Source: Agrobacterium tumefaciens
Lineage (GTDB): Bacteria > Pseudomonadota > Alphaproteobacteria > Rhizobiales > Rhizobiaceae
Assembly: GCA_025560025.1 (NCBI GenBank)
Contig: CP048487.1
Location: 62,001 to 126,000, forward strand
Reading direction: 5' to 3'
Length of the DNA: 64,000 nucleotides
The notes below the pieces were generated by a model. The model worked only from the letters and a program-made list of their open reading frames with translations. It did not search any database and had not been told where the DNA came from. This document shows positions 1 through 64,000 of this stretch, piece after piece; the first letter of the stretch is position 1, and the number at the start of each line of letters is the position of its first letter. The translations under genes were made by a program, and so were the position numbers.

Positions 1-182
1 ACTGGGTCGTCGGCATTCCCGCGATGTTCGCCTTCGGATACGGAGCCGGATGGGGAAGTTACGGCGTATGGTTCGGGGTATGCATTGGCTTTGCGGTGAC
101 GAGCGTTCTGCTTTGGCTGCGTTTCGTTTCTGAACTCCGCAATGCCTCCGAACCGGGACAGGTGCCGGCGGTCTCCATCTAA
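1..182 (+). CDS. MATE-family efflux transporter, C-terminal end (partial)
   Basis: The reading frame is open from the left edge (first full codon at base 3) to a TAA at 180-182. It gives about 59 residues ending in SEPGQVPAVSI. The visible part is a Gly-rich hydrophobic segment (GIPAMFAFGYGAGWGSYGVW) followed by another membrane helix and a short polar tail, which is the usual ending of MATE/NorM multidrug and toxin extrusion proteins of the inner membrane. The N-terminal portion lies outside the window, so the substrate and coupling ion cannot be judged. The family call rests on one helix pair and is moderate. Confidence 0.6.
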   Translation, partial: WVVGIPAMFAFGYGAGWGSYGVWFGVCIGFAVTSVLLWLRFVSELRNASEPGQVPAVSI

Positions 183-759
183 TCGCCTACCGTTGATCCA
201 GCGCCTCACAAATCCATTAAAACATGTTTAATCAATGAAGTCACAAACTGGCCGACCTACTACCCATCCTCCATGAAGGTCGACGAGATCGTCAGTGAGA
301 TGAAGGCGCACTGATCGCACCATTGACGACAGATCAGGGACAGGCGCTGGGTCCATCCGGCGCTTGTTCTTGTTGCTGTCTGTGAATTGGTGTTTCGTGC
401 CGCGGCTGGCATGAGCTGCTCGAACTTCAGCGCACATTCCGCCATGGCCTGCTATTCCAATGGCTAGTTTCACACCTCGATAGGTCGGGGTCGCGGAGTG
501 CAGGATTGAACAACGGGTCGGCGGTGCGGATCCATTCAAGGCAAGGCGCTCATTTCGGTGGTTAGCGGCCCGATCACTCAAGTTGCATGTTTTCATCCGG
601 ATCTGAGCACTGTCCTCTACCGCGCAAACTATTTCATAAACAGCAATAAACTCAAAATTATTCCTGCAATTGTGAGCGGAGACATCTGGCGGCAATATCA
701 ACCTGTCAGACGAACACAGCGTCGCCTGAAGTTTCAATAACGAAATCGCAGGACGCGAA
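183..759. other. Intergenic region, no gene recognised
   Basis: This 577-base stretch separates the MATE gene from the hydrolase gene. A minus-strand reading frame of 225 codons crosses it, but its protein is Ala- and Ser-rich with no family resemblance and it runs into the hydrolase gene in antisense, so I do not call it. A short plus-strand stretch in frame with the upstream stop ends in a protein-like tail (KVDEIVSEMKAH, stop near 312) that may be a relic. AT-rich sequence around 625-680 could hold the promoter of the hydrolase. Confidence 0.4.
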
Positions 760-1740
760 ATGACCCAGAACATCCCTCCAATGACACGCAGAGGCGTGCT
801 GCTTTCCGCAGGCGCTGCCGCAGCGGCTGTCGCAATTCCTCCCGCTTTTAGTTTTGCGGCGAAGGCTGCATCCGCCGCCAACCCAATCGAAGGAAACAAG
901 ACCATGGCCTATGTAACCACCAAAGACGGCGTCGAAATCTTCTACAAGGACTGGGGCCCGAAGGATGCCCAGCCGATCATGTTCCACCATGGGTGGCCGC
1001 TCTCGTCCGATGACTGGGATGCGCAGATGCTGTTCTTCGTTTCCAAGGGTTTTCGCGTCGTCGCCCATGACCGCCGTGGCCATGGCCGTTCCGCCCAGGT
1101 TGCCGACGGTCACGACATGGATCACTACGCCGCCGACGCCTTTGCCGTCGTCGAAGCTCTCGACCTGAAGAATGCCGTCCATATTGGCCATTCCACCGGC
1201 GGTGGCGAAGTCGCCCGTTATGTCGCAAAACATGGCGAACCCGCCGGCCGTGTCGCCAAGGCGGTTCTCGTTTCCGCCGTGCCGCCGCTGATGCTCAAGA
1301 CCGAGGCCAATCCGGAAGGCTTGCCGATGGAGGTTTTTGACGGCTTCCGCTCGTCGCTCGCCGCAAACCGTGCGCAGTTCTTCAGCGATGTGCCGGCCGG
1401 CCCCTTCTATGGCTTCAACCGCGATGGTGCGACCGTTCATGAAGGCGTTATCCAGAACTGGTGGCGTCAGGGCATGATGGGCGGCGCAAAGGCCCATTAC
1501 GACGGCATCAAGGCCTTTTCGGAAACCGACCAGACCGAAGACCTGAAGAATATCAGCGTCCCGACACTGGTGCTGCATGGCGAAGACGACCAGATCGTGC
1601 CGATTGCCGACTCCGCCCTGAAATCGGTGAAGCTGTTGAAAAACGGCACGCTGAAGACCTATCCCGGCTTCTCACACGGCATGTTGACCGTGAATGCCGA
1701 TGTGCTGAACGCCGATCTGCTGGCCTTCATCAAGGGGTGA
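760..1740 (+). CDS. Alpha/beta hydrolase, arylesterase/non-heme chloroperoxidase type, with twin-arginine-like leader
   Basis: This 326-residue protein is an alpha/beta-fold hydrolase. The nucleophile elbow GHSTGG places the catalytic Ser at 145, the acid is probably Asp277 in GEDDQIVP, and the His is 306 in GFSHGM. The oxyanion-region motif HHGWP is at about 76-80. This is the set seen in cofactor-free haloperoxidases and arylesterases, which hydrolyse esters and can show perhydrolase activity. The first 45 residues carry MTRRGVLLS followed by an Ala-rich hydrophobic stretch, resembling a Tat signal, so export is likely. An internal ATG at 904 would give a leaderless cytoplasmic form (MAYVTTKDG). 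The gene stands alone, about 100 bases upstream of a RidA-like gene on the same strand. The natural substrate is unknown. Confidence 0.85.
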
Positions 1741-1838
1741 TCGACGCTGGCGGCGGGTGCGGCCTCCCACGCGTCCGCCGTCTTTCAAATTGCTAATCCA
1801 CACGCGCGGATCGCGCTGCCTCACATTAGGAAACCATC

Positions 1839-2291
1839 ATGACGAACACGAAGAAAATCGCAAACCTCGGCGTCGCCTGGGAGCAAGCTTTCGGCTACGC
1901 ACAGGCCGTTCAGGTCAAGGATACAATTTATATCTCCGGACAGTTGAGCCACGACGGCGATGGCAACCTCGTCGCGCCAGCTATTCTCGATGATAAAGGC
2001 CGGCCCGTCGATTTCACGCAAATGGAAGAGCAGATCCGTCACACATATGTCAATGCCAAGAAGCTGCTCGCCGAGTTCGGCGCCACTCTTGATGACGTCG
2101 TCGAAGAGACGCTTTTTGTTCTCGACATTCCGAGCGCATTTGCAGCCGGATCAAAGGTTCGCAAGGAGATGTACGGCACAGACACGCCGCCGGTTGCAAG
2201 CAACCTGATCGGAGTGAGCGCGCTGGCCTTCCCGGAGCAAATCGTCGAGATCACCTTCCGCGCCATCGTCGACGTGCCGACCGCCTCATAA
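1839..2291 (+). CDS. RidA/YjgF/Rid-family protein lacking the usual active-site arginine
   Basis: The 150-residue product matches the Rid fold: an ISGQLSHDGDGN strand-turn, a central helix (EEQIRHTYVNAKKLLAEFG), the TLFVLDI strand and a closing VEITFRAIVDV. Canonical RidA enzymes hydrolyse reactive enamines/imines with an Arg in a PARSxVEV-like motif. Here the matching segment reads PVASNLIGV with no Arg at that place. The protein may therefore belong to a Rid subgroup with another ligand or activity. The start is supported by a Shine-Dalgarno-like AGGAAA eight bases before the ATG. It follows the hydrolase by about 100 bases on the same strand and could be co-transcribed with it. Confidence 0.85.
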   Translation: MTNTKKIANLGVAWEQAFGYAQAVQVKDTIYISGQLSHDGDGNLVAPAILDDKGRPVDFTQMEEQIRHTYVNAKKLLAEFGATLDDVVEETLFVLDIPSAFAAGSKVRKEMYGTDTPPVASNLIGVSALAFPEQIVEITFRAIVDVPTAS

Positions 2292-2362
2292 AGCAACAGC
2301 CACGCCAACAGCCGCCGAAGCGTTTTCGCACTGGTTGCCGTCTTGCCAGAACAGGTTTCGGA

Positions 2363-3094
2363 ATGCCGAGAACATCCTCCCACAACATGAGATCGCCAGC
2401 GGCTTTGCATCTGACTCCAGAACTGGTTGCCAGGACCCTCAGGTTCGTCGCAGAGGAAGGTCCGGAGCCAAATTGGACGCCAATCTCGCCCCAGCAGCTC
2501 GACCACCTTGTCGCTCGAGTGGAGGAGGGGTCTTGCGAAGAGGAAATCTGGGTATTTGCCTATGGTTCATTGATGTGGAACCCCGGATTTGAGGAGGCGG
2601 CGAAAGAAGATGCCGTCGCGTATGGATGGCATCGTGCTTTTTCGCTGAGGATCGAACGGCTCCGTGCCACCTCTGATGCGCCGGGTCTGATGCTTGCACT
2701 TGAGCCGGGCGGTAGTTGCTCTGGCCTGATCCTCAAACTTCCTTGCGCAACGAAGAGGCAAGATCTTCGCAAGCTTCTGGCGCGGGAAATCCTATACGCC
2801 GAAGTGTGCGACATGGTGCGGTGGGTCACGGTCAAGACATCTACTGGCACACGCCGCGCCTTGACGTTCTGGGCGAGCCCCAAACGGTCTCTCCTTACGG
2901 AAAAAGTGCCTCTCGATGAGGCCGCCGGACTGATTGCGCAGGCATGCGGACCGGCGGGATCCTGCGCGGAATATCTGCATCGCACGGTCCTTGATTTGGC
3001 GAGACGCCAGATCTTCGACCGCAACCTTTGGCAGTTGCAAAAACTCGTTGCGGAAAGGCTTGAGGCTCGTCCGCCACCCGTCAATCCAGCATGA
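2363..3094 (+). CDS. ChaC-like gamma-glutamylcyclotransferase
   Basis: The 243-residue protein carries the gamma-glutamylcyclotransferase fold. The glycine-rich substrate-binding motif YGSLMWNPGF is at residues 67-76, and a REIL segment places the probable catalytic Glu at 142. ChaC proteins split glutathione into 5-oxoproline and Cys-Gly in the cytoplasm. An N-terminal extension of about 60 residues precedes the domain, and LTPELVARTL within it is typical of the bacterial ChaC branch. An in-frame ATG at 2387 is an alternative start, since neither start has a strong ribosome site. The 3' end overlaps the convergent LysR gene by 14 bases. Confidence 0.85.
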   Translation: MPRTSSHNMRSPAALHLTPELVARTLRFVAEEGPEPNWTPISPQQLDHLVARVEEGSCEEEIWVFAYGSLMWNPGFEEAAKEDAVAYGWHRAFSLRIERLRATSDAPGLMLALEPGGSCSGLILKLPCATKRQDLRKLLAREILYAEVCDMVRWVTVKTSTGTRRALTFWASPKRSLLTEKVPLDEAAGLIAQACGPAGSCAEYLHRTVLDLARRQIFDRNLWQLQKLVAERLEARPPPVNPA

Positions 3095-3980
3095 CCATAT
3101 GTGCCGCCACCTGTTCCTCGAAGAATTTCGAGAAGGAGGCGATACGCGGCGGCAGAGCCTGGTAAGGCGGGTAGTAGAGGGTCAGCCATAGATCCGGCGG
3201 CGCCCATCCGTTGAAGACATGCACGAGTCGTCCGCTGCGGATGTGGTCGGCGATGTTGAACCCCGGAAGCAGAGCGACACCTGCCCCATCTGCCGCCATA
3301 TCGGCAAGAACCTCACCGCTGTTGGCGCTGAACGCACGGCCGGCCGAGATCGTGATGCTGGACCCGCCATCCGACAGGACCCAGTTTTCCCGCCGGCTTT
3401 CCCCACTATAGGCCAGGCAGTCGTCGGGGTTCAACTCGTTCGGATGCTGCATGTCGACGAAGCGAGTTCCAGGTGCGGCTACCAGAATGCGCGGAACCAC
3501 ACGGATCTTGCGCCAGATGGTAAACTTGTCGGAAGGCTGCGACGAGATGCGGATCGCCAGATCGTAGTCGTCGTCCACGATGTTCACCAGGCCGTCAGAC
3601 AAGGAGATTTCGAAGCTCATCTTCGGATATTTTTCCTTGAAGCCAGACAGGATCGGCGGCAGCACGGCCTTGCCGAACCATGTGGGAGCGCTGATGCGCA
3701 GCCTTCCTTGGTCCGCCTTATGGGCATTCATCACATCGCGGCGCGCATCCTCGAGCGTCTTCACCGCAGGCTGTATCTGGGCAGCGAAGATGGCGCCATC
3801 TGTTGTCAAGGAAACCTGACGCGTCGTCCGCACAAACAGCTGAACACCGAGCTCGGCCTCCAGCGCCGCTATGGCTCGGGTGACGGCTGCCGGCGTCATA
3901 TCAAGTTCGCGTGCTACCTGGGCGAAATTCCGCTTCTCGGCGGCGAGGAGAAAGGTGCGAAGGGCTTTGTAGTCGTTCAT
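3081..3980 (-). CDS. LysR-family transcriptional regulator
   Basis: The protein is 299 residues, a normal length for LysR regulators. The N-terminal winged helix (about residues 1-60) contains FAQVARELDMTPAAVTRAI and the wing LFVRTTRQVSLT. The remainder is a periplasmic-binding-like effector domain (RLRISAPTWFGKAVLPPIL). The closest style is the LysR group annotated as AaeR/DmlR-like. It ends tail-to-tail inside the ChaC-like gene. Its own promoter would face the decayed MFS exporter starting near 4125, so it may once have controlled that divergent gene. Effector unknown. Confidence 0.9.
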   Translation of the reverse strand: MNDYKALRTFLLAAEKRNFAQVARELDMTPAAVTRAIAALEAELGVQLFVRTTRQVSLTTDGAIFAAQIQPAVKTLEDARRDVMNAHKADQGRLRISAPTWFGKAVLPPILSGFKEKYPKMSFEISLSDGLVNIVDDDYDLAIRISSQPSDKFTIWRKIRVVPRILVAAPGTRFVDMQHPNELNPDDCLAYSGESRRENWVLSDGGSSITISAGRAFSANSGEVLADMAADGAGVALLPGFNIADHIRSGRLVHVFNGWAPPDLWLTLYYPPYQALPPRIASFSKFFEEQVAAHMVMLD

Positions 3981-4124
3981 ATCATTGTTTCACTTTTTGC
4001 AATTCTGTCGAGAGAAATATTGCAATTCCTCTCGGTGATCAACGGGCCTGCATTCAGTCCACACAACAAACCTGTGCTGACGGAAAGGCATTGACATCTT
4101 TCGCCATCGCCGGCCGCGGTCGCG

Positions 4125-5016
4125 ATGATCCAGGCGGCTGGAACCCTGCCGATCTTCTTGCTGGCCATTCCTGCGGGCGTTCTCACCGACATCCTTGATC
4201 GCCGCAAGTTCCTGATCGCCGTCCAACTCCTGCTGGCATCCGTCAGCATCTCACTTATGTCCTGTCCCAGACGGGCATGCTGTCGATCAGCGCGCTGATC
4301 GGCCTGACTTTTCTCGGAGGCATCGGCGCGGCGCTGATGGGGCCGACCTGGCAGGCAATTGTTCCCGAACTGGTCAAGCGTGAGGATGTGAAGAGCGCCG
4401 TGGCGCTGGACTCGCTCGGCACCAATATCGCCCGATCCATAGGCCGGCCGCAGGTGGTCTGCTTCTTGCCACCTTCGGAGCAAGGATTACCTATGGCGCC
4501 GATGTCGCAAGTTACTTCGTCGTCATCGCGGCGCTCATCTGCTGGCCGCGTGCAAAGAACGCCAACGACGCGTTGCAGGAAAACTCCTTCGGTGCGTTCC
4601 GTGCAGGCCTTCGTTACACCCTCTCGAACAAGCCGCTGCATGTGGTGCTTCTGCGTGCTGCCATTTTCTTCGCCTTCGCCAGCGCCGTCTGGGCGCTCCT
4701 CCCGCTCGTCGCTCGTCAGTTGCTCGGCGGTGATGCAAGCTTCTATGGTATCCTGCTTGGTGCAGTCGGCGCCGGTGCGATCGGTGGCGCGTTGATCATG
4801 CCGAAGCTGCGCGAACGTCTGAGCTCGGACGGTCTGCTTCTCGGTGCCGCGCTGATCACCGCTTCCGTCATGGATGTCTTGTCACTCGCCCCGCCGAAGA
4901 TCGTTGCCATCATCGTTCTTCTGTTTCTCGGGGGCACATGGATCACCGCCCTGACCACACTCGACGGTGCGGCCCAGAGTGTCCTTCCGAACTGGGTTCG
5001 CGGTCGCGGCCCCAAC
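4125..5016 (+). pseudogene. MFS exporter pseudogene (two frameshifts, truncated at both ends)
   Basis: Three consecutive frames join into one major-facilitator protein. Frame one gives GTLPIFLLAIPAGVLTDILD, which is helix 2 and the RRKF loop. A shift near 4250 leads to SQTGMLSISALIGLTFLGG through DSLGTNIARSIG. A second shift near 4443 leads to AAGGLLLATFGARITYGADV and onward through FFAFASAVWALLPL to LTTLDGAAQSVLPNWVRGRG. Helix 1 is missing at the 5' end. The sequence departs from the family abruptly near 5016, before the last helices. It is divergent from the LysR gene. The layout suggests an EntS-like exporter lost by mutation and by a recombination event that brought in the LigD fragment. 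Confidence 0.8.
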
Positions 5017-5212
5017 ACCTCCAATGCTTACTTGCGACGATTGCCATGAGATCGGTACCGGGACGCCGCGAAGACCCTGTCAATAATAAGCAACGACGAT
5101 CGGGACAAGTGGCTCATGAAGAGGATCCGAAGAATTGAGAAGGCAGGTGAAAACATGAATGCAGATCGACTGTTTACCCAAAGTGAATTGCACGGAAAAT
5201 CGGCCGATCCGT

Positions 5213-5945
5213 TCATCCAGGACGGCGGGCATTCATTGATGGCGAGGCGGTGGTACTGAATGAGGAAGGCCGCCCGGACTTTGGAGGGCTGCAGCGCTGG
5301 CTCGGCAGAAGAGGGGGCAAGCGCGTTTCGACGGAGTCCGTTCTCTTCGCCTTTGACCTTCTCTATTTTGACGCCCACGATTGGCCCCGGACCGAACTGT
5401 CAGTTCGCCGTCATCTCTTGACAGACTTGCTGGAGGGCGCCGTCGGTGCGATCCAGTTGTCCGAAGAGATAGAGGGAGACGACGCTGAGCTATTGGCCAA
5501 CGCCTGCTCGATCGGCATGAGAGGTATCATCGCCAAACATCGAGATAGCCCCTACCGCCCTGGTCGGACCGGCGACTGGCTGAAGATCAAGTGCGTGCAG
5601 AGCAAGAGTTTCATGATCGTCGGCTACGAGCAGTCGGCGGTTGCCCACGGTGGGATTGGCAGCCTCCTGCTGGCGGCTCGCCGGGACCACGATTGGGTCT
5701 ATGTCGGCGCCGTCGGCACGGGCTTCAAGGAAAAGGATGCAGCTTACCTGAAGAAGACGCTCGACAGACTGAAGACACGGACACCAGCCGTGCCGCTTAA
5801 AGGCAAGAACTACGTTTACGCGCAGCCGACCTTGATCGCGGAAATTGAATTCCGCGGCTGGACCGACCACGGCAATTTGCGACACGTATCTTACAAAGGG
5901 TTGCGCGAGATCCAGGACAATGCCGCTGTTTATGACCTCAACTGA
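5213..5945 (+). pseudogene. LigD-type ATP-dependent DNA ligase, C-terminal fragment
   Basis: The reading frame runs from about 5213 to TGA at 5943-5945. It contains ligase motifs after the nucleotidyl-lysine site: FIDGEAVVLNEEGRPDF (motif III region), SVLFAFDLLYFDAHD, then GMRGIIAKHRDSPYRPGR and DWLKIKC (motifs IV-V), and an OB-fold domain ending FRGWTDHGNLRHVSYKGLRE. The essential motif I lysine (KxDG) and everything before it are absent, so the fragment should not ligate. Intact LigD works with Ku in non-homologous end joining and usually also has polymerase and phosphoesterase domains. The 5' boundary is a rearrangement scar shared with the MFS pseudogene, and about 190 bases between them have no clear identity. 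Confidence 0.8.
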
Positions 5946-6045
5946 GCAAAGGATTTCAGTGCGTCGGCGAGGTCTTAAATTTTTTCGGCTGGTGCTCTTG
6001 AATCCTAAATTCTCAAAAACCAAATCGATTGCCGCCAACCGCTGA

Positions 6046-6113
6046 TAAAGGGCTGGCCTTGCTGGGAGCGCCGCCTTTCGGCGCTTCCGTACCCATGTTG
6101 CTTCAAGGAGGAT
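6046..6113 (+). promoter_or_regulatory. ROSE-like RNA thermometer in the hsp20 leader
   Basis: The leader of the small heat-shock gene can fold into a GC hairpin (AGCGCCG 6067-6073 with CGGCGCT 6079-6085). A second hairpin can then form in which TTGCT (6098-6102) faces the ribosome site AAGGAGGA (6105-6112) two bases before the ATG. An anti-Shine-Dalgarno TTGCT a few bases upstream of AGGAGGA, at the end of a multi-hairpin leader, is the hallmark of rhizobial ROSE elements, which melt on heating to free the ribosome site. The identification is by motif and position, and no energy calculation was made. Confidence 0.65.
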
Positions 6114-6596
6114 ATGGCTATGGCAACATCTTACGACTACGCACCTCTCTTCCGCTCGAGCGTCGGCTTCGACCGGGTGTTCAATCTTCTCGAAAACGCT
6201 CAGCGCGCCCGTTCGATCAGCGACTGGCCGCCCTATGACATCGTCAAGATCGGTGATGATAGCTACCGGATTTCGATTGCGGTCGCAGGTTTTGCCCAGG
6301 ATGATCTCGACATCACCTTCCAGTCCAATCTGCTGACGGTCACTGGCAAGAAGCAGGAGACGGCATCCGAAGGTTATCTGCATCGCGGCATTGCCGGCCG
6401 TCCGTTCGAACACCGGTTCGAGCTTGCCGACCATGTCAGGGTGAATGGTGCCCATTTGAACAATGGTCTTCTGTCGATCAATCTCGTTCGTGAGATCCCC
6501 GAGGCCTTGAAGCCGCGGAAGATCGACATCCAGGCCCAGCCGGCCCTCGTGCAGTCGACCGCCCCGGTGCAGATCGAAGCGCAAAAGGCTGCCTGA
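6114..6596 (+). CDS. Small heat-shock protein, Hsp20/IbpA family
   Basis: This 160-residue protein has an alpha-crystallin domain at about residues 35-130 (PPYDIVKIGDDSYRISIAVAGF, then DDLDITFQSNLLTVTGKK, RPFEHRFELADHVRV and a GLLSINLVREIPE strand). The C-terminal tail has the sequence KPRKIDIQ, which includes the I-x-I type anchor used in oligomer assembly. Such proteins hold unfolding proteins in the cytoplasm for refolding by DnaK. Two start codons six bases apart (6114 and 6120) are possible, and the strong AAGGAGGA favours the first. Expression is probably controlled by the ROSE-like leader just upstream. Confidence 0.92.
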   Translation: MAMATSYDYAPLFRSSVGFDRVFNLLENAQRARSISDWPPYDIVKIGDDSYRISIAVAGFAQDDLDITFQSNLLTVTGKKQETASEGYLHRGIAGRPFEHRFELADHVRVNGAHLNNGLLSINLVREIPEALKPRKIDIQAQPALVQSTAPVQIEAQKAA

Positions 6597-6668
6597 CCGA
6601 AACTTCAGAGAAGGGGCGTCGCGCGCAGCGGCGCCCGTTAACATCACGGGTTGGGAAGGAGAGAGACA

Positions 6669-6968
6669 ATGAAACCCGATATGTTCAGACAACCAGTTAC
6701 CATCCTTGTCGGCCTTGGCTTCCCGGCTGAGGTCCGGAGCGTCATGGATGCCTACCGGCATCTTGCCGAATGGCCAGCATCGTTGCGTGACACGGCACAC
6801 TTGATCGCGCTGAAGGCCTGTAGTGCGGCACTGCGTGGCGAGATCGAAGCGGAGACCGCGCGCGGCCTATTCGCCGCTTTCGCTGAAAAGCATGATCTGC
6901 TGGCGCCGGAGAATGATGCCATCGCGGCATCGCACCTTCGGCGGGACAAAGATCCACACGTTCGATAG
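6669..6968 (+). CDS. DUF982 domain protein
   Basis: The 99-residue product matches the rhizobial DUF982 family in order: PVTILVGLGFPAEVRSV, a LAEWP turn, a long helix (HLIALKACSAALRGEIEAET) and an FAAFAEKHDLL end. The function of the family is not known; these are small cytoplasmic proteins often found in several copies on rhizobial plasmids. The ATG at 6669 has a good ribosome site (GGAAGGAGAG). An in-frame ATG at 6651 is less likely. The gene follows hsp20 by 72 bases and precedes another small gene by 10 bases, so the three may form one heat-responsive unit. Confidence 0.8.
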   Translation: MKPDMFRQPVTILVGLGFPAEVRSVMDAYRHLAEWPASLRDTAHLIALKACSAALRGEIEAETARGLFAAFAEKHDLLAPENDAIAASHLRRDKDPHVR

Positions 6969-6978
6969 AAAGGCCGAC

Positions 6979-7254
6979 ATGCACGAGATGTTACAGCAGG
7001 CCGTGAGCAATGCCGAGGCGATGGGGCCGGCGGTCCTGCTTCAGGGCATGCAGATTGAGCGGCCGATCGATGTCGTAAAAGCGACTGCTCTCACCGCACA
7101 CGACAAGCGGACCATCCTGGCTGCATGGGCCTCGGATTTCTACGCGGTCGATTCGAAGCCGTTGTTCCGCCATATTCCCGGAACACCGGAGTCGGTTTCC
7201 CTCGATGAGGTTCAGGCTGCCCTCCAAGAACTTGATCGACGCTACGGCTTCTGA
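6979..7254 (+). CDS. Hypothetical protein, 91 residues
   Basis: This small soluble protein has two helix-rich halves (MLQQAVSNAEAMGPAVLLQG and VSLDEVQAALQELDRRYGF) around a TALTAHDKRTILAAWASDFYAV segment. The middle part resembles small rhizobial proteins found beside hsp20 genes, but I cannot name a family. It begins 10 bases after the DUF982 gene with a weak AAAGG site, and is probably translated from the same message. Confidence 0.65.
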   Translation: MHEMLQQAVSNAEAMGPAVLLQGMQIERPIDVVKATALTAHDKRTILAAWASDFYAVDSKPLFRHIPGTPESVSLDEVQAALQELDRRYGF

Positions 7255-7265
7255 TCTCTGGCTTC

Positions 7266-7397
7266 TCAGGCAGCCTGTTTCATCGACTTCGCCAGCCGCT
7301 TGATGGCCTGCTCCAACGAACGCTGGCCATCGCAATAATCCCGCCAGGCGCTCGTATTTTGGAGGAGTGCCGGTACTGTGCGGTGAAGCGTTTCGGA
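7266..7397 (-). pseudogene. Possible gene remnant without a start codon
   Basis: On the minus strand a short frame between two stops gives a protein-like tail (TSAWRDYCDGQRSLEQAIKR and LAKSMKQAA, stop at 7266-7268). It is closed upstream by an in-frame TGA near 7397 and has no ATG. The basic helical ending looks coding, but no family is recognised and it may be chance. Confidence 0.25.
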
Positions 7398-7487
7398 TCA
7401 AGATCGGCCTTCACCTGGGTCCGGGGAAGCCTCGTGATAAAAACAACTAATGCAGCTCGTTCGGTTTTGGTGCACTCGGAGTTGGGG

Positions 7488-7727
7488 CTACTTCTGGCGG
7501 ATTTTGTCGTCTGCCTGGAGTCCAATATCCGATACGCTGTTCCGCCCGGATTTCGTCTCAATTCTCCCCTTAAGGTTGTTGATGTCCTTTTGGGACGTTC
7601 CCCACTCCGCGTCAAAAAACCATGTGTCGCCCTGCAACTCTGGATCGATGGCAGGTACAGCTTTCAGTCCAGCATCAATCTTTCCAATCGTTGTACCATC
7701 GGTAAATTCAACCCAAAACGAATTCAT
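7488..7727 (-). CDS. Hypothetical protein, 79 residues
   Basis: The start at 7727 is chosen because CAGGAGGAAAG lies directly upstream, one of the strongest ribosome sites in this part of the window. The product begins MNSFWVEFTDGTTIGKI and contains the turn DPELQGDTWFFDAEWGT, suggesting a small beta-rich soluble protein with a mixed polar tail. No domain is recognised. The neighbourhood is AT-richer and contains fragments of other genes, which suggests an accessory insertion. Confidence 0.6.
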   Translation of the reverse strand: MNSFWVEFTDGTTIGKIDAGLKAVPAIDPELQGDTWFFDAEWGTSQKDINNLKGRIETKSGRNSVSDIGLQADDKIRQK

Positions 7728-7991
7728 TCTTTCCTCCTGAAGATGAAAAATGCTTGCGGATACGGTCGAATGTCCGACCGGCCAAATAACGGTGACATAC
7801 AATTTAAACGAGATCAATTATAAGTAGTAACCCGTGGTTAGATGGGTTCAGACAAGAGCAGTCCGGAGTCGTACGATAGGGCCGAGAGAAGCATGAACAA
7901 TGCCGTAGCTCAGAGCCTGCGGGGGGCGGCTCGCGATCCACGATTGGCCTTCTTCGTAGGGGGGGACATTGCTGATTGCCGTTTATGGTCA

Positions 7992-8248
7992 ATGGTCGGC
8001 GACATTGTTCCCGCCGGGTGCAGATCAGCCAAAGTGGCCGTTGCGGCAACCGCCAGGCCGCCAGAGGCATGAAGAATCCGATCCTCCAGCGAGACAGATT
8101 GGAAGGTGTGCCAGTCGGATTCTGCTTCGGGCCGATGCAGGCTGAAAACTTCGGCCGTGATCCCGAACTCGAAGGTGCGCAGACCACCATAAACCAGACT
8201 GACGACACGCCTGTTTGCAGGAAAGCGGGGTTTCTCAATACTTGGCAT
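7992..8248 (-). pseudogene. FtrA/GlxA-type regulator, N-terminal fragment
   Basis: From the ATG at 8248 the product shows the amidotransferase-like start of FtrA/GlxA regulators: RVVSLVYGGLRTFEFGITAE, VFSLHRPEAESDW and ILHASGGLAVAATATLADL. Intact members run about 320 residues and end in an AraC-type DNA-binding domain. Here similarity stops near 7992 and the frame ends at 7910 after unrelated sequence. The fragment lacks DNA-binding capacity and is most likely dead. Confidence 0.65.
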
Positions 8249-8274
8249 GGATGTTGTCGAGGAAGCAGGGGTGT

Positions 8275-8496
8275 TTATACTCCAGCAGAGGATAATATCT
8301 CATGACGGCTGCGATATGCCCGGTTCTGGCTGCTCTCTTTGTCGCTGAGGTAATCGGCTGGGTACACGTGTGGGCAGAGGTGGCTCGCGACCAAATGTTC
8401 GGCATAGTCGGAAATCGGACGCGGGCGCCCAACCAGGTAACCCTGCACTTGATTGCAGGTTTCTCGGGCAGGACAGACGGCCTTCGCCGCAGGCAT
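8275..8496 (-). pseudogene. EAL-domain (c-di-GMP phosphodiesterase) C-terminal fragment
   Basis: The piece ETCNQVQGYLVGRPRPISDY followed by AEHLV is the characteristic ending of EAL domains, where the loop before QGYL closes the active-site barrel. The catalytic Glu-Ala-Leu motif and the rest of the barrel are not present upstream, so only the last part remains. It runs on into about 40 unrelated residues before a stop. Its position beside the FtrA fragment marks 7.9-8.5 kb as a zone of gene debris. Confidence 0.55.
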
Positions 8497-8568
8497 ACGA
8501 AGAGCCAGACAGTGTTGACCCTTCGGACAGATGCCTTAGGATTGTAATTCGATTGTCCGAGGTGTCAT

Positions 8569-8811
8569 TTGAAAACACTTGAACTTGTTTGGTTGATTTG
8601 CGGTATTTTGGCTTTGGGAACTTGGCTCTATTCGGATGAATATGGAGCGCATGGCGATTTTGCAGTGATATGCAGTCTTGCGGGCGTCTCAATTTATCTC
8701 CTTTTGAGGTCGAAGGAGAAAGTCTATCGGTTGTTTGCCTGTGTTTCGCTCACCGTCATCTCCGCAGCGCTCGGAGTAGCTTTGCTGCGCATGGTGGGGT
8801 TGGCGGGGTAA
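8569..8811 (+). CDS. Small membrane protein, 80 residues
   Basis: The product is almost entirely hydrophobic, with three predicted membrane segments (LVWLICGILALGTWLY; FAVICSLAGVSIYLLL; FACVSLTVISAALGVALL). The start is TTG at 8569 with GAGGTG five bases upstream. No family is recognised. Base composition is lower in GC than the neighbours, in keeping with recent acquisition. An inner-membrane location is inferred from hydrophobicity alone. Confidence 0.5.
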   Translation: MKTLELVWLICGILALGTWLYSDEYGAHGDFAVICSLAGVSIYLLLRSKEKVYRLFACVSLTVISAALGVALLRMVGLAG

Positions 8812-9059
8812 AATTTCTGCCAACCCAATCAGGGGCACCCCTTAGGGCGACCTACTTCTACAGCGATCTCCCCTGCGCGCTGTGGGGCACCATGACAATT
8901 CGGGAGGCACGACGAGCACCTTGCAGCCTCGATCCTGGCTGGCGCAATCGCGCATGGCCGAGAATACGCTTACGGCGCTTTCAGGATGACATGCGACAGG
9001 CGAGGACCGGAGCGGTGCTGGGTGCGGCGATCCTATGATGTCGCGATAGGCATATTCGA

Positions 9060-9335
9060 TCAGATTCCAATGAGTTCAAGCAGCCCGCTCCAGGGCAGCC
9101 CGTCAAACGGATCCCCATGTGCAAACCCGTTGCGAATGCTGGCCAATGTCGTCGGCCCCGGCCAGACGCGGGCTTTTCGCGCCTGTTTCGCAGCGTCGGT
9201 TTCAAAGAGCATCGCTTGAACCGAACCACCGTAAAGTCGTGTAAAGGAAAGCTTGTCGTCGGTAAGCCCCCTTAGCTCGAGACCATAGCGGACGGCTCGC
9301 CCACGGTTCGGTTCCAGCTCTTGTTGTTGCAACAC
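9060..9335 (-). pseudogene. Possible remnant of a HEPN-like protein
   Basis: The minus-strand frame gives a protein-like segment, including VQAMLFETDAAKQARKARVW followed by PTTLASIRNGFAHGDPFDG, and ends ELIGI. The RNGFAH piece fits the R-x4-H motif of HEPN nucleases, and the hydrophobic ending is compatible with a helix. The frame opens from GTG/TTG codons right after a stop, and a neighbouring frame just upstream (about 9336-9535) may be its broken N-terminal part. No family can be named with confidence. Confidence 0.25.
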
Positions 9336-9553
9336 CTAAAGCAGTCGTGCGCTTGCAGCGTTGCAGACGACCGAATTGCCGGCTCCAATAACATGGCGAG
9401 ATTTGGCCCCACTCTCTCCATGGAGACCGCCCGACGATACTCACCTGAGGTGCGGTGCGCCCAGCGCGGAGTGTTAAAACAGCGCTCAACTGGGACCTCG
9501 GTGCTGCCAAACCAAGGCTCCGTCCGATACTGCACATTGTCTGCTGGCTAAAA

Positions 9554-9916
9554 TCAGCGCTTTCCATCTCCGACAACCATCCGCAGGCTCTCGAACACCC
9601 CTGGTGCGAACTGGAACTGTCGCGCCGTCCCGCGGCCCATCGAGTTCTTACCCAGCGTCTCAAGCAGGATGCCCCGCTCAACCAGAAGGTCCATCGTTTC
9701 AATAACGCCGCCCCGCGTCATACCGGTGATTGCGATTATATTTGATAGCGTTAGCTTCTCGTGCGCTTGGTGCATCATGTACAGGATGTTCATCATCCCG
9801 ATCTGTTTGATACGGGACTGCGCCGATTCACCTTCGATCGGCTTTTCCAGAATTTCACGCACTGCGAAGACAGATAAAGCCTGGCTTTGCCATCGGTCGC
9901 TCAAATTGCTTGCCAT
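9554..9916 (-). CDS. Winged-helix transcriptional regulator, probably of the divergent virB operon
   Basis: The 120-residue protein has a MarR/GntR-like winged helix: helices in SAQSRIKQIGMMNILYMMHQ, a helix-turn-helix (LTLSNIIAITGMTRGGVIET, then MDLLVERGIL) and a wing with KNSMGRGTARQFQF. There is no effector domain. It is transcribed away from the VirB operon, and a dyad lies between the two starts, so autoregulation and control of virB are likely. Position and size recall RctA, the repressor of virB genes on symbiotic plasmids of Rhizobium. That identity is an inference and needs sequence comparison. Confidence 0.75.
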   Translation of the reverse strand: MASNLSDRWQSQALSVFAVREILEKPIEGESAQSRIKQIGMMNILYMMHQAHEKLTLSNIIAITGMTRGGVIETMDLLVERGILLETLGKNSMGRGTARQFQFAPGVFESLRMVVGDGKR

Positions 9917-9944
9917 TGGTTTAACTATCTATTATTTGTATAGT
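9916..9944 (+). promoter_or_regulatory. Candidate virB promoter with overlapping operator dyad
   Basis: A -35-like TTGGTT (9916-9921) and a near-consensus -10 TATAGT (9939-9944) are separated by 17 bases. The inverted repeat ACTAT (9924-9928) / ATAGT (9940-9944) overlaps the -10 box. This sits between the divergent regulator and the first gene of the VirB operon, an arrangement typical of a repressor site. Confidence 0.45.
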
Positions 9945-10009
9945 ATGTGGATCGAGGCGAGTCGCTTCTCAATCCCGGCTGACATTGAAGAACGCGGAGG
10001 GTAGGGGAC

Positions 10010-10549
10010 ATGCGAGGCCTTTTCTTTCAAACGATCGTAGCAGCGTTAGGGTTCGCCTCACTCTATACTATTTCGGCGCAAAGCGCTCGTGCCGACGAAT
10101 GGGGTTGCCAGGTTATTCTGTGCTTATCCAATCCGGGCGGCCCGACGCAATATGGCGAGTGCAGGCCACCGATCGAGAAGCTCTGGAGCTGGCTTTCGAG
10201 AGGGCGTTCGTTTCCGACCTGCACGGGTGTCGGCTTTCAAAGCTCCCGCCCACGTTATGAGCCATACTACTGCGATGCCGGCTACCGTCTGTCTGCTGGC
10301 TATGGCCCACGGGGAAATGAGGCGACGTGCATCTCGACGTCGCTACAGGTCGTAAGCAACAGCCTTTGCCAGCGGGATCGAGACGGCGGTGGTTCAAACG
10401 ATGGCTCAGCGATATCGCCACGCTGGCAGAGGGAAAACGGTGGCTATCAGTGCATGGCCTATACCGTGGCCCGTCCCTTGGTGCGCGAGAAACCCCGTTA
10501 CGTCGATGTGACGATCGACGGGGTTGGTAAGCAGAGGGTCTGGTTCTGA
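10010..10549 (+). CDS. TrbM/KikA/MpfK-like secreted conjugation protein
   Basis: The 179-residue product has a signal peptide (cleavage probably after SARA, residue 28). The mature start EWGCQVILCLSNPGG with a following GECRPPIEKLW is the Cys-rich signature of the TrbM/KikA family of conjugative plasmids. Eight or more cysteines in the mature protein suggest disulfides in the periplasm. The family is needed for efficient mating-pair formation in some systems, but its biochemical role is unclear. It is the first gene of the operon and ends two bases before the VirB1-like gene. Confidence 0.7.
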   Translation: MRGLFFQTIVAALGFASLYTISAQSARADEWGCQVILCLSNPGGPTQYGECRPPIEKLWSWLSRGRSFPTCTGVGFQSSRPRYEPYYCDAGYRLSAGYGPRGNEATCISTSLQVVSNSLCQRDRDGGGSNDGSAISPRWQRENGGYQCMAYTVARPLVREKPRYVDVTIDGVGKQRVWF

Positions 10550-10551
10550 AC

Positions 10552-11238
10552 ATGCCCGTTGCGTTCCTGGATCTAGCGCAGAACTGCGCACCCATCGTTG
10601 CATCGGAGACCCTTGCGGGCATCGTCAGCCTTGAAAGCCGGTTCGCGCCGTTCAACATCCGGATCAACAGCGGTGAGCCCCTCAAGCGGCAGCCCGCCAC
10701 GAAGGCCGAGGCCATCGAAGTCGCCACATCCCTGGCGGCAAAGCGCCATGACATCCAGCTGGGTCTTGGCGGGATCGGGCTGGAAGAACTGCAGAGACTG
10801 AACCTCTCGATATCCGACGCCTTCGATCCGTGCCTCAATCTAAAGGCCACAGCGACTTTGCTCGATGGTTACTACCGCCTCGCGGCCAAGGCGGGGGCGA
10901 ACCCCGCCCGGGCCGAGCAGATCATGCTGCAATCCTATTACGGACGTGACGATCCATCCGTTGGGGCCATGGTCAGCTACGACGATCAGGTTCGCCACGA
11001 AATCAAGCGGCTCGGTCCGACGATGGCCAAGTTGACGATTAGCGACACGGGGGAGGGAAGGGGGACCGGCGTTCCGACTGAGGTTCCCCAGGCAGATTTC
11101 GTCGCCGAAGTGGTGGCGGAGAACTCCGCAGAAAAAGCAGCCCCGATCTCTGACACGCCGACATGGGATGTCTTCAAGTCCCGACGCCGTTCGTCCGTCC
11201 TGGTGTTCCAGGGCAATCAACTGGAGCAGAGTAAATGA
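10552..11238 (+). CDS. virB1: VirB1-like lytic transglycosylase
   Basis: The 228-residue protein has a soluble lytic transglycosylase domain at residues 5-140. The catalytic Glu is in IVSLESRFAPF (Glu28), followed by NIRINSG and the helix AFDPCLNLKATATLLDGYYR. VirB1 cuts peptidoglycan to make room for the secretion channel. There is no signal peptide at this start, which is unusual because the substrate is periplasmic; many VirB1 homologues do have one. The C-terminal 80 residues are acidic and low-complexity. The 3' end overlaps the VirB2 start by four bases (ATGA). Confidence 0.85.
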   Translation: MPVAFLDLAQNCAPIVASETLAGIVSLESRFAPFNIRINSGEPLKRQPATKAEAIEVATSLAAKRHDIQLGLGGIGLEELQRLNLSISDAFDPCLNLKATATLLDGYYRLAAKAGANPARAEQIMLQSYYGRDDPSVGAMVSYDDQVRHEIKRLGPTMAKLTISDTGEGRGTGVPTEVPQADFVAEVVAENSAEKAAPISDTPTWDVFKSRRRSSVLVFQGNQLEQSK

Positions 11239-11534
11239 AAATACCTTCTCGAGTCAGACCCGTTTTCGCTTCGTCCGTGATGGCTGCTGCCATCGTGGTT
11301 ATGCTTGTCGAACCAGCTTTCGCGCAGGCCGCCGGCATCGAAACGGTGCTGCAGAACATAGTGACAATGCTGACCGGCAACATCGCCAAGCTTCTGGCTG
11401 TCATCGCGGTCATCGTCATCTGCATCGCCTGGATGTTTGGCTATATGGACCTGAGGCGCGCAGGCTTCTGGATCATCGGCATCGGCGGTATCTTCGGCGC
11501 CACCGAGCTCGTCAACACTATCGTCGGTGGCTGA
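11235..11534 (+). CDS. virB2: VirB2/TrbC-family pilin
   Basis: The 99-residue pro-pilin has a long signal sequence ending in EPAFAQA (about residue 32). Two hydrophobic helices follow (AKLLAVIAVIVICIAWMFGY and FWIIGIGGIFGATELVNTIV), joined by the short basic loop MDLRRAG. This is the usual layout of VirB2, the major T-pilus subunit. Overlap with VirB1 and a two-base gap to VirB3 indicate tight translational coupling. Confidence 0.92.
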   Translation: MKIPSRVRPVFASSVMAAAIVVMLVEPAFAQAAGIETVLQNIVTMLTGNIAKLLAVIAVIVICIAWMFGYMDLRRAGFWIIGIGGIFGATELVNTIVGG

Positions 11535-11536
11535 AG

Positions 11537-11878
11537 ATGTCGGGCAAGGGAGCGGTTCTCGAAGAAGACACGCTGTTCATCGCATGCACGCGGCCGGCGA
11601 TGATCGCCGGCGTGACGATGGAGGCGATGGGCTTCAACATCATGCTCACGACGATCCTCTACATCGTCGCCGGGTCGATCGCCTACTTGGCTGTCGGCGT
11701 CGTGTTCCACCTCATCTTCCGCGCCCTGGTGAAGCACGATCACAACATGTTCCGTATCCTGCTCGCCTGGGTCGAGACGCGCGGCCGGTCGCGAAACAGC
11801 GGCTACTGGGGCGGATCAACACTCTCGCCTCTCAGACTGGCCCGCCGCTTTGACGAAAGGGATATTGGATATGCCTAG
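11537..11878 (+). CDS. virB3: VirB3-family membrane protein
   Basis: The 113-residue product begins with EDTLFIACTRPAMIAGVTME, the conserved VirB3 entry segment, followed by two close membrane helices between about residues 28 and 63. VirB3 sits in the inner membrane and associates with the VirB4 ATPase. The ATG at 11537 comes two bases after the virB2 stop. The 3' end overlaps the VirB4 start. Confidence 0.92.
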   Translation: MSGKGAVLEEDTLFIACTRPAMIAGVTMEAMGFNIMLTTILYIVAGSIAYLAVGVVFHLIFRALVKHDHNMFRILLAWVETRGRSRNSGYWGGSTLSPLRLARRFDERDIGYA

Positions 11879-14252
11879 TATCGCTACCCTCAGATCCCGC
11901 GAGCTCTCTCCGGAAGCTTTCATTCCGTACGTTCGGCACATCGATGAGACGACGATCGCCCTCGACTCCCGAAGCCTGATGGTCATGATCGCCCTCGAAG
12001 GCGTGTCATTCGAAACCGCTGATGTCCTTGACCTCAACGCACTCCATCGCGACCTCAACACGCTTTACCGAAACATCGCCGATGAGCGGCTTGCCCTCTG
12101 GACGCACCTGATCCGCCGCAGGGACAGCGACTATCCCGATGGGACGTTTGCAACGCCATTCTCCGCCGCGCTGAATGAAAAATATCGCGAGCGCATGGTG
12201 CGCGAGGACCTGTTCCGCAACGATCTTTATCTGACCGTCCTCTGGTCACCGGCCCGCGATCCGGCCGACAAGGCGGCTAAACTGCTGTCGCGCCTCCGGC
12301 GGGCCAGGCACGGTGGTTTTGAGCTTGACGAAGAAGCCCTCAAACAGCTTCAGGACAAGGTCCTCGATATCGCCGCCGGCCTGAAGCGTTTCGAACCGCG
12401 CGTGCTCTCGCTGTACGACCAGGACGGCATGCTGTTCTCCGAGCCGAGCGAGGTCTTGCATCAGATCGTTGGCGGAAGGCGCGAGCGAGTGCCGCTGACG
12501 GAGGGCCGCATCGCCTCGGCGATCTACTCCGACCGTGTCATCATCGGGCGCGAGACGATCGAAATTCGGCATGAGGCGGCAACCCGGTTTGCCGGCATGC
12601 TGAGCTTCAAGGAATACCCTGCCCGCACAAGGGCCGGCATGCTGGATGGCGTCCTGACCAGTCCATTCGAACTGATGCTGTCCCAATCCTTCTCGTTTGT
12701 GTCGAAGGCGGACGCTCGCGTCATCATGGGGCGAAAGCAGAACCAGATGGTCAGCAGCGGCGACAAGGCGGCCTCGCAGATCGACGAACTTGACGATGCC
12801 ATGGACGATCTGGAGTCCAACCGGTTCGCGATCGGCGAGCATCACCTGACACTCTCCGTCTTCGCGTCGACAGTGAAGGAACTGACGGACAACCTCGCAA
12901 AGGCTCGCGCCAGCCTGACCAATGGTGGCGCTGTCGTGGCAAGAGAGGATCTTGGTCTCGAGGCTGCCTGGTGGGCGCAACTGCCCGGCAATTTCCGCTA
13001 CCGGGCGCGATCAGGCGCCATCACCTCGAAGAACTTCGCTGCGCTGTCGCCGTTTCACTCTTATCCGATCGGACAGAAGGACGGCAATGAATGGGGACCC
13101 GCCGTCGCTCTGCTTAAGACGGCCTCTGGATCACCCTATTACTTCAATCTCCACTACGGTGATCTCGGCAACACCTTCATGTGCGGGCCATCGGGGGCCG
13201 GCAAGACCGTGATCGTGAATTTCATGCTGTCACAGCTGGAGAAGCACGATCCGCATGTGGTGTTCTTCGACAAGGATCGCGGTGCGGACCTCTATGTCCG
13301 CGCCGCTGGAGGCACCTACCTTCCGCTGAAGAATGGTGTCCCCACCGGCTGCGCGCCCCTCAAGGCCCTCGACCTGACACCTGAAAACAAAGTCTTTCTG
13401 GCGCGTTGGGTCGGTAAGCTTGTGGGATCCGGGACGCGAGAACTGACGGTTACAGAACTTCGCGACATCTCCGGCGCGATCGATGGCCTTGCTGACCTGC
13501 CTGTGGACCGCCGGACGATCGGAGCACTGCGGACCTTTCTCAACAACACCGATCCCGAAGGGATCGCCGCCAGGCTTCGCCGGTGGGAGAGGGGAGGGCC
13601 GCTTGGCTGGGTCTTCGACAATGTCATCGAGGATATCGGCTTTGGCGATTTCGGAGGGTCAGGCAAGTTCATTGGCTACGACATGACCGATTTCCTCGAC
13701 AACGAGGAAATCCGCACACCGCTGATGGCCTATCTCTTCCACCGCGTCGAGCAACTGATCGATGGCCGTCGGATCATCATCGTCATTGACGAATTCTGGA
13801 AGGCGCTTCAGGACGAAGGGTTCCGCGATTTGGCGCAGAATAAGCTGAAGACCATTCGCAAGCAGAACGGCTTGATGCTGTTTGCCACGCAGAGCCCGCG
13901 CGACGCGCTGATCTCGCCGATCGCGCACACTATCATCGAGCAATGCCCGACACAGATATTCCTCCCCAATTCACGCGGCAGCCATGCCGACTACGTCGAA
14001 GGTTTCAAGCTCACGGAGCGGGAATACGAATTGATTGCACGTGAGCTTTCTGTCGAAAGCCGAAGGTTCGTATTGAAGCAGGGACACAACAGCGTCGTCG
14101 CCGAACTCGACCTCAACGGTTTTGACGACGAACTCGCCATCCTTTCCGGACGGACCGCCAATGTTGAGCTCCTCGACGCGATCCGCGCGGAGGTCGGGAA
14201 TGACGTCAAGGATTGGCTTCCCATTTTCCAACAGCGAAGGAGTGCAAGCTGA
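11871..14252 (+). CDS. virB4: VirB4-family conjugation ATPase
   Basis: From the ATG at 11871 the product is 793 residues. The Walker A motif GPSGAGKT is at 439-446 and Walker B IIIVIDEFW has its acidic pair at Asp640-Glu641. The N-terminal half has the VirB4/CagE domain (IPYVRHIDETTIALDSRSLM). VirB4 energises pilus assembly and substrate transfer at the inner membrane. A TTG at 11850 could add seven residues, but the ATG has GAAAGGGA well placed and overlaps the virB3 stop by eight bases. The stop overlaps the next start (TGATG). Confidence 0.95.
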   Translation: MPSIATLRSRELSPEAFIPYVRHIDETTIALDSRSLMVMIALEGVSFETADVLDLNALHRDLNTLYRNIADERLALWTHLIRRRDSDYPDGTFATPFSAALNEKYRERMVREDLFRNDLYLTVLWSPARDPADKAAKLLSRLRRARHGGFELDEEALKQLQDKVLDIAAGLKRFEPRVLSLYDQDGMLFSEPSEVLHQIVGGRRERVPLTEGRIASAIYSDRVIIGRETIEIRHEAATRFAGMLSFKEYPARTRAGMLDGVLTSPFELMLSQSFSFVSKADARVIMGRKQNQMVSSGDKAASQIDELDDAMDDLESNRFAIGEHHLTLSVFASTVKELTDNLAKARASLTNGGAVVAREDLGLEAAWWAQLPGNFRYRARSGAITSKNFAALSPFHSYPIGQKDGNEWGPAVALLKTASGSPYYFNLHYGDLGNTFMCGPSGAGKTVIVNFMLSQLEKHDPHVVFFDKDRGADLYVRAAGGTYLPLKNGVPTGCAPLKALDLTPENKVFLARWVGKLVGSGTRELTVTELRDISGAIDGLADLPVDRRTIGALRTFLNNTDPEGIAARLRRWERGGPLGWVFDNVIEDIGFGDFGGSGKFIGYDMTDFLDNEEIRTPLMAYLFHRVEQLIDGRRIIIVIDEFWKALQDEGFRDLAQNKLKTIRKQNGLMLFATQSPRDALISPIAHTIIEQCPTQIFLPNSRGSHADYVEGFKLTEREYELIARELSVESRRFVLKQGHNSVVAELDLNGFDDELAILSGRTANVELLDAIRAEVGNDVKDWLPIFQQRRSAS

Positions 14253-14950
14253 TGGCTTCCCATCGACTAAAGGGCGCAATGATCGCAACAGTGCTTATCT
14301 TTTTCGCCGAAGGCGCAGCTGGGCAGGGGATTCCGGTCATTGATCAGACGGCTATCGCAAAGCAGATCGAAAGCATCGCGCAGCTGAAGTCGCAACTTGA
14401 CGCCCTCAACCAGCAGATCGAACAGGCGCAGCAGCTTTATGGCTCGCTCAACAAGCTAACCGATATGGCGGATGTCGCCAGCGTTCTTAACGATCCCGCG
14501 ATCCGCAAGGCGCTTCCGTCCGATTTCGCCGCCATCGAGGGGTTGCTTAAAGGCAATGGCACCGGCGTGTTCGGAGATTCTGCCTCGAAATTCCTGGACA
14601 GTAACTCGACCTACCGCACCAGTGCCGACGATTTCTACGCCAAGGAATTGTCGCGTATTCAGAGCCAGAATGCGGGTCAGATGAGCCTGGGTCAGCAGAT
14701 CTACGATGCTGCGACCAAGCGCATCGACGGAATCGATCAACTCCGCGAGAAGATATCGTCGGCGAGCGACTCCAAGGACATCGCGGACTTGCAGGCGCGG
14801 CTCCAGGCCGAACAGGCATTCCTTCAGACCGACGTGCTGCGGATGGAAGGGTTGCGGATGGTGCAGCAAGCACAGAGCCAGATCGATGAACAACGGAAAT
14901 CAGAGGATTGGCGCCAACGCATGGACGCCATGAAGGCGGCACTGCAGTGA
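14252..14950 (+). CDS. virB5: VirB5-family minor pilin/adhesin
   Basis: The 232-residue protein has a signal peptide (MIATVLIFFAEGAAG) followed by IPVIDQTAIAKQIESIAQLK and a run of heptad-like helices rich in Gln. It closes with the long helix AFLQTDVLRMEGLRMVQQAQ. This three-helix-bundle organisation is typical of VirB5/TrwJ, the T-pilus tip protein. The start at 14252 shares its A with the virB4 stop and follows a GAAGGAG site. Confidence 0.9.
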   Translation: MASHRLKGAMIATVLIFFAEGAAGQGIPVIDQTAIAKQIESIAQLKSQLDALNQQIEQAQQLYGSLNKLTDMADVASVLNDPAIRKALPSDFAAIEGLLKGNGTGVFGDSASKFLDSNSTYRTSADDFYAKELSRIQSQNAGQMSLGQQIYDAATKRIDGIDQLREKISSASDSKDIADLQARLQAEQAFLQTDVLRMEGLRMVQQAQSQIDEQRKSEDWRQRMDAMKAALQ

Positions 14951-15180
14951 GGCGGGTTCCGATTTTCCTCTCGCTGGCGCTGCTGGCAGGCTGCTCGCAG
15001 GGGGCCGAGCGAACGTACACGGTCGAAGAGTTTGTCGCCGATCCCGAGCTGCTGACCCGTACGATTTCTGATTGCCGGGACAATCCGGGTGAATTGCGCG
15101 ACACGCCGAATTGCAGGAATGCGGAAGCGGCAGACGGCAGGCTCCGCCTCCAGAACATGCGCGAAGCGCTGCGAGGTTGA
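14947..15180 (+). CDS. EexN-type entry-exclusion lipoprotein
   Basis: The start is GTG at 14947, overlapping the VirB5 stop by four bases. The 77-residue product has a lipoprotein signal with the lipobox LLAGC. The EexN signature follows: VEEFVADPELLTRTISDCRD and NPGELRDTPNCRNA. EexN-type lipoproteins lodge in the envelope of a donor and reduce uptake of a second copy of the same plasmid. Location between VirB5 and VirB6 is the normal one for this family. Confidence 0.8.
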   Translation: MRRVPIFLSLALLAGCSQGAERTYTVEEFVADPELLTRTISDCRDNPGELRDTPNCRNAEAADGRLRLQNMREALRG

Positions 15181-15184
15181 TCCG

Positions 15185-16120
15185 ATGTACCAAGTGTTCG
15201 AATTCATCGATGGACAGTTCAAGCGACCGTTGGAGACGTTCGTCTCGGATGGAACCTCGAACATCGCCGAATGGGTGACGGGGCCGCTGACGGCCGCCGT
15301 CACACTTTACGTCGTGCTCTACGGTTATCTGGTTCTACGTGGGTCTGTGCAGGAGCCCATCCTCGACTTTGCCTATCGCGCGATAAAGCTCGCAATCATC
15401 GTCATGCTGGTCAAGAACGCCGGCGAATACCAGACCTACGTAACCAACATCTTCTTCGAGGTGTTGCCCAAAGAGATCGCGCAGGCCCTCAATTCAGGGG
15501 CGGCGCCGAGCGCTAGCACGTTCGACAGCCTGCTGGACAAGGGTCAGGCGTCTGCGACCGATATCTGGTCGCGCGCCTCCTGGCCGGTCGACATCGTCAC
15601 CGGGGTCGGTGGCATGATGGTCATCGGCGTCAGCTTTCTCGTTGCAGGGATCGGTTATGTGGTCTCTCTCTATGCACGGTTGGCGTTGGCAATCGTGCTG
15701 GCGATCGGGCCGATCTTCATTGCGCTCGCCATGTTCCAATCGACGCGCCGGTTTACCGAGTCCTGGATCGGGCAGCTTGCGAACTTCGCGATCCTGCAGG
15801 TCCTCGTCGTCGCCGTCGGTTCGCTGCTGATTTCCTGCATCGACTCGACCTTCACCGCGATCGATAGCTACACCGACGTTCTCATGAGACCGATCGCGCT
15901 CTGCGCCATAGGCATCGCCGCCCTTTATGTTTTCTACCAGCTTCCCAGCATCGCGTCAGCCTTGGCCTCTGGCGGTGCGTCGCTGGCTTATGGCTATGGC
16001 GCCGCTCGAGATGCGCACGAAGGCATGCTGGCCCGGGGAACATCATATACCGGCCGGATGATTGGTCGCGGGGCTCGCGTTGCTGGCCGCGCGTTTGGGT
16101 CAAGAGATGCCGGCGCATGA
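15185..16120 (+). CDS. virB6: VirB6/TrbL-family channel protein
   Basis: The 311-residue inner-membrane protein has about six hydrophobic segments, including LTAAVTLYVVLYGYLVL, AIKLAIIVMLVKNAG, MMVIGVSFLVAGIGYVVSL and LALAIVLAIGPIFIALAMF. The loop RRFTESWIGQLANFAILQVL with its invariant Trp is characteristic of VirB6. It forms part of the DNA path across the inner membrane. The C-terminus is Gly/Arg-rich. The ATG at 15185 is four bases after the EexN stop. Confidence 0.9.
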   Translation: MYQVFEFIDGQFKRPLETFVSDGTSNIAEWVTGPLTAAVTLYVVLYGYLVLRGSVQEPILDFAYRAIKLAIIVMLVKNAGEYQTYVTNIFFEVLPKEIAQALNSGAAPSASTFDSLLDKGQASATDIWSRASWPVDIVTGVGGMMVIGVSFLVAGIGYVVSLYARLALAIVLAIGPIFIALAMFQSTRRFTESWIGQLANFAILQVLVVAVGSLLISCIDSTFTAIDSYTDVLMRPIALCAIGIAALYVFYQLPSIASALASGGASLAYGYGAARDAHEGMLARGTSYTGRMIGRGARVAGRAFGSRDAGA

Positions 16121-16155
16121 CATCCGCACAAAACAATAAGAAAAGGCCTGCCTGA

Positions 16156-16422
16156 ATGATGAAGCCTGCCCTGTTGCTCGTTCTTGCTGCCACGCTCGGC
16201 GGCTGCGCGTCACTGACCTACCCTTTACCGAAATGCGATGGCTATTCGCGCCGCCCCCTGAACCGTTCGATGTGGGAATGGGAGGGCGACAGCAAGCTGA
16301 AACACCAGCAATCCGACGCAAGGCCCTCCACGTCCATGACGCCGTTTGCCGAAGAGACCAGAGAGCCTGCAGCCTTCGCGCACCTTGACATCGACGGCTC
16401 CTATCGCCGCTGTGAGGGATGA
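16156..16422 (+). CDS. VirB7-like lipoprotein
   Basis: The 88-residue product has a lipoprotein signal with lipobox LGGC at about residue 17 and a polar, Pro-poor mature part containing CDGYSRRPLNRSMWEWEG. Its position between VirB6 and VirB8 and the lipid anchor match VirB7, which stabilises VirB9 in the outer-membrane core. It is longer than typical VirB7 proteins (about 45-60 residues). Two adjacent ATG codons are available. Sequence identity to VirB7 is not obvious, so the role is inferred from context. Confidence 0.7.
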   Translation: MMKPALLLVLAATLGGCASLTYPLPKCDGYSRRPLNRSMWEWEGDSKLKHQQSDARPSTSMTPFAEETREPAAFAHLDIDGSYRRCEG

Positions 16423-16425
16423 GAC

Positions 16426-17097
16426 ATGGTGACGACAGACAATCCTAAGAGCTATTTCGACAAGGCCCGTCGTTTCGATCAGGACCGACTGATGCAGATC
16501 GAACGTTCGAACCGGATCGCCTGGTCGATCGCCATCGCGTCCGGCATTGTGGCGAGCGTATCCGTCTTTGCCATTGCGGGTCTCACGCCGCTCAAAACGG
16601 TCGAGCCCTTCGTTGTTCGCGTCGACAATTCTACGGGCATTGTCGATGTCGTGTCGGCATTGACGGCGACGGCCGGCACCTATGACGAGGCGGTGACAAA
16701 ATACTTCGCTGCCAAATATGTGCGCGCCCGCGAGGGTTATGTCTGGAGCGAGGCACAAGAAAACTTCCGCACGATCGCCCTTCTATCGACCCAACAGGAA
16801 CAGACGCGCTTCGCAGCCATGTATCGGGGCAGCAACCCGGAATCGCCTCAAAACGTCTACGGCCGAACTGCCACGGCGAGGATCGATATCGCGTCGATCT
16901 CCCTCATCAATCAGAATGTTGTCTCCGTGCGCTACATGCGCACCACGACCCGCGGGGAGGAAGTTCGCACCACCCATTGGGTTGCGACCTTGACCTTCTC
17001 GTATGTCAACGCCCCGATGTCATCGACGGACCGGCTCGTCAACCCGCTCGGTTTTGTTGTCAGCGAATATCGGGCAGATCCGGAGGAGGTAAGATGA
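16426..17097 (+). CDS. virB8: VirB8-family inner-membrane scaffold protein
   Basis: The 223-residue protein has a short cytoplasmic N-terminus, one membrane helix at about residues 31-53 and a periplasmic NTF2-like domain containing SYVNAPMSSTDRLVNPLGF. VirB8 links the inner-membrane ATPases to the core complex and is needed for channel assembly. It starts three bases after the lipoprotein gene and overlaps VirB9 by four bases. Confidence 0.93.
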   Translation: MVTTDNPKSYFDKARRFDQDRLMQIERSNRIAWSIAIASGIVASVSVFAIAGLTPLKTVEPFVVRVDNSTGIVDVVSALTATAGTYDEAVTKYFAAKYVRAREGYVWSEAQENFRTIALLSTQQEQTRFAAMYRGSNPESPQNVYGRTATARIDIASISLINQNVVSVRYMRTTTRGEEVRTTHWVATLTFSYVNAPMSSTDRLVNPLGFVVSEYRADPEEVR

Positions 17098-17945
17098 TGC
17101 GCACCTTGCCAATCGTCGCATTCGTCCTATTCGCTTCCGTGACGTCGGTGCTGGCGCTGGAGATTCCACGCAGCGCCTCGCAGGATAGTCGTGTCCGCTT
17201 CGTAAACTACCAGCCCTTCAACATCACGAGGGTCGTCGGCACCTTGCGATCATCCGTACAGGTCGAATTCGCGTCTGACGAGGAGATCGTCCATGTGGCC
17301 CTCGGTAACAGCGTCGCCTGGGAAGTTGCGCCGGCCGGCAACATCCTGTTCTTGAAACCGCGCGAGAACCAGCCGGTGACGAATATTTCCGTGGTGACGA
17401 CGCGCCGGGATGGCTCGACGCGAAGCTACCAGATGGAATTGACAGTGCGAGACGGTTCTGTGGAAGCCGGACAAAATACCTATTTCTACGTTAAGTTCAG
17501 ATACCCCGAAGATGAAGCTGCGTTTCGCCGGCAGCAGGCTGCATCAAGGGCCCTCGCGGCCCAGGCGAAGGAAGCCGACAATGTACTGGCCCTCCACGAG
17601 GCGTATGGCCCCCGAAATTGGCGATATTCGGCGCAAGGGTCTCAGGCACTGGAGCCGCAAAGCGTCTACGACAATGGAAAGATCACGACGTTTGCCTTCA
17701 TCGGCAACCAGGAAATGCCTGCGATCTATATGGAAAATTCGGACGGGTCGGAAAGCCTAGTTCCGAAGTCGGTCGATGGCAATCTCGTCATGGTGCATGC
17801 GATCAGCCGCAAGTTCATCCTACGGCGGGGCAAGGACGTGCTTTGCGTGTTCAACGAGGCCTACGACCGAGTCGGCATCAATCCCGATACCAACACGACG
17901 TCGCCCTCGGTAGAGCGCGTCGTGAAAAGCGACAGCGCGCAATAG
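17094..17945 (+). CDS. virB9: VirB9-family outer-membrane core protein
   Basis: The 283-residue product has a signal peptide ending in VLALEIPR, an N-terminal domain with YQPFNITRVVGTLRSSVQVE, and the NSVAWEVAPAGNILFLKPRE segment typical of VirB9/CagX. The C-terminal beta-sandwich (about 175-270) contains WRYSAQG, TTFAFIGNQEMPAIY and LRRGKDVLCVFNEAYD. The first of two tandem ATGs overlaps the VirB8 stop, and the GGAGG site just upstream supports it. Confidence 0.93.
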   Translation: MMRTLPIVAFVLFASVTSVLALEIPRSASQDSRVRFVNYQPFNITRVVGTLRSSVQVEFASDEEIVHVALGNSVAWEVAPAGNILFLKPRENQPVTNISVVTTRRDGSTRSYQMELTVRDGSVEAGQNTYFYVKFRYPEDEAAFRRQQAASRALAAQAKEADNVLALHEAYGPRNWRYSAQGSQALEPQSVYDNGKITTFAFIGNQEMPAIYMENSDGSESLVPKSVDGNLVMVHAISRKFILRRGKDVLCVFNEAYDRVGINPDTNTTSPSVERVVKSDSAQ

Positions 17946-17954
17946 GGGGTAACC

Positions 17955-19124
17955 ATGGCTCAAGAAGACGAAACGCGCATTCCCGGAGAGCGTGCGGAAA
18001 CAGTCACCGGCCGGCGGATCGACAACAACCCACTCTTGAAGCGTGGCGCAGTGGCCGTTGCAATCGTGGCCTTTGTCGGCTTCGCCCTTTGGTCGACGAC
18101 GGGCAAGAAGGCGAAGGAGGAGAATGCTCAGCCTGAGCGAGTGGTCATTCGCCAGACGAATCCGTTTGAGGCCGCCAAGGAAAAGGCCGAACCGATTCAA
18201 GCTGTCCCGGAAGTGAAGTTGCCGACACCCGTCGTCGAACCGGTCGTGGAGGAACAGGATAAACTTCTCGATTCCGCCCGACGCGCCCCTGTGATGGCCT
18301 TCAGCAGCGGGCAGAAAAACACCAAAGACCGACGGGAGGCCGATAATTCGAATTCCCCTGACAGCAATTTCGTGCCGTTCGACAACAATATGATGGGACA
18401 GAACCAGCAGAACAGCGACCAGCAGCGTTTTGACGGTCTCCTGCGGCCAACCCGGCTTGAGGGGTCGCGCGCGGGCACGCTCGGCAATCGGGACTTCATC
18501 GTGGCGATGGGGACTTCGATCCCTTGCGTTCTCGAAACGGCGCTGGCATCCGACCAGCCGGGTTTTACCAGTTGCGTGATCAACCGCGATGTTCTTTCCG
18601 ACAACGGCCGGGTCGTGCTGATGGAAAAGGGCACGCAGGTCGTTGGGGAATATCGGGGCGGGCTCCAACGCGGACAAAAGCGTCTCTTCGTTCTCTGGAA
18701 CCGGGCAAAAACACCGAAAGGCGTCATCGTCACGCTTGCGTCTCCGGCGACCGATGCCCTTGGACGCGCCGGCGTCGATGGCTATGTCGATACCCACTGG
18801 TGGGAGCGCTTCGGCAGCGCCCTCCTGCTTTCGATTGTTGGTGACGCGACCAGCTATGCCAGCAGTCAGTTGCGGGATAGCGATGTGGACGCACAGAACA
18901 CCACGAGCGCCGGCCAACAGGCGGCGGCGATCGCTGTCGAACAATCGATCAACATCCCGCCAACGCTGAACAAGCATCAGGGCGAACAGGTTTCGATTTT
19001 TGTTGCTCGCGACCTCGACTTTTCCGGAATCTATCGTCTGCGGGTAACCGAACCGCGTAACCGCATTTTCGACCGCGCCGTGCTGGGCGATTTTTCGCCG
19101 CGGTCGACGCTTGTCACGAAGTAG
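17955..19124 (+). CDS. virB10: VirB10-family core complex protein
   Basis: The 389-residue protein has a cytoplasmic N-terminus, one membrane helix (about 31-47), a long charged and Pro-containing periplasmic linker, and the TrbI/VirB10 beta-barrel domain from about residue 160. The latter includes FIVAMGTSIPCVLETALASD, VVLMEKGTQVVGEYRGGLQ and a WWERFGSALLLSIV segment that forms the outer-membrane antenna region. VirB10 spans both membranes and gates the channel in response to ATP use. It begins nine bases after VirB9 with a GGGGGTAACC leader. Confidence 0.95.
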   Translation: MAQEDETRIPGERAETVTGRRIDNNPLLKRGAVAVAIVAFVGFALWSTTGKKAKEENAQPERVVIRQTNPFEAAKEKAEPIQAVPEVKLPTPVVEPVVEEQDKLLDSARRAPVMAFSSGQKNTKDRREADNSNSPDSNFVPFDNNMMGQNQQNSDQQRFDGLLRPTRLEGSRAGTLGNRDFIVAMGTSIPCVLETALASDQPGFTSCVINRDVLSDNGRVVLMEKGTQVVGEYRGGLQRGQKRLFVLWNRAKTPKGVIVTLASPATDALGRAGVDGYVDTHWWERFGSALLLSIVGDATSYASSQLRDSDVDAQNTTSAGQQAAAIAVEQSINIPPTLNKHQGEQVSIFVARDLDFSGIYRLRVTEPRNRIFDRAVLGDFSPRSTLVTK

Positions 19125-19132
19125 GGTAGGCA

Positions 19133-20134
19133 ATGTCGGAGGGACAGGACTCGGCTGTTGTAACGGAACTCTTGAAGCCGTTTTCGCCATATCTCCAAGA
19201 CCCGTCCCTTTATGAAGTGATTGTGAATCGGCCCGGGCAGGTGCTGACAGAAGGTTCAGGCGGTTGGCGGACCTATGATAAACCGGAACTGACCTTCGAA
19301 AAGCTCATGCGCCTCGCTCGGGCCGTGGCCAGTTTTTCTCATCAGTCGATCGATGAGACACGTCCAGTCTTGTCGGCAACGCTGCCCGGCGACGAGCGCA
19401 TCCAGATCGTTATCCCTCCGGCCACGCTGAAAGACACGGTCAGCATTACGATCCGAAAGCCTTCGTCGGTCGATTTCAGCCTTGACGACCTGGAGGCAAA
19501 CGGATTCTTCGGAACAACGCGCGCAGTGTCTCATCGTCCATCCTCCCGGGATGAGGAGTTAACCGAACTCTACCGTGCTGGTCGTTTTAAGGATTTCCTG
19601 CGCCAGGCAGTCATCGCCCGCAAGAACATCATCATCTCGGGTGCAACAGGTTCAGCCAAAACCACCCTTTCGAAAGCGCTCATCAAACATATCCCCGAAG
19701 CCGAGAGGATCATCTCAATCGAAGACACGCCTGAGCTGGTGATCCCGCAGCCAAATCATGTGCGACTTTTCTACTCAAAGGGCGGGCAAGGTCTTTCCCG
19801 TGTGGGGCCGCGTGAACTCCTGGAGTCATGTCTTCGTATGCGGCCAGACCGCATCTTGCTACAGGAGCTCCGCGACGGAACTGCGTTCTATTATATCCGC
19901 AATGTCAATTCCGGCCATCCCGGTTCGATAACGACTGTTCATGCCAATTCAGCGGAACTTGCCTTCGAACAGTTGGCGCTCCTGATCAAGGAGTCAGACG
20001 GCGGAGCCGGCATTGATCGCGCTGACATTCTCACGATGCTAAAAGCGGGCATTGATGTTGTGGCGCAGTGCAAGCGAGAGAATGGTACATTCCGGTTAGC
20101 GGAAGTGTTGTTCACAGGGGCATCGAAAGATTGA
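19133..20134 (+). CDS. virB11: VirB11-family traffic ATPase
   Basis: The 333-residue protein is a hexameric AAA-like ATPase of the secretion machine. The nucleotide-binding loop reads GATGSAKTT at 170-178 with Lys176 present; the glycine before the lysine, usually Gly in GxxGxGKT, is Ala. Downstream are the Asp box (IISIEDTPEL), the Walker B-like RILLQELRD and the His box GHPGSITTVHANS. VirB11 switches the apparatus between pilus assembly and DNA transfer. It closes the operon eight bases after VirB10. Confidence 0.95.
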   Translation: MSEGQDSAVVTELLKPFSPYLQDPSLYEVIVNRPGQVLTEGSGGWRTYDKPELTFEKLMRLARAVASFSHQSIDETRPVLSATLPGDERIQIVIPPATLKDTVSITIRKPSSVDFSLDDLEANGFFGTTRAVSHRPSSRDEELTELYRAGRFKDFLRQAVIARKNIIISGATGSAKTTLSKALIKHIPEAERIISIEDTPELVIPQPNHVRLFYSKGGQGLSRVGPRELLESCLRMRPDRILLQELRDGTAFYYIRNVNSGHPGSITTVHANSAELAFEQLALLIKESDGGAGIDRADILTMLKAGIDVVAQCKRENGTFRLAEVLFTGASKD

Positions 20135-20190
20135 GCTCCGGCCCAATTATTCTAACGCGCGCGCTGGTGTCGAACTCTTCAAAAGAAGAG

Positions 20191-20517
20191 TCATACCCGA
20201 CTACTCGACCCACGCGCCACCATGGGGCCAAACGTCTCGACGATCTCACACCGCGCGACCACGCCTCCGGGCCCATCATTTAGCAATGCGAGGACAGCGG
20301 CCCGATCCAACGGCACCGTCTCCATCTTCTCAAGAACCGTCGTCGCCCATTCCATTTCGGGGTCGGCCTCAACGTCCTCGCGCAAAGCAATCACCGCACT
20401 GCGGGCTTCCTCAAGACTGTCAAAAAAGATTTCCGCAATCCCCGTTGGCTTCCATCGTTCCTCCGGAGGGATGCCGGCCACGGAATAGGTGTAGAATGTA
20501 AAAGAAGGAGTTTTCAC
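20191..20517 (-). CDS. Hypothetical protein, 108 residues
   Basis: I place the start at GTG 20517, because AGGAG lies six bases upstream; an ATG at 20535 would add six residues but has no ribosome site. The protein has FTFYTYSVAGIPPEERWKPT followed by an acidic helical half (LEEARSAVIALREDVEADPE). No domain is recognised. It runs convergent with the VirB operon and divergent from the ParB-like gene. Confidence 0.55.
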   Translation of the reverse strand: MKTPSFTFYTYSVAGIPPEERWKPTGIAEIFFDSLEEARSAVIALREDVEADPEMEWATTVLEKMETVPLDRAAVLALLNDGPGGVVARCEIVETFGPMVARGSSSRV

Positions 20518-20535
20518 CGATTTCTCCTCGAGCAT

Positions 20536-21007
20536 TGAGGCGGTACGTCCCCGCCATTCGTGCTCATTGACCCCTGGTGATCGGGGAGTTGGAAAACCGA
20601 GCGTACTCGATCCCTGGGGCCTTTAGCTCAAAGAGCCTGTTGCATACGCCACAGGCTCCCCGACCATAAGGTCAAGGAGTCGAAGCCATTCTGGTTGGCC
20701 TCCGACCAGTACGCTTGGGGTTTCCACGCCCCGAAGCGGCACGTACCGCTTCAATCTGATGCTTATGACATCCGACTGTATTTGTCCTGAGTTTTCTGCC
20801 GCACCATGGTGTCGAAAAAGGGATTTGCCCCTTGAGTGGGACGGGTCGCGGCGGAGGGAGAAGGGTTGGCCGCTGGCGACACGGTAAATACGGGCCGGGA
20901 GCGGTGAGGGCGGCGGGCGTGGTTGGAGGAAGAGGGGGGAAAGAGGGTTTGTGGCGGATTGAGGTTGTCGGAGAGAGGCTCCGGCCGACCCGCCACGGAG
21001 AAACGAC
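20536..21007. other. Intergenic region upstream of the ParB-like gene
   Basis: No gene was found in these 472 bases. The last 170 bases before the ParB-like gene are strikingly purine-rich on the plus strand, with several runs of three or more G (for example GGGCCGGGAGCGGTGAGGGC near 20893). Similar purine-rich leaders occur at about 23955-24050 and 29545-29630 in the same module. They may be untranslated leaders, but no promoter could be assigned. Confidence 0.4.
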
Positions 21008-23155
21008 ATGGCACAGGCCAGCCAGAAAATCACGCTCAACGCCGGGCGCGACATTCCCTTCAACAAGCTCGTTCTGAGCCAGCAGAACGTTCGTAAAACC
21101 AAGGCGGGCATCTCGATCGAGGAGCTCGCCGAGGATATCGCCCGTCGCGGACTGCTGACCAGCCTCAATGTCCGCGCTGAAGTCGATGGCGACGGCAACG
21201 AGACGGGCATCTACCGGATCCCGGCGGGCGGTCGCCGTTACCGCGCTCTTGAGTTGCTGGTGAACCAGAAAAAGCTGTCAAAGATGGCGGCCATCCCCTG
21301 CATCGTCAGCAAGGGCGACACACTCGAGGTCGAGGATTCACTTGCCGAAAACGTCAGCCGCATCGATCTGCATCCGCTGGACGAGTTCCGGGCCATCATG
21401 ACCCTTCGCGAGCAGGGCCTGGACGAGGAAGAGATTGCCGCCCGCTTCCATATGTCGGTCGCCACGGTGAAGCAGCGTTTGCGCCTGGCCTCAGTCTCGC
21501 CGCGTCTCCTCGAGGTCTACGCCAACGACGAGATGAAGCTCGGCCAGGTGATGGCGTTCTCCATCACCAATGATCACGTTCGCCAGGAACAGGTTTGGGA
21601 CACGATCTCTCGGTCGCATAACCAGGACGCCTATTATATCCGGCGGATGCTGACCGAAACCGCGGTCCGAGCCTCCGATCGTCGCGCCGTTTATGTCGGT
21701 ATCGACGTCTATGAAGCGGCTGGCGGTGTCGTTATGCGTGACCTGTTCGAGCAGGACAACGGCGGATGGCTGCAGGATCCGGCGCTGCTCGAGCAGCTCG
21801 TGCTCGAAAAGCTGTCCGCTGAGGCCGAAACGCTGAAGGCTGATGAAGGCTGGAAGTGGGTCGAAGCCGCGTTCGACTTTCCCTACGGCCACACCTCGGG
21901 TCTTCGCCGCTTCTACGGCGAGCGGGTCGAGTATAGCGAGGAAGAGCTTGCGCGGCATGACGCGCTGAAGGCGGAATACGACAAGCTCGATGCTGAGTAT
22001 GCCGAGGCGGAGAGCTATTCCGAGGAGACCGAGGCGCGGCTTGAGGAACTCGGCAACGCACTGGATACACTGAACGACCGGCCCTACGTCTTCGACAGCC
22101 AAGACGTCGCCCGCGGCGGTGCCTTTATCTCGCTTGCGGCCAATGGCGAGCCCAGGATCGAACGTGGTTTCGTCCGGCCCGAAGACGAACCTGTGGCAGA
22201 GAACCAAACCGGAGATGCCGATTATGGCGCGAGCGATCGTCAGGGCGAGACTGAAACTGGTACTATTCCCGCGAACGGCGGCATCTCGGTCAACGGCAAG
22301 CCTGTCGGCATCGGGGAACCGGAGGAAGACGACGGAAAGGTTCGTCCGCTTTCCGATCGCGTCATCGAGGATCTAACGGCGGCCCGCACCGTTGCGCTAC
22401 GCAACGCGCTGGCGAACGATCCCGTGATGGCTTTCATCGCCGCCCTGCATGTCACGGTCCTCAAAATCTTCTACCGATACGGAGCGGACTCGTGCCTGGA
22501 GATCACGCTTCAGCACACCGCGTTCAGCCAGACGCAGGGGCTCGGCGATACGATCTGGGCAAAGGAGATCGAACAACGGCAGGAATCCTGGGGTTATGAC
22601 CTTCCCGGCAACGCCGACGAGGTCTGGAACTACCTGATTGCGCTCAACCAGGATAGCCGCATGGCGCTGTTTGCCCATTGCGTCTCCTTGTCGGTGAACA
22701 CCACCGTGCAAGCGTGGAACCGGCGGACAAAGGAAACGGCTCACGCGACGCAGCTTGCCCATTCGCTCGGCTTTGGCATGGTCGCCGCCGGTTGGACGCC
22801 GACGGTCGACAACTATCTCGGCCGTGTCACCAAGGCGCATATCCTGCAGGCGGTCCGCGAAGCGAAGGGCGAGCAGTCGGCGCAACTGATCGATCATCTC
22901 AAAAAACCCGACATGGCGCGCGAGGCTGCCCGGCTGCTCGAAGGCAGCGGATGGCTCCCTGAAGTGCTGCGGCTCCCGGTCGATCAAGTCTCAGGCGAGG
23001 CAGAGGCCGGTGTGACGCTCGTCGACGCGGGTGTCGAGGGCGATACCACTCAGGCCGCCGATTACGATCTTCCGGCCTTCCTGACGGTTGATGAAGAAGC
23101 CGAGGGAACGGCTACCAATTCGATCGACGGTGAGCATCTCGAAGCCGCCGAATAA
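21008..23155 (+). CDS. Large ParB/RepB/Spo0J-family DNA-binding protein
   Basis: The N-terminal 200 residues form a ParB-type CTP-switch and DNA-binding unit: PFNKLVLSQQNVRK, GGRRYRA at 74-80, ENVSRID at 114-120, and the helix-turn-helix EEIAARFHMSVATVKQRLRL. The remaining 500 residues have no named domain and include acidic coiled-coil-like sequence (about 310-350) and a helical C-terminal part. At 715 residues it is twice the size of a partition ParB, and no ParA lies next to it. A role in partition, transcription control or nuclease-like processing of the incoming plasmid is possible. The ATG is preceded by CGGAGAAACGAC. Confidence 0.8.
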   Translation: MAQASQKITLNAGRDIPFNKLVLSQQNVRKTKAGISIEELAEDIARRGLLTSLNVRAEVDGDGNETGIYRIPAGGRRYRALELLVNQKKLSKMAAIPCIVSKGDTLEVEDSLAENVSRIDLHPLDEFRAIMTLREQGLDEEEIAARFHMSVATVKQRLRLASVSPRLLEVYANDEMKLGQVMAFSITNDHVRQEQVWDTISRSHNQDAYYIRRMLTETAVRASDRRAVYVGIDVYEAAGGVVMRDLFEQDNGGWLQDPALLEQLVLEKLSAEAETLKADEGWKWVEAAFDFPYGHTSGLRRFYGERVEYSEEELARHDALKAEYDKLDAEYAEAESYSEETEARLEELGNALDTLNDRPYVFDSQDVARGGAFISLAANGEPRIERGFVRPEDEPVAENQTGDADYGASDRQGETETGTIPANGGISVNGKPVGIGEPEEDDGKVRPLSDRVIEDLTAARTVALRNALANDPVMAFIAALHVTVLKIFYRYGADSCLEITLQHTAFSQTQGLGDTIWAKEIEQRQESWGYDLPGNADEVWNYLIALNQDSRMALFAHCVSLSVNTTVQAWNRRTKETAHATQLAHSLGFGMVAAGWTPTVDNYLGRVTKAHILQAVREAKGEQSAQLIDHLKKPDMAREAARLLEGSGWLPEVLRLPVDQVSGEAEAGVTLVDAGVEGDTTQAADYDLPAFLTVDEEAEGTATNSIDGEHLEAAE

Positions 23156-23180
23156 CGGCCCCCGACTTTCACTCACGAAA

Positions 23181-23200
23181 GCCCGGCCCCTGTGCCGGGC
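23181..23200 (+). repeat. Module leader hairpin 1
   Basis: GCCCGGC (23181-23187) pairs with GCCGGGC (23194-23200) around a six-base loop. It is followed by TTCTCTGTTTCAGGAG and then the ATG at 23224. The hairpin lies 26 bases after the ParB-like stop, so it may end that message while leaving the next ribosome site close behind. The same arrangement recurs before other genes of this module. Confidence 0.6.
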
Positions 23201-23223
23201 TTCTCTGTTTCAGGAGCACCGTC

Positions 23224-23880
23224 ATGCCTGCCTATACGATCGAAACGACCTACACCCTGCCGATATTCCGGCATGGAACCTATATCGCCGACACGCCCGA
23301 GGCTGCCTGCAAGGCGGCCCTTGGCGACGGCAACTGGGAGTCTTCGAAGAAAGACTACGACTCTTCGGGCGAGGTTCATGTCACCGGCATCTGGGAGGGT
23401 GATAACACCGTCTATGCCGGATCGCAGATCACCATACCGTCTCAGTTTGATGAATCCGTTCAGCGCCGGGCTCGCCACTTTGAAATCCTGCTCGGACTGC
23501 TGAAGATGCTGTTCCACGACGTCCAGGCGGCGCGATCTCCGTCAGGCGACTGGCTGGCGAAATCGTCTTGGGCGATAGCGCGGGGCGAGGCTATCCTCGC
23601 CTATGCGCCCGATCCCACCGAGCCGGCCGACGCGCCAATGCCAAGTCATATCCTCGCACGTTTAGAGGAGGAGCGCGTGCGCAGCGCGATAGCTGCAATC
23701 CTCGAGGTCGACCGAGACTTCGATGGGCTTTCGCCGGTTTCCGTGAGCGATGCGGAGATCCGATCAGCTTGTGTGTCCATCATAACCGCAATGGACCTCT
23801 CCGATGCCATAAGCAATGCCGAGTTTCACGCGGCAATGGCAGCAATCCGAGCGGCCTACCGTCGCCTCCATCCAGATTAA
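23224..23880 (+). CDS. Hypothetical protein, 218 residues
   Basis: The N-terminal 80 residues look like a small beta domain (MPAYTIETTYTLPIFRHGTY, then DNTVYAGSQITIPSQFDE). The C-terminal part is helical (FEILLGLLKMLFHDVQAARS, and EEERVRSAIAAILEVDRDFD). Similar proteins occur next to ParB-like and antirestriction genes on rhizobial plasmids, but I know no function. The start is supported by CAGGAG in the leader shared with other genes of the module. Confidence 0.65.
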   Translation: MPAYTIETTYTLPIFRHGTYIADTPEAACKAALGDGNWESSKKDYDSSGEVHVTGIWEGDNTVYAGSQITIPSQFDESVQRRARHFEILLGLLKMLFHDVQAARSPSGDWLAKSSWAIARGEAILAYAPDPTEPADAPMPSHILARLEEERVRSAIAAILEVDRDFDGLSPVSVSDAEIRSACVSIITAMDLSDAISNAEFHAAMAAIRAAYRRLHPD

Positions 23881-24078
23881 GTCCTGTCGGACCCCTCTGA
23901 CTTTCGAATCCTGTCTGCTTTCCGTTCAACCCGGCCCGGCCTCCTTCCTGCTCGTACCAGAAGAGGGGGCGGTTAGGGCCAGCTCAAAAAGGAAGAGTGG
24001 GGCCGAGGGGAGGGGCGAGCCGGGTGGTGGAGAGAGGGTGCCCGGTCACAATCCTGTTTCGTCTCTGGAGAAAGATCG

Positions 24079-24501
24079 ATGTCGTTATCTGAAGTCACGC
24101 CTCAAACTGCTTCCATTGTCCCCGACGAGCGCCGCCTGGAATTCCTGCCTACCCTGTTTGGGCGCTCGCTCCTGATGATCGGCGAGAATGCGGTCTACAG
24201 CCTCATGGAGCAGCTCAGCCCCCTCGATTATGGCGGCGGGTTCTGGAATTTCTACGAGCAAGAGGGCAAGCCGCTGTTCCTTGCTCCGATATCCAAAACG
24301 CGTTTTCGGATCTCCGGGGAAATCACCGGGTTCCTAGGAGAAGTCTCGGCTGAGGCTGCCGGGATTATCGCCACGCTCTTTGCGTTCTCGCATCTCTCCT
24401 TCCAGTATCAATCCGTGCATCTCTCGGAAGGCTACGACCGCCTCTGCGCCTATGCAGCGGACCACACCGAGGCCGCAGAGATCTTTCAGGCGATCGATTG
24501 A
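24079..24501 (+). CDS. ArdB/KlcA-family antirestriction protein
   Basis: The 140-residue product shows the ArdB/KlcA pattern: RRLEFLPTLFGRSLLMIGEN, AVYSLMEQLSPLDYGGGFWN and FYEQEGKPLFLAPIS, and a final helix-loop containing AAGIIATLFAFSHLSFQ. ArdB proteins protect incoming plasmid DNA against type I restriction enzymes by an indirect mechanism without mimicking DNA. It is preceded by a purine-rich leader and TCTGGAGAAAGATCG. The neighbours (ParB-like, DUF932) are its usual companions on mobile elements. Confidence 0.85.
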   Translation: MSLSEVTPQTASIVPDERRLEFLPTLFGRSLLMIGENAVYSLMEQLSPLDYGGGFWNFYEQEGKPLFLAPISKTRFRISGEITGFLGEVSAEAAGIIATLFAFSHLSFQYQSVHLSEGYDRLCAYAADHTEAAEIFQAID

Positions 24502-24600
24502 TCACCAGCCTCTCGTCCCTCCCAGGAGGCACACCTTTCTGTTCCGACGTACTGCGTTGGAAGCCAAGGCTTGCGGTGGCAATTCATCGTCCATCCCACC

Positions 24601-24640
24601 AGCCCGGTTGTCGCAAGAGCGCTCAACCGGGCTTTTGCGT
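24601..24640 (+). terminator. Module leader hairpin 2, terminator-like
   Basis: AGCCCGGTTG (24601-24610) pairs perfectly with CAACCGGGCT (24624-24633) around a 13-base loop and runs into TTTT. The sequence TTTCAGGAGACTTCATC then leads into the ATG at 24657. A ten-pair GC-rich stem plus a T tail is a credible intrinsic terminator placed immediately before the DUF932 gene. Confidence 0.65.
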
Positions 24641-24656
24641 TTCAGGAGACTTCATC

Positions 24657-25847
24657 ATGAAAACCATGATTTCCAATTCGCGACCGGCATCGGCCGGATT
24701 TAGGGTCGATATATCCCGCGGTGAACGCATCGGCCGTGTTTCATCGGAATGGTTTTCGCGTCCCGACGACGAGCGCTATCTGTCGCTTTCCGATCTGCAT
24801 CGCGCGGTCACCGCCCGAACGGAGCGCGCTCGTGTCCGCACAGTCGAGACCGCAGAAATCCGCGTCGAAGCAACCCGCGACAATGCCGAACGCTTGTCCC
24901 TGATCGTTCCCGGCGGGCGGGAGCCGGTGGCGCCGACACACTGGAGCTACGGTCAGCTCTGCAGCCTGGTTGGCGCGCCTGCAAGCTATATGCGTCAGCT
25001 GCCCGCACCGCTGGCGGCGATCAATCTGCAGCACGGGCTCCTCAGTCACAACGCCGAAATGGTGAAGACGCTCGAGATGGACGACGGTCGCGTGGAGTTG
25101 CGTGCGGTCACCGGTCCTGAATACGGGCGCATCTGGGACAGGGATTTGATCGCGGCCATCATGAACATTGCTGGCAATGGGACAGGCGATACGATCTGGA
25201 AGGTTCCCGGTCTGCTCGACTGGTCTACGATGACCCACAATCCTTTCGTCGACATCACGAAGGATACGACGACGTTGTACGCCAGCGATCGCGACGTCTT
25301 CGTCTTTCTTTGCGATGATACGCATCCGATCGAAGCTGGGCGACTGCCGAACGGCGACCCTGATTTGTATTTCCGTGGCTTCTATGCCTGGAACAGCGAG
25401 GTCGGCTCGAAAACGCTTGGGATCGCCAGCTTCTACCTGCGAGCAGTGTGCGCCAATAGGAATCTCTGGGGTGCCGAAAATTTCGAGGAGATTACCATCC
25501 GTCACTCGAAGTTCGCTGCCCAGCGCTTCGCCCACGAAGCCGCCCCGGCGCTGACGAACTTCGCCACCTCCTCGCCCGCACCGTTCATCGCCGGCATACG
25601 CGCCGCCCGTGAACGCATCGTCGCCCGAAACGAGGAGGATCGCTCCGAGTTCCTGCGCAAGCGTGGCTTCTCAAAGGCCGAAACCGGCAAGATCATCGAC
25701 ACCGTTCTTTCCGAGGAAGGGAGACCGCCGGAGTCGATTTTCGACTTTGTGCAGGGCATCACCGCCCTTGCGCGGGGAAAGTCGCATCAGGACAGCCGGC
25801 TGGAACTTGAGGGCAAGGCGAAGAGACTGCTGGAAAGCGCTGCCTGA
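24657..25847 (+). CDS. DUF932 domain protein
   Basis: From the ATG at 24657 (CAGGAGAC upstream) the product is 396 residues. It carries the phage/plasmid-like DUF932 domain: LVGAPASYMRQLPAPLAAIN, LRAVTGPEYGRIWDRDLIAA, YASDRDVFVFLCDDTHPIEA, and FYLRAVCANRNLWGAENFEE. Members are frequent on plasmids and phages beside antirestriction and recombination genes, with unknown biochemistry. An upstream in-frame start at 24498 would read through the terminator-like hairpin and is rejected. Confidence 0.85.
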   Translation: MKTMISNSRPASAGFRVDISRGERIGRVSSEWFSRPDDERYLSLSDLHRAVTARTERARVRTVETAEIRVEATRDNAERLSLIVPGGREPVAPTHWSYGQLCSLVGAPASYMRQLPAPLAAINLQHGLLSHNAEMVKTLEMDDGRVELRAVTGPEYGRIWDRDLIAAIMNIAGNGTGDTIWKVPGLLDWSTMTHNPFVDITKDTTTLYASDRDVFVFLCDDTHPIEAGRLPNGDPDLYFRGFYAWNSEVGSKTLGIASFYLRAVCANRNLWGAENFEEITIRHSKFAAQRFAHEAAPALTNFATSSPAPFIAGIRAARERIVARNEEDRSEFLRKRGFSKAETGKIIDTVLSEEGRPPESIFDFVQGITALARGKSHQDSRLELEGKAKRLLESAA

Positions 25848-25887
25848 CGACGTCCCTGCCAGCCATCCTCATCCATCGCTTTCATCG

Positions 25888-25905
25888 CCCGGCCACCACG
25901 CCGGG
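25888..25905 (+). repeat. Module leader hairpin 3
   Basis: CCCGGC (25888-25893) pairs with GCCGGG (25900-25905) around CACCAC. It is followed by a T-rich stretch and GGAAAGGAAACATC before the ATG at 25934. The position, stem sequence and distance to the next start match the other leader hairpins of the module. Confidence 0.5.
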
Positions 25906-25933
25906 TTCTTCCCGTTCCCGGAAAGGAAACATC

Positions 25934-26932
25934 ATGACCACACTTGAAACCAGGATCTACAGCCATCCGCCCCTTCCGCTGGCAGACATCAGCCCGCTCG
26001 AAATGCTGATCCTCACCAATGTGCTCGAGTGCAGCGAAACCGAAGAGGGTCTTGTCCTGTTCACGGATGTCGGACCGACCAATCCGATCCGTGTGAGGCG
26101 CGGCGAGCTGGTCGCCGCGTTTGGCGCCTCAGCGCGAAACGCCGGGGATCCGGTCAACGTCTTCATCGCCGACCGTATCCTCGCCCTTCAGCCGGCAGGG
26201 GGCAACACGGTCGAAGACGATGTGATGATCGACATCGATCTAAGCCACTTCCCGTGGCAGTTTGTGGTGCAGGGCATCGTCGCGCGATCACCGGATCTGC
26301 ACGAGGTCGCCGTGATCCAGTGGACGAACCACCCCTCGCACCGTCCGGACAGTTTTGGCGCCGGCGTTTCGCTGATCACCGCGAAGGCCGTCCATCACGC
26401 CACAAGCGAAGATATTCTCGGCCGGTTCAGACTTCAGGACAAGGCCATCCCAGTTGCCACATCGGCGGTTCCTTCTTGTCGGGACAACAATGCTCCGGCC
26501 GGTAGCGCTGCAAGCGATGTATTCAAGGTAAAGGAGATCGAGACGGCTCTTTGCCTCTGGGAGGCGATGCTTTATTTCCGCGGTCTGCATCAGGATGAAC
26601 GGCCGGTCCCGGACACCATCGCCCGCATGTCGGAGCTCTGGAGTGCCGTCGGATGGCAGGAGATGCGGTCCCATGTCCGCGAGATCGTACCCCTCGCACT
26701 TGCCGTCTATGACGACGTCTGCGAAGAGTTTGAGGAAGAGGGGTTCACCTTCGATTTCGATTTCGCGCCGGCATTGGTCGAGACCCTCTGCTGGGCCGAG
26801 GACGCGGCGTCCCGCGAAGGCGAACCGGGAGAGCTCCGTGAAGAGGTGATGGCAGCCGTCAGGCGCCATCGACAGGATGTCGTCGCGCGATATAGGCCGA
26901 GCTCCGCTGCCTCCTGCCACGTCGACCGTTGA
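25934..26932 (+). CDS. Hypothetical protein, 332 residues
   Basis: The product is acidic and soluble. The first half contains LPLADISPLEMLILTNVLEC and FTDVGPTNPIRVRRGELVAA. After residue 195 it becomes helical (VFKVKEIETALCLWEAMLYF), ending in a Glu-rich region and VMAAVRRHRQDVVARYRPSS. No recognised domain. It sits in the order usual for this module, between DUF932 and the inverted DUF1173 gene, and ends 37 bases from the latter's stop. Confidence 0.65.
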   Translation: MTTLETRIYSHPPLPLADISPLEMLILTNVLECSETEEGLVLFTDVGPTNPIRVRRGELVAAFGASARNAGDPVNVFIADRILALQPAGGNTVEDDVMIDIDLSHFPWQFVVQGIVARSPDLHEVAVIQWTNHPSHRPDSFGAGVSLITAKAVHHATSEDILGRFRLQDKAIPVATSAVPSCRDNNAPAGSAASDVFKVKEIETALCLWEAMLYFRGLHQDERPVPDTIARMSELWSAVGWQEMRSHVREIVPLALAVYDDVCEEFEEEGFTFDFDFAPALVETLCWAEDAASREGEPGELREEVMAAVRRHRQDVVARYRPSSAASCHVDR

Positions 26933-26969
26933 GGAAAGGCGTTGGCGGCCGAGCCGCAGCGTCCGCGGA

Positions 26970-28160
26970 TCACGGAAGCCGCGGGATTTCGCCCTCCGCA
27001 ACCCGCCAGACCCAGGGCGTGATCTCCGGCCTCGTCTCGATCATCTCCGCAAGCGCCTGTTCATAATCCTCTCCGGCGCTCGGCGGAACGATGAACATGG
27101 CGACGGGAGCCGGTTTCTGCTCCGGCAGTGTCACCGACACAATGGGCGCATCGCGTGGCAGGTTGAACCGCAAGCCTTTGACACTCTTTCGCTTGAGGTG
27201 ACCGAGCTTCTCCAGAAGCCGCAGCTCGTGGGTATCCTCGAAGGGCAGCCAGTGCTCGTTGACCACCATCAGCGATACCTCTTCGACCGCCGCAATGCCG
27301 GCGGCCGAGACGCCGAAGGTGGCGATGACGATCAGATGGAATGCCTCGTTCGAGCGCCACAGTTCAAGCTCGACCTCATGACGCGCGGCGAGCCGCCGCC
27401 ATGCGCCGTCCTCGATCATCAGCGGAAAAGGCATGTGCCGTATGCCGATCCTCTGCCCCTCACGCGCGGGAGTAAACTCCTTCACTTCCGCTACGATCAT
27501 CATCAGCTTGCGTGGACCCAAGCCGGTCGCCTGCACGCCCTTGAGCACCGCTGCACGCCGGGCGGCGATCTCATCCTTGTCTTCGGCATGAAACACTTCC
27601 GGCACGAAGAGCATGTCGGCCAACGTCGTGCCTCTGGCTGTCATCTGGGCGGCCGCGTTCAGAAGGCTTGTTCGCACCCGGCCCCAGCCGCGTCTGCCGG
27701 CCCAGGTCGAACGCCATTCCGTCAGTTCGCCCGCCTCCCAGAGATAATGCAGCATTGCCCGCAACGACAATTTCTTTGGTTCGCTGCGAATGCCGTGTTC
27801 GGAAGCTTCGCTTACCGCACCGGGTGCCGCGCGAGGCCCGCGCTTCGTCAGCGAGAAATCCAGTTTCAGGTCGGCCTTGCCGTTCGCATCGATCTGGATC
27901 GCGTTGCCAATCAGCGGCCCCAGGCCGGATAGCTCGTAAGGAGGCTCATAGGAGGGGCATGCGGAATCATGATCGCGTCCCGATAGCGGCATTCGCTTGA
28001 TGACATACAGCTCATCGACTTTCGCGATGTACATCGGCACGGACGGTTCCTTGCACATGCACATCGGGCGGAGCCGATGCTCGTAGGCCTGCGGAAGGAA
28101 TATTCGCAATTCAGGCGACGACTCTTCCATCACCCGACCATCGATTGTGAATGTTCGCAC
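26970..28160 (-). CDS. DUF1173 family protein with a Cys-x-Cys/His-x3-Cys cluster
   Basis: The 396-residue protein belongs to the DUF1173 family of rhizobial plasmids. Near the N-terminus, CMC (Cys34, Cys36) and HDSAC (His64, Cys68) could bind a metal ion in a small zinc-ribbon-like fold (ICKEP-like strand then VDELYVIKRMPLSGRDHDSA). The rest contains RSTWAGRRGWGRVRTSLLNA and a C-terminal domain with LEEVSLMVVNEHWLPFEDTH-like strands. Function unknown. It is the only gene of the module on the minus strand, so it has its own promoter, probably at the dyad near 28207. Confidence 0.75.
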   Translation of the reverse strand: MRTFTIDGRVMEESSPELRIFLPQAYEHRLRPMCMCKEPSVPMYIAKVDELYVIKRMPLSGRDHDSACPSYEPPYELSGLGPLIGNAIQIDANGKADLKLDFSLTKRGPRAAPGAVSEASEHGIRSEPKKLSLRAMLHYLWEAGELTEWRSTWAGRRGWGRVRTSLLNAAAQMTARGTTLADMLFVPEVFHAEDKDEIAARRAAVLKGVQATGLGPRKLMMIVAEVKEFTPAREGQRIGIRHMPFPLMIEDGAWRRLAARHEVELELWRSNEAFHLIVIATFGVSAAGIAAVEEVSLMVVNEHWLPFEDTHELRLLEKLGHLKRKSVKGLRFNLPRDAPIVSVTLPEQKPAPVAMFIVPPSAGEDYEQALAEMIETRPEITPWVWRVAEGEIPRLP

Positions 28161-28206
28161 CTATGCTCTCCCGTTCGGTCCTCGAAGCTACGCGACTACG
28201 ACATAT

Positions 28207-28232
28207 TTTACTATCTAAAAATAGACAGTAAA
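28207..28232 (-). promoter_or_regulatory. AT-rich dyad upstream of the DUF1173 gene
   Basis: TTTACTATCTA (28207-28217) and TAGACAGTAAA (28222-28232) form an 11-base inverted repeat with one mismatch around AAAA. It lies 47 bases upstream of the DUF1173 start within an AT-rich patch, which suits an operator or promoter element. The gap from 28161 to 28411 has no gene. Confidence 0.4.
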
Positions 28233-28411
28233 GCGCTGCGACCTCAGCGACTTCGGCCTGGAACAGAGCATTGGCCGCCGCGCGACACGTCCGAGCGCCA
28301 CGGAGCACAGCGCGATATCTCCCACACCTTCCAGTGGTGAGATCGACGGTCACCGGCATTTCGAAACCCTTCGCCCTGCGCATGCCGGGCTTATTCCGCC
28401 AGGAGGATAAA

Positions 28412-28726
28412 ATGACAATACCCAACCATGCCAGGACCAATTTCGACACCCTGTTGCGCGCAGCCGCAGACGGTAACCTCGTCCTGATGGAATGCCTGGA
28501 CTGCCGGACGAGCGAACCTCGTTATGTCCTGTGCGCTGTCGGTCACGACGGGACAGACCGGGTGTTCACACCGTTTGGGCATCTTGCCGACGGCGACCCC
28601 TACGACGCTTATTTGCCGCCCGATCCTGATAATCCTCAAGGCTTTCTGACGCCGGGTCAGGATCTATCCGACAGCCGCTCGCCGGCGGTTGACGACAGGG
28701 GAGAGAGCAATGCGGATCAGGCGTAA
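28412..28726 (+). CDS. Small hypothetical protein, DUF6117-like
   Basis: The 104-residue product begins MTIPNHARTNFDTLLRAAAD and continues NLVLMECLDCRTSEPRYVLC, a pattern I associate with a small plasmid family (DUF6117-like) found next to DUF932 and methyltransferase-helicase genes. The C-terminal third is acidic and Pro-rich (PDPDNPQGFLTPGQDL). The ATG at 28412 has CAGGAGGATAAA just upstream. The 3' end overlaps the next gene by 17 bases. Confidence 0.6.
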   Translation: MTIPNHARTNFDTLLRAAADGNLVLMECLDCRTSEPRYVLCAVGHDGTDRVFTPFGHLADGDPYDAYLPPDPDNPQGFLTPGQDLSDSRSPAVDDRGESNADQA

Positions 28727-29117
28727 GCCCCGGCCCGGCGAACAGCCGCACTACCTCGCTCACTCCCTCTACGCGGCAGAGCTCGGGGCGCCCGACCCCG
28801 GCCATTATCGTTCGACGCCTACCGGTGCGCCGGATGTCGCTGCACTCGTCCATCCCGGCACGGTGATCCGCACGTCGTACGGTACGGGCGGAACGGTGAT
28901 CGGGGTTGAAGGCCCCTATGTCCATCTTGCATCCGACGGCAGAGAGCATCCGCATTTCACGATCGTCTACGTGCCGTCCGAACGGTTCGGTCGGCACAGC
29001 AAGCTCGATCACAACTGGATCAACGAATGCGTTGCTGTTGACGGCCGGATCCTGAAGCTTCTCGAAGTCAACCTCGATGAGGTCTTTATCGAAGGCGCGG
29101 TCTCCGGCCGGCGCTGA
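28710..29117 (+). CDS. Hypothetical protein, 135 residues
   Basis: The start at 28710 follows GGGAGAGAG. The protein has a basic N-terminus (MRIRRKPRPGEQPHYLAHSL) and a central beta-rich part (VHPGTVIRTSYGTGGTVIGV, HLASDGREHPHFTIVYVP) that looks like a small barrel, then a C-terminal KLLEVNLDEVFI. No family name is known to me. Overlap with the preceding gene indicates coupled translation. Confidence 0.6.
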   Translation: MRIRRKPRPGEQPHYLAHSLYAAELGAPDPGHYRSTPTGAPDVAALVHPGTVIRTSYGTGGTVIGVEGPYVHLASDGREHPHFTIVYVPSERFGRHSKLDHNWINECVAVDGRILKLLEVNLDEVFIEGAVSGRR

Positions 29118-29156
29118 CGCTCCGGGGAGACCCCCACCAATCTTTCTTCCAACCAG

Positions 29157-29182
29157 GCCCGGTGCTTCGAAGAGTGCCGGGC
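29157..29182 (+). repeat. Module leader hairpin 4
   Basis: GCCCGG (29157-29162) pairs with CCGGGC (29177-29182) around a 14-base loop. It is followed by TTTCGGCATTTTCAGGAG and the ATG at 29207. This nearly repeats the leaders at 23181 and 24601, including the TTTCAGGAG segment. Confidence 0.55.
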
Positions 29183-29206
29183 TTTCGGCATTTTCAGGAG
29201 AGCATC

Positions 29207-29531
29207 ATGACCAGGCCTGTACTCGACTGCCCCAGCCCGGCTTCTGCACCGGCCGCACCGGTGTTTCTCAATCACCGGTCCCAGGCCGTTCGGCCCGTCT
29301 GCTTCGCCATCGTTTATTGGGACGGGCCCGGGCGATACCCTCTACGTCTTCGAGGACCGCGACGCCTTCGAGCGTCAACGCGCCACGGCCGAGAGACATT
29401 TCGTCCATGTCCATGAGCTGTCTGCCGAGGAAGCGGCCGGTTGGATCGCGGCCGGCGGCAACGCCGTCCTGCACGCCGTGTCGGTCGCCGGTGTTGCGGC
29501 ATTCGAAAATCTGAAGCTTGCGCCCGGCTGA
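29207..29531 (+). pseudogene. Frameshifted small gene of the module
   Basis: From the ATG at 29207 the product reads MTRPVLDCPSPASAPAAPVF and continues to VCFAIVYWDGPG. The coherent continuation, DTLYVFEDRDAFERQRATAE then HFVHVHELSAEEAAGWIAAG and FENLKLAPG (stop 29529-29531), is in another frame. The switch falls at GGGCCCGGG (about 29324-29332), and the total length is one base more than a multiple of three. A single inserted G explains it. Intact, the protein would have about 107 residues; its family is unknown. Confidence 0.6.
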
Positions 29532-29652
29532 AGGCGGGGCGCCTGTCGCATCGAGCGCCTGGAGGGAGAGAGGGGCCGGAAAAGGGCGGTCTGCCGGGGC
29601 TTGGAGAGCGTCCGGGCGGGCCAGTCCTTTCCCGCTCTCGACAGGGTTACCC

Positions 29653-32600
29653 ATGAACATCGTTCCCTCCCGCGCCACAAGCTCGACCGGCGCCTCACTC
29701 GCAACCGCCCATCACACCAGCCGAGCATGCAAACTCGTTCAGGCTGGCGACGCGCTTCTGCCATCTCTCGAGGGCGGCCGGTCCATCGGCGCAGTCGATC
29801 TTCGCACTGTTCTGACGGACATCTTCGGCGGTTCGGATGCAGAAGGCTTCTGGTCATGGAAAGACGCCTACGAGGCGACCGAAGTGGCGCAGGTCCTGTT
29901 TCTGCGCAAGTTCGGCGCGGCGATCACCGCCCGCGCAAATGCACCGCAGGCAACGCTGGCAATGCTGGCCAGGGTGGCGGGTTTGAGCCCGACCCATACG
30001 CGGCGCTCCGAGGAAAGCCAGCGACTCCAGCAATTTTCGACGCCGGTACCATTGGCTTATATCGCCGCCCGTGCCGCCGGCATCGTGGCGGATGATACCG
30101 TGCTCGAACCCTCCGCCGGGACCGGGCTGATGGCGATCTTCGCCGAACTCGCGCATGCGCGCCTGTCTCTCAACGAATATGCGCCCCTCCGCCACGGTCT
30201 TCTGCAACTGCTCTTTCCCGGGTCGGCCGTGGCGCAGCATGATGCCGCCCACATCGATGACTATCTCGATCGCTCCATCCGGCCCACCGTCGTCTTGATG
30301 AACCCGCCGTTTTCCGCCGGCGTTCATGTCGAAGGCCGAATCGCAGACGCCGCGTGGCGTCACCTCGCCTCCGCCTTCGCACGACTTACCCCCGGCGGAC
30401 GACTGGTTGCGATCACCGGCTCAAGCCTCTCTCCCGACAATCTGACATGGCGCGACGCCTTCGTCCGCCTGCAGGAGCGTGGCACGGTTTCGTTCAGCGC
30501 CGCAATCGATGGCTCCGTATATGCCCGGCACGGCACGACGATGGAGACCCGCCTGACCGTGATCGACAAGATCGCTGCCGCCGATCCGATGAGCCTCGTC
30601 GCCTCCCACGGCATCGCCCCAGATCTTGAGACCCTGCTGACGTGGACTTCCAGCCTGCAGCCTCGCTCGCCGTTGTCCGCGTCAAACTCGATCGGCGCTC
30701 CGTTGAACGGAACGGCCAGCGCCAGCGCGGCGAAGATGGCCGCCCGAAACACATCTACCCTGCGGCCCGCTAGCGCATCGGCAACAATCGGGCGTCCTCT
30801 CTCCGCTACTCGCGCGCCGCGCCCTGTTTCCGCACTGTCCCCACGCGTCGATGATGCCGTGGTCGAACTTTCCTACGAACTCTGCGATGCGGCAGTGATG
30901 ACTCGCTGCGACGGCACTGAGGGCATCTACGAGCCTTATCGGCTGCAGGCGATCCGCATTCCGGACGCAAAACCGCATCCGGACAAGCTCGTCGAATCTG
31001 TCGCCATGGCATCGGTCGCGCCGCCCAAGCCGAGCTATCGCCCGCACCTGCCGAAGCGCGTCATCACCAGCGGCGACCTTTCAGACGCCCAGCTTGAAAG
31101 CGTGATCTATGCCGGGGAGGCCCATTCGGGTTACCTCGCCGGTCACTGGTCCGTCGACACCAGTTTCGACAACCTCAAAGCCGTCAAACCGGAGGATGAG
31201 GGCTCTGTCCGATTTCGCCGGGGCTGGTTTTTGGGTGATGGCACAGGTGCAGGCAAAGGTCGGCAGGCTGCCGGTATCATCCTTGATAACTGGCTCAAGG
31301 GTCGTCGCCGCCATCTGTGGATTTCCAAATCCGAGACACTGATCGAGGACGCCCAGCGCGACTGGGCAGCACTCGGCCAGGAGAAGCTGCTGGTCACGCC
31401 GTTGTCACGCTTCCGCCAGGGCAAACCGATCAAGCTCGATGAAGGCATCCTGTTCGCGACGTTCGCGACGTTGCGCACGGATGAACGCGAGGGGAAGCGA
31501 TCGCGTGTCCAGCAAATCGTCGATTGGCTCGGTCAAGAGGCGGTCAGCGGCGAAGCCGCGACAGGAAACGCAAAAGGTTTCGATGGCGTCATCGTCTTTG
31601 ACGAGGGGCATTCGATGGCCAATGCCGCCGGCGGAAAGTCCGAGCGCGGCGACAAGGCAGCCTCACAACAGGGCCGTGCCGGTCTGCGCCTGCAGCGTGC
31701 TCTCCCGGATGCCCGTGTCGTCTATGTCTCGGCGACCGGCGCGTCCGAGGTCGAATCGCTGGGGTATGCTGAACGGCTTGGCCTTTGGGGCGGCACGAAT
31801 TTCCCCTTCTCGACGCGATCGGAGTTCATTGCCGCGATCGAGGACGGTGGCGTTGCGACCATGGAAGTGCTTGCCCGTGATCTCAAGGCAATGGGCCTCT
31901 ACGCCTCGCGCTCCCTGTCCTTCGAGGGTGTGGAATATGACATCCTTGAACACGAGCTGACCGAGGAACAGGTTCGCATCTACGATTCCTACGCCGAAGC
32001 GTTCCAGGTCATTCACAACAATCTGAACGCGGCGCTTGAAGCCTCCGGTATCAGCAGCAGCAAGGGAACGCTCAACAAAAACGCCAAAGCCGCCGCCCGC
32101 TCCGCCTTCGAAAGCTCGAAGCAGCGCTTCTTCAGTCACCTGTTGACGTCCATGAAGACGCCGGCGTTGATCGACGCGACGACCAGGGACCTGGCGGAGC
32201 GGCATGCAGCGATCGTCCAGATCATTTCGACTGGCCAATCCCTGACCGAACGCCGGCTCGCGGAAATACCGACGGAGGAGTGGGGCGACATCCAGGTCGA
32301 TGTCACGCCGCGCGAGATCGTTGCGGAATATCTGAACCATTCCTTCCCAACCCAGCTCTTCGAGGAATATTCCGACACCGAGGGCAATCTCCTGTCGCGG
32401 CCAGTCTATGACCTCGACGGCAACCCTGTTCTGTGCCGCGAAGCCGTCGCCCGCCGCGACGCGTTGCTCGAACGGCTCGGCAGCCTGCCGGCCATCCCGA
32501 CCGCCCTCGACCAGATCGTTCAGCACTTCGGCACAGATCGCGTTGCTGAGATCACCGGTCGCACGCGCCGCATCGTCCGCCGCGATGACGGCGGCACGAT

Positions 32601-34125
32601 CGACCGCTTCGCCGTCGAAAGCCGGCCGGGCAGCGCCAATCTCGATGAGACCCGCGCCTTCATGGACGACGAGAAGCCGATCCTGATTTTCTCGGAAGCC
32701 GGCGGCACGGGACGGTCTTATCATGCCGACCTCGGTGCAAAAAACCAGCGCCTGCGCCTGCACAATCTTCTCGAAGCAGGCTGGCGGGCGGACGTGGCGA
32801 TCCAGGGTCTCGGCCGAAGCCATCGCACCAATCAGGCGCAGCCTCCACGTTTCCGCATGATCGCCACCAACGTCAAGGCCGAGCGTCGCTTCCTGTCGAC
32901 CATCGCCCGACGTCTCGATACGCTCGGCGCCATCACCCGCGGCCAGCGCCAGACGGGCGGGCAGGGCATGTTTCGTTCGGAGGATAATCTTGAATCCCAA
33001 TATGCCCGCGATGCGCTGCGGCAGTTTTACAAGCTGATCCACAGCGGCGGGGTCGCCGGTTGTTCGCTCGAAAAATTCGAGACGATCACCGGGCTTTCGC
33101 TCAGCGCGGAAGAGGGGGGTCTGAAGGACGAGCTGCCGCCGATCCATACCTTCCTCAACCGCATGCTGGCGCTGACGATCGAAATGCAGAACCTGTTGTT
33201 TGATGCTTTCGAGCAATTGCTGGCCGCCCGCATCGAGGGCGCAATCGCGGCCGGCGTCTATGACAAGGGCCTCGAGACGCTGGTCGCGGATCGCATGACG
33301 GTGAAGGAAAGGCGACTGGTTTACACTCATCCGGTGACCGGTGCTCAGTCGCATCTATTGACCATCGAACGCATGGATCGCAATCAGCCGATGCAGATTG
33401 CCGACGCCCTGAGGCTTGTTCAGCGCGACCCACGGGCAAAGCTGATGATCAACGGCAAGTCCGGCCGCGCTGCCGTGCAAATCCCGACGCGTTCGATCAT
33501 GCTCGACGATGGCTCGGTCCAGCCGCGCGTGGCGCTCATCCGGCCGATGGACGAAATCCGTTTCGAGCTGCGCCAGCTCGAGGAAACCAACTGGGAAGAA
33601 GTGGACGAGCAGGGCTTTTCCGCTGCCTGGAGCTCAGAAGTCGCCGATCTCCCCGAGTTTTCGGTTTCGACCATGCATGTGGTCTCCGGCCTCCTGCTGC
33701 CGATCTGGAAATTGCTGCCGCAGGATTATTGCCGCGTCTATCGGCTCGAGACCGACGAGGGCGAGCGGATCGTCGGCCGCCTGATCTCTTCGGAAGGGCT
33801 TTCCCGGCTTTGCCGGAATTTCGGGCTCGATCGGACAGAAGTCGTCAGCGCCGCGCAGGTGTGGGAATCGCTGCTCGGCGGTTCCGCGGTCGTCGCGCTC
33901 GCGGGCAATATGACGCTGCGGCGCGTTCGGGTGATGAACGATTATCGCATCGAGCTTGCCGGCTTCACCGACGGGATGCGCGACAGGCTGAGATCGATCG
34001 GCCTTTTTTCCGAGATGATTGCCTGGAAGGTTCGCTTCTTCATTCCCGTCTCGAATGACGGACAGGCCGTGCTGTCGCGCCTCATCGAACTGCATCGTAT
34101 CATCGATGTCGCCGGGCGGGGCTGA
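29653..34125 (+). CDS. Adenine-specific methyltransferase fused to a Strawberry-notch-type helicase
   Basis: The 1490-residue protein begins with an N6-adenine methyltransferase-like domain: LEPSAGTGLMAIFAELAHAR (SAM loop, Glu152 onward) and NPPF at 217-220. A Strawberry-notch helicase follows, with Walker A GDGTGAGKG (Lys535), DEGH box at 650-653 and the motif VI-like GLGRSHRTNQ at about 1052. The C-terminal 300 residues have no named fold. Such fusions are common on plasmids and phages of alphaproteobacteria, where they could modify and remodel incoming DNA. I set the start at ATG 29653; an earlier in-frame start at 29518 overlaps the frameshifted gene. Confidence 0.88.
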   Translation: MNIVPSRATSSTGASLATAHHTSRACKLVQAGDALLPSLEGGRSIGAVDLRTVLTDIFGGSDAEGFWSWKDAYEATEVAQVLFLRKFGAAITARANAPQATLAMLARVAGLSPTHTRRSEESQRLQQFSTPVPLAYIAARAAGIVADDTVLEPSAGTGLMAIFAELAHARLSLNEYAPLRHGLLQLLFPGSAVAQHDAAHIDDYLDRSIRPTVVLMNPPFSAGVHVEGRIADAAWRHLASAFARLTPGGRLVAITGSSLSPDNLTWRDAFVRLQERGTVSFSAAIDGSVYARHGTTMETRLTVIDKIAAADPMSLVASHGIAPDLETLLTWTSSLQPRSPLSASNSIGAPLNGTASASAAKMAARNTSTLRPASASATIGRPLSATRAPRPVSALSPRVDDAVVELSYELCDAAVMTRCDGTEGIYEPYRLQAIRIPDAKPHPDKLVESVAMASVAPPKPSYRPHLPKRVITSGDLSDAQLESVIYAGEAHSGYLAGHWSVDTSFDNLKAVKPEDEGSVRFRRGWFLGDGTGAGKGRQAAGIILDNWLKGRRRHLWISKSETLIEDAQRDWAALGQEKLLVTPLSRFRQGKPIKLDEGILFATFATLRTDEREGKRSRVQQIVDWLGQEAVSGEAATGNAKGFDGVIVFDEGHSMANAAGGKSERGDKAASQQGRAGLRLQRALPDARVVYVSATGASEVESLGYAERLGLWGGTNFPFSTRSEFIAAIEDGGVATMEVLARDLKAMGLYASRSLSFEGVEYDILEHELTEEQVRIYDSYAEAFQVIHNNLNAALEASGISSSKGTLNKNAKAAARSAFESSKQRFFSHLLTSMKTPALIDATTRDLAERHAAIVQIISTGQSLTERRLAEIPTEEWGDIQVDVTPREIVAEYLNHSFPTQLFEEYSDTEGNLLSRPVYDLDGNPVLCREAVARRDALLERLGSLPAIPTALDQIVQHFGTDRVAEITGRTRRIVRRDDGGTIDRFAVESRPGSANLDETRAFMDDEKPILIFSEAGGTGRSYHADLGAKNQRLRLHNLLEAGWRADVAIQGLGRSHRTNQAQPPRFRMIATNVKAERRFLSTIARRLDTLGAITRGQRQTGGQGMFRSEDNLESQYARDALRQFYKLIHSGGVAGCSLEKFETITGLSLSAEEGGLKDELPPIHTFLNRMLALTIEMQNLLFDAFEQLLAARIEGAIAAGVYDKGLETLVADRMTVKERRLVYTHPVTGAQSHLLTIERMDRNQPMQIADALRLVQRDPRAKLMINGKSGRAAVQIPTRSIMLDDGSVQPRVALIRPMDEIRFELRQLEETNWEEVDEQGFSAAWSSEVADLPEFSVSTMHVVSGLLLPIWKLLPQDYCRVYRLETDEGERIVGRLISSEGLSRLCRNFGLDRTEVVSAAQVWESLLGGSAVVALAGNMTLRRVRVMNDYRIELAGFTDGMRDRLRSIGLFSEMIAWKVRFFIPVSNDGQAVLSRLIELHRIIDVAGRG

Positions 34126-34130
34126 CTGCC

Positions 34131-35166
34131 ATGTTGTCAGCTTCCGAACTTTCAGAACGTCTGGCGCGCGATGCCGAGGCGGTCTGCCGCCATTACCTCT
34201 CTGCCGGCCGCCGGGCCGGCAATTACTGGGTCGTCGGCGACGTCGCCAACAGCAAGGGAAAGTCTCTCTACGTTCATCTCACGGGCCCGCGGGCGGGGCG
34301 GTGGGCAGATGCGGCGACCGCTCAATATGGCGACCTGCTCGACCTCGTGCGGGTGACCTGCGGACTGATCGACTTTCGCGATGTTGCAGACGAGGCCCGG
34401 CGTTTCCTCAACGAACCGCGGGTCAGCCCTGTCTCTTCCTGCGGGGATGACAGGCTCGAGCCAGCCGGTTGAAAGACCGGCCGCGGAACGTGCAAGACGC
34501 CTGTTCCAAATGACGCAGCCGCTCGCTGGCACTCTGGCCGACAGCTATCTGCGTCAACGCGGCATCCTGCGCGCATCTCTGCATTCCTCGCTCCGGTTCC
34601 ACCCGTCCTGCTACTATCGCGATCTCGTCAGCGGCGGAACCCGCAGTTATCCTGCGCTGATCGCAGCGGTGACCGACCAGGCGGGCACGGTTACGGGCGT
34701 GCATCGCACCTGGCTCGATCCTGACGGCGACGGCAAAGCAAGGGTCGAGGATCCCCGCCGCGCGCTGGGCGGGTTGCTCGGCAACGCCGTGCGGTTCCGC
34801 TTTCCCGTTGACGGCCCCGTCCCGGTCATGGGGGCAGGCGAGGGGCTTGAAAGCATGTTGTCGCTCTCGCATGTGATGCCCGGCATGCCTGTGGTCTCGG
34901 CGCTGACGGCCAATCACCTCGCCGCCTTTCGGCCGCCAGCCGGGTGTCTGCGTCTTTACGTAGCCGCCGACGCGGATGCCGCCGGCCGGAATGGGATCGA
35001 GGGACTGAGCCGCCGAGTGCAGGCGCTCGGTATCCTGCCGCTTGTGCTCACACCGGATCTCGGCGACTTCAACGAGGATCTGCGCCGGCTTGGACCGGAC
35101 CGGCTCATCGCAAATCTCCGAGGCCAACTCGCACCGGAAGACGTCAGGCTCATTCTGCCCTCGTAG
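34131..35166 (+). pseudogene. Toprim-domain protein split by a +1 frameshift
   Basis: The first frame (34131-34472) gives the N-terminal part: LSERLARDAEAVCRHYLSAG, NYWVVGDVANSKGKSLYVHL and LVRVTCGLIDFRDVADEARR. The second frame (to 35166) gives RARRLFQMTQPLAGTLADSY and a toprim domain with PVMGAGEGLESML (Glu) and LYVAADADAAGRNG (Asp pair). Homologues of this plasmid family are single proteins of about 345 residues, and 1036 bases is one more than needed. The switch lies between about 34425 and 34470, near GGGG at 34441. If repaired, it would be a primase/topoisomerase-like protein acting with the helicase gene five bases upstream. Confidence 0.7.
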
Positions 35167-35543
35167 TGCGGCCGAGAAGGGGACACAGGAGTGGGGCCTG
35201 GGCGTGGCTGGCAGCGCCGGTCCTGTCGGTCTCTGTCCTGGTGGCGCGCCTACGGGCCTGCCGAGAGGCGACCCTTACCAGGCGGCTGTCAGGCCTTCAG
35301 CGGGTCGGTCAGGTTTCTTCCCCGCGCCGGCTTTTTTAATCCGCATCGGCTGTTCCGAAAGCCGGTTCCCGGTTTCGGACCGATGCGGCAGCCGGCGCTC
35401 CTCGCGGCCCAAGAAACCCTCCCTCAACCGCCCGGCGCTGCGCTGGGCCGCTTCGCTGCGCTCGCGGTTCCGGCCTTCCCGCCGCCTGGACAGGGATCGC
35501 CGTCAGGCCGCGAGAGGCGCGGCCCAAACTGACGGAGACGATC
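35167..35543. other. Intergenic region with a long palindrome
   Basis: No gene was found. At 35341-35388 the outer arms CCGCATCGG and CCGATGCGG and inner arms TCCGAAA (35354-35360) and TTTCGGA (35373-35379) make a 16-pair stem with one four-base bulge. A TTTTTTAAT run lies just before it. The rest is GC-rich with short imperfect repeats (GCTGCGCTGGGC; CGCTGCGCTCGC). It could be a single-strand promoter or initiation hairpin, or a terminator acting leftward; nothing in the sequence decides this. Confidence 0.5.
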
Positions 35544-36485
35544 ATGAACCTTACCCTTCCCATCGACGACACCTTCGAACCCGACCACGCGTCTTCCCCG
35601 ACCGACCGTGTCATCTACGAGATGCAAGTCTATGGCTACCGCCCCTTCCAGGACGAGCCCGACCCGCGCCCGCTACCGGAGGAGCCAATGGTCCAGTCGG
35701 CGCTGACCGCGATGTTCTCAGCGATGTTCGAGATGCTCGGCGACACGCGGCTGGAGCCTGATCTCGAAGACCTTCTCTGGTCGACGGTCAATCTCTTCCA
35801 CCGCGCCGGCGAGCGTATCCAGCGCGAACTTCAGCGCAATGAGGACGCCCAGCGCACCGGCCAGCGCGAGCAGGACGGCTCTGAGGTAAAAAGCGTCGAG
35901 CTTGAGCGCCATGTCGCCGAGGGCATCACGCTTCTCGAACGCCGCAACGCCTTCGAGTTCATGCGCGACTATGCAGCTGATCTCTTCGAGGCGCAGACCG
36001 GTTCCGCATGGCGGCCGCGCACCGGTTCCAAGGTCAACCACGCCAATATGACCGCGGCGATGATCGATAGCAGAGATTTCCTGTCTGCCCGCCGGCACGC
36101 CGAAAACACCGTGCTGATCCCGGCCGGAACCAAGATCGCCTTCGGCGGCGGTATGGACTACAACGATCACGACCGGATCTGGGCCGCCCTCGACAAAGTC
36201 CATGCCAAGCACGCGGAAATGATCCTGCTGCACGGCGGCTCGCCGAAAGGCGCCGAGCGTATCGCCGCGTGCTGGGCCGATGCCCGCAAGGTCACCCAGA
36301 TCGCCTTTAAGCCCGATTGGAACAAGCACGCCAAGGCCGCCCCGTTTCGCCGTAACGACGACATGCTATCGGTCATGCCATCGGGCGTCATCGTCTTCCC
36401 CGGTTCCGGCATTACCGACAACCTGCGCGATAAGGCCCGTCGGCTCGGCATCAATGTCTGGGAACTCAAAGGAGATGGCGCGTGA
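35544..36485 (+). CDS. DUF2493 (SLOG-type) protein
   Basis: The 313-residue product has a helical N-terminal half (VQSALTAMFSAMFEMLGDTR) and, from about residue 190, a DUF2493 Rossmann-like domain: TKIAFGGGMDYNDHDRIWAA, EMILLHGGSPKGAERIAACW, TQIAFKPDWNKHAKAAPFRR and GVIVFPGSGITDNLRDKARR. This YspA/SLOG group is thought to bind nucleotides or nucleotide-derived ligands. It is a usual end-piece of the ParB-like/antirestriction module. The start has ACGGAGACGATC upstream. Confidence 0.85.
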   Translation: MNLTLPIDDTFEPDHASSPTDRVIYEMQVYGYRPFQDEPDPRPLPEEPMVQSALTAMFSAMFEMLGDTRLEPDLEDLLWSTVNLFHRAGERIQRELQRNEDAQRTGQREQDGSEVKSVELERHVAEGITLLERRNAFEFMRDYAADLFEAQTGSAWRPRTGSKVNHANMTAAMIDSRDFLSARRHAENTVLIPAGTKIAFGGGMDYNDHDRIWAALDKVHAKHAEMILLHGGSPKGAERIAACWADARKVTQIAFKPDWNKHAKAAPFRRNDDMLSVMPSGVIVFPGSGITDNLRDKARRLGINVWELKGDGA

Positions 36486-36533
36486 GCGCCATCGTCTTCG
36501 AGACGCCATCTCGCCCTCGTCTTTTGCCCGAGA

Positions 36534-36812
36534 CTACTTGTTCAGCGCGTCCTTGAGCGCCTTCGCCGGAGTGAACGCAACCTTTTTCTGTGCGGCGACC
36601 TTGATCATCGCCCCGGTTGCCGGATTGCGCGCTTCGCGCTCCGGTGCGTCCTTCACCTTAAACTTGCCAAAGCCGGGGATGGATGTTTCCGCACCGGACG
36701 TTGTGGCGGCCGTGATGGCCGAAAATACGGCTTCAACGATAGCTTTGCCTTGAGCCTTGGTCAGACTGTGTTCGGCGGCGATCTTGTCTGCGATTTCGTT
36801 GGTTGTGGTCAT
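36534..36812 (-). CDS. HU-family DNA-binding protein
   Basis: The 92-residue product is a complete HU protein: MTTTNEIADKIAAEHSLTKA, the IPGFGKFKVKDAPEREARNP saddle with RNPATG in the DNA-binding arm, and a final AFTPAKALKDALNK helix. HU bends DNA and assists replication, transcription and recombination. The start at 36812 is chosen from family alignment and AAAAGGGAG upstream, although the frame is open further. A plasmid-borne HU could help relaxosome or replication complexes. It converges with the DUF2493 gene. Confidence 0.92.
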   Translation of the reverse strand: MTTTNEIADKIAAEHSLTKAQGKAIVEAVFSAITAATTSGAETSIPGFGKFKVKDAPEREARNPATGAMIKVAAQKKVAFTPAKALKDALNK

Positions 36813-36924
36813 ATGAACTCCCTTTTCTGTCGGAACGAAATCCTTTCCACCCGGATAATCCGCTGTCACGCGGTTCGTGCCTCACTCGCGGCTGCCTTAG
36901 TCACCTTTCCACAAGTTCTAGCGA

Positions 36925-37434
36925 TTAGACCGCCGCCGGCGGGTGGAGACGGGTATCAAGGGCGAAGGTCTCCTGGAACTTCAGCGAATAGCTGTCAGCC
37001 GCTTGGCTCGCGACAAAGATCAGGTTCCAGCTATGGGTGGACACCGCGCTTGGGATTGCGACAAAACGATGCTGTCGCAGCAGGTCGTCGCCAAATGCCT
37101 GCTGACCAGCGCTCGGTATACCGGGCCGGAGCCAGTTCGGATTGGGAACGGTGGCGGGATCGACGATATGCACCGCGGCGGTGTCGGCGATGACAGCGGC
37201 CGTCAGGATATGTGGGACTGTGTCCAGCGCAGGAAAACCCTTGTGGACCGCGACCTCAAGGATCGCCGTCGACGGGTCGATGGAGCAGTAGATTGCCCGC
37301 ACGCCCTTGCTGTTCCAGCGACCGCCGACACGGTAAGCGCCTTCACCGCTATCCCATGTGGGAGCATAAGCGGCCTGGTCGAGCCGCCACGCGATCAGCT
37401 CGGACCCGCCAAGCGCAATCGGCAAAGGCGTCAT
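36925..37434 (-). CDS. RES-domain toxin
   Basis: The 169-residue protein carries the RES domain: AWRLDQAAYAPTWDSGEGAY, RVGGRWNSKGVRAIYCSIDP, STAILEVAVHKGF and the late IPSAVSTHSWNLIF segment. The Arg, Glu and Ser that name the family are all visible. RES toxins act on NAD, by phosphorolysis (MbcT) or hydrolysis, or ADP-ribosylate metabolic enzymes (ParT). It starts inside the stop of the antitoxin gene (four-base overlap), so the pair is co-translated in the order antitoxin-toxin. Confidence 0.9.
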   Translation of the reverse strand: MTPLPIALGGSELIAWRLDQAAYAPTWDSGEGAYRVGGRWNSKGVRAIYCSIDPSTAILEVAVHKGFPALDTVPHILTAAVIADTAAVHIVDPATVPNPNWLRPGIPSAGQQAFGDDLLRQHRFVAIPSAVSTHSWNLIFVASQAADSYSLKFQETFALDTRLHPPAAV

Positions 37435-37916
37435 GCATAGACGCCGTATTCGAGCCGTTCCAGATAGTCCTCAACCAGCTCGACGCCGGCAGGCGTTCCG
37501 AGCAGGTCGATCGGGCGGCGTTGATCGAGCCCGATGGCAGGACGCTCCAGCCATTGCTCAGCTTCCGCCTGCGTTCCCAGCACATCCGTCGCCTTCGACA
37601 GGATTTCGGCAAACTTCCATGCCCGACCGCTCTGTTCCTGGCTGAGCGGCTTGGACGGCGCGTCCTTTCGGCGTTGCCATGTCCTGAGGCTCATACCGAC
37701 GGCCTTTTCGAGGGATTCGGTCTTCCCAATAAAGACCAGGCTTCCGACGAGGTGATCGATTGCGGAGGCCGGTAAGCCGATCAGCAGCAATTCATGTGCG
37801 TCGAGCGCTGTTGTCAGCCGGCGCGACAGCACGCGAGCGCCACCGAGTAGGGCCTCGATCTTTTGCAGTTCCCCGCCGCGTGTCATTGAAGAAGGTGCTT
37901 CTGCTGCGACCGCCAT
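37431..37916 (-). CDS. MbcA/ParS/Xre-type antitoxin (DUF2384)
   Basis: From the ATG at 37916 (AGGAG six bases upstream) the product has 161 residues. It shows the Xre-like helix-turn-helix region with ESLEKAVGMSLRTWQRRKDA and the C-terminal DUF2384 domain (GRAWKFAEILSKATDVLGTQ, EAEQWLERPAIGLDQRRPID, LLGTPAGVELVEDYLERLEY). The last segment caps the active site of the RES toxin. Longer forms from ATGs at 37934 or 37955 are possible but lack a better ribosome site. Autoregulation of the pair is typical. Confidence 0.88.
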   Translation of the reverse strand: MAVAAEAPSSMTRGGELQKIEALLGGARVLSRRLTTALDAHELLLIGLPASAIDHLVGSLVFIGKTESLEKAVGMSLRTWQRRKDAPSKPLSQEQSGRAWKFAEILSKATDVLGTQAEAEQWLERPAIGLDQRRPIDLLGTPAGVELVEDYLERLEYGVYA

Positions 37917-38186
37917 CACTGTCTCCTGTGTCATCTGTCGTTCCAAATATGACATCTGTCGCCGCGCATTTCAAGTAACAAGGCAAACCCGGCGATTTGC
38001 ATGAAATCGGCGGGGCTCGTCACGCGCTTTTCGTGAATATTCGATTAAAGCGAAACTTGCTTTACTGACTTTTGCAACGTCGCAGATTAGAAAATTTTGC
38101 GGTGCCGACGATCTCTTGTTGGGGCATTCCGTTCGAAAGCGCCACTCCTCACCTTGCTGAGGAATCTCTTGCATTTTTGAGGAATT

Positions 38187-38196
38187 GTGTACACAT
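38187..38196. promoter_or_regulatory. Candidate operator palindrome upstream of the Phd-PIN pair
   Basis: TGTGTACACA is a perfect ten-base palindrome 25 bases before the antitoxin start, within the AT-rich segment TTGCATTTTTGAGGAATTG. Phd/VapB antitoxins usually repress their own promoter by binding such a site. Confidence 0.4.
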
Positions 38197-38220
38197 TTGC
38201 CGCTTAAATGGAGCCCCGTA

Positions 38221-38487
38221 ATGCCTCAGTCCCGGCCACAGACATCACCTCCCCGCCGTGTCGGCGTTCGGGAGTTTCGCGGCAATCTGACGTCCTTCCT
38301 CAAGCAGGTTGAGGATGGCCAGCGGTTTGTCCTCACCTCCCATCATAAGGTCGTTGCGGAGATTGGGCCACCATCAAAGGAAATTGTAGCTCGCAAACCT
38401 GGCGCGTTGCGCGGCAAGATCAAAGTTGCTGAAGACTTCGACAGCTTGCCGGCGGACGTCCTGGCCGCGATGGAAGACGAGGCGTGA
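38221..38487 (+). CDS. Phd/YefM-family antitoxin
   Basis: The 88-residue product has the Phd/YefM N-terminal DNA-binding part (VGVREFRGNLTSFLKQVEDG, RFVLTSHHKVVAEIGPPS) and a disordered-looking C-terminal tail ending DSLPADVLAAMEDEA, which would neutralise the toxin. The ATG at 38221 has GGAGCCCC upstream. The gene overlaps the PIN-domain toxin by four bases. It is divergent from the RES toxin operon, so 36.9-38.9 kb carries two independent stability systems. Confidence 0.85.
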   Translation: MPQSRPQTSPPRRVGVREFRGNLTSFLKQVEDGQRFVLTSHHKVVAEIGPPSKEIVARKPGALRGKIKVAEDFDSLPADVLAAMEDEA

Positions 38488-38882
38488 GGCTTCTCCTCGA
38501 TACGCATGCCCTATTGTGGTGGTTGAACGATGACGCGAAGCTGGGCAACCATGCGCGTGGCCTTATCGGCGATTCTGAGAACGACGTTCTTGTCAGCGTT
38601 GTCTCCCTTTGGGAAATCACAGTGAAGCTTCGGATTGGCAAACTCGATGCCGATCTAGAAGAAATTCTTGCGATCTTGCCGGCTCAGGGCTTCGATCGGC
38701 TGGACATCTCAGATGCGCATCTTATCGCCCTTGCCGCTCTTCCGCTTCATCACCGTGATCCTTTCGATCATCTCCTCATGGCACAGGCCGTGGTGGAGGG
38801 CGCACATTTCGTTTCGCAGGATCGGACTGTGGCGCTTTACGGTATTCCTTTCGTGACGTGCTCGGATCCTAGCGCCTTGTGA
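38484..38882 (+). CDS. PIN-domain toxin (VapC-like)
   Basis: The 132-residue protein starts at GTG inside the antitoxin stop. PIN motifs are visible: LLLDTHALLWWL (first Asp), VSLWEITVKLRIGKL (Glu), and HRDPFDHLLMAQAV followed by FVSQDRTVALYGI (Asp pair). VapC-type toxins cut specific RNAs using Mg ions held by these acidic residues. Family length and order are normal. Confidence 0.9.
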   Translation: MRLLLDTHALLWWLNDDAKLGNHARGLIGDSENDVLVSVVSLWEITVKLRIGKLDADLEEILAILPAQGFDRLDISDAHLIALAALPLHHRDPFDHLLMAQAVVEGAHFVSQDRTVALYGIPFVTCSDPSAL

Positions 38883-39350
38883 TTTTCGCGGGGTTGAATC
38901 TGACGATGAAGCCGGCCCCGATCGTGCGGGCGGGTCGCTTGCCTATAGCGGTGTATCGGGCGGATAAGGACCGCTCTGACGGCCGGGCGCTGCCAGGCGA
39001 ATGGGCGAAAGCCCGAAGCCGATGCCCTACGCGAGCTGCGTCATCCGATATTGCAAACAGTCTGAAGGCCGCGGTGCGGTCACCGTGCCGATCGCGCGGA
39101 CACGCAATGTCTGATGTTGGCAGTAGGCGTGCTCGTCCGCATGTCACAGTTGAGACCAGGCGAGGGCGCGACATTGACCCGGACGGCGGCGAAGCGCTCA
39201 TGAGGCGCGACGCCAACATCCCGCAGCGCTGGGCCGGGCAGCCATGGGTTAACGCACCCTTCAGTTGCCCCGAACCATTCCCGAATTTATGTCGCTCGTA
39301 TAGACGACCGCCGGCTTTTGCGGCCAACCCCTGAAGGGGTAAGACTCGGT
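38883..39350. other. Gene-free region between the PIN toxin and the DUF736 gene
   Basis: The sequence from 38883 to 39499 contains no convincing gene. A plus-strand frame to 39334 has no family resemblance and a composition unlike its neighbours. A small hairpin ACCCC (39327-39331) / GGGGT (39336-39340) precedes the large dyad listed separately. The region may hold the promoter and leader of the DUF736 gene. Confidence 0.4.
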
Positions 39351-39419
39351 CAAAATTTTTGCGAAATTCGATTTCGGTATTTTCCCTCTGGCGGAAAATA
39401 GAATTTCGCAAAATTTTTG
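39351..39419. repeat. 69-base interrupted inverted repeat
   Basis: The outer arms are CAAAATTTTTGCGAAATTC (39351-39369) and GAATTTCGCAAAATTTTTG (39401-39419), complementary over 19 bases with one mismatch. Inside, ATTTTCC (39379-39385) pairs with GGAAAAT (39393-39399) around CTCTGGC. The AT-rich arms stand out in GC-rich surroundings. It lies 81 bases before the DUF736 start and could be a binding site, a cruciform, or a strongly folded leader. Confidence 0.7.
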
Positions 39420-39499
39420 TCCGAGCTGACCGCAGCAGATCGGCCGTCTCTTCGTGCGCCATCGGGAAATGGTCCCGAGCAACCGAAGGAGACACAACC

Positions 39500-39823
39500 A
39501 TGGCCACCACGATCGCAACCCTGACGCAGAAGACCGACGGCATCCTCGAAGGCGTCTTCGCCACCATCCGGGTCAACGCCCCGATCGCCATCATCCCGAA
39601 CGCCAGCAAGGCTAGCGAGGAAGCCCCCGACTACCGCGTCATCCACCGCAAGACCGGCTTCGAGATCGGCGCTGGTTGGAACCGCATCGCCCGGCAGACC
39701 GGCGAGGAATACCTCTCGGTGAAGCTGGAGGCCCCCGAGATCGGCGTGATCTTCGGCAACCTCGCCCAGGCACCGGGCGGCGATCCCAGCAAGAAGGTGA
39801 TCCTCTGGAACAACCCGAACTGA
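39500..39823 (+). CDS. DUF736 family protein
   Basis: The 107-residue product matches DUF736, a small beta-rich rhizobial family: MATTIATLTQKTDGILEGVF, APDYRVIHRKTGFEIGAGWN, and EYLSVKLEAPEIGVIFGNLA with a closing WNNP. The function is unknown, but these genes are regularly found near plasmid transfer genes. GAAGGAGACACAACC upstream of the ATG is a strong ribosome site. A hairpin follows the stop by 12 bases. Confidence 0.85.
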   Translation: MATTIATLTQKTDGILEGVFATIRVNAPIAIIPNASKASEEAPDYRVIHRKTGFEIGAGWNRIARQTGEEYLSVKLEAPEIGVIFGNLAQAPGGDPSKKVILWNNPN

Positions 39824-39835
39824 ACGGCGAGCATC

Positions 39836-39928
39836 GGCCCCGAGCGATCGGGGCCGGCTCTAGCGTGTGCGGCCAGCCCGCCGGAACAATTGGCTGAAAT
39901 GATCGCGGGCATCGAGCCCGCGATCATT
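39836..39928 (+). terminator. Two stable hairpins after the DUF736 gene
   Basis: GGCCCCGA (39836-39843) pairs with TCGGGGCC (39848-39855) around GCGA. Further on, AATGATCGCGGGC (39898-39910) pairs perfectly with GCCCGCGATCATT (39916-39928) around ATCGA. The second, a 13-pair stem followed by CCTTCTGGT, has no T run on either strand, so it is terminator-like but not classical. Confidence 0.55.
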
Positions 39929-40000
39929 CCTTCTGGTGCCACACGAGACCAAACCCTGTCTGCTCAGAATACCAAGTCTGCCGCGAGCATCGCGCCGCCT

Positions 40001-40107
40001 CAAGGACATCGCGGCCCCTCCAATTTTCAGCCGACGCCCTGAAGGGCGCCGTCAGAAAATCGGTTCCTCCGCTCGCCGCCTCCGGCGGTCGCGTGCCGCG
40101 ATCCTTG
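40001..40107 (+). repeat. Nested inverted repeat upstream of the 55-residue gene
   Basis: CAAGGACATCGCGGC (40001-40015) matches GCCGCGATCCTTG (40095-40107) apart from two extra bases. Inside, 40025-40061 forms a second hairpin (ATTTTC at the left, CGCCCT / AGGGCG at the tip, GAAAAT at the right, three mismatches). CCGCC / GGCGG near 40076-40088 forms a third. A folded RNA leader or a protein-binding structure is plausible. The tip and base resemble the dyad at 39351. Confidence 0.5.
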
Positions 40108-40166
40108 ACCCGGCCCAATCCTCACGCCCACCGACGTCATCTTTCACAAATCTCAAGGAGACGAAG

Positions 40167-40334
40167 ATGACGCTGGAACATCACATTGAAGAATTGCGCG
40201 CCGAACTCAGAAACTGCTGGGACCGCGAGGAGCGCCGCGAAATAGAGGCGGAGCTGGAAGTAGCGGTTGCCGAACTCAATATCTGGATCGATGAACTGAC
40301 GCAGGATCTGCGGGGTGAGAAGCCTCCCTTCTGA
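40167..40334 (+). CDS. Small coiled-coil protein, 55 residues
   Basis: The ATG at 40167 has AAGGAGACG upstream. The product MTLEHHIEELRAELRNCWDR continues as one long charged helix (REIEAELEVAVAELNIWIDE) with heptad spacing, ending in KPPF. It is highly helical, probably dimeric and cytoplasmic. Similar short proteins accompany DUF736 genes on rhizobial replicons; no function is known. Confidence 0.65.
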   Translation: MTLEHHIEELRAELRNCWDREERREIEAELEVAVAELNIWIDELTQDLRGEKPPF

Positions 40335-40474
40335 GGGAGGCGCTTGCCGCATCGCCAAGCCGGGCTCGCCGGATCGACCGGCAAGCCTGGCTCCAATGCC
40401 GTTGCGCGTATAAATGGACAACTCTGCCCTTCCTTGCATCCAACCTGCAGGGGCAGCGCCAACCGTAGCGCTCG

Positions 40475-40741
40475 TTAACCGATGCGCTGATGCCTGATCG
40501 TCTTCAGACTGTAGCCGCGGGCCCGTTTCCGGCATAGGAGATTGAGAAACATGGCGACGGCCTCCTTTTCCCCGTCGAAGTGATGTTCGATTGATTGTCC
40601 GCTCGAACCGATGCGGCCCCATCGGCGGGTCAGGCAAAAAGTGCCGAACAAGGTCGGTTCGATCGAGAGCGCATAATAACGCGCCATGTTCCTGGCTGGG
40701 TCCGTGCGTTCGATATAGAGCTGGTAAGGTTGAGCAAGCAT
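40475..40741 (-). CDS. WGR-domain protein
   Basis: The 88-residue product is a complete WGR domain: QLYIERTDPARNMARYYALS, LFGTFCLTRRWGRIGSSGQS and a final AVAMFLNLLCRKRARGY helix. WGR domains occur in PARP enzymes and bacterial MolR-like proteins and are thought to bind nucleic acid ends. The start at 40741 follows the family. An ATG at 40813 would add 24 residues. Stand-alone WGR proteins are frequent on rhizobial plasmids. Confidence 0.85.
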   Translation of the reverse strand: MLAQPYQLYIERTDPARNMARYYALSIEPTLFGTFCLTRRWGRIGSSGQSIEHHFDGEKEAVAMFLNLLCRKRARGYSLKTIRHQRIG

Positions 40742-41221
40742 GGCCCAAGAATCGCCGATCGTGGGAACCCGGTCCAACGACAGTTTTGAATCGAAACGCC
40801 TGCATCGATTCATTTTTGTGATCTCTGCTTGGTGATGCGGTGGCCGTTGGCGCGGACAGTGTTCGGACGAGCCGGCCGCTGGCCGACCGTGCTCTACTCG
40901 CGCCGTTTCGTCGCTCCCCGAGCCGACGTTGTCGTCTCGGCCTTTGGTGACGATCACTCTCGCGGGCAAACCGCATCGACCGGCCGCCACGCCTCAGCGC
41001 TTGCTCCTCGCGCGTGGCAACGACTGCGCCGACCATGGTCCCTCAAGCACTTTAGGACTCGGCACCCTTGCGATAGTCGCCAATATCCTCCTGTACCACT
41101 CTATCAACCTCGTTCTTGCCCTTGGCCGCAGCTTCGGTTTAGAATCCTATGCGATCGGAATTCCGCTATCGATGGAGCCCGCAATGCCGACAACGCCGCT
41201 GGCCGCCGAAATCGAGTCGAG
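40742..41221. other. Gene-poor region
   Basis: These 480 bases contain no gene I can support. A plus-strand frame of 98 codons (40929-41225) ends in the next gene's start (ATGA-type overlap), but its product has no family look and its ATG lacks a ribosome site. Only the last 17 codons (MEPAMPTTPLAAEIESR) could be a short coupled leader peptide for the membrane protein. Confidence 0.35.
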
Positions 41222-41581
41222 ATGACGGAGCCCCGCAACACCCGGCGATCGTTTCCTGCCATCGCGCGACTTCTCTTCCTGATCGTCGGCGGGCTGACGA
41301 AGGCGACCCTCTACACCGCGTGGTGTCTCGCCTTCTACATTCTCAGCATGTTTCGCCCGTTAACCGGGATGGCGATGGTGGCTGCAATCGTCATGGTGCC
41401 GCTCTCGATTGCAGCCTTCGTCAAGCCCGAGGCAGCGAACGGTATGCCGTTCTGGGCCTTCATTCTGATGACCTTCGGTTTCGCCGGCTTCTCCATCGGA
41501 TACACGATCTTTCTCGACTGGATCACGCCGCCCGGCCTGGAAGATACGTCCGCACGGTTCCGCCGCGGTGACCGCGGCTGA
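41222..41581 (+). CDS. Small membrane protein next to traG, 119 residues
   Basis: The product has about three membrane helices (ARLLFLIVGGLTKATLYTAW, LTGMAMVAAIVMVPLSIAAF, FWAFILMTFGFAGFSIGYTI) and an Arg-rich tail (FRRGDRG). No family name is known. It lies downstream of traG in the same interval as an 81-residue gene on the opposite strand to traG. A role in transfer is only suggested by position. Confidence 0.6.
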   Translation: MTEPRNTRRSFPAIARLLFLIVGGLTKATLYTAWCLAFYILSMFRPLTGMAMVAAIVMVPLSIAAFVKPEAANGMPFWAFILMTFGFAGFSIGYTIFLDWITPPGLEDTSARFRRGDRG

Positions 41582-41666
41582 ACAATCAGCAAAGAGTTCG
41601 GCTCGATTTCGCTGGTCGGTCGGGCTATGTTCAAAAAATCGCACCATCTCCAACGAGGAAAATAAG

Positions 41667-41912
41667 ATGGCATCCATTGAAGAAGCGGCAGCCGCGACAA
41701 ACTCCATCCTGGAGCACGTGTCATCCGCGCTGGAAAGGTTGCAAGGTGGTTTTAACGGCCGAATCGTCAATGGCTTCGGCATCTATGCCGATCCGTCCAA
41801 TAGACACTACGACCTGATCGAGGCGCGCAAGGCGATCGACGCGGCACTGGCCGTCATGAAGGCAACGAAATGGCCGACAGAGGCCGAATACGACGCGCAC
41901 GAAAACGCCTGA
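41667..41912 (+). CDS. Hypothetical protein, 81 residues
   Basis: The ATG at 41667 has CGAGGAAAATAAG upstream. The product is helical at both ends (ASIEEAAAATNSILEHVSSA, then EARKAIDAALAVMKATKWPT) with a central GFGIYADPSNRHYDLIEA. It is small and acidic, with no recognised family. It ends four bases from the stop of the convergent traG. Confidence 0.6.
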   Translation: MASIEEAAAATNSILEHVSSALERLQGGFNGRIVNGFGIYADPSNRHYDLIEARKAIDAALAVMKATKWPTEAEYDAHENA

Positions 41913-41916
41913 GCAC

Positions 41917-43836
41917 TTACGGCCTCAGCTTGGCGAACCTGTTGGGTTTCACCTGCGTGTCCATGTCCTTTCTCCTGAAATAGATCGCCCGACCGCAACG
42001 GATCGGGCTGTGGCCCTGGACGACGATGATCTGCTCGTCCTTCCTCATCGACTGTGTGATCTCATGCGGCATGATCAGCGGTCGGCGCTGGAAATTGACG
42101 CTCTCTGATTTTCGCGATGCGCTGTTTTTCGTGTCCCAGCCAATGTTGCGGGAACTGCCCTTCACTTCGACGGTCATCTCCCCACATTGCGCCGAGACGT
42201 TGCGAGCTGTCTCCAACGCTTTGATCGCAGCGTAGCTCGCGAACGCGCAGCCGTCGATCCACGAGACTGCGCCGTCTTTTCCAAAATGCCGCTCAAGCTG
42301 ACCAACGGACTGGTAGAGAAGCATCATGCTGACGCCGTACTTGCGGCCGCGGTCGCGCGCCTCTTCGAGCACGCGCATATAGCCGAGGAGGTCCACCTCA
42401 TCCAACATGAACAGCGCCCGGCGTTCGAACGCGCCGTCAGCTTCAATCATGGCATTGATCAGCGAGCCGACGATCACACGCCCGATCCCCGGATAGGAAC
42501 GCAGGATCGATGCGGGGATATTGAGGAACACATCCTTCTTGCCGCCTATGAGATCGCTGGCTCTGAATGTGTTGCCACACACGAGGGCTGCGTAATTGTC
42601 GAGCGACAGCCATTGCGTATCCTTCGACGCGGTCGAATAGACGCCTGAGAACGTCTGCTCGGTCATGTTGACGAACACACCCAGCGTTTCGCTGATGAAT
42701 TTCGATGCTGAATTTTGTTGAACGTCGCGGAGCATGGCAAGCACCGACGTCTCCGGCTCGGAGACGATCTGGCGAAGACTGCGCAGGTTTCGCCGTCCTG
42801 CATATTCTGGCGACAGCATGACATGCGCCAGAAGGCCGGTCAGAAGATTGTGCGCCTGCGACTGAAAGTAAGAGCCGGTCGAGGATTCGAAGCGCACGCT
42901 TTCCGACAACAGCATGTGAGCGATACCGACAATGTCCTGTTCCTTCTGCTTCGACGTCTCGATGCCGTCGAGCACGTTGAAGCCCATGATCGGGTTTGTC
43001 GGGTCGAGCACCATCACCTGACGCCCTAGCCTTTCGCGCCGATGCTCGACGACCATAGGGGCGACCTCCGTGGACGGGTCGAGACAAATCAGGGGACCGG
43101 AATATCGAAGTGCTGTCGGGATAACGTTGCTGGTGGTTTTGTATCCACCGGACCCCGCGAAAAAAAGCATGTGAGTGGAATCGAAATCTTGGCGGTAGGT
43201 GAGCAGCGGCGCCTTGCCACCCTGTCCCCAGGTCGCCGGATCGTTCGGATCGAATGGCAGCTCATGAACGATTTCCTTGTCGACACGATATCGCTCGCCG
43301 ACGACAATCTCGCCGTCGTCGGGAAAGAGCCGGGCCGCCGCGGACATGGAGAGCCAGTCCGCATCACCGAAGGTACCGCGCCTGGCGCGCTTCACCGGTT
43401 CGGAGACAACGGTCGAGATGCGTGCGGATGCCGCCGTCGCCATGAAACCGGCGACGGCGCCGACAACCGCGACCATATCGATGAACGACAGCGCCTGATT
43501 CCACGTGGCCGCGCCGCTCTCGACGGACGGTGACAGCCGGCCGAACTCTCGAAGCCCATAAAAGCTGGCGACGGATAAAAAGCAGATGAGTGTCGCCATC
43601 GCTATCGGCTTTCGCCGATGCAATGGCAAAGCCCAAACCGTGAGAAGCCCCGCTAGGGGCCCGAACAAGAGAACCGGCACGGGAGAGGCTCGAAGGAACC
43701 AGTACTGTGTTTTTCCGCTCATGCCCGCAGCGAGTTCCGGCCAACGCCAGCCGACGACATAGGCCGCAAAAGCTGCGACTGTGATCGGCACGAGTATGAG
43801 CAACAGGCTCAGGTGGGGTCTTGCCCTGATTGTCAT
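41917..43836 (-). CDS. traG: TraG, VirD4-type coupling protein
   Basis: The 639-residue protein has N-terminal membrane helices (residues 8-30, 50-70, 78-95, 118-135). The nucleotide-binding motif AGSGGYKTT is at 227-235, and Walker B ALFMLDEVD has Asp479-Glu480. GTFGDADWLS and FVNMTEQTFSGVYSTASKDT are typical of the Ti/RP4 TraG group. It forms the hexameric pump that brings the relaxase-DNA complex to the secretion channel, here presumably the VirB operon at 10-20 kb. It overlaps traD by four bases. Confidence 0.95.
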   Translation of the reverse strand: MTIRARPHLSLLLILVPITVAAFAAYVVGWRWPELAAGMSGKTQYWFLRASPVPVLLFGPLAGLLTVWALPLHRRKPIAMATLICFLSVASFYGLREFGRLSPSVESGAATWNQALSFIDMVAVVGAVAGFMATAASARISTVVSEPVKRARRGTFGDADWLSMSAAARLFPDDGEIVVGERYRVDKEIVHELPFDPNDPATWGQGGKAPLLTYRQDFDSTHMLFFAGSGGYKTTSNVIPTALRYSGPLICLDPSTEVAPMVVEHRRERLGRQVMVLDPTNPIMGFNVLDGIETSKQKEQDIVGIAHMLLSESVRFESSTGSYFQSQAHNLLTGLLAHVMLSPEYAGRRNLRSLRQIVSEPETSVLAMLRDVQQNSASKFISETLGVFVNMTEQTFSGVYSTASKDTQWLSLDNYAALVCGNTFRASDLIGGKKDVFLNIPASILRSYPGIGRVIVGSLINAMIEADGAFERRALFMLDEVDLLGYMRVLEEARDRGRKYGVSMMLLYQSVGQLERHFGKDGAVSWIDGCAFASYAAIKALETARNVSAQCGEMTVEVKGSSRNIGWDTKNSASRKSESVNFQRRPLIMPHEITQSMRKDEQIIVVQGHSPIRCGRAIYFRRKDMDTQVKPNRFAKLRP

Positions 43837-44066
43837 TCTGCCGCCTCGACCATGAGCGGTGTGCCGCCATCCAGCATCGGGACTTTGAAAGCCTCCTCAC
43901 CGATCCCCCGGAGTCGCCGATGCTCCAGTGAGCTCGGTGCAATCCTCGCAAGCTCCAGCAATCCGCCGAGCAAGAAGGCGCGGTCTGCCTTCGACAGGCC
44001 AGCTCGCACGACAATGCCGCCAAGCAGGAATTTTTCGCGCGCTTCCTTTTTCCGGTCAGTTGTCAT
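43833..44066 (-). CDS. traD: TraD, small conjugation protein
   Basis: From the ATG at 44066 (GGAGG six bases upstream) the product has 77 residues. It contains KKEAREKFLLGGIVVRAGLS and KADRAFLLGGLLELARIAPS, the conserved core of Ti-type TraD. The protein is encoded between traC and traG in all Ti-like transfer regions and is thought to assist the relaxosome. It overlaps both neighbours (11 bases with traC, four with traG). Confidence 0.9.
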   Translation of the reverse strand: MTTDRKKEAREKFLLGGIVVRAGLSKADRAFLLGGLLELARIAPSSLEHRRLRGIGEEAFKVPMLDGGTPLMVEAAE

Positions 44067-44343
44067 GAGAAACCTCCGTCTCCGCTCCAGCCCCACCATC
44101 TGCCTGTCCACGCGGCGCAGCAGATGCGCAACCAGACCCCTTCTTTTCCGCTTTGTGAAATCGCGCTGCGATCTCTTCGAAGATGCGATCGACCTCCTCG
44201 TCAGCGATCTCCAGTTCCGCCAGCCCCGACTTCGTCGCAGCGCGCGCGAAACGATCGGCAGATTTTACTATCAACATTTTCTTACGCTCCCGCAGCTTCT
44301 CGATCTGAGCGTCAATATCCAGAAGTGCCGATTTTGTCGCCAT
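44056..44343 (-). CDS. traC: TraC, relaxosome accessory protein
   Basis: The 95-residue product begins ATKSALLDIDAQIEKLRERK and continues KMLIVKSADRFARAATKSGL and AELEIADEEVDRIFEEIAAR, as in TraC of Ti and symbiotic plasmids. It is probably an oriT-binding accessory to TraA. The C-terminal tail is Gly/Ala-rich. The start has AAAGGATACG upstream and faces oriT; transcription is divergent from traA. Confidence 0.92.
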   Translation of the reverse strand: MATKSALLDIDAQIEKLRERKKMLIVKSADRFARAATKSGLAELEIADEEVDRIFEEIAARFHKAEKKGSGCASAAPRGQADGGAGAETEVSHDN

Positions 44344-44567
44344 TATTCGTATCCTTTCTTGGCTTCGAGAAAATTTCCGATCAGCATTTAACTTACTAGA
44401 AAATGGTAGTCAAATATGTCACTATGCACAAGTCCCCAAATCGTCGATGCCGGAATTCCGGCTTGGGCCGTCTTCCGGAAAAGCGGCATCGGCCCTGTGG
44501 TCCGATCGGTTTGAGGGCGCAATATACGTCGCTGTCGCGACGTGCCTGAGAGGTTCGGAGACCAGTC
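44344..44567. other. oriT: Origin of transfer (oriT), Ti/Q-type
   Basis: The intergenic region between traC and traA holds GAGGGCGCAATATACGTC (44513-44530) followed by the hairpin ACGTCGC (44526-44532) / GCGACGT (44537-44543). The minus strand reads TGCGCCCT, as at the nick of Ti plasmids and RSF1010. By analogy TraA should cut the minus strand between the bases opposite 44518 and 44517. A perfect 14-base palindrome GCCGGAATTCCGGC (44449-44462) lies upstream, perhaps an accessory-protein or repressor site. The AT-rich part (44390-44430) may carry the divergent promoters. Confidence 0.85.
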
Positions 44568-47500
44568 GTGGCGATCATGTTCGTCAGAGCCCAGGTGATT
44601 GGAAGGGGAGCGGGGCGCAGCATCGTCTCGGCCGCCGCCTATCGCCATCGCGCCCGGATGATGGACGAGCAGGCCGGTACGTCCTTCAGCTATCGGGGAG
44701 GGGCCGCGGAACTGGTGCATGAGGAATTGGCGCTGCCGGATCAGATCCCGGCCTGGTTCAAGAATGCAGTGAGCGGAAAATCCGTGGCCGGTGCCAGCGA
44801 GGTCCTGTGGAATGCGGTCGATGCCTTCGAGACGCGGGCGGACGCCCAGCTTGCGCGCGAGTTGATCATCGCCCTGCCGGAGGAATTGACGCGGGCGGAG
44901 AACATCGCTGTGGTGCGCGAGTTCGTGCAAGACAATTTTACGTCCAAGGGGATGGTCGCGGATTGGGTCTATCACGACAAGGACGGCAATCCGCATATCC
45001 ATCTGATGATGACGCTGCGTCCCCTGACGGAGGAGGGTTTCGGCCCGAAGAAGGTTGCTGTGCTTGGCGAGGATGGCGAGCCGCTGCGTGTCGTCACGCC
45101 GCATCGGCCGAACGGCAAGATTGTCTACAAGCTCTGGGCCGGCGACAAGGAAACCATGAAGGTGTGGAAGATTGCCTGGGCGGACGCTGCAAACCGGCAT
45201 CTGGCGCTTGCCGGTCATGAGATCCGTCTCGACGGGCGCTCCTATGCCGAACAGGGTCTCGACGGGATCGCGCAAAAGCATCTCGGTCCGGAAAAGGCAG
45301 CACTCGCCCGCAAGGGCGTCGAGATGTATTTTGCGCCGGCCGATCTTGCCCGCCGGCAGGACATGGCGGATCGATTGCTCGCGGAACCGGAGCTTCTGTT
45401 GAAGCAGATCGGCAATGAGCGCTCGACATTCGACGAAAAGGAAATCGCCAGGGCGCTGCATCGCTATGTCGACGATCCCGTCGATTTCGCCAATATCCGG
45501 GCGCGCCTGATGGCGTCGGACGATCTCGTAACCCTGAAGGCGCAGGTGTTCGATCCCGAGACTGGAAAGGCCGCGGAACCGGCCGTCTTCACGTCGCGCG
45601 ATATGCTGCGCATCGAATATGACATGGCGCAGTCGGCGCGGGTTCTTTCGCAGCGCAAGGGCTTTGCGGTTTCGTCTCAGGCAGTCGCTGCCGCTGTCGA
45701 GACCGCTGATCCTGAAAAGCGATTCCGGCTCGACGCGGAGCAGGTCGATGCTGTCCGTCATGTCACGGGTGAGAGCGGTATCGCGGCGGTGGTCGGTCTT
45801 GCCGGCGCGGGCAAGTCGACCCTGCTTGCGGCGGCGCGCGTTGCCTGGGAAAGCGACGGTCGCCGGGTTGTCGGTGCGGCACTTGCCGGCAAGGCGGCGG
45901 AAGGACTGGAAGATAGTTCCGGCATCAAGTCGCGCACGCTGGCGTCATGGGAACTGGCCTGGGCGAGCGGGCGTAATTTGCTCAAGCGCGGCAATGTGCT
46001 GGTCATCGATGAGGCCGGCATGGTGTCCTCGCAGCAGATGGCGCGCGTGCTGAAGGCCGCCGAGGAGGCTGAGGCGAAAGTCGTCCTGGTCGGCGATGCC
46101 ATGCAGTTGCAGCCGATCCAGGCTGGTGCTGCGTTCCGGGCCATATCGGAGCGGATCGGGTTCGCTGAACTCGCCGGCGTTCGTCGCCAGCGAGAACAGT
46201 GGGCGCGCAGCGCCTCCCGGCTCTTTGCACGCGGCGAGGTCGAGAAAGGCCTCGACGCCTATGCCCAACATGGCCATCTGGTCGAGGCGGACACGCGCGA
46301 TGAAGTCGTCGGGCGGATGGTCGCCGACTGGACGGAGGCGCGCAATCGGGCGATCGAGGCCTCCGTCTCGGAAGGTAGGGAAGGCCGCCTTCGCGGCGAC
46401 GAGCTGCTCGTGCTCGCCCACACCAACGAGGACGTGAAGCGCCTGAACGAGGCGCTGCGATCGGTGATGATCGACGCCGGCGCACTCAGCGATCGTAGCT
46501 CATTCCGGACAGAGCGCGGTGAGCGGGAGTTCGCTGCCGGTGACCGGATCATCTTTCTGGAAAATGCCCGTTTCGTGGAACCGCGCGCCAACAGCCTCGG
46601 TCCGCAATATGTGAAGAACGGCATGCTTGGCACGGTCATTTCCACGGGCGACAAACGGGGCGATGCCTTATTGTCCGTCCGTCTCGACAATGGCCGCGAT
46701 GTCGTCATCAGCGAAAACAGCTATCGCAATGTCGATCATGGCTATGCCGCCACCATCCACAAATCCCAAGGGTCGACCGTCGATCGGACCTTGGTGCTCG
46801 CCACCGGTATGATGGACCAGCACCTGACCTATGTGTCGATGACGCGGCATCGCGACGGCGCCGAGTTCTATGCCGCGAAAGAGGATTTCGAGGCGAGACC
46901 GGAATGGGGATGGAAGCCGCGCGCCGATCATGCGGCCGGCGTAACCGGCGAACTCGTGGAAACCGGGAACGCGAAGTTCCGACCCGATGACGAGGATGCC
47001 GACAAGAGCCCCTATGCGGACGTCAGGACGGATGCCGGAACCGTCCACCGTCTCTGGGGCGTGAGCCTGCCGAAAGCGCTGGAGAAGGCGGGTATCTCGG
47101 AGGGCGACACCGTGACGCTACGCAAGGATGGTGTCGAAAAGGTCAAGGTGCAGGTCACCGTTGTCGACGAAGAGGCCGGCGAGAAGCGCAGCGAGGAACG
47201 CGAGGTCGATCGCAACGTCTGGACCGCCGAGCAGAAGGAATCCGCGGCCGCCCGTTCGGAACGCATCGAGAAGGAGAGCCACCGGCCGGAACTGTTCGGG
47301 CGTCTTGTCGAGCGTCTGTCGCGCTCCGGCGCGAAAACCACGACGCTCGATTTCGAGAGCGAGGAAGGCTACCGGGCGCATGCGCAGGATTTCGCGCGGC
47401 GACGTGGGCTCGACACGCTCTCCCAGGCTGCGGCCGGAATGGAGGAGGGCGCTTCCCGGCGGCTGGCGTGGGTTGCGGAAAAGCGGGAGCTGGTGGCGAA

Positions 47501-49196
47501 GCTCTGGGAGCGCGCGAGCGTGGCGCTTGGCTTCTCGATCGAGCGGGAACGGCGCGCCGCCTACAATGAAGCCCGGGCGGAAGCTCTCGTGGAAGGCATG
47601 CCGGTCAGCGGACATTATCTGATCCCGCCGACCACCCAATTCGCTCGCGGTGTGGATGAGGATGCGCGGCTGGCGCAGCTTTCATCGCCGGCCTGGAAGG
47701 ACCGTGAAGCGATCCTGCAGCCGTTGCTGGAGAAGATCTACCGCGATCCGGTGGCCGCCCTCTCGACCCTCAATGCCCTGGCGTCTGACGGTGACGTTGA
47801 ACCTCGGACGCTTGCCGGGGATCTTGCCGCAGCACCGGATCGGCTCGGCCGACTGCGCGGTTCTGATCTGGTGGTCGACGGACGCGCAGCCCGCAATGAG
47901 CGCGCGGACGCGATGGCTGCTCTGAGGGAATTGCTGCCCTTGGCGCGCGCCCATGCCACGGAATTCCGCCGGCAGGCCGAGCGCTTCGGTATCCGCGAAC
48001 AGCAACGACGCGCCCATATGTCCCTGTCGATACCGATGCTGTCGAAGCCGGCAATGGCGCGCCTCGTCGAAATCGAGAGAATCCGCGAACGGGGCGGGGA
48101 CGATGCCTACAAGACCGCTTTCGCCTATGCCGTCGAGGACCGCCAACTGGTTCAGGAGGTCAAGGCCGTCAACGACGCCTTGACCGCACGCTTCGGCTGG
48201 AGCGCCTTCACCGCGAAGGCCGATGTGGTTGCCCAGCGTAACATCGCCGAGCGCATGCCGGAAGATCTCGCGCCGGAGCGCCGGGAGAAAATCCTCCGCC
48301 TGTTCGCCGCCGTCAGGCGTTTTTCCGAGGAACAGCATTTGGCCGAAAAACAGGATCGTTCGAAGATCGTCGCCGGCGCGAGCATCGAGATCGGAAAGGA
48401 AGCGATGCCCATGTTGCCGATGTTCACCGCTGTGACCGAGTTCAGGACGCCGGTGGAAGAAGAAGCGCGCAACCGTGCTAGCACGGTCGCGCACTATCGT
48501 CACCATCGCGCAGCCCTTGCCGAGACCGCGACGCTCATCTGGCGCGATCCTGCAGGCGCGGTCGGAAAGATTGAGGAGCTTGTCGGAAAAGGCTTTGCCG
48601 GCGAGCGGATCGCCGCGGCGGTCAGCAACGATCCCTCTGCCTATGGTGCGTTGCGTGGTTCTGACCGCCTGATGGACAGGTTGCTCGCCGTCGGTCGCGA
48701 ACGAAAGGAAGCGCATCAGGCTGTGCCGAAAGTTGCCAGCCGCGTGCGTTCGCTCGGTGCGTCGTGGGCGACAGCCCTTGATGCGGAGACTCGAGCCGTC
48801 ACCGAGGAGCGTCGGCGCATGGCGGTTGCCATCCCAGGGCTATCGCAGGCGGCCGAGGATGCCCTCCGGAAACTGGTGGCAGAAGTGAACAGGCAGAACA
48901 AGGACAAGCAAAAGAACACCAAGCGCGGTGTTGCTGCGGGTTCACTCGAGCCACGTGTCGTCCGGGAGTTTGCAGAGGTCAGCCGGGCGCTCGACGAGCG
49001 TTTCGGCCGGAATGCGATTCTGAGGGGTGAGAAGGATACCGGCAATCTCGTCTCACCGGCGCAACGCCCCGCCTTCGAGGCGATGCGAGAGCGCCTGCAG
49101 GTGCTGCAGCAGGCGGTGCGGGCAGAAAGTACTCAGAACATTATCGCCGAGCGCCAGCGTCGCACGATCGAACGAGGCCGTGTTTTCACTCGATAG
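44568..49196 (+). CDS. traA: TraA, MobA/MobL-type relaxase-helicase
   Basis: The 1542-residue protein starts at GTG 44568, matching the usual MAI beginning; an ATG at 44577 would drop three residues. The relaxase domain has the probable catalytic Tyr25 (AAAYRH) and the metal-binding pair NPHIHLMM (His143, His145). A RecD-like helicase follows: Walker A GLAGAGKS at 410-417, Walker B VLVIDEAGM (Asp481-Glu482), and GYAATIHKSQGSTVDRTLVL. The C-terminal 700 residues are helical and lack named domains. It should nick oriT, stay bound to the 5' end and unwind the strand. No traF, traB or traH follows, in keeping with a VirB rather than a Trb channel. Confidence 0.95.
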   Translation: MAIMFVRAQVIGRGAGRSIVSAAAYRHRARMMDEQAGTSFSYRGGAAELVHEELALPDQIPAWFKNAVSGKSVAGASEVLWNAVDAFETRADAQLARELIIALPEELTRAENIAVVREFVQDNFTSKGMVADWVYHDKDGNPHIHLMMTLRPLTEEGFGPKKVAVLGEDGEPLRVVTPHRPNGKIVYKLWAGDKETMKVWKIAWADAANRHLALAGHEIRLDGRSYAEQGLDGIAQKHLGPEKAALARKGVEMYFAPADLARRQDMADRLLAEPELLLKQIGNERSTFDEKEIARALHRYVDDPVDFANIRARLMASDDLVTLKAQVFDPETGKAAEPAVFTSRDMLRIEYDMAQSARVLSQRKGFAVSSQAVAAAVETADPEKRFRLDAEQVDAVRHVTGESGIAAVVGLAGAGKSTLLAAARVAWESDGRRVVGAALAGKAAEGLEDSSGIKSRTLASWELAWASGRNLLKRGNVLVIDEAGMVSSQQMARVLKAAEEAEAKVVLVGDAMQLQPIQAGAAFRAISERIGFAELAGVRRQREQWARSASRLFARGEVEKGLDAYAQHGHLVEADTRDEVVGRMVADWTEARNRAIEASVSEGREGRLRGDELLVLAHTNEDVKRLNEALRSVMIDAGALSDRSSFRTERGEREFAAGDRIIFLENARFVEPRANSLGPQYVKNGMLGTVISTGDKRGDALLSVRLDNGRDVVISENSYRNVDHGYAATIHKSQGSTVDRTLVLATGMMDQHLTYVSMTRHRDGAEFYAAKEDFEARPEWGWKPRADHAAGVTGELVETGNAKFRPDDEDADKSPYADVRTDAGTVHRLWGVSLPKALEKAGISEGDTVTLRKDGVEKVKVQVTVVDEEAGEKRSEEREVDRNVWTAEQKESAAARSERIEKESHRPELFGRLVERLSRSGAKTTTLDFESEEGYRAHAQDFARRRGLDTLSQAAAGMEEGASRRLAWVAEKRELVAKLWERASVALGFSIERERRAAYNEARAEALVEGMPVSGHYLIPPTTQFARGVDEDARLAQLSSPAWKDREAILQPLLEKIYRDPVAALSTLNALASDGDVEPRTLAGDLAAAPDRLGRLRGSDLVVDGRAARNERADAMAALRELLPLARAHATEFRRQAERFGIREQQRRAHMSLSIPMLSKPAMARLVEIERIRERGGDDAYKTAFAYAVEDRQLVQEVKAVNDALTARFGWSAFTAKADVVAQRNIAERMPEDLAPERREKILRLFAAVRRFSEEQHLAEKQDRSKIVAGASIEIGKEAMPMLPMFTAVTEFRTPVEEEARNRASTVAHYRHHRAALAETATLIWRDPAGAVGKIEELVGKGFAGERIAAAVSNDPSAYGALRGSDRLMDRLLAVGRERKEAHQAVPKVASRVRSLGASWATALDAETRAVTEERRRMAVAIPGLSQAAEDALRKLVAEVNRQNKDKQKNTKRGVAAGSLEPRVVREFAEVSRALDERFGRNAILRGEKDTGNLVSPAQRPAFEAMRERLQVLQQAVRAESTQNIIAERQRRTIERGRVFTR

Positions 49197-49398
49197 GAAT
49201 CAGTAGGACGAGACCGAAACATTTGGTGGAAGATCACAAACGTCGCTGAGGGGTTTGATCGCATCAAATCGAGGCAGCCGGCAGCCGCTCGCGACGAGGC
49301 TTGCGCCAAGCACAATATTACATGACGCTGGTCAACTTGGTGGTTCGACAGCTACGCCCTGCAAATCTTCTGTATTGATCGGAGGGAGCCAATGGACT

Positions 49399-49749
49399 TC
49401 ATTCTCTCATGTCCGTTGTCGCCGTTCTCGGGAATTGCCCGGACCTGGCCCCTGGTGCTGGCAGCCACGTCACTGATCTTGCGGCGCCGGGCGCGAGTTC
49501 CCACAAGCGACCCTCGATCAACGTTTGAATGCCGTAGAACGTGAGCAGGTCTCCGGCGGAGACCCGTACGATGAGACCATCGTTAGCGACTCGGATGATC
49601 GCAAACCCGTTCTCGAAGTTGAGTTGTCTGCCGCTGTCCCTGTCGATGATCGACAAGCAGATATCTGTGCTCTGCATGCAGATTTTCTTTGCTATGGCCG
49701 GCGCAGCCTCTAGCTCAATGAAGGCCTCCGAGACGTTTTGATACCTCAT
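49399..49749 (-). CDS. Hypothetical protein, 116 residues
   Basis: The start at 49749 has GGAGG four bases upstream. The product reads MRYQNVSEAFIELEAAPAIA, then STDICLSIIDRDSGRQLNFE and FAIIRVANDGLIVRVSAGDL, suggesting a mixed alpha/beta domain of about 85 residues followed by a basic Pro/Arg tail. Similar proteins lie next to traA on other rhizobial plasmids. Function unknown. Confidence 0.6.
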   Translation of the reverse strand: MRYQNVSEAFIELEAAPAIAKKICMQSTDICLSIIDRDSGRQLNFENGFAIIRVANDGLIVRVSAGDLLTFYGIQTLIEGRLWELAPGAARSVTWLPAPGARSGQFPRTATTDMRE

Positions 49750-49874
49750 TCATCCTCCGTCAGAAGTGTCTCTCTTCGGCAGTATGTCCAATATACGACA
49801 TACGCGATGGCCAGCAGTGTTATGGTGGACAGCATGTCGTCGGTCTTGACGATGGGAAATACCCACAACGGCAC
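49746..49874 (-). CDS. Possible small membrane protein, 42 residues
   Basis: A short frame ends in ATGA overlap with the start of the 116-residue gene. It encodes one membrane helix (MLSTITLLAIAYVVYWTYC) and a charged tail (RRETLLTEDE). The GTG at 49874 gives VPLWVFPIVKTDD before the helix; an ATG at 49835 would give 29 residues. The overlap and clear helix argue for a real gene, but no good ribosome site fits either start. Confidence 0.35.
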   Translation of the reverse strand: MPLWVFPIVKTDDMLSTITLLAIAYVVYWTYCRRETLLTEDE

Positions 49875-50316
49875 TCCCTCATATGAGCGATCGCCGCGCG
49901 GTTGACATTCCCGGGCGATGCCGCACAGCAGGCGGCATGAGATCTATCAGGACCGCTGAGAACAGGAGGGCCCGCCGACTCTTCGGGGCGGGTTTTGCCA
50001 ATCGGCTTCGATACTTCGCAGGCCTATGTCCCAGAGATGGCCCGGGCAATGACCGGAGGCAGGGCTACAGCCCAGCGGGTGCTTATATCGCTGCCCGGCG
50101 TTCGCGCGGGACCTGACGGTCGCCACCTGCGTCACGGGCTCGTTCGAAGTTGCTGGTCTGAAGGTCACCGAGCCCCGCAATATCGCGCAATGAGGTGACG
50201 ACGACAGACTTGCTGCTTGGTTGTCGCACAGAATAAGGGGCGCATGTGCCAAGGCGTTCACGATTGTCCCGCACACGGGAAACCCGGGGGCCCGCCGTCA
50301 TGCTGTTTCAAGACGT
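49875..50316. other. Intergenic region, no gene recognised
   Basis: These 442 bases between the small membrane frame and the LysR gene contain only short frames without family resemblance. No strong hairpin or repeat was noticed. It may mark the border between the transfer region and the accessory genes that follow. Confidence 0.35.
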
Positions 50317-51237
50317 TCAATTGCGGTACTGTTTACGAGCGGGTGCTTTCGCAATAGTGGATGCGAGTTGGCGGCCGATCTCGATGATGTCATCACGATT
50401 GGCGGTCGGGTCCTGTTTGCTCCAGGCCAGTCCAAGGCCGATGCGCAGATCGATCTCTTCCACCGCCTTTAAACGAAAGTTCCTGTTCGGCAGATTTGCC
50501 GCCCATTCCGGAACGAAGCCGACCCCGACACCTGCGGAAACGAGAGCTATCAGTGAAAGTGTGTCGTCGCAGGTGTAGACGATCCGGTCGGAAAGATCAT
50601 GCTCACGGTATGTATCCAGAAAGTACCGCTCCGTGTAGGACAGGTTCGAACGCGAAAAGGAAATGATCTTCTGACGGCGCAAGTCCTCAAGCGTGACGGT
50701 CTGGGCTTCTGCGAGAGCATTGTCTTTGGAGACGGCGAGTAAATAGCGCTCCTCTGTTAGCGCCTGCCATCGCAATGCGCCGTTGTTGTCCAGTGGCCGG
50801 ACAAAACCGATATTGACCTGTCCGCGCTCAATGTCCCGCACGATGGATTCGGTTGTGCCGTTGCGGATATGAATGCGGATGTCTGGATAGCGTCGGCCAA
50901 TTCGTGCAAGAAAATCGGGCAGAACACCGAAGGTTGCCGGGTGGATGGTGCCGATGGTGATCTTGCTGGCAGCTTTGCCCGCGACCGCCTGTGTGATCGC
51001 GCAGCTTTCGTCGACATCGCGAAGCAGTTGAACGCAACGCTCGTAAAAAACAGAACCTGCCGGGGTGAGTTGTACGCGGCGTGTGGAACGAATGAGAAGG
51101 GGAAGGCCCAGTTCCTTCTCGATCGCCTGGACTTGGGCAGTGACTGCAGGCTGGGCGAGGTTGAGCCGGATGGAGGCGCGCCCGAAATGCAGTTCCTCTG
51201 CGACGGCAACGAATGTGCTCATTTGGCGCAGATCCAT
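50317..51237 (-). CDS. LysR-family transcriptional regulator
   Basis: The 306-residue protein has a standard LysR winged helix (MDLRQMSTFVAVAEELHFGR, then LNLAQPAVTAQVQAIEKELG) and an effector domain typical of the BenM/CatM type (ITIGTIHPATFGVLPDFLAR, VNIGFVRPLDNNGALRWQAL, VSAGVGVGFVPEWAANL). This subgroup often controls aromatic or organic acid catabolism. No obvious target is adjacent: the divergent neighbour is the MNT-HEPN gene, 243 bases away. Target and effector unknown. Confidence 0.9.
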   Translation of the reverse strand: MDLRQMSTFVAVAEELHFGRASIRLNLAQPAVTAQVQAIEKELGLPLLIRSTRRVQLTPAGSVFYERCVQLLRDVDESCAITQAVAGKAASKITIGTIHPATFGVLPDFLARIGRRYPDIRIHIRNGTTESIVRDIERGQVNIGFVRPLDNNGALRWQALTEERYLLAVSKDNALAEAQTVTLEDLRRQKIISFSRSNLSYTERYFLDTYREHDLSDRIVYTCDDTLSLIALVSAGVGVGFVPEWAANLPNRNFRLKAVEEIDLRIGLGLAWSKQDPTANRDDIIEIGRQLASTIAKAPARKQYRN

Positions 51238-51480
51238 TTCAGTTCCTTCCGCCGGACGCGCGATTAAGGTCGAGGCGGGCCTCTAATTCCAAGAGGATAG
51301 AGTGGTCCGTTGCGTTGGTCCAGATGCAACATTGATAGGACATCGCGATTAATGGTTGCTGAAGGCGGTTTAACCCCGCATAGTGTCGAAGCAGGTGGAT
51401 TGGGGCTACAACAATGTGGAGTAGCAATAGCCTGCCGATAACGGCTAGGATACCCGTTCAGAAGAATCGATGGTGAGGCC

Positions 51481-52395
51481 ATGAAAACGGATATCGGACA
51501 TCTTCCGCAGGCAAAGCAGCGCGAGCTGGAAAGGGTCGTCCGGATCATCCACGAAGAGTTCACCGGCATTGTCGAGCGTTCGAAGTCGGAGGCCAAAAAG
51601 GACGGGCGGATTTATAAAATCATCCTGTTCGGTTCCTACGCCCGTGGCACATGGGTGGATGAACCGCATACGTCGAAAGGCTATCGATCGGATTTCGACA
51701 TCCTTGTCATCGTCAGCAACAAGGAACTGGCCGACCCCAAATACTGGGACAAGGCCACCGACCGGCTGATGTGGGACAAGGAGATCGAGACACCGGTTGG
51801 ACTGATCGTGCATGGTGCCCGCGAGATCAGCAATTTTTTACATGATGGCCAATATTTCTTCGTCGATCTCGCCCGCGAAGGTGTCATCCTCTACGAATTC
51901 GATGATCGGCCGCTGGCTGAGCCGAAACCGCTCAGCCCTGCCGATGCACTTAGGGTCGCGGAAGAGCATTTTGAAAAACAGTTGAATGGCGCGAAATATT
52001 TCCTCCAGCTGGCACGTTACTCGATAGCCGATGGTCAACCAAATCATGCGGCTTTCACGCTTCATCAGGCAGTCGAAACCGCCTATTCCTGCTACCTCCT
52101 GACGCTCACTAATTATTCGCCGCCCTCGCACAATCTGAAATTCCTGCGCGGGCTTTCAGAAGATCGTGACCGCCGTCTGGTCGACATCTGGCCACGCGAC
52201 CATCAGCGGTTTACCGCATGGTACAACATTCTCAACGAGGCCTATGTCAAGGCGCGCTATTCGAAGCATTTTGAAATTTCCGAGGAAGCCCTTGCCTGGC
52301 TTCAGGAGCGGACGGCCGAGCTTCATGTTCTGGTCGAGACGCTCTGCCGGGAGCACATCGAAAAGCTTCAGCAGGCCGTGAAAAACGGTAGTTGA
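51481..52395 (+). CDS. Nucleotidyltransferase-HEPN (MNT-HEPN) fusion protein
   Basis: The 304-residue protein joins an N-terminal nucleotidyltransferase (GSYARG at 51-56, catalytic Asp71 and Asp73 in SDFDILV) to a C-terminal HEPN domain (FLQLARYSIADGQPNHAAFT, LHQAVETAYSCYLLTLTNYS, YVKARYSKHFEISEEAL). In two-gene MNT-HEPN systems the transferase AMPylates the HEPN RNase to silence it. In this fused type the partner roles may be internal, or it may be an antibiotic nucleotidyltransferase-like enzyme. The HEPN-like motif reads R-x3-H (Arg259, His263). The gene is followed directly by IS debris. Confidence 0.8.
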   Translation: MKTDIGHLPQAKQRELERVVRIIHEEFTGIVERSKSEAKKDGRIYKIILFGSYARGTWVDEPHTSKGYRSDFDILVIVSNKELADPKYWDKATDRLMWDKEIETPVGLIVHGAREISNFLHDGQYFFVDLAREGVILYEFDDRPLAEPKPLSPADALRVAEEHFEKQLNGAKYFLQLARYSIADGQPNHAAFTLHQAVETAYSCYLLTLTNYSPPSHNLKFLRGLSEDRDRRLVDIWPRDHQRFTAWYNILNEAYVKARYSKHFEISEEALAWLQERTAELHVLVETLCREHIEKLQQAVKNGS

Positions 52396-52397
52396 GG

Positions 52398-52900
52398 CTA
52401 GTCACCTGAATCTGAAGTTCGGCTCATTGTTTTTTGGCAGAAGCGCTTGACCGAGGCGAGTATTTGGTCGGCGGATTTGACCCACTTGTATGGGGTGGGG
52501 TTTTCGTTATGGGTTTCGATGAAGGCGTCGATGTCGGCCTCCAATTTGCAGTGGAACGGTGTACGCCGCGCTGCAACTCCTTTGGTGTCAGCTCTGCGAA
52601 CCACCGCTCGACCTGATTGATCCAGGAGCCGACGTTGGCGTGAAGTGAACATGCCAGTGTGGGCGGCGTGCGAGCCAGGCCTTGATCCTCGGCGTCTTGT
52701 GGGTCGCGTAATTGTCCATCACCAGATGCACGTCCGGTCCCTTGGGCATCTCGGCGTCAATCCGCTTCAGGAAGTCGAGAAAATCGGTCGCCCCGTGACG
52801 TTCGTAGCACTGGCCGATCACCGCGCCAGTCGCAACGTCGAGCGCGGCGAACAGGGATGCCGTGCCGTTGCGGACATAAGTTTGGGTGCGCGTTCGGCGG
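52398..52900 (-). pseudogene. IS630-family transposase remnant
   Basis: Three frames join into the C-terminal part of an IS630 DDE transposase: NGTASLFAALDVATGAVIGQ, YERHGATDFLDFLKRIDAEM, VHLVMDNYATHKTPRIKAWL and HVHFTPTSA. A shift near 52620 leads to WINQVERWFAELTPKELQRG, and a second near 52555 leads to DAFIETHNENPTPYKWVKSA with the stop at 52398. The N-terminal domain and left end are missing. The remnant abuts the MNT-HEPN stop by two bases. Confidence 0.8.
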
Positions 52901-52959
52901 CGCCCGGCGCTTTCAATCTAGCGCAGGGGCCTGCGGGCGCGGGTTGTTTCTCTTTTCGG

Positions 52960-53222
52960 CTTTAGCTTTGAGAGCGGTTTTTAAAGCGCCAGGATTCGTT
53001 CCCGGTTTCCACGATCTCGTAATGGTGTGTGAGCCTGTCGAGCATGGCAGCGGTCATTTTGACATCGCCGAATACGGCCGGCCTGCGCGAACGGGAGATA
53101 GCCAAGCTCGTCCATTATGACGAAGTCGAGCCTGGTGATGAAGTCGGCGAGCCGGCCCTGTTTTCCATTGCGTGCTTCCGTCTCAAGCCGATTGTCGAGA
53201 TCGACGACGTTGTAGAAGCGCC
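52960..53222 (-). pseudogene. IS21-family IstB ATPase remnant
   Basis: The minus strand reads RFYNVVDLDNRLETEARNGK, then [20 protein letters not shown] (Walker B region of IstB). After an internal deletion and frame change it reads [20 protein letters not shown] followed by [13 protein letters not shown]. The N-terminal ATPase part with Walker A is absent. It joins in frame with the Fic remnant at about 53222, so the element, or recombination involving it, destroyed the 3' end of the Fic gene. Confidence 0.8.
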
Positions 53223-53857
53223 CACTGGCAAGACCGCGAGACACAGACCAGAGCTCCGAGCCAATCCCAAGGTCGCGCAGTAACGCGTGGGAGAACAGGC
53301 GAGAGACACGTCCGTTGCCATCGAAAAATGGATGGATCCATGCAAGCCGATGATGAGATGCCCCAACCCCAACGATCTTCTGGAGTTTAGACAGCATCTT
53401 GAACGAGTAGGCTTCAACGAACCTTGCGAGCAGCGGTTCAATCATCTCCGGTTCGGGAACGATGTGTTCGCCGACTTTGACGTGCCGCGTTCTCAGCTGC
53501 CCCGGGACCATAATGATTTCTTCGCCGGTATCGGAATTGCGAACAAGAAGCAGGTCATTTGGCAGCCGGCGGCAGAACTCGCCGTGCAACCAGCAGATGA
53601 AGGTTGCGCTTCTCCGGTTCTCGAGCGAAATCGCCCGCCATGGCCTGATCGATATCGATTGGTAGCGTGTTGTGTCCCTCGATGAGATTTGAGTAATAGC
53701 AGTTCATCGAGCGCACGAGATCACCGACGGAAGCACGCATGATGGGATGAAGTCGCGCTGCGGACCGACTGGCAACTGACGTCAGTTCGATCGCCAGATC
53801 TTCAAGTTCCCGGCTGCTGTCCGGAAGCAGGGGCTCTATGCTTGCGAGCGTAACCAT
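53223..53857 (-). pseudogene. Fic-domain protein remnant
   Basis: Frame one (from 53857) gives a Fic N-terminal helix region with YYSNLIEGHNT and MAGDFAREPEKRNL. A small deletion plus frameshift near 53600 leads to WLHGEFCRRLPNDLLLVRNS, RTRHVKVGEHIVPEPEMIEP and the active motif HPFFDGNGRVSR, which is intact. The 3' end is cut by the IstB remnant after SELWSVSRGLA. Complete Fic proteins transfer AMP to target proteins; this copy is most likely inactive. Confidence 0.8.
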
Positions 53858-54066
53858 TTTTGCCGCTTTCTATGCCGCTATAATTCTGTTTTGGAACATA
53901 GCGATAGTGCAACATTTCGGCAATGCATTTGCCGGTCTTCTTGCCGATCAAGTTCTAGCCCTTTATCTGCATGTTCTGCCGGGGAGCAAACCTAACTATC
54001 AGCGATCCGGGATAACGAACACTTCTTTTGCGGATGACGACGACCGATACAGCAACACAACGTACC

Positions 54067-54777
54067 TTAGATCAGTTTCAGCTTTGTGGCCAATGCAGTC
54101 GTCTGGGGAAGGGTGACGGTCTTAAGTTTCTGTCGAATGTTTTTCATGTGAAAATTGACAGTGTGGTGCGTCATGTTCTCGAGGAGGGCTATCTCTTGCG
54201 TCGTTTTCCCCTCGGCGGCCCACTTGAGCACTATTGACTGCCGCGCCGTCAATTCGATGGCCGGTGCTCTAATCGATGCGGCCTCGGTTGCCTCCACGCA
54301 CATGTGGAGTAACCCCACAGCGTTTGCACTCAAAACGGGTTGCAGTTGGTATTTTTGGGGCAAGGCCACATCACCGGAGAAAAGTGAAAGGGTGAAGAAA
54401 TCGCTGAACGGCGCCATCACGGGCATGCATATGCCGGCCCTGATGCCCGCCTCGTCGGCACTGGAATAGAATGTCTGGTGGGGTCTGCGCGCAGTTTTTC
54501 CTTCATGCTCAAAATCAAAGACGAATGGTGCCATTTTTTCACGGGCATGGGTCAGGACTGGATCGATCCTGTCGAAATGCTCCTGCCGATATATGTCCAG
54601 CCACTCCTTTGGGGCATTGGACAAGATGGAGTTTCCCAACCCCGGGTGACGGACAGTCACCACATGATAAAAGTCAAACCCCAGTTCCCGGGTCAGGTGA
54701 TCAAGCAGTTCGGCTGTCGCCCGACTGGTTTTCATCATGGATGTCGTATCGATCAATTTGCGTAGCCAAGCGTTCAT
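54067..54777 (-). CDS. LuxR-family quorum-sensing regulator, downstream copy
   Basis: The 236-residue protein has an autoinducer-binding domain (TRELGFDFYHVVTVRHPGLG, EWLDIYRQEHFDRIDPVLTH) and a C-terminal LuxR helix-turn-helix (IELTARQSIVLKWAAEGKTT, QEIALLENMTHHTVNFHMKN). The Trp-Tyr-Asp-Pro ligand residues are present (WLDIY; DPVL), but the following Trp seen in TraR (FTW) is Phe here (FVFDF). It begins eight bases after the LuxI-type gene, so both are on one message. Confidence 0.85.
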   Translation of the reverse strand: MNAWLRKLIDTTSMMKTSRATAELLDHLTRELGFDFYHVVTVRHPGLGNSILSNAPKEWLDIYRQEHFDRIDPVLTHAREKMAPFVFDFEHEGKTARRPHQTFYSSADEAGIRAGICMPVMAPFSDFFTLSLFSGDVALPQKYQLQPVLSANAVGLLHMCVEATEAASIRAPAIELTARQSIVLKWAAEGKTTQEIALLENMTHHTVNFHMKNIRQKLKTVTLPQTTALATKLKLI

Positions 54778-54785
54778 CCCGCGTC

Positions 54786-55538
54786 TTATCCCACCGCCTC
54801 GAGCGGCGCCTTTGCCATTGAGCGCCATTGGTGGGTCCCGAGATTCTCGATTTTTGCCGGCCTTTTGACATGGTCCAGGCGTTGGAACCTTTGTACTGCG
54901 GTCGCTCCCGCAGCCTTGGGCAAAGAAGGTGTGTACAAGGGGTGCGCAATTCGAAGGACAGTTCGCATTTGCTGAAGTGTTTCGTCTGAAACGTCGAACA
55001 CGCCGCAACACACCGGGAGCCGGCCGTAACCGTCAGCACGGCCAATCTCCTCCACGATCAATCCCGCTCGCCGGTATACTCTTTCCATTGGCGGCTCGTA
55101 ATTCGACACAAGTGTTTTGATGCCATGCGCGAAGGAGCATTCGAACAAGGCCAGCAAAAGGAACCCAAACGCTCTTGATGGGCTGAGCGTCGGTTGAGAC
55201 TCTTTGAGGAGGTCGACATCAAGGCACATTCGCGTGCCCTCCCATGCGACTGGAGACACTAGATCCTTTTCCGGCAACGTTCGCCTGAACACATCATGCA
55301 GCAATGTCGGCCCTGTCGTCGGCATGAGCCGCACCGTGCCATAGAGATGTCGCGCGTCCTTGTCACACCAGACCAGGTAGACGGCGCCCAAACCGTCATA
55401 AGCGTCCCGTTCAAGGCCGCGATGCACATCGACCTGCCAGCCAAGACAATCGTGAAAAACCCGGTTCCGCAATCTGAACGATTGCTCCAGTAGGCCTGCA
55501 TACCGATGATATTGATAGGGTTGGATGAGAAGGAACAC
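54786..55538 (-). CDS. LuxI-family acyl-homoserine-lactone synthase with C-terminal extension
   Basis: I choose the GTG at 55538 because GGAGA lies seven bases upstream, and because it gives Arg24, Phe28, Trp34, Asp45 and Asp48 at exactly the canonical LuxI/TraI numbers. An ATG at 55556 would add six residues. Further motifs are VRLMPTTGPTLLHDVF and WEGTRMCLD. The enzyme makes an acyl-homoserine lactone from SAM and acyl-ACP. At 250 residues it is 30-40 longer than usual, with a basic tail after VLRIAHPLY. It lies between two LuxR genes on the same strand. Confidence 0.85.
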   Translation of the reverse strand: MFLLIQPYQYHRYAGLLEQSFRLRNRVFHDCLGWQVDVHRGLERDAYDGLGAVYLVWCDKDARHLYGTVRLMPTTGPTLLHDVFRRTLPEKDLVSPVAWEGTRMCLDVDLLKESQPTLSPSRAFGFLLLALFECSFAHGIKTLVSNYEPPMERVYRRAGLIVEEIGRADGYGRLPVCCGVFDVSDETLQQMRTVLRIAHPLYTPSLPKAAGATAVQRFQRLDHVKRPAKIENLGTHQWRSMAKAPLEAVG

Positions 55539-55692
55539 GCGCCAATCTCCGATCATGTGTCGGAACAGGATGCACGGAAATCCTGGCTTGCCCATTGCTA
55601 CGGATGGGCACAAACAATTGAGGTATTGCGCGGAAAGTTAAAGGTCTATGGCGTTGTGCCACGGGGTGGAAAGCCAGGTTCGAGCTGCTGCA

Positions 55693-56412
55693 TCAAATGG
55701 TGATCAGCCTGAATTTCATCGCCTGGACTGCGGCAGACGAAATAGTTGCGCATCCGAGCTTCAACCGGCCAGACTTGAGGTAGCTCCTTGCCGTATGCTC
55801 GGAAATACCGAGAATGAGTGCAATATCCTTGTGGTCTTTTCCGCGTGCTACCCAGGATAAGCACTCCCGCTCACGTGCGCTAAGACCCGGAACAGGGTCT
55901 TCTCCCTTGTGGATCTCGTTGATCGCCTTCATATGGATCTGATATCCGAGTTCGATCCAGTCCGACCGATTGTCTGCAACAATTCTGTCCCAGTTTTGCG
56001 AGGTGTCTGCCGCGCTGACGGAGAAAATCGCGCGTCGGCCGACCTTGTCAGTAATGGGGATCGAATAACCGGACTTTCCGACGCCATGTTGCCAGGCGTC
56101 ATCAAAGAACGCTCCAATTTCGGGCGTCATTTCGAATTCACGCCAATCGAATGGAAGCTGGCGCAAAAAGCCCTGTTGCACGACAGGATCCACCTGGACA
56201 TATCGGTTCAGGAAATATCGTGCGATCCATTCCGGACTGTAGGTTGACTGAACAAACGGTGCGTCAAGATCGCTGATCACAGTCGCGGTGAGGTGGTAGG
56301 TGACGAAATCGACGTCGTAAATTTCCTGAACAGATAAAAGAGCCTCATAGACTGTGGCGGCATCTGTGATTGTCTCGATAGCTTTAGCGAGATTCGCAGA
56401 TACTGTTTTCAT
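55693..56412 (-). CDS. LuxR-family quorum-sensing regulator, upstream copy
   Basis: From the ATG at 56412 (AAAGGG upstream) the product has 239 residues. The ligand-binding domain keeps the full TraR-like set: EWIARYFLNRYVQVDPVVQQ then LPFDW, and GKSGYSIPITDKVGRRAIFS. The DNA-binding domain is LSARERECLSWVARGKDHKD plus IALILGISEHTARSYLKSGR. It is transcribed towards the LuxI-type gene, 154 bases downstream, and is the better candidate for its cognate receptor. Earlier in-frame ATGs (56445, 56475) lack support. Confidence 0.88.
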   Translation of the reverse strand: MKTVSANLAKAIETITDAATVYEALLSVQEIYDVDFVTYHLTATVISDLDAPFVQSTYSPEWIARYFLNRYVQVDPVVQQGFLRQLPFDWREFEMTPEIGAFFDDAWQHGVGKSGYSIPITDKVGRRAIFSVSAADTSQNWDRIVADNRSDWIELGYQIHMKAINEIHKGEDPVPGLSARERECLSWVARGKDHKDIALILGISEHTARSYLKSGRLKLGCATISSAAVQAMKFRLITI

Positions 56413-57229
56413 GCGGTAACCCTTTCCGATGTATGGAGATTCCATGGCGCAGACGAGAACCGCCTTGTTCCCCACGGGTGCTCAACGACAACCTGCCAGC
56501 GTTTTAGATCCCCGAACTTCCTTGTGGTTTTGCCGCTCCTCTTTCGGTCGAAGCCGTGGCAGGCTGTCGCGCGTCTCGACCTATTGTGCGGCTACAGGCA
56601 CGACTTTGGCGGAATGCTCGCTTCAAAACCGATACCGGCATGTCTTCCAGCCTCGGTCAGCCTGGCGCTCGGTCGCCATAGCGGGTTTGTCCGAAGTCAT
56701 ACCGGTCGACCGACCTGGTCTGGCGGCAACAACTTTCCGATGCGGACGGTGCAACGTCCAACCGCGCCGTAGCGACGGCATGGCAATCAGTGTGCTGTGT
56801 CCGGTTGGTGGGTGAATCTGGCTCGGCAGCAAAAATCGCCGTGCTGCGGGAGCATTTCTCACTATCAGGATGATGCGATGATATTTCAAGGATAACGACG
56901 CCACGCTTGCGATTTTGTCGCCATGCGTTGGATAGGAAGCCAGTCCGACGCCGTTCCCGCTCTCTTTCTTCTTCGATCTGGTCAAATACCCGCCCTTACA
57001 ATGCTTGTCTCGTGAGCTGCCAACCTGTGTCGGCAGCCACTGTCTCCTCCAATACCAAAAGCTAAATTTAAAACATGTCACAATGCGCCATGTTTGGCGA
57101 CTACTACTTCTAGTAGTCGATTTTAGAGCCAAATTGAGAGAAATTGATACATTGATCGTAAAGAGGGTGGCTCAACGCGGGGAATAAACTCCCTTCTCTA
57201 AGGGCATTCTGCCGAGTAAAGGGCATTTC
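56413..57229. other. Regulatory interval between luxR and the response regulator
   Basis: No gene is supported in these 817 bases; frames between 56429 and 57132 on both strands lack family resemblance. The right end is AT-rich and structured: AAACATG (57071-57077) and CATGTTT (57089-57095) form a dyad with an 11-base spacer, and a perfect hairpin CGACTACTA (57098-57106) / TAGTAGTCG (57111-57119) follows. These precede the response-regulator gene and may be its control region. Confidence 0.45.
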
Positions 57230-57961
57230 ATGAAAAAATTGATCCTGATCGGTTCGGTTGATGCGGACTTCTTTCTCCTCCTTTCACACATTCTGGAGGT
57301 TGAGGGTTATCAGGCTCGAATGGCCAGAGGCATCGAGGAGATGTCCCATCTTGCCGACGATCACCAGGTCAGGGCTGTACTGCTTGACTGCCGACCTGAT
57401 CCCTTTCCGGCGGTTGAGGTGTGTGCCAGGATCAAGGGGAAACATCGCACGGCGAGCGTTCCCGTCCTCGCAATCATTGGTGCGGGCGGCGAGGGGCAAT
57501 ATGTCGATATGCAGCGGGCCGGCGCAGAAGAGTGTTTCGTTCGGCCTTTTGCGCCGATCAAGCTGCTTGAATACCTGCGCAAGACTGCGTTCAGCCGGAC
57601 CCTGCCTCGAGCGCGATCAGGTCAGCTATCCTACGGCGGCATCGAGATTGATTTCGAGCATCATCGCGTTTCAAGAAATGGTCTGAACATTCACCTGGGA
57701 CCACTGGAATTTTCTGTCTTGTCCTGCCTGATGGAGCGCCCGACCGAGATTTGCCGGCGCGCAGAACTGATAACTGCAGTGTGGCCCGGCCTGCATCATG
57801 TCGAAGAGCGCACGCTGAACGTCCATATAGGCCGATTGCGAAAGAGACTGAACCGGAACGGCCAACCCGACCTTATCCGCACCGTCCGGGGAGTCGGCTA
57901 CATTCTGGAATCCCCTTCGCCTGAAGCCCCAGCCGCTTTTGGAGACGATCGCAATGTCTAA
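57230..57961 (+). CDS. OmpR/PhoB-family response regulator with atypical receiver
   Basis: The 243-residue protein has an N-terminal receiver domain and a winged-helix output domain (LSYGGIEIDFEHHRVSRNGL, LGPLEFSVLSCLMERPTEIC, ERTLNVHIGRLRKRLNRNGQ and LIRTVRGVGYILESP). The phosphorylatable Asp53 (LLDCRPD) is present. However, the acidic pair near the start reads VDAD, the conserved Thr/Ser strand is LAIIGAG, and the conserved Lys is Arg105 (VRPFAP). No histidine kinase lies next to it. It overlaps the amidohydrolase gene by eight bases, so it is translated with it. Confidence 0.9.
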   Translation: MKKLILIGSVDADFFLLLSHILEVEGYQARMARGIEEMSHLADDHQVRAVLLDCRPDPFPAVEVCARIKGKHRTASVPVLAIIGAGGEGQYVDMQRAGAEECFVRPFAPIKLLEYLRKTAFSRTLPRARSGQLSYGGIEIDFEHHRVSRNGLNIHLGPLEFSVLSCLMERPTEICRRAELITAVWPGLHHVEERTLNVHIGRLRKRLNRNGQPDLIRTVRGVGYILESPSPEAPAAFGDDRNV

Positions 57962-59351
57962 TCGGCTCGACAGGATCATACGCGGCGCTTGCGTGATAAC
58001 GGGAGATGGCGCCACATTTCATGAAAACGCCTCCATCGGTATCCGCGATGGCAGAATTGCGTTCGTCCAGCCAGGAAATATATCCGTCAATCCTGACGAG
58101 ATCGATGTCATCGACGCTCACGGCCACACGGTTATACCGGGCGTTATCAACGCGCATGCCCATGGCTGCGTCAGCGGCCCATCCATGCCGAGCGGTTCGT
58201 CCCCTGTCGACGGGCAAGTGATTGTCTGGAACAGGAACAGGCACCTCCTCGAGGGGACGACCACGTTATTGAATGTATGCGGTTTGGCGTTGTCTGATGA
58301 GGCGTTTGCGGATGATGCACATCCGCTTGATGTCCATATCTCCACCGCTCACACTCCTTCCAATATCGAAGCGGCCCTGGCGATCGATGGCGCCGGTCTA
58401 TCCGAACGGCATCGACATGCATCCATCGACGAAGCTTTGTCGCAAGGAGCAAAAGCGCTTGGCGAGGTTGGCGGGGGGCAGACACTTGGCGGAGGTGCGC
58501 AGGAGTATCGGTTCATTCCCGAAGCGATGAAACGCGTGACGGGCCAAGACGTGTCAGCTCTGGTTTCACGCCAGCTGCGAAATGCCGTGGTCGGGCGATA
58601 CTTGAAAATCGAGGATGGGGTGTCCGATGGCGAATTACAGGCGATACTCGATGGCTGCGGTTTGTCCGACTCTTGCGACGCAAGGACTGTCCGTCAGGTT
58701 ATTCTCGATTCCGTGATGCCACCGGTTGATCTCGCGTTGAGTGGCTTTGAGGAAGTGGCGCGGGAAGCCGCGCGTGTCGGCTTCCCGGCGATTTTTCACA
58801 ATTCTGCGCCGTCGGTCCGGCGCCTGATCGAAGTCGCCGAGAGATATCCAAACGCAAACATTGTCGCGGGTCATTCGAACCATCCGATGTTTCTAGCGGA
58901 TGAATCCGTATCGTTCGCACACCAACTGCGAAGACGTGGCGTCACGATCGATGTCTCAACGCTCGACAGCATCCAGACCCGTTGGCGGAATAATCCGGCG
59001 AATTTCGACGCGCTTATCGAGGACGGATGCGTCGATACGATCTCGACTGACTATGCCGGCGGACATTGGGACAGCATCCTCCTTGCAATCCAGCGCATTG
59101 TTCACAAAAAGCAGATGTCACCGGCTGCAGCTGTCGCATTGGCAACCGGGAACGTCGCACGCGCCTTTCCCCAATTGGCCAGCGATCGTGGTTTGATCGA
59201 GAAGGGGAGGCGCGCGGATCTCGTGATCGTCGATAGCGTCAATCTGGGTCGCGTTCGCCACATCATCATCAATGGCAAGGTGGTGGTCTGGAATGGAACG
59301 ATCAATGGCAATGGTCCGGGCCCTTCTGCGGCTAGGCGACGGGATGAATGA
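57954..59351 (+). CDS. Amidohydrolase-superfamily enzyme
   Basis: The 465-residue product has the composite beta-sandwich and barrel of metal-dependent amidohydrolases: IIRGACVITGDGATFHENAS, IDAHGHTVIPGVINAHAHG (HxH metal site), a mid-barrel GHSNHP, and STDYAGGHWDSILLAIQRIV near the C-terminus with the metal-binding Asp. The ending DLVIVDSVNLGRVRHIIING is usual. It resembles enamidase/imidazolonepropionase-like enzymes that open cyclic amides, but the substrate is unknown. Its stop abuts the stop of the convergent MmgE/PrpD gene with no spacer. Confidence 0.85.
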   Translation: MSNRLDRIIRGACVITGDGATFHENASIGIRDGRIAFVQPGNISVNPDEIDVIDAHGHTVIPGVINAHAHGCVSGPSMPSGSSPVDGQVIVWNRNRHLLEGTTTLLNVCGLALSDEAFADDAHPLDVHISTAHTPSNIEAALAIDGAGLSERHRHASIDEALSQGAKALGEVGGGQTLGGGAQEYRFIPEAMKRVTGQDVSALVSRQLRNAVVGRYLKIEDGVSDGELQAILDGCGLSDSCDARTVRQVILDSVMPPVDLALSGFEEVAREAARVGFPAIFHNSAPSVRRLIEVAERYPNANIVAGHSNHPMFLADESVSFAHQLRRRGVTIDVSTLDSIQTRWRNNPANFDALIEDGCVDTISTDYAGGHWDSILLAIQRIVHKKQMSPAAAVALATGNVARAFPQLASDRGLIEKGRRADLVIVDSVNLGRVRHIIINGKVVVWNGTINGNGPGPSAARRRDE

Positions 59352-60692
59352 TCACAGGTCGGCCGAAACCTCTCGCAGGAAGGGCAGAGGATCACCGGAT
59401 TTGAGCTGGTCAATTGCCCTGTCGAAAACGTCCTCACGCGCTGCACTCATTTTTCCTCTGCAAACCTGCCGAAACTTTTCCTTGAGTTCGTCCCAAAGCA
59501 TCGGTCGGCCCGCATCGCCACGCGCCATCGCGGTGGTGGACGTTATATCGCCCGAAGGAGTGGTCAATTTCACCCGCGCCAACGTTTCCGCCGGAAATTT
59601 CTGGTCGATCTGATCATCAATCGTCAAGGTAACCGCGGCGGCAAGGGAACAGATTTCCCGGTCATCGAGAAGTTGCTCATCGATGGGCGCGAGCGCACAT
59701 GCACCGCGCCGGACGGCCGCGGCCAGACAAAAAGGCAGACTGTACTGAGCCTCCACAAGGTTTTTCGGGCCGACCTTGTTTTGCAGCCGCCGAGCCCATT
59801 GGAACGTGTGGACCTCGATTGACAGAACGTCTTTCGGCTGGAGTCCCCGGCTTTGCATCAGGTCGAGCGTCGCATCGATGGCGGGATGGATATAGCGGCA
59901 ACAGGAATACGGCTTGAAATAGGTTCCCAGGATTTCCCAGGTCAGACCAAGCCCATTCTCGATACGATCCCTATTGAAGTGGGACGCGTGATCGAGAATG
60001 TCTTCCGGACCCGTAAATCCCTCTTCGGCCAGTTCGAGTGCGGTGAGGCCGGTGACGACACTCCACGGGATTCCTTCTTTCGCATTATTTCCGGTAAGCT
60101 TCGAATAGCCGGAACTTCCGTTTGCGGCCTGATTGGGGGCCCATACACCGTTAATCGCCAAGGCATTGGCGAGACGATCCCGGCCTGTGCGATGGATACT
60201 GCCGGCTGCAGCGACCGCGCCGTAGCCGGCCCATAAACCGCTTTGGCGACTTTTTATGTTTTCAGGGTTTTGTGCGGCGGCGATCCGGATGGCGATCTCG
60301 TAACCGGCGACGATCGCAGCGATGAGTTGGTCCGGGTCGATTGCACGGTCCGCGTAGGCGGCCAGAACAGCGGGGATCACCGCAGCACCTGGATGTCCGC
60401 GCGCGGCACGATGACCATCATCGAAATCAAGGGCGCAGACAGAAGCCGAATTGGCAAAGGCGGCGCCGGTGGTCGATAACCGACGGTCCGAAAACCAGAG
60501 AGGGGCATTTCCGGGACCAAAAATTCGGGTTGCAACCAGTCTGGCGCTGGTCGACCCGGTGACAAATTTGCCGGCGAGGGCGCAGGTCGCGGCGTCGAAG
60601 AGGCAGCAGAGCGCCTTGTTCCGGACCTCCACAGGCACGGCATCGAAAACACGGTCAGCAATGCATTCGGCGAGAAGCTTCGTGATATACAT
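59352..60692 (-). CDS. MmgE/PrpD-family protein, first copy
   Basis: The 446-residue protein matches MmgE/PrpD: CALDFDDGHRAARGHPGAAV, LIAAIVAGYEIAIRIAAAQN, and YFKPYSCCRYIHPAIDATLD. The family includes 2-methylcitrate dehydratase, cis-aconitate decarboxylase and the iminodisuccinate epimerase of Agrobacterium. It is the last gene of a minus-strand unit and starts 11 bases after the cyclodeaminase-like gene. The exact reaction cannot be decided from sequence. Confidence 0.88.
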   Translation of the reverse strand: MYITKLLAECIADRVFDAVPVEVRNKALCCLFDAATCALAGKFVTGSTSARLVATRIFGPGNAPLWFSDRRLSTTGAAFANSASVCALDFDDGHRAARGHPGAAVIPAVLAAYADRAIDPDQLIAAIVAGYEIAIRIAAAQNPENIKSRQSGLWAGYGAVAAAGSIHRTGRDRLANALAINGVWAPNQAANGSSGYSKLTGNNAKEGIPWSVVTGLTALELAEEGFTGPEDILDHASHFNRDRIENGLGLTWEILGTYFKPYSCCRYIHPAIDATLDLMQSRGLQPKDVLSIEVHTFQWARRLQNKVGPKNLVEAQYSLPFCLAAAVRRGACALAPIDEQLLDDREICSLAAAVTLTIDDQIDQKFPAETLARVKLTTPSGDITSTTAMARGDAGRPMLWDELKEKFRQVCRGKMSAAREDVFDRAIDQLKSGDPLPFLREVSADL

Positions 60693-60703
60693 AGGAGCAT
60701 CTC

Positions 60704-61801
60704 TCAGTGGGTCGCTTCTGCAACCGTCGCTTCGCCGGCGCCATCATTTGTGATGCCCGACAAGGTCTCATAGACATGGGCGGCCACATAAAGGTCCAGC
60801 ATGGGCAAACCGACACAGGTGATGTGGACAGGTTTTTCCTGTCCGATTTCCGAAGAATCCAAGATCGCCGTCACTGACCGGATGCCGAGCACGGATCCCG
60901 ATTGCTCCAGCGTCGTACCTTTTCGTGAGAAGTGAAGCGCGAGGCTTTGCGAACCACGACGCGACACCATCGCCACGTCGTCGCAAAGAACACGACCGCA
61001 CCGCAGCGCCCGTTCCAGATGTGCCGGGGGTGTTTCATCCCCACCCAGATGAAGCACGGCAGCGTCGCCTATCTCTCCGGCCTCGAAAACGGGAGCCTTC
61101 GCGTTTGATGCAGTAATCACAAAATCGCATCGACCGAGATCGAGGTTGTCCCGAACCGGCACGATATCGAAGGTTACCGTCTCTCCCAGCGATCTCGCGA
61201 GCCGTATGGCTGAGTCACCTGTCCGGCTGCGGACAAGGACCTCGCGAATATTTTCCCCGTGGCATCGATCAAGCGCCAGTATAATTTTCTCGGCAATTGG
61301 TCCGGCGCCGAACAGGAAGACAGACGCATCCCGACGGGGCGCAAGCAATCGCTCAAGAACAAGCGTCGCATAACTCGCCGTTCGGGCGGCAGAGATGTCG
61401 GTTCCATCGAGCAGGCAAAGAGGAAGAAGGGTAAATTTGTCCATGAGGATAATTGTGGACCGTGACCGTGGAAGACCGAGCTGGCGATTGAGGGCGTTTG
61501 CACCGACGATTTTCACTGCCCCGTAGCGGCTGTTGACGCTTGAGAGGCAGGATAACTTCCAGCCAAGGCGCTCCTCCAGCGAACCTGCATCCTTGATCAA
61601 GGGATGCCTGTCGATCTCCCCGGGCGTGATGGAAAGCACCGATTTCGTGCCGTAAGCGGAACCGCGGGCAATGTCGTCCCACGCTTTGCCGGCGACCTCA
61701 TGGACAATCTTTCCATCGAGGAGTGTCCCGTTCCCGGCGATCTCTGTCGCCGAGTAACACGGTATGTCTGACAGGCTTGGACTGATAATTCTTCCACTCA
61801 T
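60704..61801 (-). CDS. Ornithine cyclodeaminase/mu-crystallin-family protein
   Basis: The 365-residue protein has the OCD fold: KSVLSITPGEIDRHPLIKDA, KLSCLSSVNSRYGAVKIVGA, LLDGTDISAARTASYATLVL and the NAD-binding VFLFGAGPIAEKIILALDRC. The pattern around GLPRSRSTIILMD resembles SbnB-like imine reductases/dehydrogenases more than classic ornithine cyclodeaminase. It would act on an amino or imino acid using NAD. It is followed closely by the first MmgE/PrpD gene. Confidence 0.85.
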   Translation of the reverse strand: MSGRIISPSLSDIPCYSATEIAGNGTLLDGKIVHEVAGKAWDDIARGSAYGTKSVLSITPGEIDRHPLIKDAGSLEERLGWKLSCLSSVNSRYGAVKIVGANALNRQLGLPRSRSTIILMDKFTLLPLCLLDGTDISAARTASYATLVLERLLAPRRDASVFLFGAGPIAEKIILALDRCHGENIREVLVRSRTGDSAIRLARSLGETVTFDIVPVRDNLDLGRCDFVITASNAKAPVFEAGEIGDAAVLHLGGDETPPAHLERALRCGRVLCDDVAMVSRRGSQSLALHFSRKGTTLEQSGSVLGIRSVTAILDSSEIGQEKPVHITCVGLPMLDLYVAAHVYETLSGITNDGAGEATVAEATH

Positions 61802-61880
61802 GCGAGTTCCTCCCGAACATCCGAACGAGAGGATTTCAGCAGGAATCGGCGGGAAATAAAGCCAAGATTAGCTATCTTTT

Positions 61881-61896
61881 ATGCAACAATATGCAT
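61881..61896. promoter_or_regulatory. Dyad upstream of the cyclodeaminase-like gene
   Basis: ATGCA (61881-61885) and TGCAT (61892-61896) are separated by six bases, in an AT-rich part of the 100-base gap between the second MmgE/PrpD gene and the cyclodeaminase-like gene. It may be an operator or internal promoter of the unit. Confidence 0.3.
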
Positions 61897-61901
61897 TCCG
61901 G

Positions 61902-63296
61902 TTATATAGGACTGTCCCCGGATTGAGGCGAGCCTCCTGGCGTGCGGATCGTATCGAGCAGAAACCGCAGGTCGTCTTTCAACTCAAGATGCTTGAGGAA
62001 CTGGAGCATTTCCAGTCCTCCGTTTCCATGCAAGCGTACCGCCGACAGGCGCAAAAACTTCTCCTCCAGGAACGAAGGGGCGAGCGGATTGGCAGCATCG
62101 CCCTTTGCAACCTCGACAGTGGCCTCCACGACGCGGCCGTCGAGCAGGTGAAGACGAACCCTTGCCGCGTGGTGGTGGCTCGATCGATCCGTCGACCTCA
62201 GAGGAAAGAGCCGGATTTTTGCCGTCAGCTCGCGCACTGTTTGATCCAGGAAACGCGAAGGCGCAAACCATTCAGGACCGGCCGCGTGTCCGAGCACGCC
62301 CATGGTGATTGCAAAAGGTGCGCTGAACTGGGCCGCCCAGATATCGCGGGGTTCGGGATCATTGAACGGGGCACGGCAGACGATCTCGGAAGCGAAGACC
62401 TCGATCTCCCTGACGTCATGACCGGTCCCGTCAACAGCCCCGAGGACGAACGCTTCAACAGCAGCTTCGACGCTGCTTTGAATGATCCTGCAGCAGCTGA
62501 ACGCCTTGAAGCCGACGTGTCGTATTTCGTAGCGAATATCGGGACCGATTTTCAGCCGCGACGGATCGACGTCGTCCGCCCCCGCCATACGCCAGAAACC
62601 GGTTTCCCCTTCGAAAACGTCAAGCGGCCCCTCAAATCCTGCACGAGCAAGAAACGCTGCGTTCACACCACCCATTGCTGCGGTCGCAAAATTGTTCTTC
62701 GCCATTGTCGGTGTGGTCCCGTAAACGGTCTTCATGACCGACGCAACAGGGGCATTGACAGCCGCGATTGCCAGGGCATGGGCCGCTTGCTGATGATCGA
62801 GTTTCAGCAGTTTCGCCGATGCGGCGGCTGCGCCGAATATTTGCCAGGTGCCGTGGCCATGGACTGTCTTGCGCGGCGTGTTGTGGACGAGCGACATGCC
62901 GATGCGGCATCCCACCTCATACCCGGCGACGATTGCAGCAATCAGGTCGCACCCTGTGGAGCGAGAGCGGTTGGCAAGCGCGAGTGCGGCAGCAACCACT
63001 GTCGCCCCGGGATGCCCCTTCCAGTAGATGTCATCAAGGTCAAGGGCGTTGGCCAAAGTCGCGTAATGAAATGCCTGCCAGGCGGGATCCGGACAGGGCG
63101 CGTTAGTGAAACCTCCGGATATATCCGCCGCAAGCCGTTCCAGACTCGGAGCGACCGGGGTTTGATGACCACCGAAAAAGCACCCGACCGAGTCCATCAG
63201 GCAGAGCTTTGCTTTCTCTACCACGTCCGGCGGAAGATTCTCAAAACTCGCATTCACGAGGTACCCGGCAAGGGTCTGCGTTGCGGGGGTTGTCAT
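61902..63296 (-). CDS. MmgE/PrpD-family protein, second copy
   Basis: From the ATG at 63296 (GAGAGGG upstream) the product has 464 residues. It contains NALDLDDIYWKGHPGATVVA, LIAAIVAGYEVGCRIGMSLV, HGHGTWQIFGAAAASAKLLK and HVGFKAFSCCRIIQSSVEAA. It differs clearly from the first copy and is probably specialised for another substrate or step. The frame is open to 63494, but the upstream extension overlaps the amidase gene and is rejected. It follows the amidase gene by 16 bases. Confidence 0.88.
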   Translation of the reverse strand: MTTPATQTLAGYLVNASFENLPPDVVEKAKLCLMDSVGCFFGGHQTPVAPSLERLAADISGGFTNAPCPDPAWQAFHYATLANALDLDDIYWKGHPGATVVAAALALANRSRSTGCDLIAAIVAGYEVGCRIGMSLVHNTPRKTVHGHGTWQIFGAAAASAKLLKLDHQQAAHALAIAAVNAPVASVMKTVYGTTPTMAKNNFATAAMGGVNAAFLARAGFEGPLDVFEGETGFWRMAGADDVDPSRLKIGPDIRYEIRHVGFKAFSCCRIIQSSVEAAVEAFVLGAVDGTGHDVREIEVFASEIVCRAPFNDPEPRDIWAAQFSAPFAITMGVLGHAAGPEWFAPSRFLDQTVRELTAKIRLFPLRSTDRSSHHHAARVRLHLLDGRVVEATVEVAKGDAANPLAPSFLEEKFLRLSAVRLHGNGGLEMLQFLKHLELKDDLRFLLDTIRTPGGSPQSGDSPI

Positions 63297-63312
63297 GGCG
63301 CCCTCTCGACTA

Positions 63313-64000
63313 TCAAAAAGAGGCAGGCAGGTCTGTTTTGCTGCGACAAGTCGAACATAGCTCATCGCAGGCAGAATTTTCGACTGCCAAATGTTGAGCT
63401 GTTGGTCCCGGCGTTTCAGCAAGACCCGCCCGGGATGTTGCGTTCGGAAACTGCTGACGATGGCGCGCCATCGGAATAAGCCGGCGCACGTCATTTATTC
63501 GTTGGCTGTCCAATCGTGCGGTCGCGATGGTCGTTCCGTCCGAGGCGCGGGCGATGACTTGTCCCCACGGATCGCAAACCAGCGAGTTGCCGAAACATTG
63601 CCGGGCCTCGCCACCGGCGGCAAGGTAACTGCCCCACTGGCCGCAGGCGGCGAAATAGACCTGGAACTCGATGGCGCGCGCTCTGCACAGGACCTCCCAA
63701 TGATCCTTTCCTGTCTGCATCGTGAAGGCAGCCGGCAGAATGACGAGATCGACCTTGTTCTCGGCAAGTTGATCGAACAGGCGGGAAAACCGGAGATCGT
63801 AGCAGATAGCGGCTCCGATCCGGAAGCCGCCAGCCTCGTAGACAAGCAGGTCGTGCCCTGGCGCGACTGTGGCGGACTCCCGATAGGCTTTGCCGTCCGG
63901 AGCCACGATGTCGAAAAGATGAATTTTGCGGTAGCGGCCGACCTCCCTGCCGTCGGGATCGAACACAACGGTGGTGTTGTATATACGATTTTCCCCGGGA
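63313..64000 (-). CDS. Carbon-nitrogen hydrolase (nitrilase superfamily), partial
   Basis: The frame is open to the right edge, so the N-terminus with the catalytic Glu is missing. The visible 229 residues include the catalytic Lys (RYRKIHLFDI), the catalytic Cys in GAAICYDLRF, and the conserved FTMQTGKDHWEVLCRARAIE. The closest style is the Nit2-like omega-amidase/carbamoylase group, which hydrolyses terminal amides or carbamoyl groups. A 45-residue tail after the core is Ser/Thr-rich. It is the first visible gene of the minus-strand catabolic unit. Confidence 0.85.
   Translation of the reverse strand, partial: PGENRIYNTTVVFDPDGREVGRYRKIHLFDIVAPDGKAYRESATVAPGHDLLVYEAGGFRIGAAICYDLRFSRLFDQLAENKVDLVILPAAFTMQTGKDHWEVLCRARAIEFQVYFAACGQWGSYLAAGGEARQCFGNSLVCDPWGQVIARASDGTTIATARLDSQRINDVRRLIPMARHRQQFPNATSRAGLAETPGPTAQHLAVENSACDELCSTCRSKTDLPASF

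Follow-up and report, generated by a model that had tools for sequence, protein, structure and literature searches.

The gene block in the window (the whole 64,000-nucleotide stretch analysed, positions 62001-126000 of plasmid pAt of Agrobacterium tumefaciens 186; GCA_025560025.1, contig CP048487.1) is read here, with a probability of about 0.75, as a leading-side establishment module carried by conjugative plasmids and integrated elements of Alphaproteobacteria and served by a regulon of RNA leaders. The domains, the order and strand of the genes and their position relative to oriT and the relaxase were observed directly, and to these we add the steps, the timing and the leader role that we infer.

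An earlier note on this DNA had described a co-directional block built around an MTase-helicase. The block is real (Table 1) and most of its members held up in profile searches, including the ArdB/KlcA antirestriction gene, the methyltransferase fused to a Strawberry-notch helicase, the DUF2493 SLOG protein and the 715-residue ParB-like protein, for which HTH_ParB scored above and ParB_N just below the cut-off. The DUF932 protein carries that name in the public record, but its Pfam score is 18.3 against a 23-bit cut-off. The DUF1173 domain is present but encoded on the minus strand, the rest of the block being on the plus strand, so that the block is not wholly co-directional. The toprim protein was recovered through DUF7146 and Toprim_3, but it is not separate from the supposed small unknown at 34131-34472, the two forming one primase gene. 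The DUF6117 gene, two toxin-antitoxin pairs and the RNA leaders ahead of three genes had been missed. An HU gene in the region lies on the strand opposite to the block.

Table 1. Features in and around the block (window positions).
Feature	Position	Strand	Evidence and remarks
RNA leader type 1 of ParB	20920-21013	+	purine box, nested hairpin ~20949-20998, GGAG Shine-Dalgarno 20997-21000, start codon 21008
ParB-like protein, 715 aa	21008-23155	+	profile matches; PHROG 7783 over residues 16-683
Protein of no known family, 218 aa	23224-23880	+	homologue in 23/80 loci; no family match in profile searches, PHROG included
Weak RNA leader of ArdB	23979-24084	+	reaches start codon 24079; R2 19.5 bits, E 0.001; R1 13.5 bits, E 0.081
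ArdB/KlcA antirestriction protein	24079-24501	+	PF03230, E 7e-34
DUF932 protein	24657-25847	+	public-record annotation; PHROG 1362, E 2e-43; PF06067 sub-threshold
332-aa protein, no assigned family	25934-26932	+	annotated CDS; no family above cut-off in profile searches
DUF1173 protein	26970-28160	-	PF06666, E 1e-163; antisense to block
DUF6117 protein	28412-28726	+	PF19612, E 2.5e-45; annotation
135-aa protein, no assigned family	28710-29117	+	annotation; no family found in profile search
RNA leader type 2 of MTase-helicase	29552-29658	+	reaches start codon 29653; R2 53.9 bits, E 5e-14
MTase-Strawberry notch helicase, 1490 aa	29653-34125	+	AAA_34, E 2e-117; Helicase_C_4, E 2e-98; annotated start 29653
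5' part of DnaG-like primase gene	34131-34472	+	frame broken in pAt
3' part of primase gene (DUF7146 + Toprim_3)	34381-35166	+	different frame from 5' part
SLOG (YAcAr/DUF2493) protein	35544-36485	+	E 2e-29; helical N-terminal part of ~190 residues
RES / Xre-MbcA toxin-antitoxin pair	36925-37955	-	PF08808, PF09722; between block and oriT
Phd-type antitoxin + PIN (VapC) toxin	38185-38882	+	annotation; antitoxin model below its cut-off
traG, traD, traC	41917-44343	-	profile matches and annotation
oriT core	44515-44532	+	18-mer identical in seven other loci
TraA relaxase-helicase (MobA/MobL)	44568-49196	+	lagging side; profile match and annotation

For the comparison of loci, the AAA_34, PF03389 and PF03432 searches of the first sample covered 50 of 80 loci. 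There 72 of 80 AAA_34 matches were kept, weak or partial ones being left out, as were PF03389/PF03432 matches on contigs without the module, on G045:C4 (more than 70 kb upstream of the module) and one on G050:C1 (megabases distant). For DUF7146 69 of 88 matches were kept and for ParB 75 of 87 were used. In a sample of 121 genomes of the window's family 47 of 50 AAA_34 matches were used, excluding the second pieces of split genes, and the relaxase searches of the second sample covered 39 genomes, excluding three partial PF03389 matches. Alignments A1-A4 comprised 26, 22, 20 and 20 chosen sequences.

The condition that would have told against the earlier note, genes that do not travel together, was not borne out: gene order and strand proved constant in the samples compared. 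Of the 50 best ParB places in the 121 genomes, 48 have primase and SLOG downstream of ParB and on its strand; the 50 divide into 39 with the make-up ParB-MTase-helicase-primase-SLOG, nine without the MTase-helicase (present in 41 of 50), one without SLOG and one with the MTase-helicase only. Around the 47 MTase-helicase places, SLOG (44/47) and DUF7146 (46/47), both sought within 15 kb, were without exception downstream on the same strand. With nine of the 50 places being ParB-primase-SLOG alone, the block is not built around the MTase-helicase, which is a dispensable member of the module; one of the nine retains a remnant of the gene. The spacing between MTase-helicase and primase is -4 to 15 nt in all loci compared except L020 and L027, and ParB, primase and SLOG hold order and strand while the cargo around them differs between loci. 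The best explanation is a minimal backbone of ParB-primase-SLOG, in which the MTase-helicase and ArdB/ArdC/DUF932/DUF6117/DUF1173 are frequent but exchangeable cargo.

Where a relaxase is present within 50 kb, the nearest one is downstream of the module and on its strand in 35/36 and 28/28 cases of two overlapping samples (36 of 72 places in the first sample and 23 of 51 in the second had no relaxase that close); one relaxase 78 kb from its module is on the opposite strand. Seven other loci carry the exact 18-mer oriT core, and in all of them it is oriented to the block as in the window; L004 and L018 are near-identical. A looser oriT pattern also matched eight loci without TraA, in both orientations, and was taken as chance there. 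The nicked strand is presumably the minus strand, as predicted by analogy with the pTiC58/RSF1010 nic site, which would put the block on the leading side of oriT and the relaxase on the lagging side. It does not adjoin oriT, being 8 to 23.5 kb from it. ArdB, MTase-helicase, ParB, primase, SLOG and VapC would be readable from the T-strand, and DUF1173, the RES-Xre pair, HU and traCDG, on the opposite strand, would not. The contents expected of a leading region include the antirestriction gene (ArdB), the MTase and toxin-antitoxin genes (RES-Xre and VapC pairs). The gene table used for the stretch examined, which is incomplete, lists neither SSB nor psiB. Position and orientation to oriT and relaxase match a leading-region establishment island, in keeping with the establishment or counter-defence role proposed earlier.

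The ParB-like protein has ParB_N and HTH domains with GxRR and ENxxRxxLxP, which we take to be ParB motifs. It matches ParB, Noc and KorB, and many of its homologues carry a partition-protein annotation. An enterobacterial homologue (locus L096) sits between ssb and psiB/psiA, near ArdA, and the pAt protein is thereby a homologue of the ParB of an enterobacterial ssb-parB-psiB-psiA cluster. When the F-like parB2 was deleted, pED208 transfer showed no detectable change within the mating times used (PMC8406263, in part), which counts against the reading favoured here.

The two primase reading frames form a single open frame in 73 of 74 relatives having both parts. All 18 plasmid records of >=99% identity, that of pAt among them, have the same bases at the frame break; a break peculiar to this record was rejected, given the 17 further near-identical records. 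Because the gene is broken in pAt, the full pathway may not run in this plasmid. E238, D281/D283 and D313/N315 are invariant in 26 relatives and correspond to the Toprim catalytic Glu, DxD and DaN-acid motif of a DnaG-like fold. This fold, DxD and the DaN-acid motif are common to TraC1 and SogL, Toprim primases of conjugative elements, from which the pAt-family primase differs in being stand-alone, in keeping the zinc-domain fold without the zinc-binding cysteines and in being broken in pAt (PMC5512222, in part). For the SLOG protein the fold-match scores of the MoCo carrier (13.6), DprA (13.4), TM1055 (12.9) and ShosA (12.8) are tied, with LOG at 11.9. PDB sequence searches gave only unrelated matches, all above E 0.1, for the primase and the SLOG protein and no match for the MTase-helicase.

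The MTase-helicase consists of a gamma-class adenine MTase followed by an SF2 translocase, and its TP, EPSAG(T)G, NPPF, Walker A, DExH and QGLGR motifs vary little or not at all across 20 sequences; T130-P131 and N217-P-P-F220, unchanged in all 20, place the MTase with the EcoKI/TaqI-like enzymes. Phage P1 DarB, of the methylase-helicase dyad, likewise joins a gamma-class adenine MTase (TP, NPPF) to a C-terminal SF2 helicase-like translocase (PMC5512222, in part), but carries an SNF2-rel_dom match where the pAt protein has Strawberry-notch AAA_34/Helicase_C_4. Only the MTase parts align, weakly (E 0.0026, probability 11.5%), and the helicase parts do not; orthology to DarB was therefore rejected, the pAt helicase not being of SNF2 type. 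A tblastn search of 50,697 phage records matched two, P1 not among these.

A covarying hairpin leader (type 1) stands before ParB in every one of 66 loci and is also found ahead of ArdC, DUF932 and others. Its alignment of 63 sequences has 17 pairs, with 95.7% of 1067 cells paired and 12 pairs changed on both sides; model R1 scores 80.8 bits at the ParB leader of the window, which is one of the 63 training rows. The two outermost pairs include the GG of GGAG and the hairpin ends 9 nt ahead of the start codon. Since the hairpin base covers part of the Shine-Dalgarno, translation control is the likeliest role of this leader. The type 2 leader precedes 62 of 79 MTase-helicase genes and some ArdB genes, the 17 MTase-helicase genes without it being mostly from Rhizobium and relatives. 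Its predicted fold in the window is -51.4 kcal/mol, and model R2 was built from 31 training rows, window excluded. Covariation is weak (3 of 19 pairs changed on both sides; paired cells 95.1% versus 94.2% in shuffles), and a separate 59-sequence alignment gave no clear consensus structure. The alignments establish the RNA structure predicted for leader 1 and, less firmly, that for leader 2.

In the window the three best leader matches fall at the ParB, ArdB and MTase-helicase starts, the ArdB leader being the second-best match of both models (31 kb searched, filters off). R1 weakly matched one MTase-helicase start (E 0.009) and R2 three ParB starts and one DUF932 start (E 0.008 to 0.05), and these weak cross-matches, with shared motifs, suggest that the two types may be related. 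Neither model had a match below E 0.1 in one Sulfitobacter and one Nostoc plasmid region, nor did R1 at pNL1 starts, so the leaders do not accompany the MTase-helicase everywhere. Membership of a known RNA family was rejected: at the ParB hairpin no Rfam 15 family reached its gathering score or an E of 10 or less, and only miRNA and sRNA scores far below threshold were obtained at the MTase-helicase leader.

In the proposed pathway, the minus strand would after nicking enter the recipient 5' end first, so that traCDG and then the block would arrive before most of the plasmid, and transcription of the block would run toward oriT and use the T-strand as template. The ParB-like protein would load onto the incoming DNA and the DnaG-like primase would prime the complementary strand; the SLOG protein may handle ssDNA or a nucleotide ligand, a DprA-like function being one option. 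The MTase-helicase would track the new duplex, methylating adenines, and ArdB would block type I restriction. Hairpin leaders in the mRNAs of ParB, ArdC/ArdB, DUF932 and MTase-helicase would coordinate these separate units. We consider it possible, though somewhat doubtful, that both leader types are one undescribed cis-acting RNA class that gates translation of the early genes (ParB, ArdC, ArdB, DUF932, MTase-helicase and several unknowns) and senses one shared signal of newly entered DNA, antirestriction being made in the first minutes and then switched off.

Ordinary vegetative maintenance, in which the ParB-like protein partitions the plasmid, the primase serves replication and the antirestriction genes are passengers, would fit the ParB, Noc and KorB matches and the partition annotation of many homologues. 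It is unlikely in view of the fixed place upstream of the relaxase, the position of the enterobacterial homologue among ssb/psiB/psiA and the leaders common to ArdC, ArdB and DUF932. The members of the cluster might also have unrelated jobs within a backbone that was simply never rearranged, block conservation being frequent in conjugative backbones; the variable cargo around a core of constant order and strand and the tight MTase-helicase/primase spacing outside L020 and L027 make this very unlikely. A plasmid-borne anti-phage defence system formed by the MTase-helicase and its neighbours appears slightly less probable still. PADLOC mads_2 matches the MTase part (E 1e-8), and restriction-modification systems include MTase-helicase pairs (PMC5512222, in part), but none of the other nine proteins scanned matched a PADLOC model at E up to 0.01, searches of the block proteins scanned revealed no nuclease family, and ArdB/ArdC are neighbours.

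Least probable, and hardly to be expected, is that the hairpins are Frpo-like single-strand DNA promoters folding on the T-strand, as serve leading-region genes of F-type plasmids (PMC11541004, PMC8406263, both in part). Inverted repeats fold on either strand, and minus-strand DNA does beat shuffles (mean z -2.2, 32 sequences), but the plus strand reaches -4.2 as RNA and -3.6 as DNA and its consensus folding is better. Base-pair cells on the plus strand hold 193 G.U against 16 A.C, and those of 31 other leaders (31 of 37 non-ParB R1 matches) 99 against 9. A T-strand hairpin would favour the reverse; G.U far above A.C indicates a fold of the mRNA, not of T-strand DNA, and the hairpin lies close ahead of the start codon. 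Folding alone, applied to the minus strand of eight intergenic pieces, gave one at z -3.10 (20540-20689), which was not conserved in six aligned upstream regions.

The establishment module that we favour shares with leading-region anti-defence islands a predicted place on the leading side of oriT, an antirestriction gene, an MTase and toxin-antitoxin genes; most of its coding sense would, as in those islands, be readable from the T-strand, DUF1173 and the RES-Xre pair excepted. It differs in its ParB-(MTase-helicase)-primase-SLOG core, its RNA leaders and the lack of a recognised ssDNA promoter (PMC11541004, in part); 'Agrobacterium', 'rhizobi' and 'Alphaproteobacteria' are absent from the main text of that source, as far as it was available. 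The F-like ssb-parB2-psiB-psiA cluster likewise has a homologous ParB-like protein in the leading region with antirestriction neighbours, whereas the pAt ParB is without annotated ssb/psi and is followed by MTase-helicase, primase and SLOG (PMC8406263, in part). EGeRS1 of the pLS20 plasmids comprises related structured sequences directly upstream of several establishment genes, including ardC, but is ~300-600 nt long, belongs to Bacillus plasmids, is undecided between RNA and DNA form and has the transferred strand as non-template (PMC8708921, in part); the present leaders have a ~50-nt hairpin, are alphaproteobacterial and are assigned to the mRNA strand by covariation. No description of the leaders or the gene set was found among the matches listed in open-licence PMC literature, and to that extent the folded mRNA leaders are new.

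The literature searched says little about the means by which conjugative plasmids and integrated elements of Alphaproteobacteria escape restriction when they arrive, and the ParB-primase-SLOG backbone, fixed and commonly carrying the MTase-helicase as an insert, provides a defined, deletable target. The RNA leaders weigh more, as a sequence tag for further establishment genes, much as upstream sequences served to find such genes in pLS20 and p576 (PMC8708921, in part). They also offer a way to ask whether early post-transfer expression can be timed after transcription, and with them several leader-bearing unknown families become antidefence candidates.

The gene order of the block was compared in two samples. 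The first comprised the 80 loci selected by the MTase-helicase (a methyltransferase fused to a Strawberry-notch helicase), the best 80 of at least 591 relatives, many of them ending at contig ends. A core of ParB (63 loci), the primase N-part (78), its toprim part (74) and SLOG (68) was found there together with variable cargo (DUF932 29, DUF6117 23, DUF1173 16, ArdB 9), the latter undercounted where divergent by the tblastn search with the window's proteins. The second sample, chosen independently of the block genes, consisted of 121 genomes from 109 genera of the window's taxonomic family (presumably Rhizobiaceae), with matches to AAA_34 (MTase-helicase) in 35, YAcAr (SLOG) in 45, DUF7146 (primase toprim part) in 54 and ParB in 52 genomes. 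SLOG lay within 15 kb of the MTase-helicase at 44 of 47 places and DUF7146 at 46, all downstream and on the same strand. MTase-helicase, primase and SLOG all accompanied ParB at 39 of its 50 best places (E up to 2.2e-152); nine others had primase and SLOG only, one lacked SLOG and one had the MTase-helicase only, without a single exception in order or strand among the partners found; the next 25 ParB places formed a separate group, with no partner gene at 19.

The gene-order search proposed in the earlier note thus returned ParB, primase and SLOG in constant order and strand, with both partners at 48 of the 50 best ParB places, and its description of a module built around the MTase-helicase has to be revised, this gene being absent from nine of those places that keep primase and SLOG. 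The backbone of the module is ParB-primase-SLOG and the MTase-helicase a common insert, because nine loci keep the core without it. In five of these nine (L085, L087, L088, L089, L092) the primase started at most about 120 nt after ParB; L084 retained ArdB, DUF932 and DUF1173 in the absence of the MTase-helicase; and in L091 the leader of that gene (leader 2) was retained before a truncated start of 39 codons, and 192 bp of the MTase-helicase C-terminus persisted as a remnant, which looks like a deletion scar. The primase gene of the window was broken, being split over two frames, with the same bases in 18 near-identical records; of 74 relatives, 73 had it as a single open frame.

In coordinates and genes the window corresponds to positions 62001-126000 of plasmid pAt of strain 186 (NZ_CP042276.1; 386,412 bp; type MOBQ/MPF_T), an accessory plasmid by its record name; walnut with crown gall is named as the source of the strain in the available text of PMC5690329. 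The block is flanked by a virB-type T4SS on one side and by traG-traD-traC, oriT and traA on the other. The exact oriT core GGGCGCAATATACGTCGC recurred in seven other loci (two near-identical), always oriented alike with respect to the block. A looser oriT pattern also occurred, in both orientations, at eight loci that had no TraA match, and these hits were taken as chance. By analogy with pTiC58 and RSF1010 we take the nicked strand at the window's oriT to be the minus strand, and therefore the region left of oriT to enter the recipient first.

The position of relaxases (PF03389 or PF03432, limit 50 kb) was used as a test independent of this analogy. In 50 genomes a relaxase was found at 36 of 72 MTase-helicase places; in 35 cases (12 MobA_MobL, 23 Relaxase) it was encoded downstream on the strand of the MTase-helicase, the lone exception lying 49 kb upstream. 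Of the 51 core modules in the family sample, 28 had a relaxase, always downstream on the same strand, and six of these 28 modules were without MTase-helicase. The two samples overlap and the genomes are related, and the counts are given without p-value. According to the available text of PMC11541004, the lagging region is the typical place of relaxases, and the anti-defence, MTase and toxin-antitoxin genes of the leading region have an orientation that lets them be read from the T-strand; apart from DUF1173 and the RES-Xre pair, the window's block agrees with the leading-region islands described there.

When six loci were aligned, a strongly conserved nested inverted repeat stood out directly before the ParB start codon. 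All 66 loci that contain ParB and no less than 160 bp of sequence upstream of it have this hairpin (leader 1); they represent 63 different sequences, the window and L082 being the same record, and range from Rhizobium to Bradyrhizobium and Acetobacteraceae. Its 17 pairs were formed in 95.7% of 1067 cells across the 63 sequences, and in 37-51% when slid, a comparison that favours the structure since it came from the same alignment, of related sequences. Both-side changes occurred at 12 pairs, and none of 500 shuffles matched any of the five measures.

A DNA-binding palindrome would give no bias between G.U and A.C cells and a hairpin of the T-strand would give the opposite one, and the plus strand held 193 G.U against 16 A.C cells. 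The element is best read as an mRNA leader, because this bias fits neither of the two DNA forms. The mean z over 32 sequences was -4.2 for plus-strand RNA versus -2.2 for minus-strand DNA, and the GG of the GGAG Shine-Dalgarno sequence lies inside the two outermost hairpin pairs. The ParB hairpin matched no Rfam family at E up to 10, and an Rfam scan of two whole loci gave no match at E up to 1.

The covariance model of leader 1 (R1) was run against 91 sources (1.88 Mb, a few of the sources being duplicates). At an E-value limit of 0.05 it had 104 matches, the 63 training rows matching by construction. The genes that followed were ParB (67), ArdC (21; Pfam ArdcN and MPTase checked on three, with similarity as the basis for the remainder), DUF932 (6, including one assigned from no more than a short match), an unknown family of 182-187 aa (4), MTase-helicase (1), GcrA (1) and four others. 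ArdC is described in the available text of PMC7213743 as an antirestriction protein acting on the recipient side. The members of the 182-187 aa family behind leader 1 were those of L064, L066, L068 and L073, and the three scanned had no confident Pfam match. For 31 of the 37 non-ParB leaders, which lay outside the training set yet had been picked out by R1 and so depend on it, model-free alignment and folding reproduced the hairpin: standard pairs made up 538 of the 556 letter pairs (31-43% after sliding), G.U stood at 99 versus A.C at 9, and both-side changes occurred at 7 of 18 pairs.

The MTase-helicase is preceded by a second leader of similar make (purine box, long hairpin, GAGAGAG near the tip, 3' GCTCTC). 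Pairing was found in 95.1% of 589 cells in 31 sequences versus 47-60% when slid. Its predicted structure is more weakly supported than that of leader 1, because no more than 3 of 19 pairs change on both sides. Leader 2 was present at 62 of 79 MTase-helicase genes, and the 87 matches of its model R2 preceded MTase-helicase (65, of which 34 lie outside the training loci and include a few duplicates), ArdB (5), ParB (3), DUF932 (1) and other ORFs (13). The similar 123-aa proteins behind some copies represent a candidate establishment gene.

Scans of 31 kb of the window (both strands, filters off; E-values of both models are rough) placed the three best R2 matches at the starts of MTase-helicase (5e-14), ArdB (0.001) and ParB (0.081; next 0.89), and the three best R1 matches at ParB, ArdB (0.081) and MTase-helicase (0.1, stopping 5 nt before the start; next 0.54). 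On Novosphingobium pNL1, used in neither model, both R2 matches at E up to 1 ended at the starts of ParB (4e-4) and MTase-helicase (0.77), and R1 had no match at either start. Neither leader was found in the roseobacter and cyanobacterial plasmid regions scanned.

Coordinates of features in the window and in homologous loci (L numbers)
Feature	Location	Position	Strand	Remark
ROSE RNA thermometer RF00435	window	6035-6126	+	65.3 bits vs gathering 45; sole Rfam gathering match in the window
GGAG Shine-Dalgarno	window	20997-21000
Primase gene	window	34131-35166
oriT core GGGCGCAATATACGTCGC	window	44515-44532		between traC and traA
TraA relaxase	window	44568-49196	+	C-terminal BID domain matches (PF17841, E 3e-16), named after Bartonella effectors
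Nucleotidyltransferase-HEPN protein	window	51481-52395	+	near traA; possible toxin or defence gene
Quorum-sensing set	window	54067-56475	-	LuxR-type regulator, autoinducer synthase, second LuxR
Leader 2 copies	L044; L067	174-278, 6236-6344; 8202-8308	+	before similar 123-aa proteins
Leader 1 copies	L055	2859-2953, 3421-3513	+	before GcrA-family gene and 296-aa protein (no Pfam match)
Leader 2 and truncated start	L091	4911-5454	-
Strawberry-notch MTase-helicase	L093, cyanobacterial (Nostoc) plasmid	9932-14227	+	49% identical to the window's; neither primase nor SLOG annotated within 10 kb

For pLS20, an establishment regulon acting via structured upstream sequences has already been proposed (EGeRS1; PMC8708921); as far as the available text goes, the element there belongs to Bacillus, is far longer than the leaders described here, and could not be assigned by its authors to an RNA or an ssDNA form. 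Among the matches listed in our literature search there was no account of these leaders or of the ParB-primase-SLOG core. The whole reading rests on sequence, from which we infer that the leaders may act in timing and translation control, possibly with a trans-acting ligand. As RNA leaders they may merit a class of their own.
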